64,000 bases of DNA from Bryoerythrophyllum caledonicum (Eukaryota > Streptophyta > Bryopsida > Pottiales > Pottiaceae): positions 17,699,173 through 17,763,172 of the forward strand of contig OZ020526.1 of the NCBI GenBank assembly GCA_963971425.1. The letters are read 5' to 3'. A program made the position numbers and the translations under genes. The notes beneath the pieces are model-generated. The model searched no databases. It was not told the origin of the DNA and saw only the letters and a list, made by a program, of their open reading frames with translations. The first letter of the stretch is position 1. The number at the start of each line of letters is the position of its first letter. Shown here in pieces: positions 1 through 64,000 of the stretch.

Positions 1-2898
1 GAATTTAAACATGAGACAAGCTAGAACTATAAACCGCATTCCAAAACTGGAACCAAATAAGGGTAGGACTTACTCACAACGTCTCTTGGGGACGGTCTTC
101 ACCTCTGGCTCGTCGTCATCAACCTCCAAGGGGCACTTGCGAGAGCCTCCCGCCACCACCGGTGGCGATGCTGACTCGACCTCAATAGTGTTAGGAATAA
201 AAGGAAGAAGGACTTCTTCCACCAACTCTCGATCCTCCTCCAGTGCCAAAATGTGCCGCTTAATAGCCTTGCAAGCCTTAATAGACGCCCCTTCATGAAA
301 AAAACAATTCATACGATGTTAGCATTAGAAAGCGAAAGTAGAACAGAAGAATTTTGTAATCAAATGAACTAACCAGTAGACGCTATGAGATCCAGGACAA
401 TGTCCACATCCTATGTGCAGAGATCAATCAGAGCCTCCATGAGGTTCGTAGACTTTTCTCGCGCACCACGCCATGGTACATCGCTATCCGCCCTCATAGT
501 CAGCATCTCCTGAGTAATGAGATTGGTCATGTGACCATCTGAAGACAGGTGAATCTCGTCTCTTTGCAGCTCCATCCTATCAAAGAATGAGAATGGAACA
601 GCGGGATCCAGTTTTCCCACAAAGCACTTCACAAGGAAGCACTTGTGAGTGCGCCCAGGGTGGCCATCACGGAAAAGTGACAGCCTGTTGATGGAAAACC
701 ACTTTGTCTCCTCGACAAATCTCGCCCAATTGGCCTAGGCTGAAAGTTCATTGGAGATGAACTTCGAATTCGGGTAGGACACGATAAGCGGCGCCTCGTC
801 ACGAAGCAACGCCTCAACCATCTCAAAGGCCCGGTAAATCCAATGGGATTCTTTCTTCCCTCCATCTGATAATCGGGTTGGAAGCTTGTTCCAATTCGGT
901 ACATCGATGCCGCCATCAATGTCAGGGATCGGTAAATCCTCTGGAACGTCGAACAGTACCATATCTGCCAAACCTAGAGTGCAATCCACAGCCTCATGTC
1001 GCCGATGCCGTGAGCCCGAGTGCTCCTTCAAAAACATGCGAAGCTCCTTCCAAGCTGTTGGTTCGTCACCTTCCACAACGACACTATCAAAGAGAGACAT
1101 GGTGGAGAGGGCACTCTCACACATCACCTTCGCAGCAGTAGAAGACTGAGGAAGATCAAATAACGGAATCGAGTACACCGTCTGAGAGGGCTTCACTTCA
1201 AAGATAGAAGGTCGGTTGTTAGCTGAGGCTGAAACGCCCATCGTCAAAGTCACCGCAGGAGGGACTGCAAATCCTCCCAGTTGAGTAAACAGCTTCTGGG
1301 GCCCTTCCTTCGCCACCAACGCCGCCAACTCCTTGTACCTCTCCTTCGTCTCTTTCTTCTCCTTCTTTAAACTCTCCTTCTCTAGCCAGCTAGCAGCCTC
1401 CCTCTCTTGTTCCTTGATTATTGCCTTAGCCGCTTTCTCAGCAGCCTTGGCTTTGACCTTCTCGGATTGCTCCTCAGACACTGCCAACAGAGCCGCCAAC
1501 AAAAGAAGGACGCTGCCAACAACAGGAGGAACCGCAATGGACTCGCAGGCCACTCGTAGCTGGACCTCGTCTCCAGGTGTGGGATCCACCTCCCGCATCT
1601 CCAAGTACCAGGGGCATTGGAGGAGGTGGTGCGCAGAAAATCGACGCCTCTGAGTATCTATGAAGATACACTCTGGAGCAAAAGTATCTATCCACTTTGC
1701 GAAACGGATGGGTAGATCTCCGGCTAACAAGGATCCATGGGCCACGAGCACTCTCCAAAAATATCGCATCACTGCTCGCTTCAGAACCTTCTCGCAACCG
1801 TCCTGCACCATAAACTCCTCGCCCTTCGTGTAAGAGACCCTCTTCCCGATGTGAGTAGAGAACACCTTAGTCTACAATGTCATGCTCTTTGCCTCAATCC
1901 ATTTTCCAATGGCGGGAACGGGATTCGGAAGCCCTTCAGTCTTAAGGACAATGTTGTTTTCAAAGAGAATCTCTGCATATAGCTTTTCAGACTCTTCCTC
2001 TAGCTGTAAAACAAAATCCACATAGTTAGGAATTGATCATAGTACAATCATACAAAAAAGATGTTAATGTCAAGAAAGAGTGGACCTTATCCGAGCCCAG
2101 AATGCTACCTTGTCAATCCAGCCACGAAGAACCTTATCTGACGCTGGCGAGGCAGGGAAGTTATACTCCATCCTACTGCCCTTGCTCATGTTCCACCACC
2201 TGCACCAACGCGACTTGAACTTTGGAGCTACCCTAGAAGTGGCAATGAGCTGGAGTTTCTTGGGAGTCATCTCGGGCTGCACCTGGTAGACATCAAAGTG
2301 ACGATTCACCTAAATCACAATATCAACCATTAGAGTGGAATTTACAATGCCATGAGTTAGGAAATCAATATGGATTCTGTTTAAATAAATAAAATTTACC
2401 CAACCTCTTTGAAGAAATCCTCCCCGTTTGCCAGGTTGGCAATTGCCAACATCCGAGTGAGCATGGTCTGGCACGTCGTCTTCTTCTTTTGCACAGCTTC
2501 AGTGCAACGGCTCACCAACTCTGCGGCACTTCCACGCCGATTTTCACTAACACCCATGACCAAGGTGTCCTTAAACTTTTGAATCTGCTCCTCTTGAACA
2601 GCAATCAGGTCTCGGTGTGGACAACATAAGGACGTGAAAATTTAGTGTAGGATTATCAAAAGGAGATAAATGGCAAGTGTTAGCTGGTCTCTCTGGATCA
2701 TCATGTACCTCATACATGAGCTTTACAAATGCTTCCAGAGTCATGTGGTGCTACTTTTGTTGTCCCTTCTTTGACCACTCAAGGACACTGACTTCGTAGT
2801 CTTCATCGTTGATGAGCCCCTTCAACTACTCAAACTCTAAGAGACCGAAATGTTGAACACGCTTTATGTCGTGTGTGAGGTGTTGCACGACGTAATCA

Positions 2899-4239
2899 CA
2901 CTATAAGAAACCCGTGATTTTTGTGACGTTAGCTGTGATCAAGTGTGTTTTTCAAAACATGTTTTTGCGAACGGGCCGAGCCTTGGGCTCTCGGATTCTG
3001 GTGGATGTTGCACCAAACATGGAAAAATTGGCGGAAAAACGGAGAGATGTTAGCATAAACGTATTTGTTTTGCGGGACGTCCTAGTGAACATAGTCATGT
3101 TTTAGACAACGTCCTCAGAAAGGTGACAATGCCACGTCTGCAAGGGGGTTTAGCTTCACTGTGAGTAACTTCGAGATTGTTACTGCAACCTCCCGTAAAA
3201 CACTGCCCAACGGTTAAAATACAATGGAGATGGGCTGACCCCTACAAAAATAAAAACATGGATGTCGTTACTGACATCACAAAAAACATGTTTGAGCCAC
3301 GTAGGCAAGGTAGAAATTGGATTCTTTTAAAAATGTTTGTGCCACGTAGGCAAGGTTGAAATCAGCTGCCACGTAGGCAAAGAGGATGTTGGAATAGACG
3401 TCTGGATGGACGTCTACTGTGACATTTTAATGTTTATGCTAACACGAGGCTACCACCATGACAAATCCAATAATCCCATATGGATTGTCACCACTTGTGC
3501 ATCCCATTGTATATATATGTAAGGCCTTCTCTCCTATCTCATCACACTTGAATCAAGAGTGATTCACTTTCATCCATCTATTTGGATGAATTTGAATTAC
3601 CCTTGAAACTTAAAGTGATACGGTACTTTTTGATGACATGGCGCTTCTTTTTGGTGACATGGCACTTGCTTTTGCTGACTTGGTGCTTGTTTTTGGTGAC
3701 CTCCATCTCAACGAACGTCACAGAAAACGTCATAACGAACGTCACAGAAAACATACCGTGTTAGAAATGACGTCCCAATTTACACTGTCCACAATTAATT
3801 ATTGCATTAAACTATGCTGATTGGACATGCCACGTCATATTTTAAAAAGTGACACGTCATATTTTAAAGGTGCCACGTCATAAAATGGCGGGTCCACGTA
3901 TGCAAGCCTAGTCACAATCGTATGCCACGTCATGCGCCACATCATGGGCCACATTACTAAGGGCCCGGATGAAAAAGTTGGAGATGTGGCACTGCCCGTC
4001 CATGTGGCGATGACGTGGACGCGACGTGGCAGCCACATCGCAGATTTTTAACACCTTCAACCCCCAAGTTTTTGTGACGTTTTAAAAAACGTGGGCCTGT
4101 TTTTTGAGATTTTGGCATGTTTTTCGCATGTCAATTATAACGGATTTTTTTGGACGTCAACGTTGACGTGCCGGATGCTGCACAAAACATAATTGCACGT
4201 TAGTTGCCCTGTCACAAAAAACACGGGTTTCTTATAGTG
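2899..4239. mobile_element. Non-autonomous CACTA (En/Spm-type) element 1
   Basis: The element is 1341 bp long. It starts CACTATAAGAAACCCGTG and ends with the exact inverse, followed by further inverted similarity (TTTTTGTGAC). It is flanked by a 3-bp target duplication, TCA at 2896-2898 and 4240-4242. CACTA ends with 3-bp duplications define the CACTA superfamily. Inside are repeated subterminal words such as GCCACGTAGGCAA, GCCACGTCAT and AACGAACGTCACAGAAAAC. No transposase is visible. It sits about 15 bases into exon 3 of the ParB/methyltransferase-like gene. Removing it with one TCA rejoins the reading frame. Confidence 0.93.
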
Positions 4240-5083
4240 TCAGCTTCTTTTTGCCTACGACAAAAGAATGTTATATTTTAATAAAATGAAGTCCAAAAGT
4301 ATAAGCAACTGAATCAAACGAAGTTACGAGTACCTTAGTTCCTACATACCTGTTCAAGTTGGTCATCACGTTGAGCAACATGTGACGGTTCTCGATAGTC
4401 GGCTCTATAACCACGGCTCTAACTGGCACGTGAAAGGCAACATTGGATGGGTGTAGTTGGGAAATCGCCTCGGTCCAAGCCATGTGGCGATGATTGCCAT
4501 CCCACACGAAGAAGAACTTCTTCGAAAACGCCGAGTACTCCGAACGAGTCTTCAACAACTCCTCGAACTTCCGGTCCTCTTCTACCCAAAGCTCAGACCA
4601 AGTTGACCTGTTTGCTGGTTGCACCCGCTTCTCCACGAGGGAGAAACTCTTCACTGAAACGTTAAAACATGCTGAACCCGGTCGATACCCGTTGACGAAC
4701 TCCCCCTTCAATTTCTCAACATCACTCCGAAGAGGTAATTTAACCTCAGTCATGGGCACCATCCGGCAGAGCGGAATGGAGAGATCACCTGCGATGGAAC
4801 AGATACTGCTCTGTAGGATGTCGTATGAGGTCCCACGGATAGACCTCCGCAAAGACTGAAGTGTTGAAGTCAGCCCATGCTCATCAACAAGTTCGGTGAC
4901 GCTAGCGTCGTCCTCCACAATCTCAAGGTCCTCACCCGAAGAATTCGCCGAAGGTTCCATAGCCTCAACCTGCAACTGTCATTCTTTAAAAACCGAAGTA
5001 ACAAAATGAATCCTGTTAAACCATAAAATGGAATAAAAACAAGAACTAACACTAAAAATCCATGGCCCCCAGTCCATCCCACA

Positions 5084-5790
5084 GCTCACCTCACGTATAC
5101 ATGCCACCCGAACTCCACCCCACGACCTCGCACATCCCCACACCAGTCCCACATTGTACATCTCGACACTTTTTCACTAAGCGTGACGACTTCTATGAAG
5201 GCCGTTACCAGCAAGCCTTGTGGAAAACTCAACGCGCGACCAAGAGCTCGCTAGTAGGGGGAGGATTCTAAAATTTTTATGAAAATCACTGACCCTTGAA
5301 AATGGCTTTCGGATCTGAAAGCCATTTTCAGGGATCACTGATTTTCATAAAAATTCTCAAATCCCCTCCCTACTGGAGAGATCTTTGGCACGCGTGCTCT
5401 CACTAGTTTAAAACACTCAGTTTCCAGCAAGCGCTACTGTAAGAAAGCAACGCGAGCATGCCCCTCATCGATCCCATGCTCTCCATATCATGCATTCTCG
5501 CACGAGCACTCAGCCCACCTCATGTACACAAGCCACCCGAACCCCACCCCACAACCTCACAAGCACTCACCCCTCGTGCTCCCTCACCCAGCCTCACACG
5601 CACTTACCCTCTTCTACAGCCCCTAGCCCACGACTACTCACACCTCACCCACACACAAGAGCACATGAAAACGCTTTCAACGACCTCACAATCACTCATA
5701 CACCTGTCCCTCATCCCGCACATCCCGACACTCACTCACTAAGCATGATCACTTCTCTCAAGGTCGTGACCAGCAAGGAACAACAAGGAC
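5084..5790. repeat. Duplicated block flanking a foldback in intron 1 of copy A
   Basis: The stretch at about 5084-5220 (CTCACCTCACGTATACATG, then CCACCCGAACTCCACCCC and ACTAAGCGTGACGACTTCT) is repeated, diverged and longer, at about 5516-5780 (CCACCTCATGTACACAAG, CCACCCGAACCCCACCCC, ACTAAGCATGATCACTTCT). Both end in a copy of CCAGCAAG. The block is rich in CA and CC. It lies between the first two traced exons of the accessory gene, so it is intronic. No coding function is seen. Confidence 0.6.
5232..5397. repeat. Foldback (MITE-like) hairpin, arms about 75-80 bp
   Basis: The left arm (from ACGCGCGACCAAGAGCTCGC through AATTTTTATGAAAATCACTG to GAAAATGGCTTTC) is repeated in inverse after a five-base loop (GGATC near 5311-5315). 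The central 40 bases of each arm are almost identical; the outer part is diverged. No protein is encoded. It may be a foldback MITE or a hairpin RNA source within the intron. Confidence 0.75.
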
Positions 5791-5872
5791 GTACCTGAAA
5801 TCTTTCTTCCATCTTCTGTAGTGCTTCCTCCGCTGACCTCGAACTACCTCGCTTCTTGCCCGCTAACAAAAT

Positions 5873-7347
5873 CTGCTCTCACATTCAGACTCGCTAGATT
5901 TAGATAATCCACCACGAAGTAAAACCGAAGCAAGCAAATTCACGATTTAGGGTTAGGCAAAGTGAGGCGACTCATACAAGGAAACACTATGCGCAATGTT
6001 GGCTGTACACAATGCAGTGTGATGCACGTCAAGTTACAACCAGTCTCCCCACCTTACGTATAGAGTGCACACATCTTCAAAACCCTATCATGAGCGTAAC
6101 CCAAGCGGATCCCAAGAAGTGACTAATCCTTGCACGAGCTGTATTGCTGAACTCGAGAAGTGACGAACGAATCTGTAACCCTAGTTCTCGAGTTCAGTAT
6201 GACTGGAAGGAGCTCATTGACCCTGACGAACCATGACGAAACAAGTCGCTCATGATCTAAGAACAATTTTAGGGTGATGAAAGACCCCCGCATGGTGACA
6301 TACCTGATTTGGTGGGTCCCTTCTGGTTCTAGTTATATATCCACGAGGTCCTTTGCGCCTCTTCGATGAGCCGTTACTCCAATACCGGATGCCTTTGATG
6401 AGGAACCGTTTCCAACCAATGTGGGCCGTGATGGATTTACACGGCTCCCATATTCTTCACTTGAGTCACTATTTTGGCAGTCAGACTAGCCTTTACTGCC
6501 TTCTGATCTCTTATCTACTTGCAACGAGGTCTGTGTGGTACCGGATCTATGATACATTCTCACTCTCTTATCTTTTATAGAGTATGCCTCTTCAAGATGC
6601 TCATGAATACTAATGCAGGTGCAAGACTCCTGAATAACAAACCGGAAGGTCAGAATCAAAGGGACCTATTCACTTTCTTCTATTCAGTCAAATCCAGTGA
6701 TATAAATAAATTGAAAAATACAACATACCTGAATCCTTGATTGGACGGGATCCGGTCTCTGGTGGATACTTGACAAATTCATAAATCGTTCGCCCGATTC
6801 CGATGTTTATCACTTCCTGGTTCTGAGCAGCCAACACTGACTACTATCATTGCCGCTCCTTTCGAGCCCGCGTCTGCTTCGGATTAGAGAAAATTGTACT
6901 TCGCTTCTTCCGTCCACCTATCTTAGTCATCATCTACACGATAGCCAAACTAGCCCACCACACTTTCTTTCAACATCAGAAAGATCCTATGAACCCAAAC
7001 AACCCAATGCAATACTCCTTCATTAAGGTATAAGAGCCCTTGTTCTACTCTTTCTTGCTTCCGTTCACACCAGAGTCCTACTATATATTTTAATGCTCTT
7101 CTCAGATCTAATAACTTACACGTTGTCGACTAGCTCTACAATAGACGTCTCACATAATCTTCTGATGGCGCTGTCAATTACGTGGCACTATTTTAGTTAA
7201 GCATCTTCATATTTGAATAATGCTAGCTAGAAATGCTAAATTTCAATTCATGACCCATTCCAACGGGACAAGCAACAATATAAGTAATCGGTGTTCCAAC
7301 TCACGACTTCTCTATTCCAAATTATACATGTATTTTAATTTGTAGCA
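5873..7347. other. Spacer between the divergent genes of MULE copy 1
   Basis: This 1.5-kb stretch separates the first traced exon of the accessory gene from the transposase frame. It should hold both promoters. I see no convincing coding region and no clear equivalent of the small basic ORF found at this place in copy 2 (22861-23220). Confidence 0.4.
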
Positions 7348-10300
7348 TTGTACAGTTGGGCCGCCAACAGACTAGCAAAGAGAATCCCTTTATTGATTTA
7401 TATATTTTCGCATCTTACTTCCCATCAAGGCGGCCCTCCACTTGTCGTGCCCATTGGCGACAATGGCACAGTTTGTATCTCCGAGTCATTGCTATGTGTA
7501 CGTTTTGGTTATCGTGCTGGTACGATCCACATTGAACAAGAGGTCTTTGATAGCGTTGGTATGCACGAGCACTCCATCTATCAAATGAAAGATAGTGACG
7601 TGGTAGGATTTCTCTGGAACTTGTGTCGTGGTTCGTTTATAGTATTTGGTCTTTCAGATGTTCAAATGGCCGCTCATGTGTCCGTTGCCGTGATGACTCC
7701 TCCGGCCGATTTTGGTGATACCGTACTCGTGCCGGATTTAGGCACTAGGTCTATTCCTAGCGTCCATATTCTTAGCGATACAGAGGAAGATGAACTTTTT
7801 GATGTGAACCTTGGTGAATCAAAGATTCCCTGGACCTTGTCTCATCAGTTCGCTGCTCGTAATATTTCTACCCCCGTTCCATCATATGCTCAAGTATCTC
7901 CGTCTCATTCTTTGGGGAAGCCCCCAGTTCATCCTGGCTCGAGAAATGTCCGAAGCATACTTGTTCATGTCCGGCATACTTGTAATAGGAAAGGGTCCAG
8001 GTCTGAGTTGTCCTGAGTTGATATTGATACTTTTGATTTGAAACATGTTAAGTATTTGCCTCCAAAGTATGATGGAGACATGATATTCAAACTTCCTCCT
8101 CTCCCGAAGGATATTCCCCTTCAGTTTGGGGGGGGCCTAGATGGGATGAGTAAACAACACGATGGTCACACGTGGTGCAAGACAATGACTACAAATATCA
8201 AGAACGATTTTGGTCTTACGTACCGAAAATTTGTATGCACGGGTCATCTATGGTGCCCTAACATCACTTGTGACTATCAGTCTCGAAACAATGGGCACTC
8301 GAATGAGACCGAGTGGAGCGGGTTCGCGTTCACTCCATTTTCAGTGAATGGAGCACCATCCGATAAATCTACGCTCTCATGTAAGGTCTGCCAAACCCCT
8401 CCAATTTGTATTGCTCTTTGTGATGCACGTATATACTATGTGACATCTATCGATCCCGATTGAACACGTGCTGCAATCCATTTGGGGCATCATCTTCATC
8501 CAATCTCAAAAGGCGTAGATCAAGATGCCATGGACGTCATGCACGATTGCGTAGCAAAAGAAGTCCAACGTATGCCCAAGGCTACTAATTCAGCAATTGT
8601 CATGGCTGCGAGCAAGAATTTCCTCTCCGACTACATGATCCGTCCACAGTCTAAGTTGCCCATTCTTGAAGAAGCATCTTTGGATGTTGTCCTTGATCAA
8701 TTTGAGACTCTTTCATCTCTGAATATCAGGAATTTAGTATCCACGTGCAAGAAGTTCTACAGTGGAGGGAATGGTGTAATGTACAACATCATGGAGCTGA
8801 AGGAGTCGTCCAAATTTGTCTTCATCCACGAAAACAAGTTTCCAGGCCAGTCTCAAGGTAAAGTATTTCTTTATAATATGTCTGTCGACCGATGTGAAAG
8901 TCGTGTAGACCCCGTTAGCCGTATGCAACCCGGGGAATGACCTAGGAGAATCTAAATGATACAGTGAGGCAATATGGCCTAGATGACGTGAACTTCAAAG
9001 GCTTCATGGCTGACAGTGCTGGTGCGAATTGGCATGCCGTTCGGCGAGTATATGGCAGCGGCGACAAGGACAAGCCCATGGATAACAGAGAATGAACATG
9101 CTTATTTCATTGAACAAAGTGTCTCCAACGTGCGACCTCTAGAAGCATTCTTCCTGGCTTCCAAGAGTAACATATTGGCCTCTACAAGATCTGGAAAAAT
9201 GCGAAGACTGATGATGAGGCTGAAGCTCAATACAATGTCATTCGAGCGTGGTGGGTGTCCTCTGGTGCCACCACCAAAATCAGACGTCGTGCTCTCGAGG
9301 ATTGGATGGCATTCTGGTACTTCCGTTATCGACAATGGGGGGGCGCAATGCAGCTTGTAAGTTGTATTCATGCTCTATATAGTTTACGCTCCATTACTTC
9401 CTTCAAACGTAATCCACTCATATTTAATGACGATTGTTGCTTGTCATGAGGATCTCACGCTTGACGAGAGGGCTGAGATGCCTTCCTCCAACCTTGCCAA
9501 AACAGTCCACAATCGTTGGCTACAACAATCTGGAAACACAATGACGTGTCTATAAGCAGCAACCGTAGACGACCTCGTCCGGGCTTTCATGCAGATTACT
9601 TCGTATCGAGCATGGTTGAAGGGCGGCGCATCTGAAAAAGGTCCGGACAAAAGTACGGTTCGGTTGCGATCTGCACAACATTTGGGTGATCCTGAACTCA
9701 TAGCTGATGTTGTTAGGAACTTTCCCGGAGCTGAGGATTTACTAACCAGGACGTGCGGCTTAGAAGGTGTAGAGATTTTTGGATCCACGAAGCGCAAGCT
9801 TGACATGCCAACCGGGTAGTTTTGGTTTTGTCCAGACGATGTAGGCCGCTATGTAAAGGGATCGAAGAAAGCGTTCGTGATGGACTGGCCAGCAGTTCCA
9901 ATATCGTGGCCTGTGAAACTTGGCACAAATTTAACTGTGCACGAGGTTTTAGCATTGGATTCAGCAGGTTTCCAATTGCAACAGCGTGGAGCTCTTTCAC
10001 CACGAAGACAATTCCAAGTGTCTATGGACATGCCTCTTCCGCGATCTCACTTCCCCATTCCAGCAAACCCCAATTCTCACCACAACTTTTGGAATGGCTA
10101 CGCGATTCGTAGAACAACAGATGCTCCCACAATTGACCAACGCAAGAAGTGGTCAAGCGCAACTCTTACGAATAACTGCTACGTCTCGAACCTGTTTGTC
10201 ATACTGTATCCGAGATAGGGATGCGTTATCACTCTTGACACGGGGAAGGACAAGTCCTATTGCGTCACGTTTTTGGACCTCCCAGGATGTTCATGCCCTG

Positions 10301-10491
10301 ATTTTTTGAAGATGCAATCCGAAGCGTTGGGAAAGAAGGGGCAATGGAAGTATTGCAAGCATGTGTATTACATCTTACGTTACCTATGTAAGATGGACTA
10401 CAAAGAAGACCTGTTCATGCATGCTCCAATCTATAGCTTTAACGAAGTTATGTGCATTCTCGAGCTTGCCAACATCACCAAACGAGCGTGA
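7348..10491 (+). pseudogene. MULE transposase, copy 1, decayed
   Basis: The reading continues in pieces from about 7348 to 10491 and is collinear with the transposase on the - strand at 15444-22256. Shared stretches include KYLPPKYDGDMIFKLPP, a zinc cluster (CTGHLWCPNITCDY, CKVCQTPPIC, then AAIHLGHHLHP), FKGFMADSAGANWHAVR, FWYFRYRQWGG, VHNRWLQQSG and KLGTNLTVHEVLALDSAGF. The last open piece carries the SWIM finger CSCPDF...WKYCKH. Decay is heavy. There are stops at 8014 (TGA), 8461 (TGA), near 9092 and 9110 (TGA), near 9554 (TAA) and near 9819 and 10216 (TAG). A deletion around 8940 removes the part that holds the first catalytic block in copy 2. It cannot make an active enzyme. Upstream of about 7420 the start is uncertain. 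Confidence 0.85.
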
Positions 10492-11261
10492 GGAAGGCGT
10501 TGAAATCGTCTGAATCAGCAATATCTATGTTTCTAGGCTGCTCAAGTGAAGCTTCATGTATCCAATGCTCACTCCATCATTGATTTCCTGACTACAGTTG
10601 ATGGTCATGAGTTCAATTAATATATGTCGTAATATTATTCTGTGCAACAGATTCCCGTACTTAGCATGTTCTAGAGTTTGAAGTGAACGGTTTTAAGCAT
10701 AAGTCATTGGAAATGGAAACTGCCAATATTGTGGGAAAAGAATGAAACATTTGTACCGTTGATATGCATGGAATGCAAAATTTCCGTGCAATACCTAGGT
10801 AACAGTTCATACCCATGTAAATCGAATGTTTTACCGGTATAATACCAGTGAAATATCCACTTAATACCTAGGTGATACCCCCTGGGTTTTAAGATCATCA
10901 ATATCAAAAATCAACAAGTACTATCTAAAATTGTCCGCTTCGTATGATATTCTACCTTGACGTTTTCTTGAACCGAAGTAAATATCTGCTATATAAACTA
11001 ATATGGCAATTTATAAATATAGTGGTTCCAAAAAAAAACCAAAATGATACACCCTTAAACTAAAGCAGGGAACTCTAAAAGACCGAAATATATGAAAAAC
11101 ACCCAATATTGCAAGTTACCACAGCTATAGGGTAATTTCTTAAATTAGAAGTTTTTGATAAAAATGCCACCAAAACCTGATAATGGGCTGAAAGAACCTC
11201 GAATTTCACTTTTTATTGAAAAAATTGACAATTTTTTTTCAGATTTTAAGGCTTTTTATGC
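10492..11261. other. 3' spacer of MULE copy 1
   Basis: AT-rich sequence between the transposase stop and the terminal repeat. It contains a short self-similar patch around 10790-10880 (AATACCTAGGT and GGTAATACC-like words). I see no gene. Confidence 0.4.
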
Positions 11262-11308
11262 TCGCCGCTCGCCGCTCACTGCTCACCGCTCACAAGATAG
11301 CGTCACTG
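11262..11308. repeat. Right terminal inverted repeat of MULE copy 1
   Basis: GCTCGCCGCTCGCCGCTCAC...CGCTCACAAGATAGC matches, without gaps and with the same spacing, the right end of copy 2 (29599-29645). Internal GCTC/CGCT micro-repeats are typical of this end. Confidence 0.75.
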
Positions 11309-11441
11309 CTCTACAAAGCTAACCAAATATTTCTCTCCGTACTCACGAGACAAAGTTTTTGGCTCGCTTGGCAAAGCATTTGAATACAAATGAGAAGACA
11401 TCAGCTACGTACACCCACACAACAAAGAAAAGGCTCAACAA

Positions 11442-12800
11442 ATGATAGATTGGGCTAGACTCGTAGCAAAACATAATCCAACCAACATAACATACCTTGT
11501 ATTACTAGATGATGATTGGTATCAAAACACTCACCTCAACACATGCCCATTTCTAGATTCTCACATCATATGCCTTTTTGCTGCAAATATAATAACCTAC
11601 ACCAAATCCATTGTACCAACAAAATTAAACAAAACTAGAAGAGAAAAATCCACAATACAAATAATGTGTATACACCACCAAGACACCAAAATAGGTTCCC
11701 GTACAAACTTAGAACAATTTGAACTACTAACCAATAGTTAAAATATAAAACAAGTTTACACCAACATTGCCCCGCTAATGCTGACCCCTATCATAGTTAA
11801 CTGTAGCAAAAAATGGTCAAAACTTAAATATCCAACCTCAAACCAAACACCCACGATTCATATAACACCACTTCCAACCTACAACACAAAATCTATGACT
11901 AAAGTGAAATCCCTAACTTTGTTACTATACAGTCAGATCAATTGAAGAACCAACAAAAATAAGCCTTGGAAATTGGCATCAAGAAAAAACTAGACATGGT
12001 ACATACAACGCATCGAAAGGCATTGAAAATTCCAAACAGCTACATGAATTACAAAATATCATTAGAGCAGAAATAATGGCCGTCCAAAAAACACTACAAA
12101 GCTCAACCATCAAATACCCATACAAACTTGCACACATATCTAGAGACTGTGTAAATGTATTATATCGCTTAAACACACAAAAACAACACCCTACCATACA
12201 TAATAGCCACCTAGATATAGTCATTCTTGCCTCAATGGTACAAATGTTACAATCACGTATGCAACCCACAAATCAATACAAAGTAAGGGCCCATCTCAAC
12301 ATTGATATTAATGAACAAGCAAACCATCTAGCTAAAACATGAAGAGACAAATAACATAGGAAAGCCAAACACCCATACAAACATGTCCATACAAAGTCAT
12401 AATACTATCAAAGTGATAAATGGCCGTCCATCGGCAATTCCCCGGATAACGGTCCTACACAATTCCTAGCCAATACCTAAAAAGACACAATTTTTATAAC
12501 AACCTAGGAAAATTAATTGAAAAATTTCCATAGAAAAATGGATAGGTAACAAAGATATTGGTAATAAATTCTTTAGTGACTTTTGGAAGAATCCTCTTCT
12601 CACAAATTCATAGAAAACATATATCATATAATTTAGGACAAAACATTTATATGGGGAATGTCAGAAAATAACTTTCTTTGGACCGGAAAGATATCCCTCC
12701 ATCACATGCCCCATTTGCAATTCCATGGAACCTGATATCTGGTTACATGTATTACTCAAGTGCCAACAACACCACATACACTCTGTCAGCGGGTGTGGTA
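11442..12800 (+). pseudogene. LINE (non-LTR) retrotransposon remnant: RNase H and C-terminal zinc knuckle
   Basis: Three decayed pieces are in order. At 11442-11741 is a frame with WARLVAKHNPTN and YLVLLDDDWY, followed by FLDSHIICLFAANIITY. At about 12060-12342 is an RNase H-like stretch: AEIMAVQKTLQ, then LAHISRDCVNVLYRLNTQ, and VRAHLNIDINEQANHLAK with the terminal acidic and His region. After several stops, about 12660-12795 reads CPICNSMEPDIWLHVLLKC, the cysteine-histidine knuckle found after RNase H in plant LINE-type elements. The 5' half, including the reverse transcriptase, is missing. It lies directly between the two MULE copies. Confidence 0.75.
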
Positions 12801-13139
12801 TCAAGGACCGTACGACATTGCATAGTGTTAAAGTAGATTAGTTAGTTCTAATCTACGTTTGTAAGACGTACGTCCGCCACACCACATCCGCCCAACGGAT
12901 GTATTTCATCCATTAGGGTTTTGCGAGTGTATACAAGGTTGTTCAGCGGAGCTCCCCGTTCAAAAGACCACCCAGTCCACCTCTGTCCGTGAAGGTCTAG
13001 AGGAGGTCCATTATAGGTCAACATAGGGTTGACAATCCGAATGGTTAAAATGGAGTTACCATGTACAACAAAGTTGTCACGCGTCTGACATGTCACCAAA
13101 TATTCCGAGGAGTAAAGCAAACATGGAAGGACGCTAGCA
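12801..13139. other. Spacer, no gene seen
   Basis: Unique-looking sequence between the LINE remnant and the G-rich minisatellite. No coding region or recognisable element is seen. Confidence 0.35.
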
Positions 13140-13550
13140 GTTGGGGAGTGCGAGCATTTGAAAGGGGGGGGGGCGCGAGTGTTTGAGAGGGGGCGCGAGG
13201 GTTTGGACGGGAGCGCGAGCATTTGGAAAAAGAGGCGCGAGTGTTTAGGAGCGGGGCGCGAGCATCTGAGAAGGGGGGTGCGTATGCTTAGAGGGGGGGA
13301 CACGCAGCAGAGAGCGGGACGCGAGGGTTTGGGAGGGGGGCGCAAGTGTCTGAGAAAAAGAGCTTGAGTGTCTGGGAAGGGGGGCGTGAGCATCTGGGAG
13401 CAGGGGTGCGAGCGTCAGGAAAAAGAGGTGCGAGCATTTGGGAGGGGGGTGCCAGCATCTGAGAAGGGGGGCACGCGTGCTTAGAGGGGGGGTAGACGCG
13501 TTAGAGAGGGGGGCGCATGCGCTTGGAGGGGACGCATGCACTTGATGATA
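13140..13550. repeat. G-rich minisatellite
   Basis: Irregular units of about 25-30 bp of the type GGGGGGCGCGAGYRTTTGRGA are repeated about 15 times, with runs of five to nine G. Long open frames on both strands here are repeat artefacts. The G runs could form G-quadruplexes on the + strand. Confidence 0.85.
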
Positions 13551-13999
13551 CATGACTACATTGCCATTTGATTTTGTTCCACCATGTGCAAGATAGCCAT
13601 GACTTATAGATTTATATTTACTTCGTTGTAGATTTTATTTATTTATTTTCCCTCATATCGGGATGTTTCTCAGTAGTGATTGGCTTCAATTAAAGTCTTT
13701 TAATAATTGAACTCATTATTTCATATGTTGGCTGAAAATATTAATATCACTGTATCAAACTTTGAATTTTGAATATTCAAAATCATCATTTGTGTGGTAT
13801 CAATACCATTAAAAGTTTCATTTATTATTGAGAATAAATTATTCTCCATATAAATATCTTGCCAATTTTCTAAAGTATAAGCACTTACAACCTTGCGTAA
13901 ACAAGACAATAACTAAAACAAAAAACAAAAGTCAATTGTACACTATAAATGACTACAATATTAGTCAAGTTAAAACTAAAATATGCTCTACCTAGGGAT

Positions 14000-14325
14000 C
14001 AATCGCGGCTCTGTTGGGGTCAACTAGGGCTCAACAATTGCCCCACGTGACTGAATTGAGGCCCCAAGTGATCTACTTGAAGGCTCCAAGTGGCTCAACT
14101 ACGGCCCCAATTGCTCTTGTTCGGGGACTTATGTCACTCAAGTGAGGCCCCAAGTGCTTTACTAGAGGGCCTCCAGTGGCTCAACCGGGGCTCCAAGCGT
14201 TGTACTTGGAGGCCCCAAGTGACTCAACTCGAGTCCCAAGTGCTTTATCTGGGGGCTCCAAGTCGCTCAACTCGGGCCCCATGTGCTCTAATTGGGAGTC
14301 CAAAGTGGCTAAAAGGCTCAAGGCG
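14000..14325. repeat. Minisatellite, GGCCCCAAGTGRCTCAACT family
   Basis: Around 14 diverged units of 20-24 bp read GGCCCCAAGTG or GGCTCCAAGTG followed by CTCAACTNG or CTTTACT. No coding potential beyond the repeat is seen. The 400 bases upstream (13560-13990) are AT-rich with no gene seen. Confidence 0.85.
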
Positions 14326-14420
14326 CGCACCTGGAGGAGGGGGGCTGCATGTCTGGGAGGGGGACGTGCATGCTTGGAGGGGGTTGCGCATGATTGGGGG
14401 AAGCGCGTTTGAGGGATTTG
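14326..14420. repeat. Second G-rich minisatellite patch
   Basis: Four units of the type GGAGGGGGNNGYGCATGNTTG follow on. They resemble the G-rich array at 13140-13550 and, in inverse, the C-rich array at 31440-31640. Confidence 0.7.
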
Positions 14421-14622
14421 TGTGTGCCAGAACTTGAAGGAGAATGCAACTCACATATGACTAAACTTTTGAGCTTTTTGAGGCATGCTTTCCATGGACT
14501 AGAACCAAATTTCAATACATGTTTGTGGAGAAATACATTCAACAACCTTACTCAATGTTTTATGAACTTTGGTTAATATATACATTAAAAAAACTCTAAA
14601 TCTATTAAACTTCTACATGTAA

Positions 14623-14632
14623 TATGTGGACT
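14623..14632. repeat. Target site duplication, left (TATGTGGACT)
   Basis: The ten bases are identical to 29646-29655 and directly abut the terminal inverted repeat. A duplication of 9-11 bp is what Mutator-like elements produce. Confidence 0.9.
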
Positions 14633-14712
14633 GGATGAGGCTATTTTGCGAGCATAGAGTCGCGAGCGGAGAGCGGCGAGCCTTGGTTTGCGAGCGCATA
14701 GCGCAAAAAGTA
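14633..14712. repeat. Left terminal inverted repeat of MULE copy 2
   Basis: It begins GGATGAGGCTATTTTGCGAG. The inverse of the right end begins GGGGAAAGCTATTTTGCGAG. Both continue in register with GAGCGGAGAGCGGCGAGCC and TTGGTTTG, and the match fades after about 80 bases. The short GAGCG-type words within it are themselves repeated. Confidence 0.92.
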
Positions 14713-15443
14713 GGAAGAGTCTAGGAAAAAGTTAAATTTATAATGTTTAAGAAGGAAAAAAATCACTAAATGTAGTACATACATGGTCCTATTACCGTGG
14801 ATTTGGTGGCTAAAACCTCAGGCGGGCCAAAATCTTTTTGGACAAGACATGTGCACGAGAAAGAGAAATTGCAAATCTTGAGGAAGAAGGCCTATAACCG
14901 TGGAGATACGGTTGTGCAATGATGAGAAGATAGGATTTTTGGGGCTGAGAAGATGAAGGAGAATTCAAGTTTAATCGGTAGAGAGAGAGCGGAAAGTAAA
15001 TTGAGAGTGGGAACACAATTGAGGTGGATAAAGGAAAATGGTTTAGGGGGGGGAGGAGTATTATGGAGCAACGAGGACATAGCCTAAGTTTAGGCTCCGT
15101 ATGGTTTTAAGGATTAGGGTTAGAGAGAACTAGACGGTGATGGTGTGGAGATGCAAAACGATTAGGGTACGGTATAGGTGCGATTCACGAGAAGTGTGAT
15201 GGAAATCATGTAAGGATAGAGTGTTAGAGACAATGACAGCAAAAGTGAACAGATATAGAGCGGAGTTCCGAATCCAAATAACAATATACTACTATGATAC
15301 CTAGTACACCGCACATCCATTCCATCATTTTTTTGCGAAATAAAAGAAACTACATAGGAATAAAAAGTTTTGGTGGCCCTTTAAGTCTCACCGCAATATT
15401 TATACTAGTAGAATAAAACAAATTGAAGAGTTCTGAAATATAC
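14713..15443. other. 3' spacer of transposase copy 2
   Basis: Sequence between the left terminal repeat and the transposase stop. It is purine-rich around 14890-15060. No gene seen. Confidence 0.4.
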
Positions 15444-17695
15444 TCAAACACCGTAGTGTTTTAGGAGGAGAATCTGGAGGACTCGCTTGATCTCATTCCA
15501 ACTGAAACTAGGAGAGTGCATGAAGACATTGACGTTTTCGTCTAATCCACATACTACGGTAAAGATATAGTAAAGGTGCTTGCAGTAGGTCCACGCACCG
15601 CGTTTGCTTAGTGATTTCTTTGACATCTCAGTAAAAGATGGACAATCACAGGACGGGAATTGGCCAATCGTCAACATATATCGTGAGACCTTCGAAATGC
15701 TACTGGATTGTAAAATAACAATGGAGCCTAGAGCAGGAGGTGGTACCATAAGAATGTCGCAAATATTTGCGGCTAGTGATAGCGCCGAGGCACAACTGTT
15801 GTGATGCTTAGTGGTAGGCGCTGTAGGATTCCTACGGACGGCCTTCCCGAATCTCGTGGTGGGATGGTCTGAACGATTGGAGATGGAGGATAGTCCGACA
15901 GATTCATTGATATGCCCTCACCAAACAATTGGCAAGGAGACATCTGTACACGCTCGGCAAGTCTGAAGCCGCCGCCCTCAAGAGCAAGTATCTCCGATTT
16001 GCTAAGATTTGTGCCTATCTTCACTAGCCATATATCTGGGATAGGGGGTTTTGAAACGACCCACGGTCGTTTAGAACTATGGACACAACGATGGATATCA
16101 TCTCTACAGAAGAAGAATTGCATCTTATCCATTCTAGTCTTCTTGTAATTGTCCATGAGGCCAATATAAGTAGGAGCAGCTGTAGGTCGTCCCCCTTGCA
16201 CAATCTTAGCAACACATTTCTTTCATCCATGCATGGCAAAGCAAGCTTTAGCTGAGGTCTTTGGGAGCCTTGCGATGTGCCACAACCCCTCGTCGCAAGC
16301 AGTCTCTTGAATAGATTTCACGTGATGAATAGGAGGCAGAACAATAGGACTTTCAAAGGAATCAACCGCTGCAGGAGGAGGAATTGGCTTAGGTGGCAAA
16401 TCAAAGTCGTCAATTGTGAGATCAACGATCTTCAGGTCATCTCGTCGTCTCCTAAGTCGTGGACGGGAGACACTAATCTTATCAGGGCGATGAGAATCAA
16501 ATTCTGAGCTAGGAAAGAGGTCTGCTTTTTGTTTCAAAGAAAGGAATTCTTCTTCACCTTCCAAGTGAGGATCCCGGGTGCATATACTATAAGAAACCCG
16601 TGTTTTTTGTCACGTCCTGAATCATGTCCCAGGAGACATGTAGACATCCGAATTTACATCCCTCTGACGTACCAATGCGTGTAACACGCTAAAACGCGTG
16701 GGGACATCACCAAAAACGCGAGGACATCCCTGCGACAGGGACGATTTTTGGAGATTTTGGGAGGCTGGAAATGGTGCCAACTGGGTGCCACGTAGACGAC
16801 ACCTAAGCGGCAGGATGACGGGCAGTGCTACATGACCGGGAATTTCATCCGATCCAATGGTGACATGGAATCTGACGTGGCGTCTGACCTGGACCCGGGA
16901 AAGAGTGGTGTGGCAGGCCACGTCAGCAGAGATTTGCGTGGTTTTTTTTTCAGATTCGTGTTTGCGGGGACGTCATTGGTAACATGGCTATGTTTTTTAA
17001 GACGTCCCGGGTTGACGTGGAGATGTCCTGTTCGACGTCTACGCCAACGCTACCTAGATTTTGATGCTGATTTCGTTGAACATCGCCATCCCCTAGAGGA
17101 CGTGGCGATGGACATGATCGCGTCCTCCAATACGTTGTCGACCCATGGTCGTCGGCAATGAGGGTGTCATCACAAACATCTCAAAGAACTTATGCGTATC
17201 TGACGTGACATCCCCTGATGCATCGTATTGCTGACTCTCTGTATGTGATGGTGTTTTGGAGGGACATCGAGAGATGTTGTACAAGACATGAATACGTTGT
17301 ACAAGACATGAGTATGTTGTACAAGACATGAGTACAAGACATCAATACCTCATCATACATGTAACATATACATTCATCCAAATTCATGCTTACTGGCCTA
17401 CTTGCAAATGTGGTAATATGATATACACGCAATTTAAAATATGAATGCCTTCCACTTTATAGTCATTACATAGACAAATACAGCATACACAGTACTCAAA
17501 ATTGAACATCGCTAAAGTGTCACAACATCGTAGCCTAAAACATTGCCGTGTTTGTGAACATGTCCAGGAATGTCTCCATAGACACGGGGATGTTTCAAAA
17601 GACGTCCCTGCGTTTCCTAAGTGCTGCGGCATACGTCTTCTACAACATGGTCATGTCTATATGTCGCTCACAGCACATTGCATGTCCAACACTGC

Positions 17696-17830
17696 ACCTC
17701 TAACCTCTACACTCTAAACTCTAACCTCTACACTCGAAACTCTAACCTCTACACTCTAAACTCTAACATTCTAACTTGTAAACTCAGTCTACACTCTAAA
17801 ACTCCAACCTCTACATTCTAAACTCTAACT
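17696..17830. repeat. Minisatellite inside CACTA element 2
   Basis: Units of about 21 bp, ACCTCTACACTCTAAACTCTA, are repeated about six times with small changes. Confidence 0.85.
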
Positions 17831-17886
17831 ACTTGGAGAAATGAAGGCCAAAGTGAACTTTGTGCAACCTCAAATTCTACTTAAAG

Positions 17887-17973
17887 GTCTCATGACCTAA
17901 CTATGGCTGCAGCAGCTAACCCTAGCCGCCTCATAACCTAACTATGGCTGCAGCAGCTAACCCTCGCCGCCTC
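17887..17973. repeat. Two-copy tandem repeat of about 44 bp
   Basis: CCTAACTATGGCTGCAGCAG followed by CTAACCCTAGCCGCCTC is repeated at once, with AG changed to CG in CCTCGCCGCC. It lies in the interior of CACTA element 2. Confidence 0.85.
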
Positions 17974-20900
17974 TATTCATCCAATGAACTTGACGAAATT
18001 CATCCTACTTGATGGTTATGTTTTGCAAGACACGATGATGTTTTCTAGGACATGTCAATGTTTTGCCAAACACTGCTGATGTTTTCAGAGACGTCTCTGT
18101 GGGATGTCCTCAAAGATATGTAGACGTTACTCGAGACATCTTCAATTGGATGTGTCAAGTGACGTGGACCTATACACAGAATGACGTGTCACCTTATTCG
18201 ACATGGAGTTGTGTTTGCCATGTAGATGAAGTGCTGTAAACTACAAAATATATAATATGTCCACATGGGTAAGCCACCAAGGACTTTACAAAATCACCCT
18301 AAATTCCTTATAATTCTGGTTTTGGTAGAAAAGTGATATTTTAATATTATATTAATTAATAAATATTATTTAATATTTAAATATACAGTACTGAATTTAA
18401 TATGTCTGCTTTAATTACAGAATAATCAGTTTTTATAAAATATTATTATAATATTAATTAATATTTTGTATTTTTAATATTTAAAATTTTATTTTATTTT
18501 GGAAACCATTGTGATACGAAGTGGACAAATCAAAAATTTCAGAGGATCAAAGTTAATAAATGTAATCAGAATATTCTTCAATTTTATATACTTTATTTGT
18601 TTTATTTTATTTTTAAAAAAAATCTTGTTTTATAAGGCCTGTGCCCTTTTTTTTCTCCTCTTGCAGACCGCTGCCCGTTTCGCTGTTTTTTTTAACGTTG
18701 GGCTGCTTTCTACCTTGCACAGCAGTAACTTCGACATTCTTACCCCAGGTGAAACGCTTGTCCGCTGCCAGCATGACAGTTTTGCATCACCCAAGATGTC
18801 CTCGATGACGTCCTCGGAGACGGGCGCGTTGTTGGAGACATCGTCGCGTCTCCTATTTCGCACGCGCGTTTCGGGACCCTCCCACCTCCACTGTTCATTA
18901 TTGACGCGTGGACATCCTCACGTTCACGGGGACATTACTGGCTAGCTCCAAGACATCAAAAAAACACGCTGACATGATTAAGGACATAACAAAAAACACG
19001 GGTTTCTTATAGTGATATTTTGTCTCCACCAAGCATTTTGGCGAGAGTTGCTTGAAGAACTTTTGCATTGCCAGTGCGTTGAGCGGTACGATGGGCAATA
19101 CGGAGTCGAAGTTCGTCTTTGTCAGGACCAGTTCCGGGCTTCTCACCTTTGAGAAACTGATAGTACGCAACAACTTGCATGAATGCGCGGACCATGTCAT
19201 CAACAGCGGCTACATAGAGATCGTTCCCTTTTTTGCCAGATTGTTGCAACCATTTGTTGTGAACTGTCTCGGCCAAATTGCAGGATGGCATTTCTGCAAG
19301 CTCGGCATTAGAAAGATCCTGCAATGAAGAAGATAGATCAGAAAGGACTTTGCAAATTAAGTTTGGTTCTATCCAGTAAGTTCTAGTGAAAGATTCATAA
19401 AGACAACAGTAGAGTAGGAAAAAACGTGGTTGATCGGAGCCCATATCGGCAACACCTCTTCATTGGTCTCCTGTAGAATCATTCATTCACAAAAAAATTG
19501 ATTGCTACATAATGCAGAGCTCTTACAAGCAGCCGATGTCGGCGGCTTGTATTTCACAGAAAGATGGACGGAAAAGAAATCACACTGAATAGGCAGCCGA
19601 TATCGGCGGCTCAAAATTAGGCGAGGAAGAAACCCAGAAAACATATATTGTCAGGAAAACATGAATAAAAATTAAAAATAAATAAAAATAAAAATTGAAA
19701 TGAAAATGTGGGCCCAACAGCAACAAAGATTGAAAAAGTTCAATTGGCTAAGCAACACAGTGCCGAACTAACATAGTAGGGCAAAAAACTAAAATATGCT
19801 GAAAGTGAATAAGAACTATGAATTTTCCTACGATAGCAGAAGGTAAAATAACTAAACATAGGAGAAAACAATGTAAAACTTGGAAGCCATAAAATTTGGT
19901 AGAATTAAAATATGTACAGGGAATATAGTGCAAAAGAACTTACAAGTTGCATGAATCCGCCCCATTGTCGATATCTGAAATGCCAAAAAGCAAGCCACAA
20001 ATCGAGTCTCGAAAGCGCTTCCTTCGTTGCCGCACTAGATGACAACCACCATGCTCGGATTGCCGGGTATCGACCCTGGGCCTCTTCAAGAGATATAGAA
20101 TTTTTGTAATCCTTGTAGAGACGACAATGTTGGTCTTGAAGGTCGGCCCTGATGTCCGCTTTAGTGTGCTTCTCCAGTGATTGTGTCCAGTGAAATAGGC
20201 AAGTTCTCTCGCGGTTCTCCATTGGCAGTGTGGGGTCTCTACTACCGTACAGAATACGCACCGCATTCCAGTTAGCTTGTGCGCTGTCCGCCATGAATCC
20301 TTTAAAATTTGGGTCAGCAATATCGTGCCTCCTTGCAACAGAATTTAGACTCTTCCAGAACAGCTGTTGAGCAGCAACATCCTCTGATTGCATATCGCAC
20401 ACAGCAACTGTCATGACTCGGCAGAACGTGGAATCGTAAAAGTGACAAGCCATGGTGGTCCAGTCCTTGACACGTTTTACATGGTCAAACATCATCCAAG
20501 AGGCTTCCAAATCGCCCCCGGGTTGCATTCGCCTAACTGAATCAACACCGCATCCAGGTCCAACCTCAGACATCTTAAAAACGAATACCTTGTCCAACTC
20601 TGAGCCTTGTCCTGGGAAATGGTTCTCTTGAATAAATGCCCACTTACTTGAATCCCTCAATTTTGTTATACTATCCACTACTCCAAACCGATGCAAGTAT
20701 CGAAACGTAGTCACTTCATTACGAATATTCGGAGAGGACATCTGCTTAAACTTGTCAAGAACTGGAATGAGTTCATCGAACGGAAGAACCGTTTGGGGAA
20801 CACCTTCCGAGGATAACAATAACTCCCCCAAGTACTCTTTACTGGCTTCAAGGACAATCGCTGATCTTGTAGCAGATGGAGTCCCCTCTACTTGTTCGCC

Positions 20901-22792
20901 TATTAGAGAACAAAGTTTTGCTGAGGAATCTCTATAATTTCTCGTCTTCACTGGATGGCAATGCACACCGAGATGAATGCAAGCTCCTATCATTTGGCGA
21001 TCTCCATGGACGTAATAAATCTTTGCCAGATAGGTTGCGATGCAAGTAGGGGACATTTGGCAAATAGCGCAAACAACAGTGGATTGTGGAGGAGGGTCAC
21101 AACCTGGAAAGAATGGGGACGTCGCACTTCCATCCCATTCAGTTTCATTCTGATGTGATGTTCGATGAACACGCCTAATATAGTCACAGGTAGTATTTGT
21201 GCATCTTAAGTGCCCAAGACAAGACGACGTTCGAAAAGCAAGGTTGAACTCAGATTTAATATGCGACGTTGTTGTTCGAGTCCATGCATGGCCGTCGTCC
21301 CTCTTATCCATTCCATGAAGCTGACCAGCCTTAGATGATTGCGGATACTTCTCCATTGGATGAAGTTCAAATATGACATTGCCATCAAAATCGGAAGGCA
21401 CATACTCAACTGTCTTAATAGAAATTGTATTGTAATCTAACTTGCTTAGAATTGACTTTGCTTCCTTGCGACTGCTAAGAACTCGCAAGCAATGGAGTAT
21501 ACTTTGATTCGGTGAGAGGGGAGGTTTTGAACTGGTTTGTCCGCTTGCCAAGGACGGGGCACTGCCAACTATTGTCGAGGCTGCCACGGAATCCGAAGCA
21601 GAATTGGGCGTAGTCGAATAGATGCACTCATTATCAGAAGACGGTACCGATACCTGAATCACCGGTGTACGTTCCGAGGATGGCCCCGAAGTGGAAGGAT
21701 GAGGGTCTATGTTCTTGTACTCCGTAGATGGAACAGACTGGAAAGTATCCGTGGTCGAATAAAACGTAGGCTCCGAAGTCGAAGGCCCAGGGATTGGGTA
21801 ATCACTAACAACAGACGAAGTAAGCTGAGGACCACCGAGGTCTACCGGAGATTCTACGCTACTCTTCGATGGGACCGGACATGTGCGGTCGTCATCCGAG
21901 TCGTCACTAAGAAGAATGACCGGATGATCAGGTGGCTCTAGTTTCACCTTCCGAAGCAACAGGATCACATCAGCAGATCCATAAACTCGGTACCTCCCTG
22001 GCTCCAACAATCAAACATCACCCCTCTCACGTTGACAAGAAACCTGTGCTACTGTATGAGAGATTGTCTTTGACCCCACGTCAAGAACTTCCTTGTCTAC
22101 ATGCAGAGAACTCTCTAAAATATGAAACCGCGATGCAAGACGACTGCTACCGATAGTGGAGAATCCATCTGCACCTAGAGGAAATGAAATCGGAACTGAA
22201 TGATCATCTGATCTAATTAGAACGCATTCAGAAATGTCAACAGGATGAGAAGCCATTGCCTACGCATGAGAAGAATCTGTGACGAAGAAAACAATAAAGT
22301 GAAGGTTAGTCTAAAGATTGAGGGGGACTCCATTTGAGAAGTGTGAGTTTATCAAGTTGACTCAAGAGGGTGCTCAACAAAATAATCAATTCCAGGAAAT
22401 CTTTGATAAATAGGTGGTTGGGGGCTAGATTTGAATTGGTTTGCAAGTAATTAATTAGGACCATAGAAAATTAAAAATACATGAATGCACTGAGTTGTAG
22501 ATTGTTTAAATTATTATATCTGCATTCAGTACAACAAAGTTTGAATGACTAAAGAAGGTGGTGCTCGATGTATGTTAATCTGAAGTGGCGGCTTCCAAAA
22601 TTCGATATCGATATCCCAATAGATTCAAAGAGTCAGATATGAAAATCGCATGAACTTGTACGGTTATTACTGACAGTAGTGAAGTTATTTTTTTCAGGCC
22701 CAAATCTTCCAAAAACGGCTGACAATTACGACAAAAAGATCTTCTTTGCTTTTGTGCACCTTCTAGATGGAAATCAAACGTCAAAAACATAT

Positions 22793-22800
22793 TATATAAG
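22793..22800 (+). promoter_or_regulatory. Candidate TATA box for the small basic ORF
   Basis: TATATAAG lies 61 bases before the ATG at 22861, a spacing that would give a start site near 22825 and a short leader. It is predicted only from sequence and position in the spacer between the divergent genes. Confidence 0.45.
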
Positions 22801-22860
22801 GATTCAGCCTAAGGAAGCTTGTGCTGTTGAGAGCGAGTAGAGTCCGACTGATTGTATAAT

Positions 22861-23220
22861 ATGCCAAGAAGGCAAAAGAGAAAGGCTGTGTATTTTACCA
22901 ATCCAAAGCAGTTGAAGAGGTCGAGGCTGATGAGAAAGTTGAGATCTTATTATAGAGTGGAAGACGCTGGAGATACTGTAAAAGCACTAGAATTTGAAGA
23001 AGCGGAAACCAATTGTCTAACAATGGAGGATAGTCTAGAAGAAGAGATGCTCAGTCCTATAGAGATTGGAAAGACTTCTGGAGAACTGGAGAAGATGAGT
23101 TTGAGAGAAAGCGCATTCGAAAGTACTCATGCGACACTAGATTGTATCGATGGCCAATATCCATCACAGTGGTCCTTTCGACAATCAGGTGATACACCCA
23201 GAACCAATGTCTGGTACTGA
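22861..23220 (+). CDS. Small basic/acidic hypothetical protein of MULE copy 2
   Basis: The frame encodes 119 residues with no internal stop. It starts with a basic, nuclear-localisation-like N-terminus (MPRRQKRK, then KQLKRSRLMRKLR) and turns acidic in the middle (EFEEAETN, SLEEEML). It has no recognised domain. It lies between the transposase, which reads away on the other strand, and the ParB/methyltransferase-like gene, which reads in the same direction. It could be a separate third gene, or the first exon of the accessory gene. The presence of a TATA-like box upstream favours a real transcript. No counterpart was found in copy 1. Confidence 0.4.
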   Translation: MPRRQKRKAVYFTNPKQLKRSRLMRKLRSYYRVEDAGDTVKALEFEEAETNCLTMEDSLEEEMLSPIEIGKTSGELEKMSLRESAFESTHATLDCIDGQYPSQWSFRQSGDTPRTNVWY

Positions 23221-23772
23221 ACAAAACAATTTTAGAATGTCTCGTCAGAAGGATTTGCAGAAACAGATTATTGTTTTAGATGTCCCACTTTAATGCTGGG
23301 TCTTCGTGCTTAGAAACGATCAATCAGTAGCCCATAAAAATCTAGTCTCATTAAACATTTTAACTCTTCAGAATGAGAATTCCATGCATATTGAATGAAA
23401 TAATAAACTCGCCTAGTTCTAATGAACGAACCCATTTCTACTTGGTGTACACTGCAGTATGTCCTCCACTTCTCTTTTGGAATACACTAGGGTTTGTGTG
23501 AAGATAGCAAGGCGCATATGAGTGAGGTGTCTATTTTTCCTTTGTTTAATGCAACGCCGTTGTTGAAGAGGATGTAGGTCATCAAACTTAGTGTGAAGGT
23601 CAGTAACTAACTTGTTGTCGTGCAACACATGCAGTTGCAACCATGGCGAGGAGCGAAAGTGAAGGTCTGCAGACATTGAGATGGAGATCGCGACCCGCAC
23701 CGCAGTAGGTAAGACACAAATTTGAAGTTGGGTTTTCGTAATGGACTAGTGTCAATGTCTGTCAAGACGACA

Positions 23773-23935
23773 GCCATGGCGAAGAGGACCGAAACCCTCT
23801 TCGCCATGGCCATGGCCGTCGTCGTGGAAGATGACGGCCACGGTGAGGAGTCTCCTCCCCATCCTCGCCGTGGCCGTCGTCACAGTAGCGGACGACGGCC
23901 ACGGCGAGGAGGGGCGTTGCCTCTTCGCCGTGGCC
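23773..23935. repeat. GC-rich serial hairpins upstream of the accessory gene
   Basis: Three short inverted repeats follow each other: 23773-23787 with 23796-23810, 23833-23849 with 23862-23878, and 23897-23911 with 23921-23935. In addition 23862-23881 is a perfect 20-base inverse of 23891-23910 with a nine-base loop. All share the core GGCCACGGCGAGGAG or GGCCATGGCGAAGAGG. The Arg/Gly-rich open frame across this stretch (23722-24060) looks like a by-product. Confidence 0.8.
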
Positions 23936-24119
23936 ATGGCCATGGCGAGGTAGGCCGCCGACAGCGGCTGCCTCCTGGGGGTGGCATTTGCGGGTGTGGC
24001 AACAGCCAGAGCGAGCCTGGGCACAACTTCCACGCTTCTATCTTCGTTGTATGTGCATAGTTGTTGTAAAGCTTTGTTTTGGTTTATTTATCCTCTTTTT
24101 AACAGCCCTTGTTTTTCAG

Positions 24120-27100
24120 AGGATGAGCCTTCTGAGGTGCCGAGTAGGTCGACGCAATCAGAGGATCTGATGGAGTTATCGCAGCGTGAAATACTTGAAT
24201 CAGGTTTTTCATTGTGATTTTTCTAAAGCATTATTGTTGTTTTTATTGGTGTGGAGCTTTCCTTATGATTGTTTTGTGTTCTTTGGTTTAGATACTTTGG
24301 AGACACAGGATGGTGAAGCTACTTAGGACGATGCAGATTCAGAGGAGCATGAGGAGATGTCCGCTGAGGATCTTCGAAAGGAGATGGACATGATGGTGGT
24401 TAACGAGTCTGTGAATACAAATGTTGTACTTGACAGGCTTCGATTTAAGCCAAAGAATAAGTCTAAATTGAACATTCCTCTATGTAGGATGAAGGCTCTT
24501 GCAGCCGTGAGACCGTACCTCAAGAATGATGTCATCGCACTTAGTGCTCACTTTGTTGGTACAGGCTTTATGGATGGGCATGGGATGTTTTATGTCGCCA
24601 TTCAAGACAATGATGGTAAGACTCAGGATGTGGCTGCTAGCGACATAGCTAAGTGGAGTCAAGCATGGAAGAACGCTAATGATGCATTGGAGCAGGAGCT
24701 GTAGAGTGAGAGTGCATGGAAGCAATTTTCAGGGAAGATGTTCTTCGTTTGGGATGGCAATCATCGACTTGCTGCTTGGATGCCTATAATTAATCGTGAT
24801 CATGATGACGATCCAACGTGGCACTATTCTGTCAAGTCAATTGTGTTAAATGTTGAGGGTCAAATTGGTTCTCTTCTATCGGCAGTTCACCAAGTGAATT
24901 GGTAATTATTTTACTTTGTTTCTCTTTTCTTTCTTAGTTAAATATCAATTTACTAATCAAGTTCTTGTGGAGTGTTCACGCGAAACCAAACCGGCCATGT
25001 TAAAACGAATCTCGTGCATAAACTCTATCGCCTTCAGGGAATTGCTGGTCAACCTCTCAAATACTTCGAGGACCTTGTCTCCAAGCAGGAAATTGCAGAC
25101 GTGGAAAAGAAGCACAAGACAAATCCAAATACTTGGTATACATTGACTATTGATTCACTAGTCGAGATTTTATACCAGGTACGAAATATTACCTCTGTCT
25201 CCTCTTGTTCTGCCTTTCCAGAGTATTTGTAACCATTATGTCTGCCTCTTATGATATTTGCAACCCATGAGGCACTCCATTGGCGCAGCCGCTATCGGCT
25301 GCCTCGAAGAGGTTGTACATCAGATATTGGTGCCTCTCGGTTATTGATTTTTTCCCTGTGCTAGTCACTGGCAATCAATCTGCATTTTTCATGGTTTAAC
25401 AGCAACAACTTGGTGATACGGTGGCACATGCGACTCGAATGTTTCAAGAGAAGTATCCATAGAAGTCATCAGAGTGGACAACGGGTAAGCTGCACGAGGC
25501 AATCGGTAAGGCAGTGAAGCAGGCGAAGAAAGAAATGTGCAACGAATTGAAGAAGCAATTGCCGATTGCAGATCCCAAGCACACCCCTCAGTTCCTTGAA
25601 CAAGTACGGCTTCATTATGAGAGTCGTGAGGATGACCCAGTGATGACTCAAGAAAAGCTTTGGTACCTTTCAACCTCGGCGATGGACGCCGGCACCAAGG
25701 TGAAATGGTTGGATCGTTGGAACAAGCCAGCTTCCCTGTGAACTGCTGTGAAATTCCCGAAGGCCAAGTTTCTGGACCATAACTTTCCTGGCTGGCTAAC
25801 AAAGGCGACCTGGTGGGCACAGGTTTGTTTCTAATTCCTCGAATTATCAAATTCAGAATTTCTTTTTTTTAATATCCATTGTTATGTATATGCAGCTTTC
25901 ATCTGAAGTGAAGGCCTTGTTTGATTCAACATTATTCGATTAACTATCATCCAGTTGGAGAAAGCGCCATTCCAACGATTGAGGAATGGGTGGAGAGAAT
26001 GCGAATTCAGCTTTGGGACTTGGCGTTTCTTGATGAGTTGAGTTCCAAGGGAGTGCACAAGAATCGCAGTGCAGAGTTGCAGGATAGACTCTCCCTGGCC
26101 GTGACTCGTGTCATGTACCGATACTTCTTCTACATTCTTTATCCAAGGAAGGCGACAATGAAGACGCCTGCTTTCTTTGAGAGCTATTTGGATCGAGATT
26201 CTGAAAGTTGCATGATTACAGATGTCATCTCAAAGAAGTGGACTCATCAGCATTGGCAGAACTGCGGGTGGTACTTGGATTGCCCACTAACAAAGCCACC
26301 GTCGTTTGATGTTGCACTCAGGAACCGCATCCAGCCAGATTTAGGAGGCAATGAAGTTGTGGTTCCACCCCTTGAAGCTGCAGCGCCAGTGAAGCAACCT
26401 CGAGGATCAAAGCGGAAGGCTGCTGCTGAAGAGAAGGCTAAGAAGGAGAAAGTTGATTTGGAGGCAAAAGCCGCATCGGAGGCTGAAGCTGCTTTGAAAC
26501 TGAAGGCTGTCGCGGTTGAAGCTGAAGCAAGTATGAAGCGCCTTAACGAAGCTGCGATTGCGAAGATGACGGCAAAGCAGGCAGCTCACGAATTGGCGTT
26601 CCCCGTCGTGGACATGGATGTGAACGTGGAAGTCAGTGACAGAGTTGATGACTCTCCATTGCCGTATGTTGCTATCCGGATCCTACACTCTCCGCCGTCA
26701 CAGTTGCAAGGCGAGTGCAGTCCCTTGGCGTTACTTACTCAGAAATTGAAGAAGAAGGTGGCTACAGGTACATCAGCTGTTGTCAGTACTATGACTCATC
26801 CTTCTTCCATCTTAGTGGAGCACACAAGCATACGTGAGATTATGGAGAAACTACTTGAAGTTCACGAGTGCCTCACAAAGCTTAACAACTTTGGGCTCGA
26901 GGTAGAGTCCCTCCAATCAATTTCTGAATTGATTTTCATCATCTGTTTCATTTTCCGCCCTCCGCATAATTTATCAATGACACCCTCTTTAGTTTCGGTT
27001 GCCATTTCTCTAAAATTAATTATTTTTTGGCGTTTATTTGGGTGGCCTCTCTACTGCGCCTTGGTACTTATTCATGTCTCTGCTCAGTAGAACACTACTT

Positions 27101-28521
27101 CCATGGCATTGGGGCCATCTATTCAACCTTTAATTATACATTCTTTCCATTTCAAAGATTAATGCTCACCTCTCTTTTCTCATTCTTTGGTCTTTTGCAT
27201 TGTTTGCAGTTGAAAAAGGAGTCTGGGAGAGCCGCACTCTCCTTATACTGCAAACATTCTGGATTCGATTTGATTATGGTAGATTTGAAGAATGGCCTCC
27301 CTATTCCTGGAATCTCTTTGGACGCAACTTACATTCCACCTTGGAATGAGTACTCAGTCAAAGATGTGGATTACCTGTTCGAATTTGCAGAGAATTTTCT
27401 CTAGAAACAGGGTGCCATGCTGGTTTTTGCCCCAGACGTTCCTGACATTCGAACAAACGTCTTCTCATATGCGGCGGCCTATAACTTCAAGTTGTATCGA
27501 GAGTGGTGGGGAATTAATGAACTTCCTCTTACTGCTTATGGAAATCCAGGAGTTAAGGTTTGCTTCAGTGTCCAATTCACATTGTCTCCTTTATTTTCCT
27601 CCGTTCCTTGCTAATAATCTTTATTTCAATTTTTGTTTCTAAGTTCATTCTAATTTGTGTCCTTGGACTATTTCAATGTTGACGTTTTCGAATTCTTCTC
27701 TTTATCCACAGTGCCTTGGACTGTGATCGTTTCTCGATCACAGTCAATAAAGACCTCGTGGAGTTTGGGTTCGGGGTCTCTGATTCGGACGTCCTCTTCA
27801 ACTTCACCTCGTCTCAGTCTCAGTCCATGAATGGTTCCGTTCCTTGGAGAGGGCTCGCGAGAAAGACCCGGTCTTCCTCCAAATGCTCATTGCGGCACTG
27901 ACAAAGGGAGGAGCTGTAGTCCTCGACACTACCGCCATAGTTGAGGTACTGGTGGACTGTGGTTTACATTGTCTATTTCTAATTTTGCTTTGATTACCCA
28001 TGATGAATGTTGTTTTTATGACTAGGAAATTCTATTCGAGCTTGCACAACCATTGGCCGTCATATTGCTGCCCTTGAGGATGACTTCCTTGTCTTTGAAG
28101 CAATGCTCAAACCGTTTAAGACTATCGAAGAGGTCATTTCCGTCCAGGCTTCTACTTCAACGGCTCGGACTGCACCTAATATTGATGTTCCCATCCGTCA
28201 AGTCACACGAAGAAACCGCTTGAGTAAGTAAGTTCTCATTTATTTCCCTTCTCCTTTTGTTAGGCCGTTCCAATTTTCATTCGTATCTACTGATCCGCGT
28301 TATGCTACTGCAGACTAATGGCTGCTACCGTGTCACCCGTCAAAGACTTCGTCATGGCTCCATGGGATGCAGAAGTCGCTAATTTACAAGCAGCGACATC
28401 GTCTCCGACTTCTTCTTCGTGTCCTCTACGTTTTAACAGACATGTTCGTAGGTATATTGACGATGAGGCAGAAGTAAACTTGCACATCTTGTCACCTAGT
28501 TCGGACAGTTCCGATTTCTAG
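24120..28521 (+). pseudogene. ParB-like / DNA-methyltransferase-like accessory gene of the MULE, copy B
   Basis: Nine exons are traced: 24120-24203, 24292-24901, about 24940-25178, 25403-25822, 25896-26901, 27210-27557, 27712-27945, 28026-28227 and 28314-28521. Upstream exons are uncertain. In order they show an acidic N-terminus, a ParB/sulfiredoxin-like block (IPLCRMKALAAV, FFVWDGNHRLAAW), a helical block collinear with copy A, a coiled coil (about 26340-26590), and a methyltransferase-like block. The last has FDLIMVDLKNGLPIPG, GAMLVFAPDVPDIR, EKDPVFLQMLIAALTKGGAVVLD and NSIRACTTIGRHIAALEDD. Position and order fit beta-class amino-methyltransferases (motif IV first, then motif I), but DPPY is replaced by VDLKN. 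Stops lie near 24325, 24702, 25459, 25739, 25941 and 27402, and there is a one-base shift near 27850. A further exon ends in SSDSSDF. It has introns that copy A lacks. Confidence 0.7.
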
Positions 28522-28800
28522 ATCTTCTCAAGCCTCATTGCTCCCTCTTTTTGAGTTACATTTTCTATTCAATCCATGGCCATAAACAACGTTTTCTTTG
28601 CGTTTTTACTTTTTTCCAATATTGCCTTGCATTGTTGTGCTTTTATTCTTTCGTATTCATCACTTCGATTGAGAAGGTGAATGACAATATCCAACTTCAT
28701 TCAATTGAAGAGCTCAAGCCGAAGACAATAATCCATTTAATAGAATTCTTTTCTTTTTGTAAAATAAAATTTTGTACTCCTACATTCTTTAAGATCTCAA

Positions 28801-28848
28801 TACATACATTCATACATACATACAAACATATATATATATATATTTATA

Positions 28849-28889
<41 letters not shown>

Positions 28890-28909
28890 TTATATATATA
28901 TATATATAT
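28801..28909. repeat. TA-rich microsatellite
   Basis: TACA units grade into about 85 bases of (TA)n with TTTA interruptions. An apparent 179-residue frame spanning it (28551-29090) is mostly poly(Ile-Tyr) from the repeat. From 28911 to 29565 I see no gene. Confidence 0.95.
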
Positions 28910-29565
28910 CAATGTAGGCATTCTACCGGATCCAATCCCATCTCCTCCCGAACTTCGTATTATAGTAATACTGGCAATAAAACCCTTCATTCTGGTGCCT
29001 TTTTTCCCCTCTTTTGAATTTCATTTTAATACCACGTTCTCAATTGTAAGGAATTCTCTACATTCCTCTTCTTCTGCATCCTCTGTTTAGAAGCGCACTT
29101 TGTCTTATTCTATCAAACCTTTTCAAAAAATTTGGTTTTTAAGTTCCCCTTCGTCTAATCTAATTCCTATATTTGTATTTCTTATATTAAACAACACACC
29201 TAGTCGCAAATGAAATTTTGAATTGATATAAATTTATAGTCCAACTCTTTAAAAATCCACTAACTTGTCCAAATAAAAGCAAATTTCATTTTGAAATTTA
29301 ACTTTGCTCCCCTACTTTGGTTCAATCGATTGATTTCTTCTACTCAAAATGTGGCCACGGTCATCGGGTAGTACTATCCATGTCAACCTCAAGCCTACTT
29401 CTAATTTCAATTCAAGAAGCAAAGTAGTACATCATGACAACATTTGAATCTCCAGATGTGATCCAATGACCACGGCTATAGGACCCTATCCTAATCCTTG
29501 GTTTTTTTTTTTTTTACTTTATACTCAAAGTTCCTCCATACTTTTACTTTTTGTATTAAATCTCG

Positions 29566-29645
29566 ACTTTTTTGGGCTCTTCGCTCACAAACCAAGGCTC
29601 GCCGCTCTCCGCTCACGGTTCTGCGCTCGCAAAATAGCTTTCCCC
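29566..29645. repeat. Right terminal inverted repeat of MULE copy 2
   Basis: It is the inverse of 14633-14712, ending GCTCGCAAAATAGCTTTCCCC minus its first base at 29645. The outermost seven bases differ in part between the two ends, the next 14 are identical. Confidence 0.92.
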
Positions 29646-29655
29646 TATGTGGACT
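29646..29655. repeat. Target site duplication, right (TATGTGGACT)
   Basis: Perfect ten-base match to 14623-14632, directly after the terminal repeat. Confidence 0.9.
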
Positions 29656-31395
29656 TTCATATCAATCCTTTTTCTTTGTGGAGTTGGGCCATCTTGGATC
29701 CTTGCGAGTACCCGCCATTTCCAATGGTGCTCTTACAACAATATCTTCATCAATAGATACCTTTGTATGACTATCATCCGATCCATTTGAATCTTCACCA
29801 TCTCCACTTTTAGGCAATCCACTTTTTGTCAAGCTATCTCTACTTTGGACTTCTTTGCCGAATTAGATACAAATGGGAAAATGTATTCAAAAGGTTACGG
29901 TTGACTTCACCACAAACTACACCAATGTATACTATAAATTTCATGATAACTAAACTTGTCGTGTAGATGATATAATTCAAAGTATGTGCTCACAATCCAA
30001 ACATGTCATTATATGAAAAATAGTTCATCCTTTCAGAGGTTAATAAATATAGACCACCAAGTTCTACCCATATAAAATACCTACTGAGAGTAATTAAATA
30101 CTCATAGTATAAATATAAAGACCAATATCTCCTAAAACTTTAGTTGCCCTTTCAAATAACTCCAATGTTCTACAATTTTCTAGATTAACCCCTAAAGTTA
30201 TGTGACCATGTTTCACCAAAATACACCTAAAAATTGACATTTCTGAGATAAGTGTTATCAATTACAACAAATCTATTTCCTTTGTTTTGTTATTCTTATA
30301 GATTCTAAAGTGTTATAAATTACAATAAATCTAATTCTTTTGTTTTGTTATTCTTGTAGACCCCAAAGTTTTATAAATTGCAATTTAAAAATCCAACTTT
30401 CGATTTGAAATGCAACTTATGTATGAATTTAATAATGCAATATGAAACTAAACTAATTTTTTTTCAATTATATATTGTTGTCTTCAAAATTATATGAAGG
30501 ATTAGTTAACCCATAAAAGAAAATTGACCTACAATGGGCAATCTTGTTTCTATTATGCTTTGTAAATCATAAATTTTAATAAACAAAATCTATGTTTTTT
30601 TTGTTTTGTTATTATTATAATTTGGGAATTGCAATAAATTGTGTATTTGTAAAACATTTGTAAATTGTTATGAATGATGTGAACAATAGTTGGACTCATA
30701 TATTAAATAGACTAGACAATCATATGGTTTTAGTATGAATGTTTTGTCTTTTTTTTAAAATGTTGGTAGTTTAAATTATTGAGTGTTTTCAAGTAAAATA
30801 TCATTTACTGACGAGAATGTAAAACACCATGGTGAGACCATAAGTCCCACTATGTTTTCATAACCAATAATGATTACCAATTAATTTATTGTATACCTTC
30901 AGTTTATTTGAGTTCAATACAATCGTCAATTAAACACAACATAGTCATAAATTGAGTTTTATTAATATACTAAAAAAGTAATAATGATATTTTTAACAAA
31001 TATATTTTTAAGGTGTATGTATGGTAAAGTTCAAAGAAAAACGTCATGCTACATGATAAAGAAATTTTTGATCCAAACGTCTTTCTGGGGGAATATAGGA
31101 GCAATTGTTTTTACTAAAAATAGATCAAAATTCATCAAATTTCTAAAGAAGAAATGTTATTTCACGCCACTCAATAAAAGACAAAGACAAAATTCAAGGA
31201 AACACGATGCTAAAATATATTTCAGTAAATTAGAGTGAATCTAAATAGTTTGAGTTAATACACTAATTGGAAAAATTGAACATTTTTATTAAAAAAATCC
31301 ACCTTCTCTAACCATGCAAAAACAAGGAGAATAAGAATGCCAATACTCAAGAAAATCAAGAGAGCCAACCAAAGGAAAAAAACCTATGAGAGCGT
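29656..31395. other. AT-rich spacer
   Basis: No gene is seen. It holds a three-unit tandem repeat (30252-30425) and one copy of a dispersed TTAACCCCTAAAG motif (30184-30250). A lysine-rich open frame at 30984-31238 lacks any recognised feature and lies in AT-rich sequence. Confidence 0.5.
30252..30425. repeat. Tandem repeat, three units of about 58 bp
   Basis: The unit GTGTTATNAATTACAAYAAATC plus TTTGTTTTGTTATTCTTRTAGA starts at 30252 and 30310; a partial third unit starts near 30367. A related but diverged patch lies at 30570-30640. The consensus is written in two parts. Confidence 0.7.
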
Positions 31396-31650
31396 GTGCC
31401 CGCCCTCCTCCTAGATGCTCGCTTTACCCTTCAAAAGTGTACACCCCCCCCTTTTCAAGACACACACATCCCCCCTCTTAGACGTACAAGACCCCTCCCT
31501 CGCAGACGTGGATGCCCCCCTCCCAGACATGCACACCCCCACCTAGACTTGTACGCCTCCCTTCCCAGACGTGTGCGCCTTGCATCCCAGATGTGCGCGC
31601 CCCCTCTAAGATGCATGCACCCCGCTGACGTTCACGCCCCTTGTACATGT
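31396..31650. repeat. C-rich minisatellite
   Basis: Units of about 25-30 bp of the type CCCCCCTCCCAGACRTGNACG are repeated nine or more times. They are the inverse in style of the G-rich arrays at 13140-13550 and 14326-14420. The apparent 98-residue frame is repeat-derived. Confidence 0.8.
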
Positions 31651-34296
31651 GGATTTCCACGTCATGAAGCGCTTTTCCGTGTCAACATATAATTCCTAGT
31701 TTTGATAAATTGTAAAAAAAATCTAACTTGGTTTTTTTTTCTGCTCCGCGTCATGTCCATATTTCAATCGGTCCGTCCGCTTGTCCATCCGTGCGGTCTG
31801 CCAAATTTTGGCCATGTCCATCCCTTACGACAACCCTGAGTGTGCATATAGCGGCGCATACGCTCTTGGCTTGACGTCTTTGTCAAGTAAAGCTTTGAGA
31901 GTGAGTTTAGTGAGTGATAGTGAGTATTTTTGTTTATAAGTGATGATTTATCATTGGTAAAGACTCCAAATTTTCTATTTCCGCTTGCACTCCTTGATTC
32001 TCTTCTTGTGGAGTGCATGATGCTTGACTGCATTAGTGATTCACTACATTCTCATTTGATAAAGATGCTTTCAAAATTTATCATATTTTCTCATCATTTT
32101 TGCATTTGAAGAGCTTGTAGAAAATGGGAAGATTGAAAAAAGAATGGGTTTCAAAATTAAGGGTTAGTTATTCGTGTTAGTAATGGTGTTTAACACTTGA
32201 TACAGATGGAGTTAGACTCTGTGAGTAGTGTGTACGTCTGTGGAGTTGCTGGACCTTCTGGAGATGGACGGTGGAACATTGAGGAAAGTCCCAATTTTTC
32301 ATCCACCGAAACTTTCATGCGGCATGAGTTGAGCAAGTTGAGCAAGGCCACCTGATATCGAGGATGACTAAGAGGTTGCGGCTCGGGTGGGCGCCAACAT
32401 TTGGGATCGCTGATTGGACATGGACAAGGGCCCGATGAATCTAATGAAGGCTGGTTGATTTCTAAAGTGAACAGCCGAGCATTGTGAGCGGACAACGTAG
32501 GAAGCGTGGGGGCATGTGGAACATAGGCAGTCGGGATTGACCTGCGGGATCGACCGGGCTAAGGCCATCTAGATTTGTCGTGGGCAACAGGACTCTCGGT
32601 CAGCACGGAGAGCGGGATAGGGGCCCACGGCTGAAGGGTAGGGGTGCAAGACGAAGAGGCGCTCGGGAGGCAACACATGGGCTTGAGGGACACGAGCGAC
32701 TGCTGGGCTACGAGTCATCATTATCAACGGGCTTAGAGCTAGGAGCCATGGCTAGGGACCAACGATCAAAGGAAAAACGTGGAGACCCAAAGGCACCCAA
32801 CTATACAGGTTGTTGCGACTTGGGGCCATCTACTACAGGCATGTTCCAGTGGCGTTGACCCTTTCAATTCGTGCTTTTACGTTGTTGGGGGAGAGGATCC
32901 GATTTTGAATTTCTGGATTCTGTTTATGGTACCCCCCATGTTGCGCGCTTTGTTGCCAAAGTTTTCCGATAGCCCTGTTTATCGTTGTCACTAGTTTGTG
33001 ATAGGCGTATTGTAGGGGTGAAGCCACGGTCATGATCGACATGGATTTTCCTGTGGAGTGGTTGTTGGGACTCTGTCAATCGCATAGTCTGGTGAGTTTG
33101 CACGTGGAGGTTGCCGATTTTTACCCTTATCCTTTAGATAGTTCTCGTAGATGATTTTCCGGGTGGTTGTATTTATGGTGAGTACCAGGAGTCAATATTA
33201 CCGTTCCTTCTCACTAGACAACTCAAAAAATGCGTCCACCGTAGACTTTGGGTCATGGTTGGATACCGACGTGGCTTTTGAGCCTATTTCAACATTGATC
33301 AGTGATCGTAGGCTTGAGGTATGGAGTGTAGGCACGTTTGATGACATGGAGGACGATCACCGTTATGTCTTGTAAGATCAATTCTCATAGCGGGTTGGGG
33401 GCATTTCCCTGGCTAATTAACAATTTTTACTCCAGACATGGATGAGAAAGAAGCACCAAGAGACGCAATTGTTTAACAATTGGTATGCGTTCGAGTTGTT
33501 GCCACAACACTTGGAGCCTGAGGCTCTTCAAACATACGGGAGGTGGATCAGACAACATGAGGCAAAGTCACGCCTAATTCAAGGTTATTGACCTGACTGT
33601 GTGGAGTTGGTGACTACGCTAAAAAAGAGTACGGTTGCAGAAGTCCCAACCTTAATGAATGGAGATCCCAGAAGATCCCGACAGGATTTTTTTAAAGTTT
33701 TTATTTTATTCACTACAAGATGTAGTGTAAAGTTTCTTGTGGATTGTTTAAATTTTCATTTCATAACAAATTGATTATACAAATTAAAAAAAAATGTATA
33801 TGCAATTATCTTTCAATCCGTATGATCAAAATTCACAAGAGCTTCACCACATCATCTCATATAAGTTTGGAAGAAGATCCTACAATTACTTTCTCAATAG
33901 GACTTAGGTCTAGAGGTGGACCGTGGAACGAACAAACACTTTATTCACGGCGGTCTCATTCAGAGACCGAAGTTACTCCTCCCTACTTTCTCAAAAAAAT
34001 CATCTTGGGAGTTTCTAAAGAATGGTGTAGAAATTCCTCTTAAATGCCTTGGTCCTTGAGGGCGTGAAGTTCTTACACAAGCAATCAGATAAAAGCAATG
34101 GAGATCCCAGGGGCTTTGCAGAGCCGTGGATGAGGACGCGCAGCATCCACGGCGGACACGCGCAGCGCCCACAGGCGCACGGGAGGAAGGCCAGCAGCGA
34201 AGCGGAGCTGGTCGCGGAATGGACCAAGGATAAGCGTTGAAGCCTTATCTGGATGAGCGAGTGCCTGTGGTGCGCAACAAGTGCAGCTGCGCGCAT
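31651..34296. other. Spacer upstream of GapA
   Basis: I see no gene that I can support. Short open frames (for example 33151-33375) lack recognised motifs and introns. The proximal part should hold the GapA promoter; no box could be assigned with confidence. Confidence 0.4.
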
Positions 34297-34377
34297 ATGA
34301 AGCACCCCGTCGCCCCTGCCTCCTCGGTTGCCCACTTCGTCTCCACCCCCTTCCGCCACCCTCCCGCCTCGGCTGCC

Positions 34378-36186
34378 ATGGCTGCCACCGCGTTCGCCGC
34401 GGCCACCGTGCCCTCCTCCGCCTCCCTCAAGGTACCCATTCTCACTAGCTTCCTTTCTAGATATGTGGGATCAGGGAGTTAAGACTGCAGCTCATTGTCA
34501 GTGAGTTCATATATTGTGAATGATTCAGCGGTAGGAGTGGAGATCACGTGGTCTTAGCTACCCTCAATTGTGTCCTCCTGGTTGTGGTGTGGGTGCTGTG
34601 TAATTCGCTGGTGGCAGTCATTTTGCGTCCGTGATCGGGCAATGTGATATGAAGATAGCAGTGTATGCCTATGGGAGGTTGTTAGAATTTATGGATAAGA
34701 GGATAAGTTTCGTGACTTAATGGGTGTGTTGCTGTGACTGTAGGTTGCGGGGTTCGCGGAATTCTCCGGCATTAAGAGCACCAACGCCGTCACCTTCGGC
34801 AAGCGCTCTGATGACCTCTCCGCCGTCGTTGCTGCTCAGTCCGCTGTGGTGAGTTGTGAGGAAATTTTGTAAGTGAATGTCGAGGTTTATCTTGACGAGT
34901 TGTTTGGTTTGGGTTATTGTTTGTCTTCTGATGTTTGTGGGTGGATGTTTGGTTGTCTAGGCTGCTAGCTCCGGAGCCACGAGGGCTGTGACCGAGGCCA
35001 AGATCAGGGTCGCCATCAACGGATTCGGACGTATTGGACGCAACTTCGTCCGCTGCTGGCATGGAAGGAAGGACTCGCCCCTCGAGATCGTCGTGATCAA
35101 CGACACCGGAGGCGTGAAGCAGGCTTCTCACCTGTTGAAGTACGACTCCATGCTCGGCACCTTCAATGCTGACGTGAAGGTCGACGGTGATGGCATCAGC
35201 GTCGATGGCAAGACCATCAAGGTGGTGTCTGATAGGAACCCGCTCAACCTGCCATGGGGGTATGTGTTTGAACCAATAATTTTTCTAATTGATCATTCTC
35301 CTGCATTTGTATTCCTTTTTAAACGCTGTGATAGTCACCAATGTGACATGCTGCATTTGTTAACTTGATTTGCATTTCAACACACTATTGACTTGTCGCA
35401 TGTGTTGTGCTCTAACACTAGCTTCGACTATGCAGGGAGTTGAACATCGACCTCGTCATCGAGGGAACCGGAGTGTTCGTCGACGAGGCTGGCGCCGGCA
35501 AGCACTTGCAGGCCGGTGCCAAGAAGGTGCTCATCACTGCCCCAGGAAAGGGTGCCATCCCGACCTACGTGATCGGAGTGAACGAGCAGGACTACACCCA
35601 CGAGGACAAGATCATCAGCAACGCCTCGTGCACCACCAACTGCCTGGCTCCCTTCGTGAAGGTGTTGGACGAGAAGTTCGGCATCATCAAGGGCACCATG
35701 ACCACCACGCACTCGTACACCGGTGACCAGAGGCTGTTGGACGCTTCCCATCGCGACCTGAGGAGAGCCCGCGCCGCGGCTCTGAACATCGTGCCCACCT
35801 CCACCGGAGCTGCCAAGGCCGTGGCGCTGGTGCTGCCGAAGCTGAAGGGCAAGATCAACGGAATCGCTCTCCGTGTGCCCACCCCCAACGTGTCCGTGGT
35901 GGACTTGGTGGTGCAGGTGGAGAAGAAGACGTTCGCGGAGGAGGTGAACCAGGCGTTCAGGGATGCGTGCGAGACCGAGCAGCTGAAGGGCGTGTTGGCA
36001 GTGTGCGACGAGCCGTTGGTGTCGGTGGACTTCAGGTGCACTGACGTCTCGTCCACCGTGGACTCTTCCCTGACCATGGTGATGGGCGACGACATGGTCA
36101 AGGTTGTGGCGTGGTACGACAACGAGTGGGGCTACTCGCAGCGGGTGGTCGACCTGGCCAACTTGGTTGCCGCGAAGTGGAAGTAA
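34378..36186 (+). CDS. GAPA: Plastid glyceraldehyde-3-phosphate dehydrogenase, subunit A
   Basis: Four exons, 34378-34431, 34744-34848, 34961-35259 and 35436-36186, with GT-AG introns give 402 residues. The start [12 protein letters not shown] is the usual type for a GapA transit peptide; an upstream in-frame ATG at 34297 would add 27 residues. The mature part begins near [16 protein letters not shown] (Rossmann fold). The catalytic cysteine is in [13 protein letters not shown] (about residue 218). [14 protein letters not shown] marks the plastid A/B type. The protein ends [12 protein letters not shown], without the CP12-like tail of GapB, so it is GapA. The enzyme reduces 1,3-bisphosphoglycerate with NADPH in the Calvin-Benson cycle in the stroma. 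The gene looks intact and its coding GC is high. Confidence 0.97.
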
Positions 36187-37016
36187 ATGCTTCTCACTGA
36201 GTCTTGTAGGGAAAGGTATCCAATTCTTGTGTAGCTGGTTGTTCCTGTGTAGGTCGGATCTAGGAAGAGATAAAAGTTGCTCACTCTGTCTGGTAGGATG
36301 GGTTTGCTGCCTCGCTATTCCTGTTGTTTCAATATGTACTCATTCGTCGAGCATAATCTATCCGCTACTTTGTGTACGGGACTGATTAATCGTATCAAAG
36401 CACCGCGTGTTCTTCTGATGCCACCATCTGTTATTGTTGATATTTGTTTCGTTGGCCATGCTCCTCACTGCAAATGGAGACAGTGTTACTGTGTGGTGCA
36501 TTTGAAACCTTAATAGTTCTACGAAGGTTTCATAGATGGATTAAGTCGACCAATCTTAGATATCCTCACAATTCAGAGTTGACGCGCTTGTCGGTGTGAG
36601 AACAATAACAGATGGTGACACGGAAGAATTCCTTCAAACATGTAAATTCTCCTCTTGAGAGAATTAATTTTGGATTATCAGAGGCATCTGTGTCATCGTA
36701 ATGAAGTACAGGCAGCTCCCATTACATCAGCCCCGCTGCTAGTTCTGACTTGCTTTATTCTCAATGGATGTCATGTTGGGTGACAATTTAGTTTTACGGA
36801 TGTTGTTGTAATACCAAGTGGTTGTTGTAGAGAGCAAATATTTGTTCTGGACCGATGCTGCTTGTTATGATGAATTTGTTGTTGTATCATATGCTTTTGT
36901 AAATAGAGCCCATTGTATGTGTTGAACGTTTTTATTGGTGATTAGATTATCAACAAGTAAATAAATCATAAGGATTACGTTTCTAGTTAAGCATTCAAAG
37001 CAGTGCTTCTTGATGG

Positions 37017-37090
37017 GTTAACCCCTAAAGGGCCGTGCCTTATGGGTCACCAAAGCCACCCAAAAAATGCCACTTTGAGATGAGATATTA
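37017..37090. repeat. Dispersed motif GGTTAACCCCTAAAGGGC, copy 2 of 3
   Basis: About 70 bases resemble 39492-39560 and, more weakly, 30184-30250. All share TTAACCYCTAAAG, then TATGNNTCACCAAA, then a CAC/CCCAAAA tract and often TTTGAGATGAGATA. This suggests one repeat family. Confidence 0.55.
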
Positions 37091-39491
37091 TTGAATTAAT
37101 TCAATCAATTGTTTACCATTTTTAGCAATAGGATCTTCAAGTTAACCACATTTTAACCTTGATAATATCACGCTTGTTAATAGAACACCTTGATATTGTC
37201 ACCCAAAACCTTGAAACCAATTTTTTATAGTTCAAAACTCCCTAGTTAATATCCTTATGACCCTTAATCGTATCACCATTTTTTTTCAAAATGTGTAGTG
37301 TAAGTGTGACAATACCAAGCTACAAAGATGTACAAGTGTCGGGTGGATGACACAGATACAGGCTTCTGTCCCGTCACCCTTGCTCTTTGTGGACTCAACC
37401 CTCACTCTTGTCAAAAAATTCCAAATCTAGTCCAAATCTTGTATATTTTTCTTTTGCAGAATTTGTCAATCCTTGTAGACCTTGGCATGGCTTGACTCCA
37501 AACCCTGCAAGCCGTCTCCTTGCCGTCAAATCCTTCCTCCCACCCCCCTTCCTCCATGTCCTAAACCTTGTCTATGGTAGTAGAACCAAAGACCAAACTC
37601 TTCCTTCCCACAACCCACATCCTTCGCCGAATCGCACAATACATCGCTAAATCTGCCCCTTGCTCCCTATTTGTTGTTCCCTGTTAGCGGAATTGTTCTC
37701 GCTTAGCCATTGTTCCCTGAATCGCTCTCCCTTGTCTCTTGTTGTCCCCTCAGGGCGCCACCTTTGCCCTTATTTCTGTTATTGATACTCATCTCATTTG
37801 GTCATGGATGGTCATTCAAACTGCTACAACACGTACAAGATGGGGTTTCTTCAGAAGACTTTAGCTAAAATTTGTCAAGTTCATTTCCTATATACATAGG
37901 ATATGTGTACTGTGATTTATAATTCCAATAAATTATCATCAGTTTTAGTCATTGTTCCTCATCTATTTTGTTCATTCATAGTCATATGATAGTCATTCAA
38001 ATTGCTACAACAAGTACTATATATGATGGGATCTTTCTGAGAGACTTTTGCCAAAATTTGTCCAGTTCCTTTTGCATATGCAATTTGATGGTCATATGAT
38101 GCACATTGCCAAATATCTTGTCTATCAAGATGTTTAAGTGCGGGATGGAGGGGGTTCGATGTGAAACTTTGTAATGTTGTTATTTTGTTTTTAAAAAAAT
38201 ACCTTTTTTCATTTTTTCTACCTTATCTTTTATAGTATCACATTCTGCATATATTTGCCAAATGTGATATCTTCAAATATGTCACACCTTGTTGATATCA
38301 CACTTTTTGGTGAAACAGAGGATATGATATTATCAAGGTTAGACTGTACCACAAGAAAACACCCAAAATATTTCGTAAACTTTGACTATGCGGATTGTAA
38401 AATACATGCATTTGAAGAGTGCAAAATTGTTTTTTTCCATTGTGTAGCGTTGTCTCGGGAATTCCGCAGTGTTAACGTCTTAACAATTGTTTTCAAGGAA
38501 AGAGTTTTTAAATAATCAATGTAATCAATGGCAATTGAACCAGCATCTCCTTTGACAAAGTCTAAACTAGGGCCTGCCTCACGGTAATTATAGCTCATCT
38601 GCAGTGAGAGGTTTGTGTAGATAGAAACTTTACAATCAAAACCACCCAAGAGTGCATGACGTCAGGTTATACCCTGCAATCGGGTTCTTAGCAAAATTAA
38701 ATGTTCTTAACGGCCAGGTCCTGTTTCTCCAAAACCAAGAAATGTGCTGATTTTTTTCTTTGAGCTAATTTTGATATAGATAGAAATCCTAATTTTAGTA
38801 TCCAACCTTACAAAATTGAACTCAAACCATGATTTAAACTTTGGGGAAAATTTGCACAACATATAACGGTTGATGGATTAGATTATAGTGTTTAAAGATT
38901 ACTATAAATTGGTAATGAAAATTGTGGACTTTGGAGGGTATTCTACTTTATCCACCAATTGATTCTTGCAAGAATTTTTGTACTTGAAGAAAAGAGAGGT
39001 TCACATGTGCACTAGGTTGATAGCTTCGCACTCACATATCATATGTGAAGAAAACATTTATACATGATTATTGATGACTTTTTTACTTTTGTCTAATTGA
39101 TTGTATACAAAAATGTACCAAACTTATACGAATTAAAACACAAGTTTTGTATGTGATGAGAGAGATCGACAATTACAAAATAATGAAGAATCTCTTAAAG
39201 ACAAATTTCAACCAAAATTTAATACCAAAATGCTTTTTGCATGTGTATGAGTTACAACATAGTATGCGACATGGTATTCATTGTATTTTGGTGTATACGA
39301 TGTATTTTGTGATGTATCCCGGGCTTTTCCATGAGTTCTATGACTCCAAATCATGATTTGATATTTGTAGAGTGTTTATGTAATGTGTGCGCAAATAGAA
39401 ACTTCACATATCACAACCTAATTCCTCATGGATTTCATGCAAACTTAGTTTTAACACCTAAATTGTCCCTTTTTGGATCTCTTGAGCATTA

Positions 39492-39560
39492 AAGGGTTAA
39501 CCTCTAAAGGGCGGAGACTATGTTTCACCAAAACAATCCCAATTTTGCCTCTATGCCTCA
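39492..39560. repeat. Dispersed motif GGGTTAACCTCTAAAGGGC, copy 3 of 3
   Basis: It is in the same orientation as 37017-37090, about 2.5 kb apart. The sequences before the motif do not match, so it is not a simple pair of long terminal repeats. Confidence 0.55.
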
Positions 39561-40730
39561 TTTGACTGAATCTTGACTTTGCAAAGTCCAGAAATAAAGG
39601 TCTCAGTTATTTTCATTTATTAAAACATACATGATACATCTGGAGAAATTATTTCAAATGGTTGAACAAATTTGGAGGACATCAACCGGAAATCTCTTGA
39701 TGATGTGAGATATTAATGACAATTCATTTCATCATTGAATGCAGTGTCAAAATTCTAGTTCACTTTAGCGTACTTGACAATAATATACAAAAACATAGTG
39801 AGTATCAATTTTTGAAAAGAAATGAAATGGACGATACAATGACAACATGAAGTAATTTTGTGTATGATAGCTATCATATGATAGAATTTTAGAGTACATA
39901 TTGGAGAAAAAGGCCAAAGAAAAACAAACAACAATGGCAACTATAAATTTGTTCTGTACAATGTGCAGAGGTACGTGAACAAGGCAATACCCAGATTATT
40001 CCACAATTCAACTTTGATAACCAATTTGCATCGTGTTGAGGTTGCTCCAGACAATCATCAGCCAACTCCAACACCAAAATCTTCACTCCAAATTTTGTCC
40101 AAGCGGATACAATTGATTGTGGACTCTTCACTGATAAGTGTGATAATATATTTTGCAAGTTGTTTCAATACCTCTACTAGTCATGTTACCATTCTTCCCA
40201 TTGTTACGTGGAAGAATATTGTAGGTTATTGTAGCTTGTGTGTGTTATCTGAGTCTTTGAGGTTCATTTCCTTGATATGTTCCATTGCTTCATGATGAAC
40301 AGAGGAAACAACGTTTTTCCAATGGTCTCATACATTTTATGTAGTTTCATGGATTTGTACATACCTTTGTACATAAAGATCACATTTATTGCATTAACAA
40401 AATAGATATGAATTTTGTACAATACTTTCAAAAATTAACTGTATCACTTGTGTACAACATTCATTAACACTTACTCTATGTGGATTATATACAAAGGTTG
40501 GGTTGAGAAATAAATACACACAACAGACTAAAATTTGCTTGTTATGGTACATCACACATATATAAGAACATTCATAAAATATGATACACATTCTAAAAAT
40601 AAATATACATAAACCTAATTAAATACTACCATATACTAAGTATGGAGTGTATATCACAGATGAGGAAATGATATTCACTTTTTACAGTGAATCCCACTTT
40701 TTTCAGTCGAATAACTTTCCTCATCCTGTG

Positions 40731-42690
40731 CCCCTGTAGTAAATTCGTACCTAAAACGACATAGATTCAGGGCTAACTGAATGGATTCCCAACATCCATT
40801 CACATATGCCACAATGTCTACTCTGACATAACAATTGCATCCAATCCAGAGGACGACTCCACATCCGCAACCAACAGCAGCGCGTACGAGTCATGTGCGC
40901 AAAGAAACCAATTACACAATCGAGTCATGAGCAGAGTCTCTCCCACGACATTCGTCCAGGTATTGACGGGCTAGACGTGGCGCAAGCGAATGCGAATGCG
41001 GTGCAATATTAACGAGGAGCAGTCCGAGCGTGGCCATGGTGGCACGGGCGTGGCGAGAAAGGAATAGCGCAGTAGCAGCGCAGGCAACATGGTGGCGAGG
41101 CTGATCCGAGTGGGAGCTCCAACTTCCAAGAGATTCAGCACGGCGAAGATTGTGGAGCTATTGGCGCCACACCGACGGAAGAGGAACGGGCAACTTCCGG
41201 CGACTGGTAGTGGACTGGACCGGACTAGCCGACTTGTTGGAAGGAATCTGAGCAAATCTGAGTATAAATCCGGGGTATTCTAACCAATTAGAATATTCTA
41301 GGGTGTAGAATACTCCTTGCAACGTAGGACTTCCAAATTGCATTGTAACTTTGTTCGGGTGTGGCATTTCATCATTTACCGTCGCTGCTCCGCTCACGAT
41401 GTCAAAAAGTAGTCGGGGAAAGAAGCTCGAGAATGAGTCCGTGGATTGTGGAATCGTCACTTGGTGATCATTAGGTGTTGTTATTTTTCACCCACGTGTC
41501 CAGAGCAATGAATCTGTGTTCTTCGCTTCGGTCAGAGATGTCGGGAGGTAGGAATTTTTCTCTTTAAATGTGAAGTATGTGGAAACTTGGTAAGATCGAG
41601 GCACAAGCGAGGGCCCATGTCCGAGAGAGAGATCTAAACTTGGAAATTGGAGTTTAAGCGACAATTTTGTTGCCAGCTGGAGATAAAAATTAGAAAGCGT
41701 GTGTGTTTCATTGAGCAGTGCAGGTGAAGCAGTTGAAGTAGAGAGCTTCGATCATCTTCGCAAAGTTGTCCAGAGAGTCATTCCTTTGCTTCTTTGCCTC
41801 TTTCCTCGGTACAGCGGTGTGGTGTCGGAAGCCTTTGATTGAAGGTGTGGAGTCCGATTGGGGCATTGACTTATTTTTCAAATTTTGATCGTCCTAGGTT
41901 TCACATTTATATTATGTTTCCCAATTTTTAGAGAGCTGTCTTAGTTTCTTGGAGTAGTAGTATCATCAGGTAGAGGCTCTCTGCCGAAGATTCGCAATGC
42001 ATCTATTACCCCCTGCATTGGCCAGAGGGCCAGTTTTGATTCTTTTTTGCCAAGGATCGGAGCCGATGTCGGAGAGGATTTGAGGATACTCAGAATTATA
42101 GGTTGCAACAAATAGGTTTGGGCCCCAAAGCCGTACGTGCGTGCGCTGCCGTGGCCGTCGATGGTCAAGATGGAGGGCTGCGGTGCACCGCTCTTCGTCC
42201 TTGTTAACGTGGGTTCCGTCCCATCACCCATTCCCATTCCATCACCCATTCCCATCACCCATTCCCATTCCCATCACCCTCGCCATCAGGCCGCTGCGGT
42301 CGCGCTTTCTCGCCACGACCGTGCCGCCATGGCCACGCTCGGCCTGCTCTCCGTCAATGTCGCACCGCATTCGCTTGCGCCGCGTCCGGCCCGTGAATGT
42401 CTGGACGAATGTAGCCGGAGAGACCGTTGCAGAGTGAGTATATGAGTATATATGCGCCAAGAATGACTATAAATGGCTCTCGGTTGTGTAATTGGTTCCA
42501 TTGCGTACACGACTTGTCGTAGACATGACTCGTATGCGCTCCTGTCGGTTGCGGATGTGGAGTCGTCCTCTGGGGTGGATGCATTTGTTATGTCATAGTA
42601 GACATTGTGGCGTAGGTGAATCCGTGCCGGGAATCAATTCAATTAGCGCTGAATCTACGCCGTTGTAGGTACGAATTTACAGGGGCTGTG
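40731..42690. repeat. Large inverted repeat, arms about 350-400 bp
   Basis: The left arm (40731-41079) is repeated inversely at about 42292-42690. Matching stretches include GCGGATGTGGAGTCGTCCTC, CATTGTGGCNTANGTGAAT, TGAATCTANGNCGTTNTAGG and GCCATGGCCACGCTCGG. The right arm has an extra 40 bases or so near 42440. Between the arms lie 1.2 kb without a recognised gene. Both arms can encode a short peptide beginning MATLGLL, which suggests an ancestral short exon or chance. No target duplication was found. Confidence 0.75.
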
Positions 42691-43352
42691 TGCTCGATAT
42701 TTGCGGTTCGTGGAATTAGATTGGTGGTTTGGGTATGCAGCAGAGGCTCCATGTAACTCATCTCACGCTCTCCCTCTCACGCCACCGGGGTCACTTGGTC
42801 TCAATCTTATGTGCCCATACTCCGGAACGTGACGTTTCTATTTCTATCCACACCAGACGGACGGACGCACGAGATGTGCCTACAGCGACCCTGAATTATG
42901 CCCTGAGAACCTGAAACCCTAACCCCATGGTGTCCATGATCGGTTCTCTGTGTGTTTAGGCTGTGGACTCAAGTTTCTCTCGTGGACAATAGTGTAATTG
43001 GTCAATTGGTCTTTGTGGATGCAGGCAGTGATGGGATTGCCCACTCGATTCGATTGCAGACAACAGTTGCAGTGTGAGCAACGGTGTAGGAGCTTTTCGT
43101 GCGTGTGTGCAGCTGGTGCACAGGTCAGTGAGTTATAGCTTTTGGCCATACACCTGTTGGAGATAAGCGGTTGGATGACTCGTGACTTGTGTTGAACTGG
43201 TGTGGTCATGCTGGCAACATGTGTGTCCAAATATGAGGTCTCCTTTACAGCAGTGTTTGATAAACAGGTTGCAACATTTTCCGCAATGTAAGAGGACATG
43301 AACCTGGATGACCGAGCCCTAACCCTTGAACCGCAGTAATGCTGGGAAGAGT

Positions 43353-44266
43353 ATGTTCGAACTGCTCCTAAGTTACTTTTTGGCACGCTATTTGGATTTG
43401 TGTGACCAGGATGTCTGTGCGATCACACACCTCAAGTCTCCATGGCCTGTCTATTCTTCTTTTTCCGTGCTCTCGCCCTCTTATGGGAGGAGAAGCAGTG
43501 GACAAATCAGGTGTTCATCATATTCATCAGTTTGGAAGAGACCAGCCCCGAGTGCCAATGCTTCAGGTATGTATGAGATGCCCGTCTTCACGGAAGGAGG
43601 TTGACGCAGTTTGGAGAGAACGTGACTGACATGGAGGAAATATGTTGCAGTCGATTCGGGCGGCACACATACAATCGAACAAATGTGGGAGGAGTATTTT
43701 GCAGATCCTTGCGATTGGTGGGACAACAGAGCTGACAAGGTATCATCGGGACTACTTGTTGGTTGATGATAGAAAGTGGATGTATGACTTTGATCAGTAG
43801 GTGAGGAGGATATTTCTTGCTTGCACAAGGTTATGTGCACCCAGTGAAACAAGATGCATAGAAATTGGCCTTGGGGTATTCTGGAGTGGAGCCTGATCAA
43901 TTCATTGTAGTTTTTTAGAGACACATGTCCCTCAATCGTTGATTGTTGGGGGTCAGATTAGGTCTCAATGAGGTTTCCAGATCTGATCGTGGGTTGTGGT
44001 GCCCACAGAAGAATCCCCGGTCACCTGATTTCAAACATAAGGTGACAAGGAAAGCACTTTGGATAGATGGTTGGTCAACTCCAGCATGGGTGAAGGCAAG
44101 GCTCACACGGGTGACTCAAGGCAGATTGCAATGTGATGCTGGTTATGACACCAGAGGTTCCCAAGACACTGCACAAGGTAAAAGGTATTGGCATGGGCAC
44201 GTAACTCCTGGAATTGAGCCGTCTCGCTTCCTCGATGCAGAGAATAGGTGCAGTCAAAATTTGTGA
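43353..44266 (+). CDS. OSB-like protein with a PDF motif (organellar single-stranded-DNA-binding family)
   Basis: Exons 43353-43566, 43651-43739 and 44009-44266 give 186 residues. Exons 2 and 3 join to form WEEYFADPCDWWDNRADK followed by KNPRSPDFKHKVTRKALWID, and then STPAWVKARL. This is the PDF motif of plant OSB proteins, which bind single-stranded DNA in mitochondria or plastids and restrain recombination. The N-terminal part has no clear OB fold, so either exons are missing upstream or the protein is a shortened paralogue. The start at 43353 is the first in-frame ATG of a leucine-rich stretch. A 63-base in-frame segment (44178-44240) has GT-AG ends and may be a further intron. Confidence 0.65.
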
Positions 44267-44555
44267 TTTGAGTGGGTTCGAGAATTTGGTTTGTGCAACA
44301 CGATCCTCTGCTTTCTCTGCACTGTTTGATGATCTTAAAGTGGGATGGTTTTATTGAATTGCTCTGTACTGAAATATATGAGCTTAGGGTATTAATGGTC
44401 TTGCACCCTTAAGTACTAGTGTTTTCCTCTTAACGTTGTTCTAATGAAGAATCTATGGATGAGACAGGCCACCCACGGGCAACAATGTAGAGGGAAAAAC
44501 TCTGGCCACTAGAGCAAGAGAGCGGAGGCAAATTGTACAAGGTGGCGGTGGCAGC

Positions 44556-47357
44556 ATGGATGTGCAAAGTGCTAGTACCACGAGTGAAGCAATTGCAATT
44601 CTGAAGAATCGTCTACAACAAGGCATCACTATAGACTGGTACACATATGTCGATGTTCTGAAGCGGTGCTCGAAGCAGAAAGACCTTTTGGCGGCCAAGC
44701 AGGTACATGACTGCATCATCAAGAGTGGAATGGACCAAAATACGTATGTGAGGAACAGTCTATTGAGTCTGTATATCAGATGTGGGAGATTGCAGTATGC
44801 ACGCCGAATGTTTGATGGATTTCCGAAGAAGGATGTTATTAGTTGGAACGCCATGATTGGAGGTTATGCTCAGCGCAATCTTGCTAGAGATGCAATGGAA
44901 CTATTTCATCAAATGCGTCAAGGAAATGTGGAGGCGAATGAGATTACTTATTTGAGCATCCTGAAGGCATGTGACAGACCGTCAGCTTTGAAAGAAGTTC
45001 ATGCATACATCAGACATGGGGGCCTTGACTCTGATGTGCGTGTCGGGACTGCCCTCCTTCAGACGTACGCAAAGTGTGGGTGCATCAAGGAGGCAAGGCA
45101 AACTTTTGATAATTTGACCAATCGTAATGTCTTTTCCTGGAATGCGATGATTGGCGCATATGTGGATAGTGGCAGTATCGATGATGCTCGACTACTTTTT
45201 GACAGGATGGATGAACGCGATGTAATCACATGGAATGTGATGATTGGAGCTTACGCAGAAAGTGGTTGTGGTGAGGAAGCATATCGTCTCTTTCTCCAAA
45301 TGAAACGGGAAGGCTTCAAACCAAATGCAATTACTTACATAAGCATACTGAATGCACGTGCAAGCGCAGGGGCTTTGGAGTGGGTGAAGGAGGTTCATGT
45401 CCATGTCCGGGAAGCTGGATTGGAGTCGGATTTGCGCGTGTGCAGTGCGCTTGTTCACATGTATGCAAAGAGTGGCAGTATCGATGATGCCCGTTTATAT
45501 TTTGACAGGATGGAGGAACGCAATGTGGTCACATGGAATGTGATGATTGGAGCTTACGCAGAAAGTGGTTGTGGTGAGGAAGCATATCGACTGTTTCTCC
45601 AAATGAATCGGGAAGGCTTCAAACCAAGTGCAATTACTTACATAAGCATACTGAATGCACGTGCAAGCGCAGGGGCTTTGGAGTGGGTGAAGGAGGTTCA
45701 TGTCCATGTCCGGGAATCTCGATTGGAGTCCGATTTGCGCATATGCAGTGTTCTTGTTCACATGTATGCAAAGAGTGGCAGTATCGATGATGCCCGAGTA
45801 GTTTTTGACAGGATGAAGGAACGCGATGTGATCACATGGAATGTGATGATTGGAGCTTACGCAGAAAGTGGTTGTGGTGAGGAAGCACATCGACTGTTTC
45901 TTCAAATGAAACGTGAAGGCTTCAAACCAGATGCAATTACTTACGTAAGCATACTCAATTCACGTGCAAGCGCAGGGGCTTTGGAGTGGGTGAAGGAGGT
46001 TCATGTCCATTCCCTGGAAGCAGGGTTGGAGTCAGATTTGCGCGTGGGTAGTGCACTTGTTCATATGTATGCAAAGAGTGGCAGTATCGATGATGCCCGA
46101 GTAGTTTTTGACAGGATGAAGGAACGCGATGTGATCACATGGAATGTGATGATTGGAGCTTACGCAGAAAGTGGTTGTGGTGAGGAAGCATATCGACTGT
46201 TTCTCCAAATGAATCGGGAAGGCTTCAAACCAAGTGCAATTACTTACGTAAGCATACTGAATGCACGTGCAAGCGCAGGGGCTTTGGAGTGGGTGAAGGA
46301 GGTTCATGTCCATGTCCGGGAAGCTGGATTGGAGTCGGATTTGCGCGTGTGCGGTGCGCTTGTTCACATGTATTCAAAAAGTGGCAGTATCGATGATGCC
46401 CGAGTAGTTTTTGACAGGATGGAGGAACGCGATGTGATCACATGGAATGTGATGATTGGTGGACTGGCACAACATGGATGTGGACTTGAAGCCCTGGAGT
46501 TGTTTAGGAAAATGAATGCAGTCGGCTGCAAACCGGGTGCATGCTCATTGGTGGCAGTGTTGTCGGCCTGTAGTCATGCTGGCCTCGTGGAGGACGGTCG
46601 TCGGCTCTTTCTGGCTATGACGCAAGATTTTGGCATCAAGCCTGATATTTTGCTTTGTAACTGCATGGTGGATCTTCTTGGGCGAGCAGGACAGTTGGAG
46701 GAAGCAATGTTATTCATTCGTAACATGCCAGTTGAACCAGACGGTGCAACTTGGGGAGCCTTGCTTGGTGCTTGTAGAACTTATGGTAATGTGGAATTGG
46801 CCGAAGTTGCTGCTGAAGAGAGTCTGAAATTGGAACGGAATTGTGCCGCGACATATGTGCTGCTGTCCAACATTTATGCTGCAGCTGGCAAGTGGGACCA
46901 GGTGTCGTTGGTGCGCACTATGATGCAGGAGAGAGGTGTACGCAAGGAGCCAGGGCGTAGCTGGATTGAAGTTGATAACAAGATCCATCGCTTTGTTGTA
47001 GGAGACACATCTCACCCAGAAACGAAGGAGATATATGCTGAGCTGAACAGATTGACCGAAAGAATCAAGGCTGAGGGTTACATTCCTGATACCCGGCTAG
47101 TGTTGCAGAATGTTGATGAGGAGGACAAAGAACTGGCTCTTTGCTCTCATAGCGAGAAGTTGGCAATTGCGTATGGATTGATGCGAACACCTCATGGAAA
47201 ACCAATTCGTGTGTACAAGAACCTCCGGGTGTGCTCAGATTGCCATACAGCAACCAAGTTTATCTCGAAGGTAACAGGGCGGGAGATTGTGGCTAGGGAT
47301 GCTAATCGGTTTCACCACTTCAATGATGGCGTGTGCTCTTGTGGTGATTACTGGTGA
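44556..47357 (+). CDS. PLS-class pentatricopeptide repeat protein with E and DYW domains
   Basis: A single exon encodes 933 residues. Tandem PPR motifs (P, L and S types) run from about residue 30 to 700, followed by E-type motifs and a complete DYW domain from about residue 800. The deaminase signature is present: HSEK near residue 865, CSDCH near 893, and the C-terminal CSCGDYW. Such proteins bind organelle transcripts base by base and direct C-to-U editing. The lack of introns and the full DYW tail fit moss PLS-DYW genes. The middle consists of four nearly identical PLS triplets of exactly 303 bp (45168-46379). No clear transit peptide is seen at the N-terminus (MDVQSASTTSEAIAIL), so an upstream ATG or exon could be missing. 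Confidence 0.95.
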   Translation: MDVQSASTTSEAIAILKNRLQQGITIDWYTYVDVLKRCSKQKDLLAAKQVHDCIIKSGMDQNTYVRNSLLSLYIRCGRLQYARRMFDGFPKKDVISWNAMIGGYAQRNLARDAMELFHQMRQGNVEANEITYLSILKACDRPSALKEVHAYIRHGGLDSDVRVGTALLQTYAKCGCIKEARQTFDNLTNRNVFSWNAMIGAYVDSGSIDDARLLFDRMDERDVITWNVMIGAYAESGCGEEAYRLFLQMKREGFKPNAITYISILNARASAGALEWVKEVHVHVREAGLESDLRVCSALVHMYAKSGSIDDARLYFDRMEERNVVTWNVMIGAYAESGCGEEAYRLFLQMNREGFKPSAITYISILNARASAGALEWVKEVHVHVRESRLESDLRICSVLVHMYAKSGSIDDARVVFDRMKERDVITWNVMIGAYAESGCGEEAHRLFLQMKREGFKPDAITYVSILNSRASAGALEWVKEVHVHSLEAGLESDLRVGSALVHMYAKSGSIDDARVVFDRMKERDVITWNVMIGAYAESGCGEEAYRLFLQMNREGFKPSAITYVSILNARASAGALEWVKEVHVHVREAGLESDLRVCGALVHMYSKSGSIDDARVVFDRMEERDVITWNVMIGGLAQHGCGLEALELFRKMNAVGCKPGACSLVAVLSACSHAGLVEDGRRLFLAMTQDFGIKPDILLCNCMVDLLGRAGQLEEAMLFIRNMPVEPDGATWGALLGACRTYGNVELAEVAAEESLKLERNCAATYVLLSNIYAAAGKWDQVSLVRTMMQERGVRKEPGRSWIEVDNKIHRFVVGDTSHPETKEIYAELNRLTERIKAEGYIPDTRLVLQNVDEEDKELALCSHSEKLAIAYGLMRTPHGKPIRVYKNLRVCSDCHTATKFISKVTGREIVARDANRFHHFNDGVCSCGDYW
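45168..46379 (+). repeat. Four tandem 303-bp units within the PPR gene
   Basis: The start of each unit (AGTGGCAGTATCGATGATGC) occurs at 45168, 45471, 45774, 46077 and again at 46380. Each unit encodes one PLS triplet of 101 residues (SGSIDDAR... to ...HMYAK). The few differences cluster at single codons, such as KPNA, KPSA and KPDA. Confidence 0.95.
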
Positions 47358-47984
47358 TGAGGTGGGCAGTGCGAGGTATGTAGCGTATTGTTGGGGATGC
47401 GTTGGTCACTTGGTCGAGGGCAGGGGCAGGGAATGTTAAGCTGCAGTTATTTAAAAGTTCGAAGTTAAATACTTGTATTTGAATGGAAGGAGTCAAATGT
47501 GTTCCACGTGTTGACGACTCCCTCTTTATTCTTTATTCTGTACCAAATGACTCAGCTTGCATGGTATTGGATTTGAATTAGTATTGGGCTGGTATGGCAT
47601 CTTTGGACAATGAATCTTCACGAGTGGCCCATTTTGGATACCCGTCATTTGAGGTCCGTTGCTTCTCAAATGATCCTGATTTGGTCCAATACGTATTTGA
47701 ACCCACTTTGGTTGCTATTGTAGTGTATATTGCTTTCTTGCACGACAATCAATCAGAGTTTTAAATATGCTTAATTTGATAGTATTCTCTTGTAATGGTA
47801 CATAATTACGATCCAGTATCACAAGAAGGATTTTTGGAGTCCCTTGTGACGAGTCAAAACTTTGATTTAGAGGGGAGACTTATGAAGAGGGATTTGTTAA
47901 GTGAACCTTGTGTATTGTATTGAAGCAGATTATGGTTTGTTTTTCCAATGCATTTGTCGCGCTTGTGCAACATCGAGCGCATTT

Positions 47985-48900
47985 GGATTCGAGTTGCGGT
48001 ACATTTTTGGAGGTCAGCATCGATTTCTGAAGTTCATTTCTGAGCTAATTGTGAAGTAGACGCTACTTTGAAACTTTGTGGCTTAAATTTTGGTTCAGAA
48101 TGCGGGCTATGTCGCCGTTTCTTTTCTGTCCGAGTGTTGTGTCTGTGTGATGCGCGTGCTGTTGTATTTTTGTTAGAATTCGATTCGAGAACATTGAATA
48201 GTTTGTATCTTGATTTGAGAAGGAGCTCGCAGTGTCAGGGTTCGAGAAACTGACATTGATTGATTTTTGAGTCTAACCTTGAAATTTGCGCTTAAGGAGA
48301 GACATTGAGCGTGCTTCTGGTGAGAATTTTGGTTCTGAATGCTGGCGATGTTGCCGTTTCTGTTCGTTCTATGTCTTGAAGAAATTATTTCTGTCTGTGC
48401 TAGGCCATGATGCGCTTTCTGTTTTTTTTTCTGGGAACAGTAGCGTAGGATTCAAGGCCAAGGCATTGGAGAGTCTCGATCTCGGGAGTTCAATCGGCGA
48501 GTGAAATTTTTATGTTCTTGGAGAGCTCGTTCTCATTACTTTGAGAACGAGGTTGCAATGTGAGACTGAGGGCTCAAGAGATTGTCATCATATGATTTTT
48601 CAAAGTTATCTTGTAGTTTGCACTTAAGGAGATTGAATTGTGGAAGTTTCTGGCTAAATTTTGCTTCTGGATGCTGGCGCTTGCACCGTTTCCTTATTTC
48701 CGAGATTTTGAAGAAGTTGCGTCTCTATGCGCCTGGCTGTGATGCGCTCGCTGTTATTTCTTGGAGGACTTGCTTAGGATTCGAGCCGATGAATAGTTCT
48801 TAGCTTAATTCGGTGAGTGGATGTTTTGCTTTTGGAGTACATTTTCCTGATTTGAGAAGGAGGTCGCAATGAACGTTCATCAAACCGTCATCAGATGAGA
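47985..48900. repeat. Three diverged tandem units upstream of the lumen-protein gene
   Basis: Units of about 300-330 bp share the order GGTTCNGAATGCNGGC with TGTCGCCGTTTC, then GATGCGCNTNCTGTT, then GATTTGAGAAGGAG or a variant, then TTTGCRCTTAAGGAGA. Unit ends fall near 48300 and 48632. They lie in the likely promoter or leader region of the next gene. Short open frames inside them are not conserved between units. Confidence 0.6.
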
Positions 48901-48945
48901 GCGTGACTCAACTTTATGCGAGCCGAGCGGTTGCGGCAGGGCAAC

Positions 48946-50478
48946 ATGATGTCGTCGCTGTGCCCGACGCCTTCTACTTCACTAGGAAATTTTAGGTGTT
49001 CTATTAATCTGCGGAAACCATGTTATAGTAACTTGCAGTCCCGGACGCCCGTGGTGATATGTGCGTTGCGAGGAGAACCTGCTGGTGAGATTGCTTAGTA
49101 CATTTCTTTAACATTCATTTTCGGAACCAAATGAATTTGTTGTAATTGCAGCTTGATTTGGTCCTATGCTCTCTGGAGAGGTATTTTTATTGCATCAAAG
49201 AAGCAGGGCAGCTTATCAGAGGAATGTAGGGACTGAAGAAGGTGAGGCACCTGCTCCACAATTTTCCAGAAGAGCTGCTCTTGCAGTTCTTGCCGGTGTG
49301 TCTGGAGACATTGGCATCTTCAGAGATCGGAATGAAATCTACTATGCCAATGCCGTTACGGAAGAGAAACAAACTAATCTAACTGTTGAGCAAGTAAAGG
49401 TACGAACTAGTTTGTCAATCTTGCAACATGAATAGACTTCATGCGTCTAGAAGTCTGTAACGTACGCCATCTGTGAATCGTATTTACAGTTTCTTGGTTT
49501 GGCTCTCATTGTTTAAACGCTTGCCCCTAAGCAGAAAAGTTCTGGCCTCGTCTTTGCATTATTTTTCCCTCACCTTCTTGTCTTTGCAGGGGATCATTGA
49601 GAATGACATCAGAGAAGGCCAGTATTACGTGACGGGAAATTTGACTCCCAGCATATACAATGACAACTGCAAGTATGTCTCTCATTTTTCTTCTGGTGTT
49701 AAAGTGGGAGTTATCTTACTTGTTCATTCAAAGGAATATGATGCAGTGTGCTGGACACGCCTGTTAATACTAATTTTGGATCTCACATGAAAATACTAAC
49801 TAATTGAGCTAACAATGTGGATAACTGCAGATTTACGGATCCAACTACAGTCGTGACGGGAGTGAACAAGTATGTGGCAGCTGTAAAGCTGTTGTTTGAC
49901 CCTGAACTCTCTGAACAGGAACTGCTTTCGATAGATGTCACGGGGCCTCGCACTATCGAAGTCAATTGGAGGCTTGGTGGGTATGGCCTTCTCAATCAAA
50001 TCACTTGATTGTATCATGTTCGTTCTAGGGTACTAAACAATCGGGTCATATCATTTCACTAGTCGAATGATTAATTTGTCGGATTGTAATTTGAGCTGAA
50101 GTATTCAAAGGCATGAATATTGGAATCATTTCCACTTAAAGCACAGAGGTAGAATTTGTTGAAGAATGCATTCATTTTTCATGCAGGTACTTGAATTTCC
50201 CATGGAAGCCACACATCATGCCGTATGAAGGTATGTCCTTTCGCTCAAGCTTCGTTGTAACCAAAAGATAAATAAAATTCTCCCTGATGATACCTAGGTT
50301 CGAAGGTAGATGAAGGTCATCTGATTGTTGAACAAGGTCATTTCTTGTTGGAGATGCAGGATCCACACGCTACACACTAGGCGACGATGGCTTTGTTGTA
50401 TCACATGACGAGACATGGAGTATCTCATTGCTGACAGCGCTGTTGGAGCTCTTCACTCCATCATGGGGGCCTCACTAG
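48946..50478 (+). CDS. Predicted thylakoid-lumen NTF2-like (DUF2358-type) protein
   Basis: Six exons, 48946-49084, 49212-49399, 49590-49672, 49831-49980, 50187-50230 and 50360-50478, join in phase to 240 residues. The N-terminus looks like a plastid transit peptide. It is followed by a twin-arginine stretch (SRRAALAVLAG) and by YANA, a likely lumenal processing site. The rest (VKGIIENDIREGQYYVTGNL, FTDPTTVVTGVNKYV, WRLGGYLNFPWKP, ETWSISLLTALLELFTPSW) has the pattern of the NTF2-like proteins of plant plastids, whose role is not settled. The start at 48946 is chosen as the first of MMSSL; 48916 is in frame upstream. The acceptor at 49211 is inferred from phase. Confidence 0.8.
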
Positions 50479-51780
50479 TTCTTCATTTGGAGGTATGTAT
50501 CAATTTATGCGTGAATAGGTGATCACAAATATTACGTCCTTCTGGACCTGTTCACATAGCTGGTTAAAATCTGAGAGGACCTCATACCTCGCAGCCATTG
50601 GCAGGATCCTGTATGTTTTACTATTTTGTTTCAATCAAAACTTCAACAATAAGTGGAACAGCGATAGCACCTTAATGCTTCCTCTGAGAATTCTATGATC
50701 AACAATGTTACCAATATCAAGCAACGCTTGCTGATTGGTGTATGTTCTAGAAGTCAAAATAGTAGAGTCTCTATAGAGAGTACTAAGCTCCACTGTAAGT
50801 TACTGCAGGTGTCGAGTATGGACTCTAGTTACCGTATATGGTCGCCTTTCGCAAATTATAAGGTGTGAAAAATTGGAAGTGCTATTAATTTATAGCAATC
50901 AATTGAGTGGAGTAATTCCCAAATCACTTGGGGTAAACTACATCAACTGCAACTGCTTTATTTGAGCAACAACACATTAACGGGTAAGAATATGATAATC
51001 GATCCTTATGTATAATGAAGCAAAGTCTACAATGTGAGCAGTGGGTACTCAATTATAGCTAATTTCTCTACTACAATTTGAATTCAGCCAATTATCCAAG
51101 TGATAATTCTAGGGATATTTTTCAGATACAAAGAAGGCCCTTTGATTTTCCTTATCAGATGCAATGGATTTAGCATATGTCTTTGTCTCTAATTTTGTTA
51201 TTCTAATTTTATTAGACATATAATGACAAACAAAACCGAGTACAATTTTTACTCACTTCCATTCAAAAAATCATACCATGAGTATAGGTGGGCAAAACCG
51301 AAATGTGTACAAATCAAAGTTGTAGTACATGATGTATTACACAATGCTGAAAAGTTTGAGGTGGAGTTGAATTGTGGTTTGGAAGATGTCAAATGCCAAA
51401 ATAGAGTGCCTTCACTCACTTTTGTTCAAGATTGGTATGAGAGCTTTCAAAAGATACACAATTTGGAATGAAGCCAATTTTCTTTAGTGTTGTCTTTATG
51501 GTATTGTAAACCATCATCTTGAACATGTGTATGCCTTTCATCAATGGAAATCAACCTTTGTGTGCTTGAGATAAATCTCAAACTGTGGAAAAATAGATGT
51601 TTTCTTGTGAGAATGGCTTTTGATAATCCTTTGTGGAATTGATAGCATGGAATATTAGTGGACATCATAAGTGACAAACGTGAATCAATATTGGCCATTA
51701 TTGCATGTATTTCATTTTGTATTTGAATTTTTTTAGTATTCAATAAACTTCTTTATAAACTTGATTATTAATATTGGAAT
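50479..51780. other. Spacer, no gene seen
   Basis: AT-rich sequence downstream of the NTF2-like gene. A short stretch near 50880-50980 reads like a piece of a leucine-rich repeat (LYSNQLSGVIPKSLG), too short to call. A frame at 51223-51471 has no recognised motif. Confidence 0.35.
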
Positions 51781-51784
51781 GATG

Positions 51785-52175
51785 TCATGGTTTTCTTCTT
51801 TGACCTTCTTGATGTTACAGTGCTCATCAATGGAAGCTTTCCACCCACCACTTTGATTTCACTTACTTGTATTTTGATGACTTCGTATCATAAAATACTC
51901 GATGCTCCATTTTGCCCTTTCTTTGATTTTCATACCAAAAATAGTTTTAATTGCATTCTTGGTATATATTGATGTTATTCTTCTTATTGAACATAGTTAC
52001 ACCAAGAATGAAATTAAAACTATTTTTGGTATGAAAGTCAAAGAAGGAGCAAAATTGAGCGTTGAGTATTTTATGATTCAAAGTCATCAAAATGCAAGTA
52101 AATGAAATCAAAGTAGTGGATAGAAAGCTTCCATTGATGAGCATTGTAACATCAAGAAGGTCAAAGAAGAAATCA
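51785..52175. repeat. Long foldback hairpin, arms about 185 bp
   Basis: The arm 51785-51975 is repeated inversely at about 51993-52175 with roughly 90 percent identity by eye. Examples are TTCTTCTTTGACCTTCTTGA, GCTCATCAATGGAAGCTTTC and CATACCAAAAATAGTTTTAA. The loop is under 20 bases. It is non-coding and directly precedes the first Helitron-like 5' end. Confidence 0.9.
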
Positions 52176-52183
52176 GTACATCA

Positions 52184-52862
52184 TCAATATCTATAAAAGA
52201 ATAGAGGATGAAGGACGATCCTTTTGGATGAACATGCCGGATGAAAAATATGTCGAATGGATGAACGTGCCGATGAAAAGTCGCAGTTAGGGTTTGCGAC
52301 GTCTCGCTCTCTGCGGCAGCATTTTGCACGTCCTGATTTTGATCGTGCCCCGGCACCGCACGTTCTTGCAGGGCTTCCGTTTGAGCTCTTTCCCGTTCGA
52401 ATCTGTACAGCGCGGAACAATGTCCAAACCTAAACCACACAAACTGAGAAACAAACACAACAAAAGAATTCCAGATCTACTACGAACTGACAATCAGAAA
52501 GGTGTCCTCTCGAATATCAAGGCCAGCGAGTTGCGTAAGCTCCAACACCTTTTGCAGCTTTGTAAATGCAATCACATCTCACCCATCAACAATATGATAA
52601 CCCGAAATCCCCAAAAACTCAACCCCAAATCTCCAACTAGAGCATCGACCCCCTGAAACCCTAATCTCAAACCTTGGAGATCAATAATTCATATCCTGGG
52701 TCAGGTTGGAAAAAACAAATATTGCCAAGTCTGCATGGCAAGAAAAACCACCAAAAAAAGGACGGGGCGGGATTGGGGACGGAGGACGGAGGACGGGGGA
52801 CGGGGGGGAGGGGACTCAACACAAAAAAATGTTGTGTCCGGAGGTCACGGGTACCCCACTAG
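52184..52862 (+). mobile_element. Short Helitron-like element
   Basis: The 5' end is TCAATATCTATAAAAGAATA, preceded by A. The 3' end is a short hairpin (GTGTCC GGA GGTCAC), then GGGTACCCC and ACTAG. TC...CTAG ends with a 3' hairpin are the Helitron hallmark. The 5' 230 bases recur at 54929 and 56407, the 3' 440 bases recur at 54385-54928. No Rep/helicase is present. The base after CTAG is A, not the expected T, so the right junction may be rearranged. Confidence 0.6.
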
Positions 52863-53178
52863 ACACTAGGGCTTATCCACTAGGGCTTCCGTTTGAGCTC
52901 TTTCCCGGCCTAAATAGTACAGGATTCGTCATTTTCTAGGGCATGCTCTTTAGCGGGAGCTCGGGTTGCTGGTTCTTCGTCCAGGGTTCGCTCTCATCTT
53001 AGGCACGGCTGTGCGAATAGATTCTTTATTGGAGAGGAGGGAGAAGAAGGAGCGGCGGGGTCTGATCATGTGTTTGCTGTGTCTTTTTTCTAATCGAGGT
53101 GATGGTGGCAAGAATAGAGTTACTCTGGGGTTTGAATTGGTTGTTTTGTCTGATGATTTATGTTTGAACTACTGTGCA

Positions 53179-53500
53179 AGTGGATGGTATCGTGTACTTG
53201 GTGGATGCAGCTTACAAGGAAAGGATTTCAGAGTCCAAGAAGGAGCTGGACGCGCTGCTATCGGATGACTCGCTGAGACAGGTTTCTTTCTTGATTTTGG
53301 GGAACAAGATCGACATCCCATATGCAGCCTCTGAGGATAAGTTGCGCTATTCACTGGGCCTGAGCAATTACACGACGGCCAATGGCAAGGTGAATCTCGG
53401 GGACACAAACATGCGACCGATCGAGGTGTTCATGTGCAGTATCGTTCGGAAGATGAGGTATGGCGAGGGCATCAAGTGGATGTCGCAGTACATCAAGTAG
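53179..53500 (+). pseudogene. SAR1: SAR1-type small GTPase, C-terminal half (captured fragment)
   Basis: [28 protein letters not shown] and [20 protein letters not shown] followed by KWMSQYIK match the C-terminal half of SAR1, the COPII coat GTPase. The NKID guanine-recognition motif is intact, but the P-loop and switch regions are absent. The reading starts just after a T-rich stretch ending in an AG, so a piece of genomic DNA with intron sequence was probably captured rather than a cDNA. It cannot make a working GTPase alone. Confidence 0.85.
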
Positions 53501-53648
53501 AAAGGCAGAAGGCTCTCCGAGAGGAGCTGGCAAAGGCCCTGGAGCTGTTGCCAAGGTCTGTAGGTCGGTGAAGTTTTGAGGTGTTTTTCGATGCGAGTGC
53601 TCATGATGGTGGCTCATTAGTGATTACATAGTATTCCTCACGGAGAGA

Positions 53649-54125
53649 GTGGTGCAGGAGCAGCTGGATGTCGCCGCCCGGCAGGATTTCGCGTCCAAGG
53701 TCGATTGGCGCCTCGGGGACGCGCTCGTGTTGTCGTTTGTGGAGGACAGCTTCGACGCCGTGACGATGGCGTACGGGCTCCGGAAGGTGGCGAGCATGGC
53801 GCTGCAAAACGTAGGGAGTGTGGCAATTGCGCTAGAGCAGATTCGGAGAGTGCTGAAGCCGGGGAAGAAGGCGGCGATTCTGGATTTCAACAGGAGTGAG
53901 AGTGAGGAGGTGCTAGGGTTTCAAGGGTGGATGCTGGATAATCTGGTCGTGCCGGTGGCGTCATAGTTCGGGATGCATGAAGAGTATGCGTATTTGAAGA
54001 CATCGATTGCGCGGTTTCCGACGGGGTGGCAACAAGAGAAGGTGGCGGGGGAGGTTGGATTTTCCCGAGCTGTGCATTATGAGCTTGCGGGAGGGCTCAC
54101 GGGCGTCCTGGTGGTGGCGAAATAA
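53649..54125 (+). pseudogene. MENG: Plastid MenG/UbiE-type methyltransferase fragment
   Basis: WRLGDALVLSFVEDSFDAVT, MAYGLRKV, IRRVLKPGKKAAILDFNRSE, GWMLDNLVVPVAS and VGFSRAVHYELAGG match the C-terminal two thirds of the plastid phylloquinone-biosynthesis methyltransferase. A TAG stop (53964) breaks the frame, which then continues to the natural end at 54125. The N-terminal SAM-binding glycine loop is missing. It follows the SAR1 fragment by 150 bases in the same orientation. Confidence 0.8.
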
Positions 54126-54928
54126 GGATTCCTAATCCACCATTCTTTCTTCAAATGACATTGCAACAGGGACTGCACGCATGTGATGGTGATGATTGCT
54201 GAGGTTTACATCTCAATTGCTTCAGTTTGGTGAATGCCTGGCTCTCTTTCTGTAGAGGAATCGTGATCTGATTATCTTTTTTGATGATCTGCCGTCGTGG
54301 ATTATCGACAGGGAGGTCGATTATCAACGGTAGGAAAGTCATTCGTATCCATCATCTTTGGTGACAAAGGGCACAAAATCATCATACAATGTCGAAACCT
54401 AAACCACACAAATTGAGAAATGGACACAACAAAATAATTCCAGATCTACTACGAACTCACAATCAAAAAGGTGTCCTCTCGAATATCAAGGCCAACGAGT
54501 TGTCTGCTACTTTGAAAATGCAATCACATCTCATCCATCAATAATATGGTAACCCGAAATCCCCAAAAACTCAATCCCAAACCTCCAACTAGAGCATCAA
54601 CCCCTTGAAACCCTAATCTCAAACTTTGGAGATCAGTAATTCCTAACTTGGGTCAAGTTGGAAAAAACAAATATTGTCAGGTCAACATGACAAGAAAAAC
54701 CACAAAAAAAAGGGACGGGGCGGAGATGGGAATGGAGACCGGGACGGGGATGGGAATGGGGACTGGGACGGGGATGGGAATGGGGACCGGGACGGTGATG
54801 GGGAACAACGGACGGGAGGGGACGGGGCACGTGGGGACGATGGATTGGAGGGAAAGGGCTAGGGGACGGGGAGGTGGGGACTCAACACAAAAAAACGTTG
54901 TGCCCAAAGGACACGGGTATCCCACTAG

Positions 54929-56400
54929 TCTATATCTATAAAAGAATAGAGGATGAAGGACGATCCTTTTGGATGAACACGCGGGATGAAAAATATGTCG
55001 AATGGATGAACGTGCCGATGAAAAGTCGTAGTTAGGGTTTGCGACGTCTTGCTCTCTGCGGCAGCATTTTGCACGCCCCGGCACCGCACGCTCTTGCAGG
55101 GCTTCCGTTTGAGCTCTTTCCCGTTTGAATCCGTACAACGCGGGGAGAGTGGAAGCGGCCATGCCGGTGTGGGAGAATTGTCCGTGGGGACCAAGGCTCG
55201 GGTGCATCAGCGAGGAAGACGACCTGGAGCTCACGCTTGAACAGCTTCGCTACCATGGATTCATGCACAAGGAGACCGATCCTACAAAATCCCAGTCAAG
55301 GTAGATACGTCTCTCTTCTATTTCTTTTGAGAATCATGTGTTTTTGGTCGAACCGATCTTAACAATTTGGATCAATTTGTAGGCTGATGGCTGATCCTCC
55401 TGCCAAGAAACCTCCTCCGCCTCAGTTGAAGCCTTCTAAGTCTGCAAGGTAGACACATTTCTCTAGGTTCTCCTCTATTTTCTACGCTTTCTCCTTTCCT
55501 CTTCCTCTTCTCTTTGTGTTTATATTGACATTGGAAATTTGTGCAGAATGATGGCAGATGCTGAGATCAAATGGAATAGTAGTTCAGGAAGGTGGTTCAA
55601 GATGCGAGAGGGAGAATCCTCGCAGAAGCAAAGCGGATGAACGAAGCGGCAAAGAAGGCTGTGCGAGACCGTGACAAACTGGCGGCGGAGCTCAAGGGAT
55701 TGAAAGAGATGGGCGCCGGAGGCAAGCGATGGATGACGGAGAGTGTCTCTGTTGTGATTGGCAACACTAAACTTTCTACGGAAGAGTATATGTGCGAAGT
55801 GCTCGATCAAGGCGCAGGAATCGATGTCGCTGTGAACCTACATCGCATCGGCAATGTTACCGGGGAGGTAGATGCCGCGAAGAAGAAAGTGTTGAAGACG
55901 AATGTCAAGGAAGTGTTGGACTATCTGGAAAACATCGGGGAAGTCGTTTCACCGAAAGCAAGTCGCGCAGGTCCAAGTAACACATGATGTTCATTAGGGT
56001 TTCGGGTTTTAGGTTTAGGGTTTCAGCTTGGTGGTCAAAAATGATGGGAAACTATGCAGGTAATTTTTTTGTGGTCTATTTGGGAAGAGAAATGAGGGTT
56101 TTGATTAGATGGAGGAAACATTCTATTGTCTTTAACATGTAAATTGTTGTATGGTGAACCAGATTCATCGTTTCCTTTTATGTACATGATGTTTTATATG
56201 AAAGTTGCCAGCCGGGGAGAAACTGTCATCAATTACCATGGTATCTATATCAAAGTGGGAGCTCGAGATCACCCGTGCCGAGAACCTGAAGCTGAAGGAC
56301 GAGGAACTTTTGCTTTGCAAGACACATTTAATTTTCACTTAGAATGATTATAAAAAGTGTATATACATAGTTTACAACACTATCTATCTACCACATCATT
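54929..56400 (+). mobile_element. Helitron-like segment with unidentified cargo gene
   Basis: It starts TCTATATCTATAAAAGAATA directly after the CTAG of the preceding element, so two elements are joined head to tail. It carries a multi-exon cargo gene (55161-55987). No CTAG hairpin end is seen before the next 5' end at 56407, so its 3' end is probably lost. Confidence 0.55.
55161..55987 (+). pseudogene. Unidentified cargo gene, coiled-coil ORF, copy 1
   Basis: Likely exons are 55161-55300 (MPVWENCPWGPRLG, then LEQLRYHGFMHKE), 55383-55448 (proline- and lysine-rich) and one from 55548. In the last, a different frame is open from about 55592 to 55987 (VVQDARGRILAEAKRMNEAA, then VRDRDKLAAELKGLKEM, ending RAGPSNT). 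The frames do not join as they stand, so a one-base change or another splice is needed. The protein is not recognised; the middle is a probable coiled coil. A near copy lies at 60540-61223. Confidence 0.5.
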
Positions 56401-56406
56401 CATCTA
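55988..56406. other. Spacer
   Basis: It contains short telomere-like words (TTTAGGGTTT near 56010-56030) and no recognised gene. Confidence 0.35.
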
Positions 56407-56617
56407 TCTATATCTGTAAAAGAATACAGGATGAAGGACGATCCTCTTAGATGAACGCGCTGGATGAAAAACACGTCGAATGGATGAACGCGCCCATGAA
56501 AAGTCGGAGTTAGGGTTTGCGACGTCTCGCTCTCTGCGGCGGCATTTTGCGCGCCCTGGTTTTGATCGCGCCCCGGCACCGCACGCTCTTGCAGGGCTTC
56601 CGTTTGAGCTCTTTCTT

Positions 56618-59600
56618 GATGTGGGACTCCGTTCCCACATGGTGCCGGAAGTTAACCTTAAATTCCGGCCAAAATAAAAAAATTAGTTAAGTAGTTACGA
56701 TGGTTTGTGCTAGAATACAGCCTATAGTCTTAATGTAAAATATGGACGGATGGACCTGGCTGCAAACCCTAATTAAGCCTAAATCTGCAAAATGCTGAGC
56801 CGGAGTACTTAAGAAAATTCCGGGACAGGCTGTCATCCGGAACTGTGGTCCGTAGTTGTCACGATCAGTTGTCATCTTGAGCTGTACCAACGGCCAGACT
56901 ACAAAAGGCTGGAGTTCGGAGGGAAAGTTTTTCTTTTCACTTCTCCTTTGCGTGTTGATGTTCCGCTCCAGCGCTTTTTTTTCTCTCTCTCTCCTTTCCT
57001 CACTTTTATGGTTCTATAACCGCTTGCCGTTAGGATTTGGAGCTTAGACGATTAGAACGGACGTGCGTCCGTTAGGGAGAGCTTTGGTGGGGTCGGTGCG
57101 TACATGGACAACATTGAGAGACTGCGAGGTAATAGGCAGGACTCATGAAGTTGGTCCTGATGGCGAAGAAGAAGAGGACGGATAGAGATGGGCGCGGCCG
57201 GAGAGACAAAGAGCCGGCAGTTGCGCTCCCTCCCCTGACCCGCATTATTCCGGAAATTCCAGCAGGCCCCCAAAGAGTACAACCTGCTGAAGGAGAGTCT
57301 GAAGACGATGGGGTGCGAGGGTTTGTTCAAAGTTGTGTAGGGCATCTGGGAGGAGGTCTACGTCCGAGAGCTTAAAGGCACGCCGGACGAGAAATACAAG
57401 GGGCTGATGAGAGCCCATCCGGAACTTGGGAGAGTTCCAGAATGGTCACAGGCGTACCTTTTCCGAGCCGGCCGCACCAAGGTGGTGGAAAGGCAGGACG
57501 AGTTCCTGGCGGAGGAATTCGGGGACCAGCAGACCCGAAGAATGGCTACAACCTGCAGGACCTTCGGCACAAGGATGCCCAGCTCGTGCTAGGGTTTTTA
57601 AACCCTATCTTCCATCCGGAAAAGCCAAGACGGGTGGTGGCGAAGTGGGCCTGCACTTTCCTCGGAGCACTCCGAGGAAAGATCGTCGTAGACTGGGGGA
57701 CACTTATGACCGAGATGATCAACTGTCTCGTAGCTAACCTCTAGAAGGTGAAGAAATCGGCAACACCCCTAGCCTCATATGTGGTGCACCTCTACTGTCA
57801 CCACCAACTGCTAATTCCAGCGGAGGTGAGACAATACGATGAAGTGCTCAACTTCGAGAAGTATAGAGGGGAAGAGTCGGAGGAAGAATCTGGAGGGAAG
57901 GAGCCCGTGCCGGAAGCAACCAACGCCGGTACTCCGGAAGGCCGAAGGGCTTAGAAGAGACCCCAGGGGAAGGAGCCAGTGCCGGAGAGTCCGGACATTC
58001 GCAGCTCTTCCGCATCGTCCGGAGAAGACAAGTCCGGACACTCAGCGGAAACCAGTCGGAAGAAGAGGAAGGTTGACCGGGACGAGTCCAAGGGTCAACT
58101 CAAGCAGATAGACGAGCTCACGCGCGAGATTGGATGGAGAGTTGGCCTCCTTAGAGAAACCAACTACATCATCACTACCAGCGTGGAACAAATCTTTCGG
58201 AGTCTAGACGTTGACCGGCTAGAGGACGCCATCAACAAGGTGGAGGAACTCTGGAGCAGGGAGACGGACACGAAGGCGCTGCATACCCAAATCTCCTCCA
58301 TGAACAAGGCTAGCACGGAGATGGAGAAGAAGGTAAAGCACTACCTTCAGGAAGCAGCTCTGGCAGTGACGGCCCGGAAACTGGCGGAGGCAAAGGTGAA
58401 TGCCTCCAGAGTTGTTTTGACGGAGGTCTCGAAGGGTTTGGAGGTGCCGATTGACGTGGTCAACCGAAGCCAACTCTTCACCGAACTGGTGGAGAAGGAG
58501 AAGAAGGTGACCCGGACCAACATCATCTGGTTTCTCCTGGATCAAGCGGAGAAGATGGGGCAGACCTGGGAGCAGATGCAGTTGCTGGTTGACAACATCA
58601 CCCAAGTGCTTCTAGAAGACCCAACAGCACGAGTATCGGAAGGCAAGAGGACACGAGCATGAACTACGCCCTCTCCGGAACCACCGACCAAGACAACTCA
58701 AGCTCCGGATACCTCGGCGAATCCGGAGTCTCTCGACACTCCGTCACCTTGGACACCGACGGAGGGTATCATACCTCTCAACCCAAGTACGAGTGAGATA
58801 CTGAAGAAGCTGCCGGATATTTTATCGCCACCAAACATGCGCCTGTCAGATCCTCCGACAGAAGGCGACCTCCCGGCACCACCAAAGTCCGTGTCCCGGA
58901 GATTGGCGCCCGGACTGAGGAGTCCTTCCAGAAGCTACAGAGACTTGGTCCGGGAGACCAGATCAGCTTCCAAGACAGAACCACCAGCACCTTTGATTCC
59001 GGAAGGTTCACCGGAGCAGCCCCCTCCACAGCCGGACTCCAAGACTCCGGTGGCTTAGGATTCTCCAGCGACTGGACCATCGACCTAGAAGACCACCCTT
59101 TCGCCGGCAACATCGAAGAAGGCGAAGGGCAAGCAACGAGCTCTGGTGGAGATCTCCCCCTCCCGGAGGAGTGGGAGACACCGGGGACCAGGTGCTCCGA
59201 CTTAGGTTAGTTAGGTTTATTATTTTTTGGGTTTAGATTCCGGATCAGCAGCGATTAATGATGGAGCCTCAAGTGCACCCGGCTGCTAACAGAATCGACT
59301 GCTTGTTTTGTAGTTTGAATGGGGATTCCGGAGCCGGAAACTTTTCCGTGATTTTAGGATCTGAGATCCGATCTAGAACTTTTCCAGATTTCTTGGATCT
59401 TTTAGATAAGATCTAGCGGATTTTGCGTAGGTGTAGGTAGGTGGAAAGCTAAGTTTAGAAGGGACTTCGTTAGTACTTAGTAGTAAGGTTTTGGAGAAAA
59501 ACCTTTCATCTTGTCTTTCTCACTTAGAAATATACATCAATCATTTGTACTAGACTTGCTCCCTAGTACTATCTTGTGTGAAGTATACACTTAGTGAGTA

Positions 59601-60505
59601 GCGGATCCATCCTTTTGTGAGCAGTTGTGTCAATATCTTTCCGGAGTAGGGTGATAGCTGGTTTGTTGAGAGAGAGATTGGTCAAGATTTGTGTCGGGGG
59701 ATTGCCTAGGAAAGCCGGAGGGCTATTGCAGAGGTGTGCCTGATAGACTCCAGGGTCCGGAAGTAGCCAGGAGGGGAGGGGACGAACTGCAGAGGTGTTC
59801 TTGGTAGTCTCTAGGAAACGGAGAAATCCGTGTTACCCTGGATTCCGGTCAAAGCCGGAGTTTTCCCCAAGATAGGAAAAAAAAGCCTGATGCTTAGGTC
59901 TAGACGGAACACTCTGGCGAGGTAGTGACATCATCTCCGGAGGATCACAATTGCACTCACCGGAATGTCGTTGTATTCTGGACTTACCTCTGTGTGACCG
60001 CGTCCAGAAGGCCATTCGGATGTCGTGAGAGTCTAACTCTAGCAACAACAATCATCTCATCAAGTTAGCAAAGTAGGAGAGTGGTGTTCGGTCACTATAA
60101 GTTCTGGACAGTGGGTGCCTAGCCACTTTAAGTCACATGGTAGTGGAAAATCCAGCCACTTACACAAAACATGATCAGTGGATTCCAGCCATTCGCTTAA
60201 AAATTCCAGGAGACTCTCTGAGGAGGAATAGAGACAAATCAAACTACCCTCCGGACTTCCGGAAATTACTTTCCGGAAACCATTGTACAACATCCGGACT
60301 CCGGAAGGATCCGGATCTCCCATACATAAGTAAAGAATATAGCTAACCTTTAAACGATTGTTGTGATAGTTTAGTAATTTGAGAGTATTTGGAAAAGAAC
60401 ATTAGGTCTCCGTGGGAACGAATCAGAGCGGTTACTTTGGAAGCATTTAGTGACGATTAGGTGCCTTCCAGAGGGATACTCTCTCTACGAACTGCAACAC
60501 CCGTT
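56618..60505 (+). mobile_element. TG...CA element with gag-like frame (non-autonomous retroelement candidate)
   Basis: It interrupts a Helitron-like segment, starts TGATGTGGGACTCCGTTCCC and ends CTGCAACA. TG...CA termini suggest an LTR-type element, but I find no second copy of its first 500 bases at its end and no clean 5-bp duplication. It carries one long decayed frame (57145-59206) and no reverse transcriptase. TCCGGA and related words are strongly enriched throughout. Confidence 0.5.
57145..59206 (+). pseudogene. Gag-like / plant-transposon-type protein, decayed
   Basis: An N-terminal basic piece (MKLVLMAKKKRTDRDGRGRR) is followed, after a frame change, by one frame from about 57442 to 59206. 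This shows YNLQDLRHKDAQLVLGFLNP, then WACTFLGALRGKIVVDWGTL with a probable helical core, then an acidic and proline-rich linker, a coiled coil (58081-58640) and a proline- and serine-rich tail. In-frame stops are TAG at 57742, 57952, 59056 and near 59086, and TGA at 58660. The core resembles the gag-like or 'plant transposon protein' domains of plant retroelements; this is by general pattern only. Confidence 0.5.
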
Positions 60506-60539
60506 TGAATCCGTACAGCGCGGGGAGAGTGGAAGCGGC

Positions 60540-61223
60540 CAGGCCGGTGTGGGGGAATTGTCCGTGGCGACCAAGGCTCGGGTGCATCAGTGAGGAAGAC
60601 GACCTAGAGCTCGCGCTTGAACAGCTTCGCTACCACGGATTCATGCACAAGGAGACCGATCTTGCAAAACCCCAGTCGAGGTAGATACGTCTCTCTTCTA
60701 TTTCTTTTGAGAATCATGTGTTTTTGGTCGATCCGATCTTGACAATTTGGATCAATTTGCAGGTTGATGGCTGATCCTCCTACCAAGAAACCTCCTCTGC
60801 CTCAGTTGAAGCCTTCTGAGTCTGCAAGGTAGACACATTTCTCCAGGTTCTCCTCTATTTTCTACGCTTTCTCCCTTCCTCTTCCTCTTCTCTTTGTGTT
60901 TATATTGACATTGGAAATTTGTGCAGAATGATGGCAGATGCTGAGATCAAATGGAACAGTAGTTCAGGAAGGTGGTTCAAGATGCGAGAGGGAGAATCCT
61001 CGCAGAAGCAAAGCGGATGAACGAAGCGGCAAAGAAGGTTGTGCGAGATCGTGACAAACTAGCGGTGGAGCTCAAGGGATTGAAAGAGATGGGCGCCGGA
61101 GGCAAGCGATGGACGACGGAGAGTGTCTCTGTTGTGATTGGCAACACTAAACTTTCTACGGAAGAGTATATGTGCAAAGTGCTCGATCAAGGCGCAGGAA
61201 TCGATGTCGCTGTGAACATATAG
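60540..61223 (+). pseudogene. Unidentified cargo gene, coiled-coil ORF, copy 2 (3' truncated)
   Basis: It is nearly identical to 55161-55830. It contains the first exon region (GTGTGGGGGAATTGTCCGTG), the proline-rich exon and the coiled-coil ORF (60972-61223). The initiator ATG of copy 1 is AGG here. The match ends after GIDVAVN, where the sequence runs into TAG. Confidence 0.55.
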
Positions 61224-61359
61224 GGTGAAAGTACGTGAGTAGAGTGGTAGAAGAAGAGACGTGCAAATTTCAGGGTTTAGGGTGAACGTGGATCGTGGCG
61301 CGTTGGATTGGTCGCCTCGCCACACACCCATGCGTTATTTCGTGGCCGGTGGCTGTTTG

Positions 61360-61875
61360 TGCGCGCAATTGGGAGAAGAGTACCCCCTTGTGCATTCAGC
61401 CGCACAACAGGGGTTTGTGCTTGATGACGTCCAGACTTCGCGGTGATGAGGTCGCGGAGGAACCGGGAGGTTTATCGGTAGCTGCCGCCTGAGATCACAT
61501 CGGGAAGCAAACTCTTGCTCCCTCCTGAGTACACCACCGCTATAAGTCTTTGACGTTCAAGCTACTGGTTTTGATTTTTTTTATACCACATGTTAGTTGT
61601 TACATCGATTGTATATGTGATGTCTGTAGAGCGCCAAGTATTGAATACATGTTATTAGGAACTCACTCGTTGGAGCTGTTTGCTAGCCCGATTGGGAGAA
61701 GAGTACCCCCTTGTGTATTCAGCTGCACAACAGGGGTCTGTGCTCGATGATCATAGACTTCACGGTTTAGATGTCGCCGTTGAAGCGGGAGGCTGAACTG
61801 TAGCTGCCAAAGACGATCACATCGGACATCGAACTCTTGCTCCCTGCTGAAGACACCACCGCTGTAAGTGTTGAC
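61360..61875. repeat. Two spaced direct copies, period about 323 bp
   Basis: TTGGGAGAAGAGTACCCCCT at 61369 recurs at 61692. Both copies continue with TTCAGCNGCACAACAGGGG and CGAACTCTTGCTCCC-like words, then ACACCACCGCT. Each unit matches over about 185 bases and the rest is unique. No gene was recognised. Confidence 0.7.
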
Positions 61876-62579
61876 GCCAGGGTTGTCATTCTGGACGGAC
61901 GTCCGGTACGCCCGTCCGGTAGAGCTCCCGCCCGTCCGATACAGTCAACTGAGGGTTGACTTACCCGCTATGTAAAAAACATGCGACGTGGCAGCCATGT
62001 TGGCACCACATCGCTGCCACATAGGACATGGTCATGTTTGAGTAGGAGCGGGGACTAATGCCAAGAAGGAGGTGGGGCGGAGACGTCCCCGCCCAACCTG
62101 GGCAAGGGCGGAGACGTCCCCGCCCGTGTCCGTAAAGGGGCGGGGAGGTCTCCGCCCCTTCATGAGTTAGTTAATAGTGTTTAAAGTTACAGTATGTTGG
62201 TAAACTAAAATTTATGTTTAGTGTAGTATACACTAAATGTGAACCCATACACCAATTGCAAATGAGGCACTTAGTGTAGTGACATAACCGGACACTAAAT
62301 GCCATTTACTACACTATGTATCAATTTGGGTAAAAATAATAAAATTATTTCTTTCACTTGTGCACATTTAGTGTATAAATAGTGTATCAATAGTGTATCA
62401 ATAATCATTTGTGCTTGAAGAAATGCAAATCTCGGACTGAAAATTTAAGATTTGGACGTATCCAATATTGATTAAATGAGACGTATGGCAATTGCCAAGT
62501 ACACATATTCTTCTACAAAGATGTCGTATTGCCTACTTAACCACTACATGCGAAACTAATGCAGCTAATTAACAAAAAA
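61876..62579. other. Spacer with GC-rich palindromes and AT-rich tail
   Basis: It includes three GC-rich self-complementary words: GGGCGGAGACGTCCCCGCCC at 62075, the same again at 62106, and AGGGGCGG...CCGCCCCT at about 62137-62159. It also holds repeated CACTAAATG and TAGTGTA words at 62210-62400. No gene seen. Confidence 0.5.
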
Positions 62580-63995
62580 CTATTGTCGATAACAACATAG
62601 AGGCATAGTCCAATTGTGGGGGGGTTTCATTAATGTGTCTAAAACATCTGGCACAGAAGACCGTTCTTCGAGCACTTGTTTTTGCAACGCTGTAAATTTT
62701 AGCTTCAGATTTATATATTGCTCCGTGTTTTTGGTGGTGAAATACGAAGTGTCCCAATCTTCTTTCCAAATTTTTTTACAAATCCAACCCACCGCAAATG
62801 GAACTGCTGCCTTGGAATAGAGGTGTGACCGTTGCATAACTTCAAGCGAGTTGGTGGAGTCCCGCGGCCCAAAAACATAGAACAATTCTGGTGCCACAAA
62901 CCGTCGCCGCTCTCTCTCTTGCTGAAGCTCCTCCTTGAATTGATAACCATACCTTGATGGCTCATTCTCCACAACCCGACTAGATAGCCCCCAATCGCAA
63001 ATTCCGATGTACACTGTATCGGGTTTCCACTCATCAAAGTGGAGCAAAACATTCGATGGAGAGATGTCATTGTGAATATAATTTGCGTCGTGGCATTTCC
63101 CCACAATGACAAGCAAGAATAGCGCGAGGTTCACTCGATTTTGGCGATAAGTTTTTACCCACCGAAGCTCTTGGATTGACAACCCGATATTCGGATGCAT
63201 CTCAATCCGTTCAAACGGCAATACTTCGTCCACTTTCAAGTCAAACTTGGACCAAAAAGAAGCCAGAGATCCCCCATTCCACCAGAGCGTATACCCTTCC
63301 ATAGTTTTCGGGTGGATGTACGCAAGTCTAATGATCCTTGGATGCACTATCGGACACCCTCCAGCCTTGTTGATGATGTCTTGGCGCTTCTCCCTCTCGT
63401 TGGTGATGGTCAGAGTCTTTCCGGCAAAGTAAATCCAACTTGGAATGTTTTCCAATTTGGTTATCATCACCTTCCGTACAGCCCCATAGCCACCCACCAC
63501 TTTCTGTCCTGGCATTGGAATCACCTTAGCACAACAATCAAGCCACTTGAAAGTTCCACCAACGCAGTGAGCCAAAATTTGCTCCTCAATAGTCGCTTTC
63601 CAAGGAGCTAGTTTCTTCTTACGGGAAGAAGAGTACTGTTGAACAAAGCCCTGTATCATCCTCATCTTCGCCACTAGTGCGTGCTCCTCCAGGTTCCAGT
63701 TGCTTTCATTCTCATTCTTCCCCGTGACGTAACACCAGTTTGCAACAATATTGGTGGTCAGTGCGGTCACTTGTGTGTCCAACCACTCCGAATGCAACCA
63801 ATAATCTGAGAAATTATTAAATTTCGCAGATTTATCAAGGTTTGACATTAATTCGTGTCGCATGTCAACCGTCAACTTGTGGTATCCCTCTTCGTTGTGC
63901 GCCAAATAGCTCCTCATCAACGCCCCTCTCGTTCGGCGGTTGTAAAACTCGACGGCAATCCCTCTACATTCAACCATGTATTCATGCGGGGGCAT
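62580..63995 (-). CDS. Atypical protein-kinase-like ORF
   Basis: A single frame encodes 471 residues and may extend beyond the window. The N-terminal 160 residues are unrecognised. Then come a glycine-loop-like GGYGAV (168-173), FAGKTL with a candidate ATP lysine (193), CHDANYIHNDISPSNVLLHF with the catalytic Asp at 310 and Asn at 315, CDWG in place of DFG (Asp 334) and VAPE (367-370). The core catalytic residues are therefore present, with HND replacing HRD and DWG replacing DFG. It is intronless and next to a transposon nest, so it could be a retrogene, a transposon passenger or a lineage-specific kinase. The ATG at 63995 lies five bases from the window edge. Confidence 0.65.
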   Translation of the reverse strand: MPPHEYMVECRGIAVEFYNRRTRGALMRSYLAHNEEGYHKLTVDMRHELMSNLDKSAKFNNFSDYWLHSEWLDTQVTALTTNIVANWCYVTGKNENESNWNLEEHALVAKMRMIQGFVQQYSSSRKKKLAPWKATIEEQILAHCVGGTFKWLDCCAKVIPMPGQKVVGGYGAVRKVMITKLENIPSWIYFAGKTLTITNEREKRQDIINKAGGCPIVHPRIIRLAYIHPKTMEGYTLWWNGGSLASFWSKFDLKVDEVLPFERIEMHPNIGLSIQELRWVKTYRQNRVNLALFLLVIVGKCHDANYIHNDISPSNVLLHFDEWKPDTVYIGICDWGLSSRVVENEPSRYGYQFKEELQQERERRRFVAPELFYVFGPRDSTNSLEVMQRSHLYSKAAVPFAVGWICKKIWKEDWDTSYFTTKNTEQYINLKLKFTALQKQVLEERSSVPDVLDTLMKPPHNWTMPLCCYRQ

Positions 63996-64000
63996 GTCCG

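Follow-up and report, generated by a model that had tools for sequence, protein, structure and literature searches.

This locus raises the question of whether a gene joining a ParB-like to a methyltransferase-like region belongs to the transposable elements in which it appears, and what its product might do for them. The window (the whole stretch of 64,000 nucleotides analysed, from the moss Bryoerythrophyllum caledonicum) contains two element copies in opposite chromosome orientations, each with a transposase gene and the accessory gene head to head. This arrangement, as given in the preliminary description, is borne out by the exon positions and strands. The features are as follows (window coordinates).

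4978..70, minus strand: accessory gene of copy 1, with its ParB-like exon at 4349-4960 and the methyltransferase-like part at about 70-1100
7339-10491, plus strand: copy 1 transposase gene, decayed
11260-11301, minus strand: copy 1 right terminal inverted repeat; the element ends at 11308
11309-11318: copy 1 right target duplication, CTCTACAAAG
14623-14632: copy 2 left target-site duplication, TATGTGGACT
14633-29645: copy 2, complete element of 15,013 bp (~15.0 kb), with terminal repeats and a perfect 10-bp target duplication
14640-14709, plus strand: copy 2 left terminal inverted repeat, 70 nt, 87% against the right repeat
22259..15444, minus strand: transposase gene of copy 2, with its main exon at 19905-22010 (701 aa) and a CxC..CxH exon for the C-terminus at 15444-15917
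24291..28231, plus strand: accessory gene of copy 2, with a ParB-like exon at 24291-24900 and methyltransferase-like exons at 27210-27557, 27713-27945 and 28025-28231 (exon limits are a reading of GT-AG sites)
29569-29638, minus strand: copy 2 right terminal inverted repeat, 70 nt, 87% against the left repeat
29646-29655: copy 2 right target-site duplication, TATGTGGACT

The limits of copy 2 were set at 14633-29645 because TATGTGGACT adjoins both ends, which confirms the earlier placement of both genes within one pair of terminal repeats and a perfect 10-bp duplication; the repeat itself, previously put at 80 bp, exists but measures 70 nt plus 7 outer bases. Copy 1, too, is complete; its left end lies at genome position C15:17698113, 1,060 bp (1.06 kb) outside the window. 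Its target duplications, CTCTACAAAA and CTCTACAAAG, match at 9/10 positions, and its terminal repeats are shorter and weaker (21 nt at 90%). A third, intact element elsewhere in the genome, E1, has terminal repeats of 43 nt (93%) and a perfect 10-bp target duplication. Boundaries and duplications were thus established for three elements, each of which encloses both genes.

Copies 1 and 2 represent distinct subfamilies, with amino acid identities in same-frame segments of about 34-59% for the transposase and 25-42% for the accessory protein, and in-frame stops and frameshifts mark both as decayed. Nested CACTA-like elements split the accessory gene of copy 1 and the decayed transposase gene of copy 2. 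The accessory gene of copy 2 contains TAG and TGA in frame as well as frameshifts. Several in-frame TAG codons had raised an alternative genetic code (TAG=Q); the presence of in-frame TGA codons as well, and of copies free of stops, led to its rejection.

Long terminal inverted repeats and target duplications of 8-11 bp are hallmarks of the Mutator superfamily, and termini of this type are present here (long inverted repeats with 10-bp duplications, perfect in copy 2 and E1). No Pfam MULE/DDE transposase profile matched the 24 homologues, their consensus or the C-terminal half of L001, a stretch carrying a stop-free close relative of the copy 1 transposase, and no Pfam SWIM domain was matched in the transposase. 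A D..D..CxxH and CxC..CxH layout (FDH, MADS, CLFH; CSCP..CKH) was seen by eye in A1, L001 and the window, using motif definitions from general knowledge. Of the original label "MULE" the terminal repeats and duplications are retained; since the transposase lacks a profile match, the elements are called Mutator-like. L001 was the sole confirmed transposase match in the search of genome contigs and sits in a cyanobacterial MAG record, where it is probably plant contamination. In viral contigs, the transposase-pattern search matched 12 stretches, with 0 confirmed.

Large transposable elements do capture genes in the manner of Pack-MULEs, and the accessory gene could be such a passenger or a chance neighbour. 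The two genes were therefore placed relative to each other across the 437 Mb host genome, where every locus list holds the best-scoring entries out of thousands of first-look candidates and is no census, and pairing counts are lower bounds for the loci listed. Among the matches listed, a transposase exon (89 exon-2 and 79 exon-1 rows) lies within 20 kb of 57/81 accessory loci, head to head in 57/57. With the exon-2 list alone, 50/81 listed loci are paired against 0.66 expected, and chance neighbourhood was rejected. In the second clade, compared against 79/126 accessory rows, an accessory gene lies within 20 kb of 11/59 listed transposases (expected 0.43), head to head in 10/11. A listed transposase is missing for 24/81 accessory loci among the matches listed; of two that were inspected, one lies beside a partial divergent transposase and the other beside fragments only. 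The gene pair and its order are kept in two diverged clades at low identity, and both genes are enclosed by duplicated target sites in three elements; against this, capture or coincidence is very improbable. The accessory gene is a true component of the element, as first proposed, on the evidence of copy 1, copy 2, E1 and the genome-wide pairing.

Many closely similar copies retain open frames: among the matches listed, 53/81 accessory exons have no internal stop, and 25 of the 30 accessory loci fetched (the 30 top-scoring) have a nearest neighbour at least 99.1% identical, and therefore spread recently. The family is large and apparently recently active. Joined, incomplete models of the accessory protein reach 961 and 1015 aa.

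The ParB-like exon has a conserved P-motif, DGNHRxxAW. Its GxxRxxA form with arginine is present, DGNH being invariant and R reaching at least 90% in alignment A5 (12 rows, four A2 rows having been left out); among the 15 rows of A2, P0108 lacks the stretch, P0109 reads DGSHR and P0107 has Y for R. Beyond the P-motif, searches with Pfam, PHROGs and NCBIfam detected no ParB similarity, nor did hhalign once the motif had been masked. Taking out the insertion before the Pfam search (five shuffles as controls) brought no support either, and neither did hhalign to SopB/P1 ParB. An hhalign match to viral ParBs picked by DGNHR (86% over 14 columns) was not counted because it was lost once the motif was masked; 9/14 of the viral proteins so picked match ParB_N at E 0.01 or better. 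The name ParB is thus upheld by the motif and not by profile similarity outside it. The same domain order occurs in L102, a viral ParB-methyltransferase fusion. Searches with tblastn against phage and plasmid sequences gave nothing significant (best plasmid match E=0.07, a methyltransferase adjoining a HindIII-family endonuclease), and a PDB sequence search returned nothing relevant.

The C-terminus has a beta-class amino-methyltransferase fold in which motif IV precedes motif I. Aligned with 32 viral beta-class sequences by hhalign, it gave a probability of 92% (P 8e-7 local, 8.6e-8 global), against 0.3 for the ParB-like part as control. The consensus matched PF01555 at E=2.5e-4 (21.5 bits, under the 26.7 cut-off); single members matched at E 0.008 (copy 1), 0.01 (P0094) and 1.5 (P0095), with no match for P0093 and copy 2. 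The hhalign and consensus results, the latter below cut-off, support the methyltransferase-like half proposed at the outset.

Motif IV was compared in 36 accessory sequences (30 genome loci, mostly of one subfamily, P0093-P0095, copies 1 and 2, and L221). The typical [DNS]PP[YFW] is matched by 0/36, and an aromatic residue (Y, F or W) is missing from the fourth place in 36/36, the spellings being DVPE (33), DVLE (1), DIPD (1) and DLKN (1). The viral relatives have the typical motif in 27/32 and D[IL]PY in 5/32, so that V or I in second position counts as ordinary and, judged from these alignments, the missing aromatic is the only unusual point. The acidic residue is found again in the second clade, there in one undecayed gene only (L221).

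These data bear on whether the protein could be an active N6-adenine or N4-cytosine DNA methyltransferase marking the element's own DNA. The fold and the order of motif I are kept, the D[IL]PY relatives leave the motif just one residue off type, and the corresponding Ectocarpus protein is predicted, in the available extract of PMC12477816, to make 4mC or 6mA. Opposed to this are the fourth place of motif IV in every sequence and the recurrence of the acidic residue in L221, and we consider an active methylase rather unlikely. That the protein alters the element's own DNA methylation, one of the roles offered in the preliminary description, is doubtful here because an acidic or other residue replaces the aromatic in all sequences.

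The intergenic region of the copy-1 clade contains palindromes centred on a 16-bp core, CTTTCGGATCCGAAAG, with 357 sites in the genome (reversed control 0). The shared core was found in the copy-1 clade only, and the palindrome of copy 2 and its close relative L220 differs. In the window the palindromes are:

5232-5395: copy 1, intergenic, with arms of 82 bp (82%) around the centre CTTTCGGATCTGAAAG, which differs from the 16-bp core at one position
23836-23935: copy 2, likewise intergenic, GC-rich and imperfect (80%), missing from the ungapped scan listing

L220 has a better palindrome at the same place as copy 2, and in L219 the ungapped scan found no intergenic palindrome. In E1 seven copies of the palindromic core lie upstream of the accessory gene, 0.5-3.6 kb from its start. 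A tandem palindrome array spans 522 bp, with perfect arms of up to 64 bp. Of the first 50 of the 357 sites, 34 are upstream of a listed accessory gene, at a distance of up to 10 kb, and 0 are downstream. On C1 and C2, where core sites are fully covered, an exact core lies no more than 10 kb upstream in 7/13 of the accessory loci listed, and 6/13 lack one; two of these six have stop-free exons and a listed transposase. Stop-free loci with no exact core include C2:32707693 and C2:30188240. The enrichment arises partly because the elements are copies of one another.

In the boldest reading, the palindromes of the copy-1 clade may be a parS-like array. The ParB-like, methyltransferase-derived protein would then load on the 16-bp palindromes (CTTTCGGATCCGAAAG) by its own promoter, spread over the element and control chromatin or transposition, its methyltransferase domain acting as a non-catalytic reader; such a ParB-parS-like module in land-plant transposons seems to us distinctly unlikely. 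The palindromes could instead be hairpin or inverted-repeat features arising from replication slippage or feeding small-RNA silencing, with no role as binding sites. The long perfect arms and the tandem array could fold and make small RNAs, and the absence of a palindrome from L219 and of the exact core from the six loci is consistent with this origin. The diverged L215, however, keeps the core as TTCGGATCC(G/A)AA in two palindromes whose arms are unlike those of E1 yet still palindromic, as expected of a recognised core. The hairpin origin is quite possible, with doubt somewhat outweighing belief.

Taken together, the sequences suggest a family of Mutator-like two-gene DNA transposons of 12-15 kb whose accessory protein would bind DNA, probably without methylating it, and act on its own element as a regulator or anti-silencing factor, an account we favour tentatively, with belief and doubt nearly balanced. 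A full copy has two divergent genes within the same terminal repeats, which would share a central regulatory region. The accessory gene would encode a DNA-binding protein with a layout akin to prokaryotic and viral ParB-methyltransferase fusions. Its ParB-like domain would bind nucleotide and recognise the element's DNA, or spread on it, from central-region sites (the palindromes, where the copy-1 clade is concerned), and its methyltransferase-like domain would bind SAM or DNA, having probably lost methylation. The protein may thereby play a role like that of mudrB or VANC by different parts, and not as a methylase.

The two-gene layout, which recalls MuDR, and the accessory loci without a nearby full transposase would also fit a protein that helps transposition in the manner of mudrB, or one that is a structural relic without a regulatory role of its own. 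A relic is opposed by the open frames in 53/81 listed exons and by the recurrence of a non-canonical motif. From the sequences here, helper and regulator roles are not separable, and we regard helper or relic as unlikely.

If the regulator reading holds, epigenetic or DNA-clamp proteins that transposons encode for themselves would account for the escape of large elements from silencing, and a parS-like array, if true, would be a eukaryotic counterpart to the bacterial DNA-clamp system. As the family is recent, abundant in one sequenced plant and represented by stop-free copies, it allows a direct test of the published idea of self-modification; from the missing motif IV aromatic, the prediction is that the accessory proteins here do not modify their own element.

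Among known systems, MuDR comprises mudrA and mudrB, and VANDAL elements bear VANC. The moss elements share with them Mutator-type ends and a second gene with a putative element-directed role, but their partner protein is not known to be related to mudrB or VANC. Bacterial parS is a 16-bp palindromic site; the moss elements resemble ParB-parS in the P-motif and in several 16-bp palindromic cores by the gene, a likeness of motif and site architecture only, and no ParA was seen with them. Green and red algal elements with such accessory genes have reportedly been described by Iyer in 2011 and Petroll in 2025. No report of such a gene in a land plant was found in the open-licence PMC literature at listing and abstract level.

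The partnership, at first thought unfamiliar, is already published for algal transposons. In its available extract, PMC12477816 (2025) describes the brown-algal Ectocarpus Sola1-1_Ec32, which carries a ParB and DNA-methyltransferase gene on the strand opposite the transposase; the paper also cites instances from green and red algae. The moss elements are therefore a variant and no new kind; new here are the palindromes in the intergenic region of the copy-1 clade. As described in that extract, the Ectocarpus element is likewise a large DNA transposon with ParB-like and amino-methyltransferase domains (1104 aa), the likeness of this and the algal proteins being one of layout, set beside the moss protein by description only. 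What sets the moss elements apart is a land-plant host, 10-bp target duplications together with long terminal repeats, first-look candidates numbering in the thousands, the missing motif IV aromatic and the palindromes. Phage and bacterial fusions of ParB with N6_N4-methyltransferases, as outlined in the extracts of PMC12704722 and PMC5512222, share the N-terminal P-motif and C-terminal beta-class methyltransferase; in contrast, P-motif and motif IV are 539 and 623 residues apart here against 142 (about 400-480 more), and the moss gene has introns, no motif IV aromatic and a home in a eukaryotic transposon.

The window (64 kb, 44% GC) was placed at G000:C15:17699173-17763172 in the host genome, which was searched over 437 Mb and 894 contigs. 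Element boundaries were located for both window copies and for a genomic relative, E1:

Copy 2, window 14633-29645: element bounded by TATGTGGACT duplications and 70-nt inverted repeats (87%)
Copy 1, left end, 1,060 bp beyond the window: starts CAGGATTGCTATC
Copy 1, right end: window 11308
E1, genomic stretch C15:12855611-12876209: element of ~14.96 kb

Copy 1 measures ~12.4 kb, with weaker terminal repeats (21 nt, 90%) and target duplications (CTCTACAAAA left, CTCTACAAAG right) matching at 9 of 10 positions. E1 has 43-bp terminal repeats at 93% and a perfect CATGCCCTCG duplication; its transposase and accessory gene lie divergently on opposite strands, and internal stops are absent from the long accessory exon and from both long transposase exons. 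The preliminary description called these elements MULEs, to which the ends and target duplication conform; because no Pfam transposase model was matched among 24 homologues, "Mutator-like" is used here in place of MULE.

The copies themselves carry insertions: a nested CACTA-like element of 1.34 kb (window 2899-4239; CACTATAAGAAACCCGTG termini, 3-bp TCA duplication) in the copy 1 accessory gene, and, in the copy 2 transposase gene (window ~16586-19014), another CACTA-like insertion whose termini are related (43 nt, 93%). Elsewhere in the window, a DYW-type PPR open frame of 964 aa (44463-47354; Pfam DYW E=3.4e-43) suggests a land-plant host and contains internal repeats of 303-bp period at 92-95% identity, and two 721-bp direct repeats (96%; 55120-55840 and 60500-61220), 5.4 kb apart, resemble the LTRs of a retrotransposon.

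Genome-wide pairing was assessed among the best 81 scored of 3471 first-look candidates for the accessory exon (query P0093, an accessory homologue), the best 89 of 4257 for the transposase second exon (query from L001) and the best 79 of 3049 for its first exon. Using both transposase lists, an exon lay within 20 kb of 57 of the 81 listed accessory loci, head to head in all 57. With the exon-2 list alone, 19/20 best-scoring accessory loci and 17/20 best-scoring transposase exons were paired, dropping over the whole lists to 50/81 (0.66 expected) and 50/89. Two of the 24 unpaired accessory loci were inspected: L215 has a partial, divergent transposase, and L216 only transposase fragments within 8 kb. 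The query source L001 (CADCWO010000080.1), a 4.1-kb contig within a cyanobacterial MAG, holds a family transposase with two long stop-free exons and is probably contamination.

For the second clade, the best 59 of 3303 candidates for transposases of the copy-2 type (query P0002) were compared with 79 of 126 matches to the copy-2 accessory exon, the window's own and 46 others being left out. An accessory gene lay within 20 kb of 11/59 transposases, head to head in ten; the exception is an extra transposase near an accessory gene that already has a head-to-head partner. The other 48 had no partner in this subset of 79 of the 126 matches, and one of these, L221, proved on inspection to have a head-to-head accessory gene with long open exons, matching the copy-2 model piecewise over residues 14-1014. 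None of the 40 of 59 P0002-type transposases compared with the 81 copy-1-type accessory loci was paired. Many near-identically scoring P0002-type loci in the host share five in-frame TGA codons; this could be a stop-carrying variant that has been copied widely, or the end of the match could run into an intron. In the protein search, contigs of sizes 104370 and 362076 were common to the transposase and ParB-like match lists, a hint of linkage in other assemblies. The accessory gene had been proposed as part of the element, with a majority of members lacking it, or accessory genes lying mostly outside such termini, named as contrary evidence; over the part of the family covered, the proposal stood. 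Copies without a full transposase exist.

Both window copies are decayed, and in copy 1 the accessory gene carries TAG twice where relatives have W and once where they have Q, which would fit C-to-T loss in methylated DNA. For 25 of 30 fetched accessory exons the nearest neighbour is at least 99.1% identical (up to 100%), and 53/81 listed exons have no internal stop; from these sequences, amplification looks recent.

Joined-exon models of the accessory protein comprise 961 aa for copy 1 (X at three stops) and 1015 aa for copy 2 (six X). By profile comparison, the C-terminus is assigned to the beta-class amino-methyltransferase fold: the family consensus matched PF01555 (E=2.5e-4, 21.5 bits, under the 26.7 cut-off) and the CcrM model (E=0.0034), and hhalign against 32 viral sequences (28 distinct) gave a probability of 92% (P=8e-7 local, 8.6e-8 global), compared with 0.3 for the ParB-like part as control. 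Singly, PF01555 matched weakly (copy 1 0.008, P0094 0.01, P0095 1.5) and did not match P0093 or copy 2. Among 30 genome loci, the top-scoring and mostly of one subfamily, motif I is kept (VLDLTASTG or VLDITASTG in 26 by pattern match, then GASIKAC in 27) and the motif IV position reads DVPE in 29 and DVLE in one. It is DVPE also in P0093-P0095 and copy 1, DLKN in copy 2 and DIPD in L221. Viral relatives have [DNS]PP[YFW] in 27/32 and DLPY or DIPY in 5/32, so the second residue is ordinarily variable; the unusual feature, judged from the alignments, is the acidic fourth residue. The methyltransferase likeness first described is upheld for the fold, with motif IV atypical at that residue, and the C-terminus is probably a SAM-fold domain lacking methylase activity. 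That the protein instead methylates its own element's DNA gains from D[IL]PY being ordinary among viral relatives, and is rather unlikely.

The N-terminus conserves (V/I)WDGNHRxxAW (exceptions P0107, P0108 and P0109), a match to the P-motif of ParB, in which the arginine is required for NTP binding according to PMC12704722. The ParB assignment is supported by this motif; beyond it no likeness was found by Pfam, PHROGs, NCBIfam or hhalign with the motif masked.

In E1, 5.9 kb separate the genes and include a 522-bp tandem repeat (6.2 copies) bearing long palindromes, seven of which have CTTTCGGATCCGAAAG as a perfect core; in one of the seven the arms are perfect over 64 bp. L216 has three palindromes in a 483-bp array, and copy 1 has one:

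Copy 1, window 5232-5395: palindrome, core with one mismatch

In the diverged L215, TTCGGATCC(G/A)AA is retained by two palindromes with arms unlike those of E1 yet still palindromic, and there is a third, weaker match. A GC-rich palindrome of an unrelated kind occurs in copy 2 (there at 80% only) and in its relative L220, and in L219 no palindrome passed the threshold applied. The 16-mer core occurs 357 times genome-wide (reversed control 0). Listed accessory genes account for 34 of the first 50 sites, which cover C1 and C2 in full: all 34 fall in the 10 kb upstream of such a gene and none downstream. Three more have just a listed transposase nearby, and 13 stand elsewhere. An exact core stands within 10 kb upstream of 7/13 listed accessory loci on C1 and C2, and is absent there from six, including C2:32707693 and C2:30188240, both stop-free and transposase-paired. 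Because elements are copies of one another, this enrichment shows the site to be a property of one element branch and is no demonstration of binding.

The six loci without an exact core add weight to reading the palindromes as hairpin or inverted-repeat features rather than binding sites, a real possibility somewhat short of even. Loading of the accessory protein on the palindrome array and spreading over the element, with the methyltransferase domain as a non-catalytic reader, is doubtful. The best explanation, at not quite an even chance, is an element-encoded, ParB-like, methyltransferase-derived regulator or anti-silencing factor that is probably non-methylating. Ordinary D[IL]PY and these six loci together lowered the weight of the last two readings and raised that of own-element methylation and of hairpins.

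The pairing of ParB and DNA-methyltransferase, initially taken as unfamiliar, already has an algal precedent, which reduces its novelty: PMC12477816 describes a 21.5-kb Sola1 element in which a 1104-aa protein, ParB-like and DNA-methyltransferase, is encoded on the other strand from the transposase, and similar proteins in green and red algal transposons. By the literature searched, the land-plant and Mutator-like setting, altered catalytic motif, scale and recent spread, and palindromes remain apparently new. ParB fusions with N6_N4-methyltransferase are enriched in phages, according to a 2025 survey (PMC12704722), and a viral sequence, L102, encodes one:

L102, 9527-10723: ParB-methyltransferase fusion, 398 aa, with DGNHR and DPPY

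Like the accessory protein, it has DGNHR, then motif IV (here DPPY), then motif I. Descent of the accessory gene from a viral or phage-type ParB-methyltransferase fusion is plausible, and L102 is a possible model for its origin.
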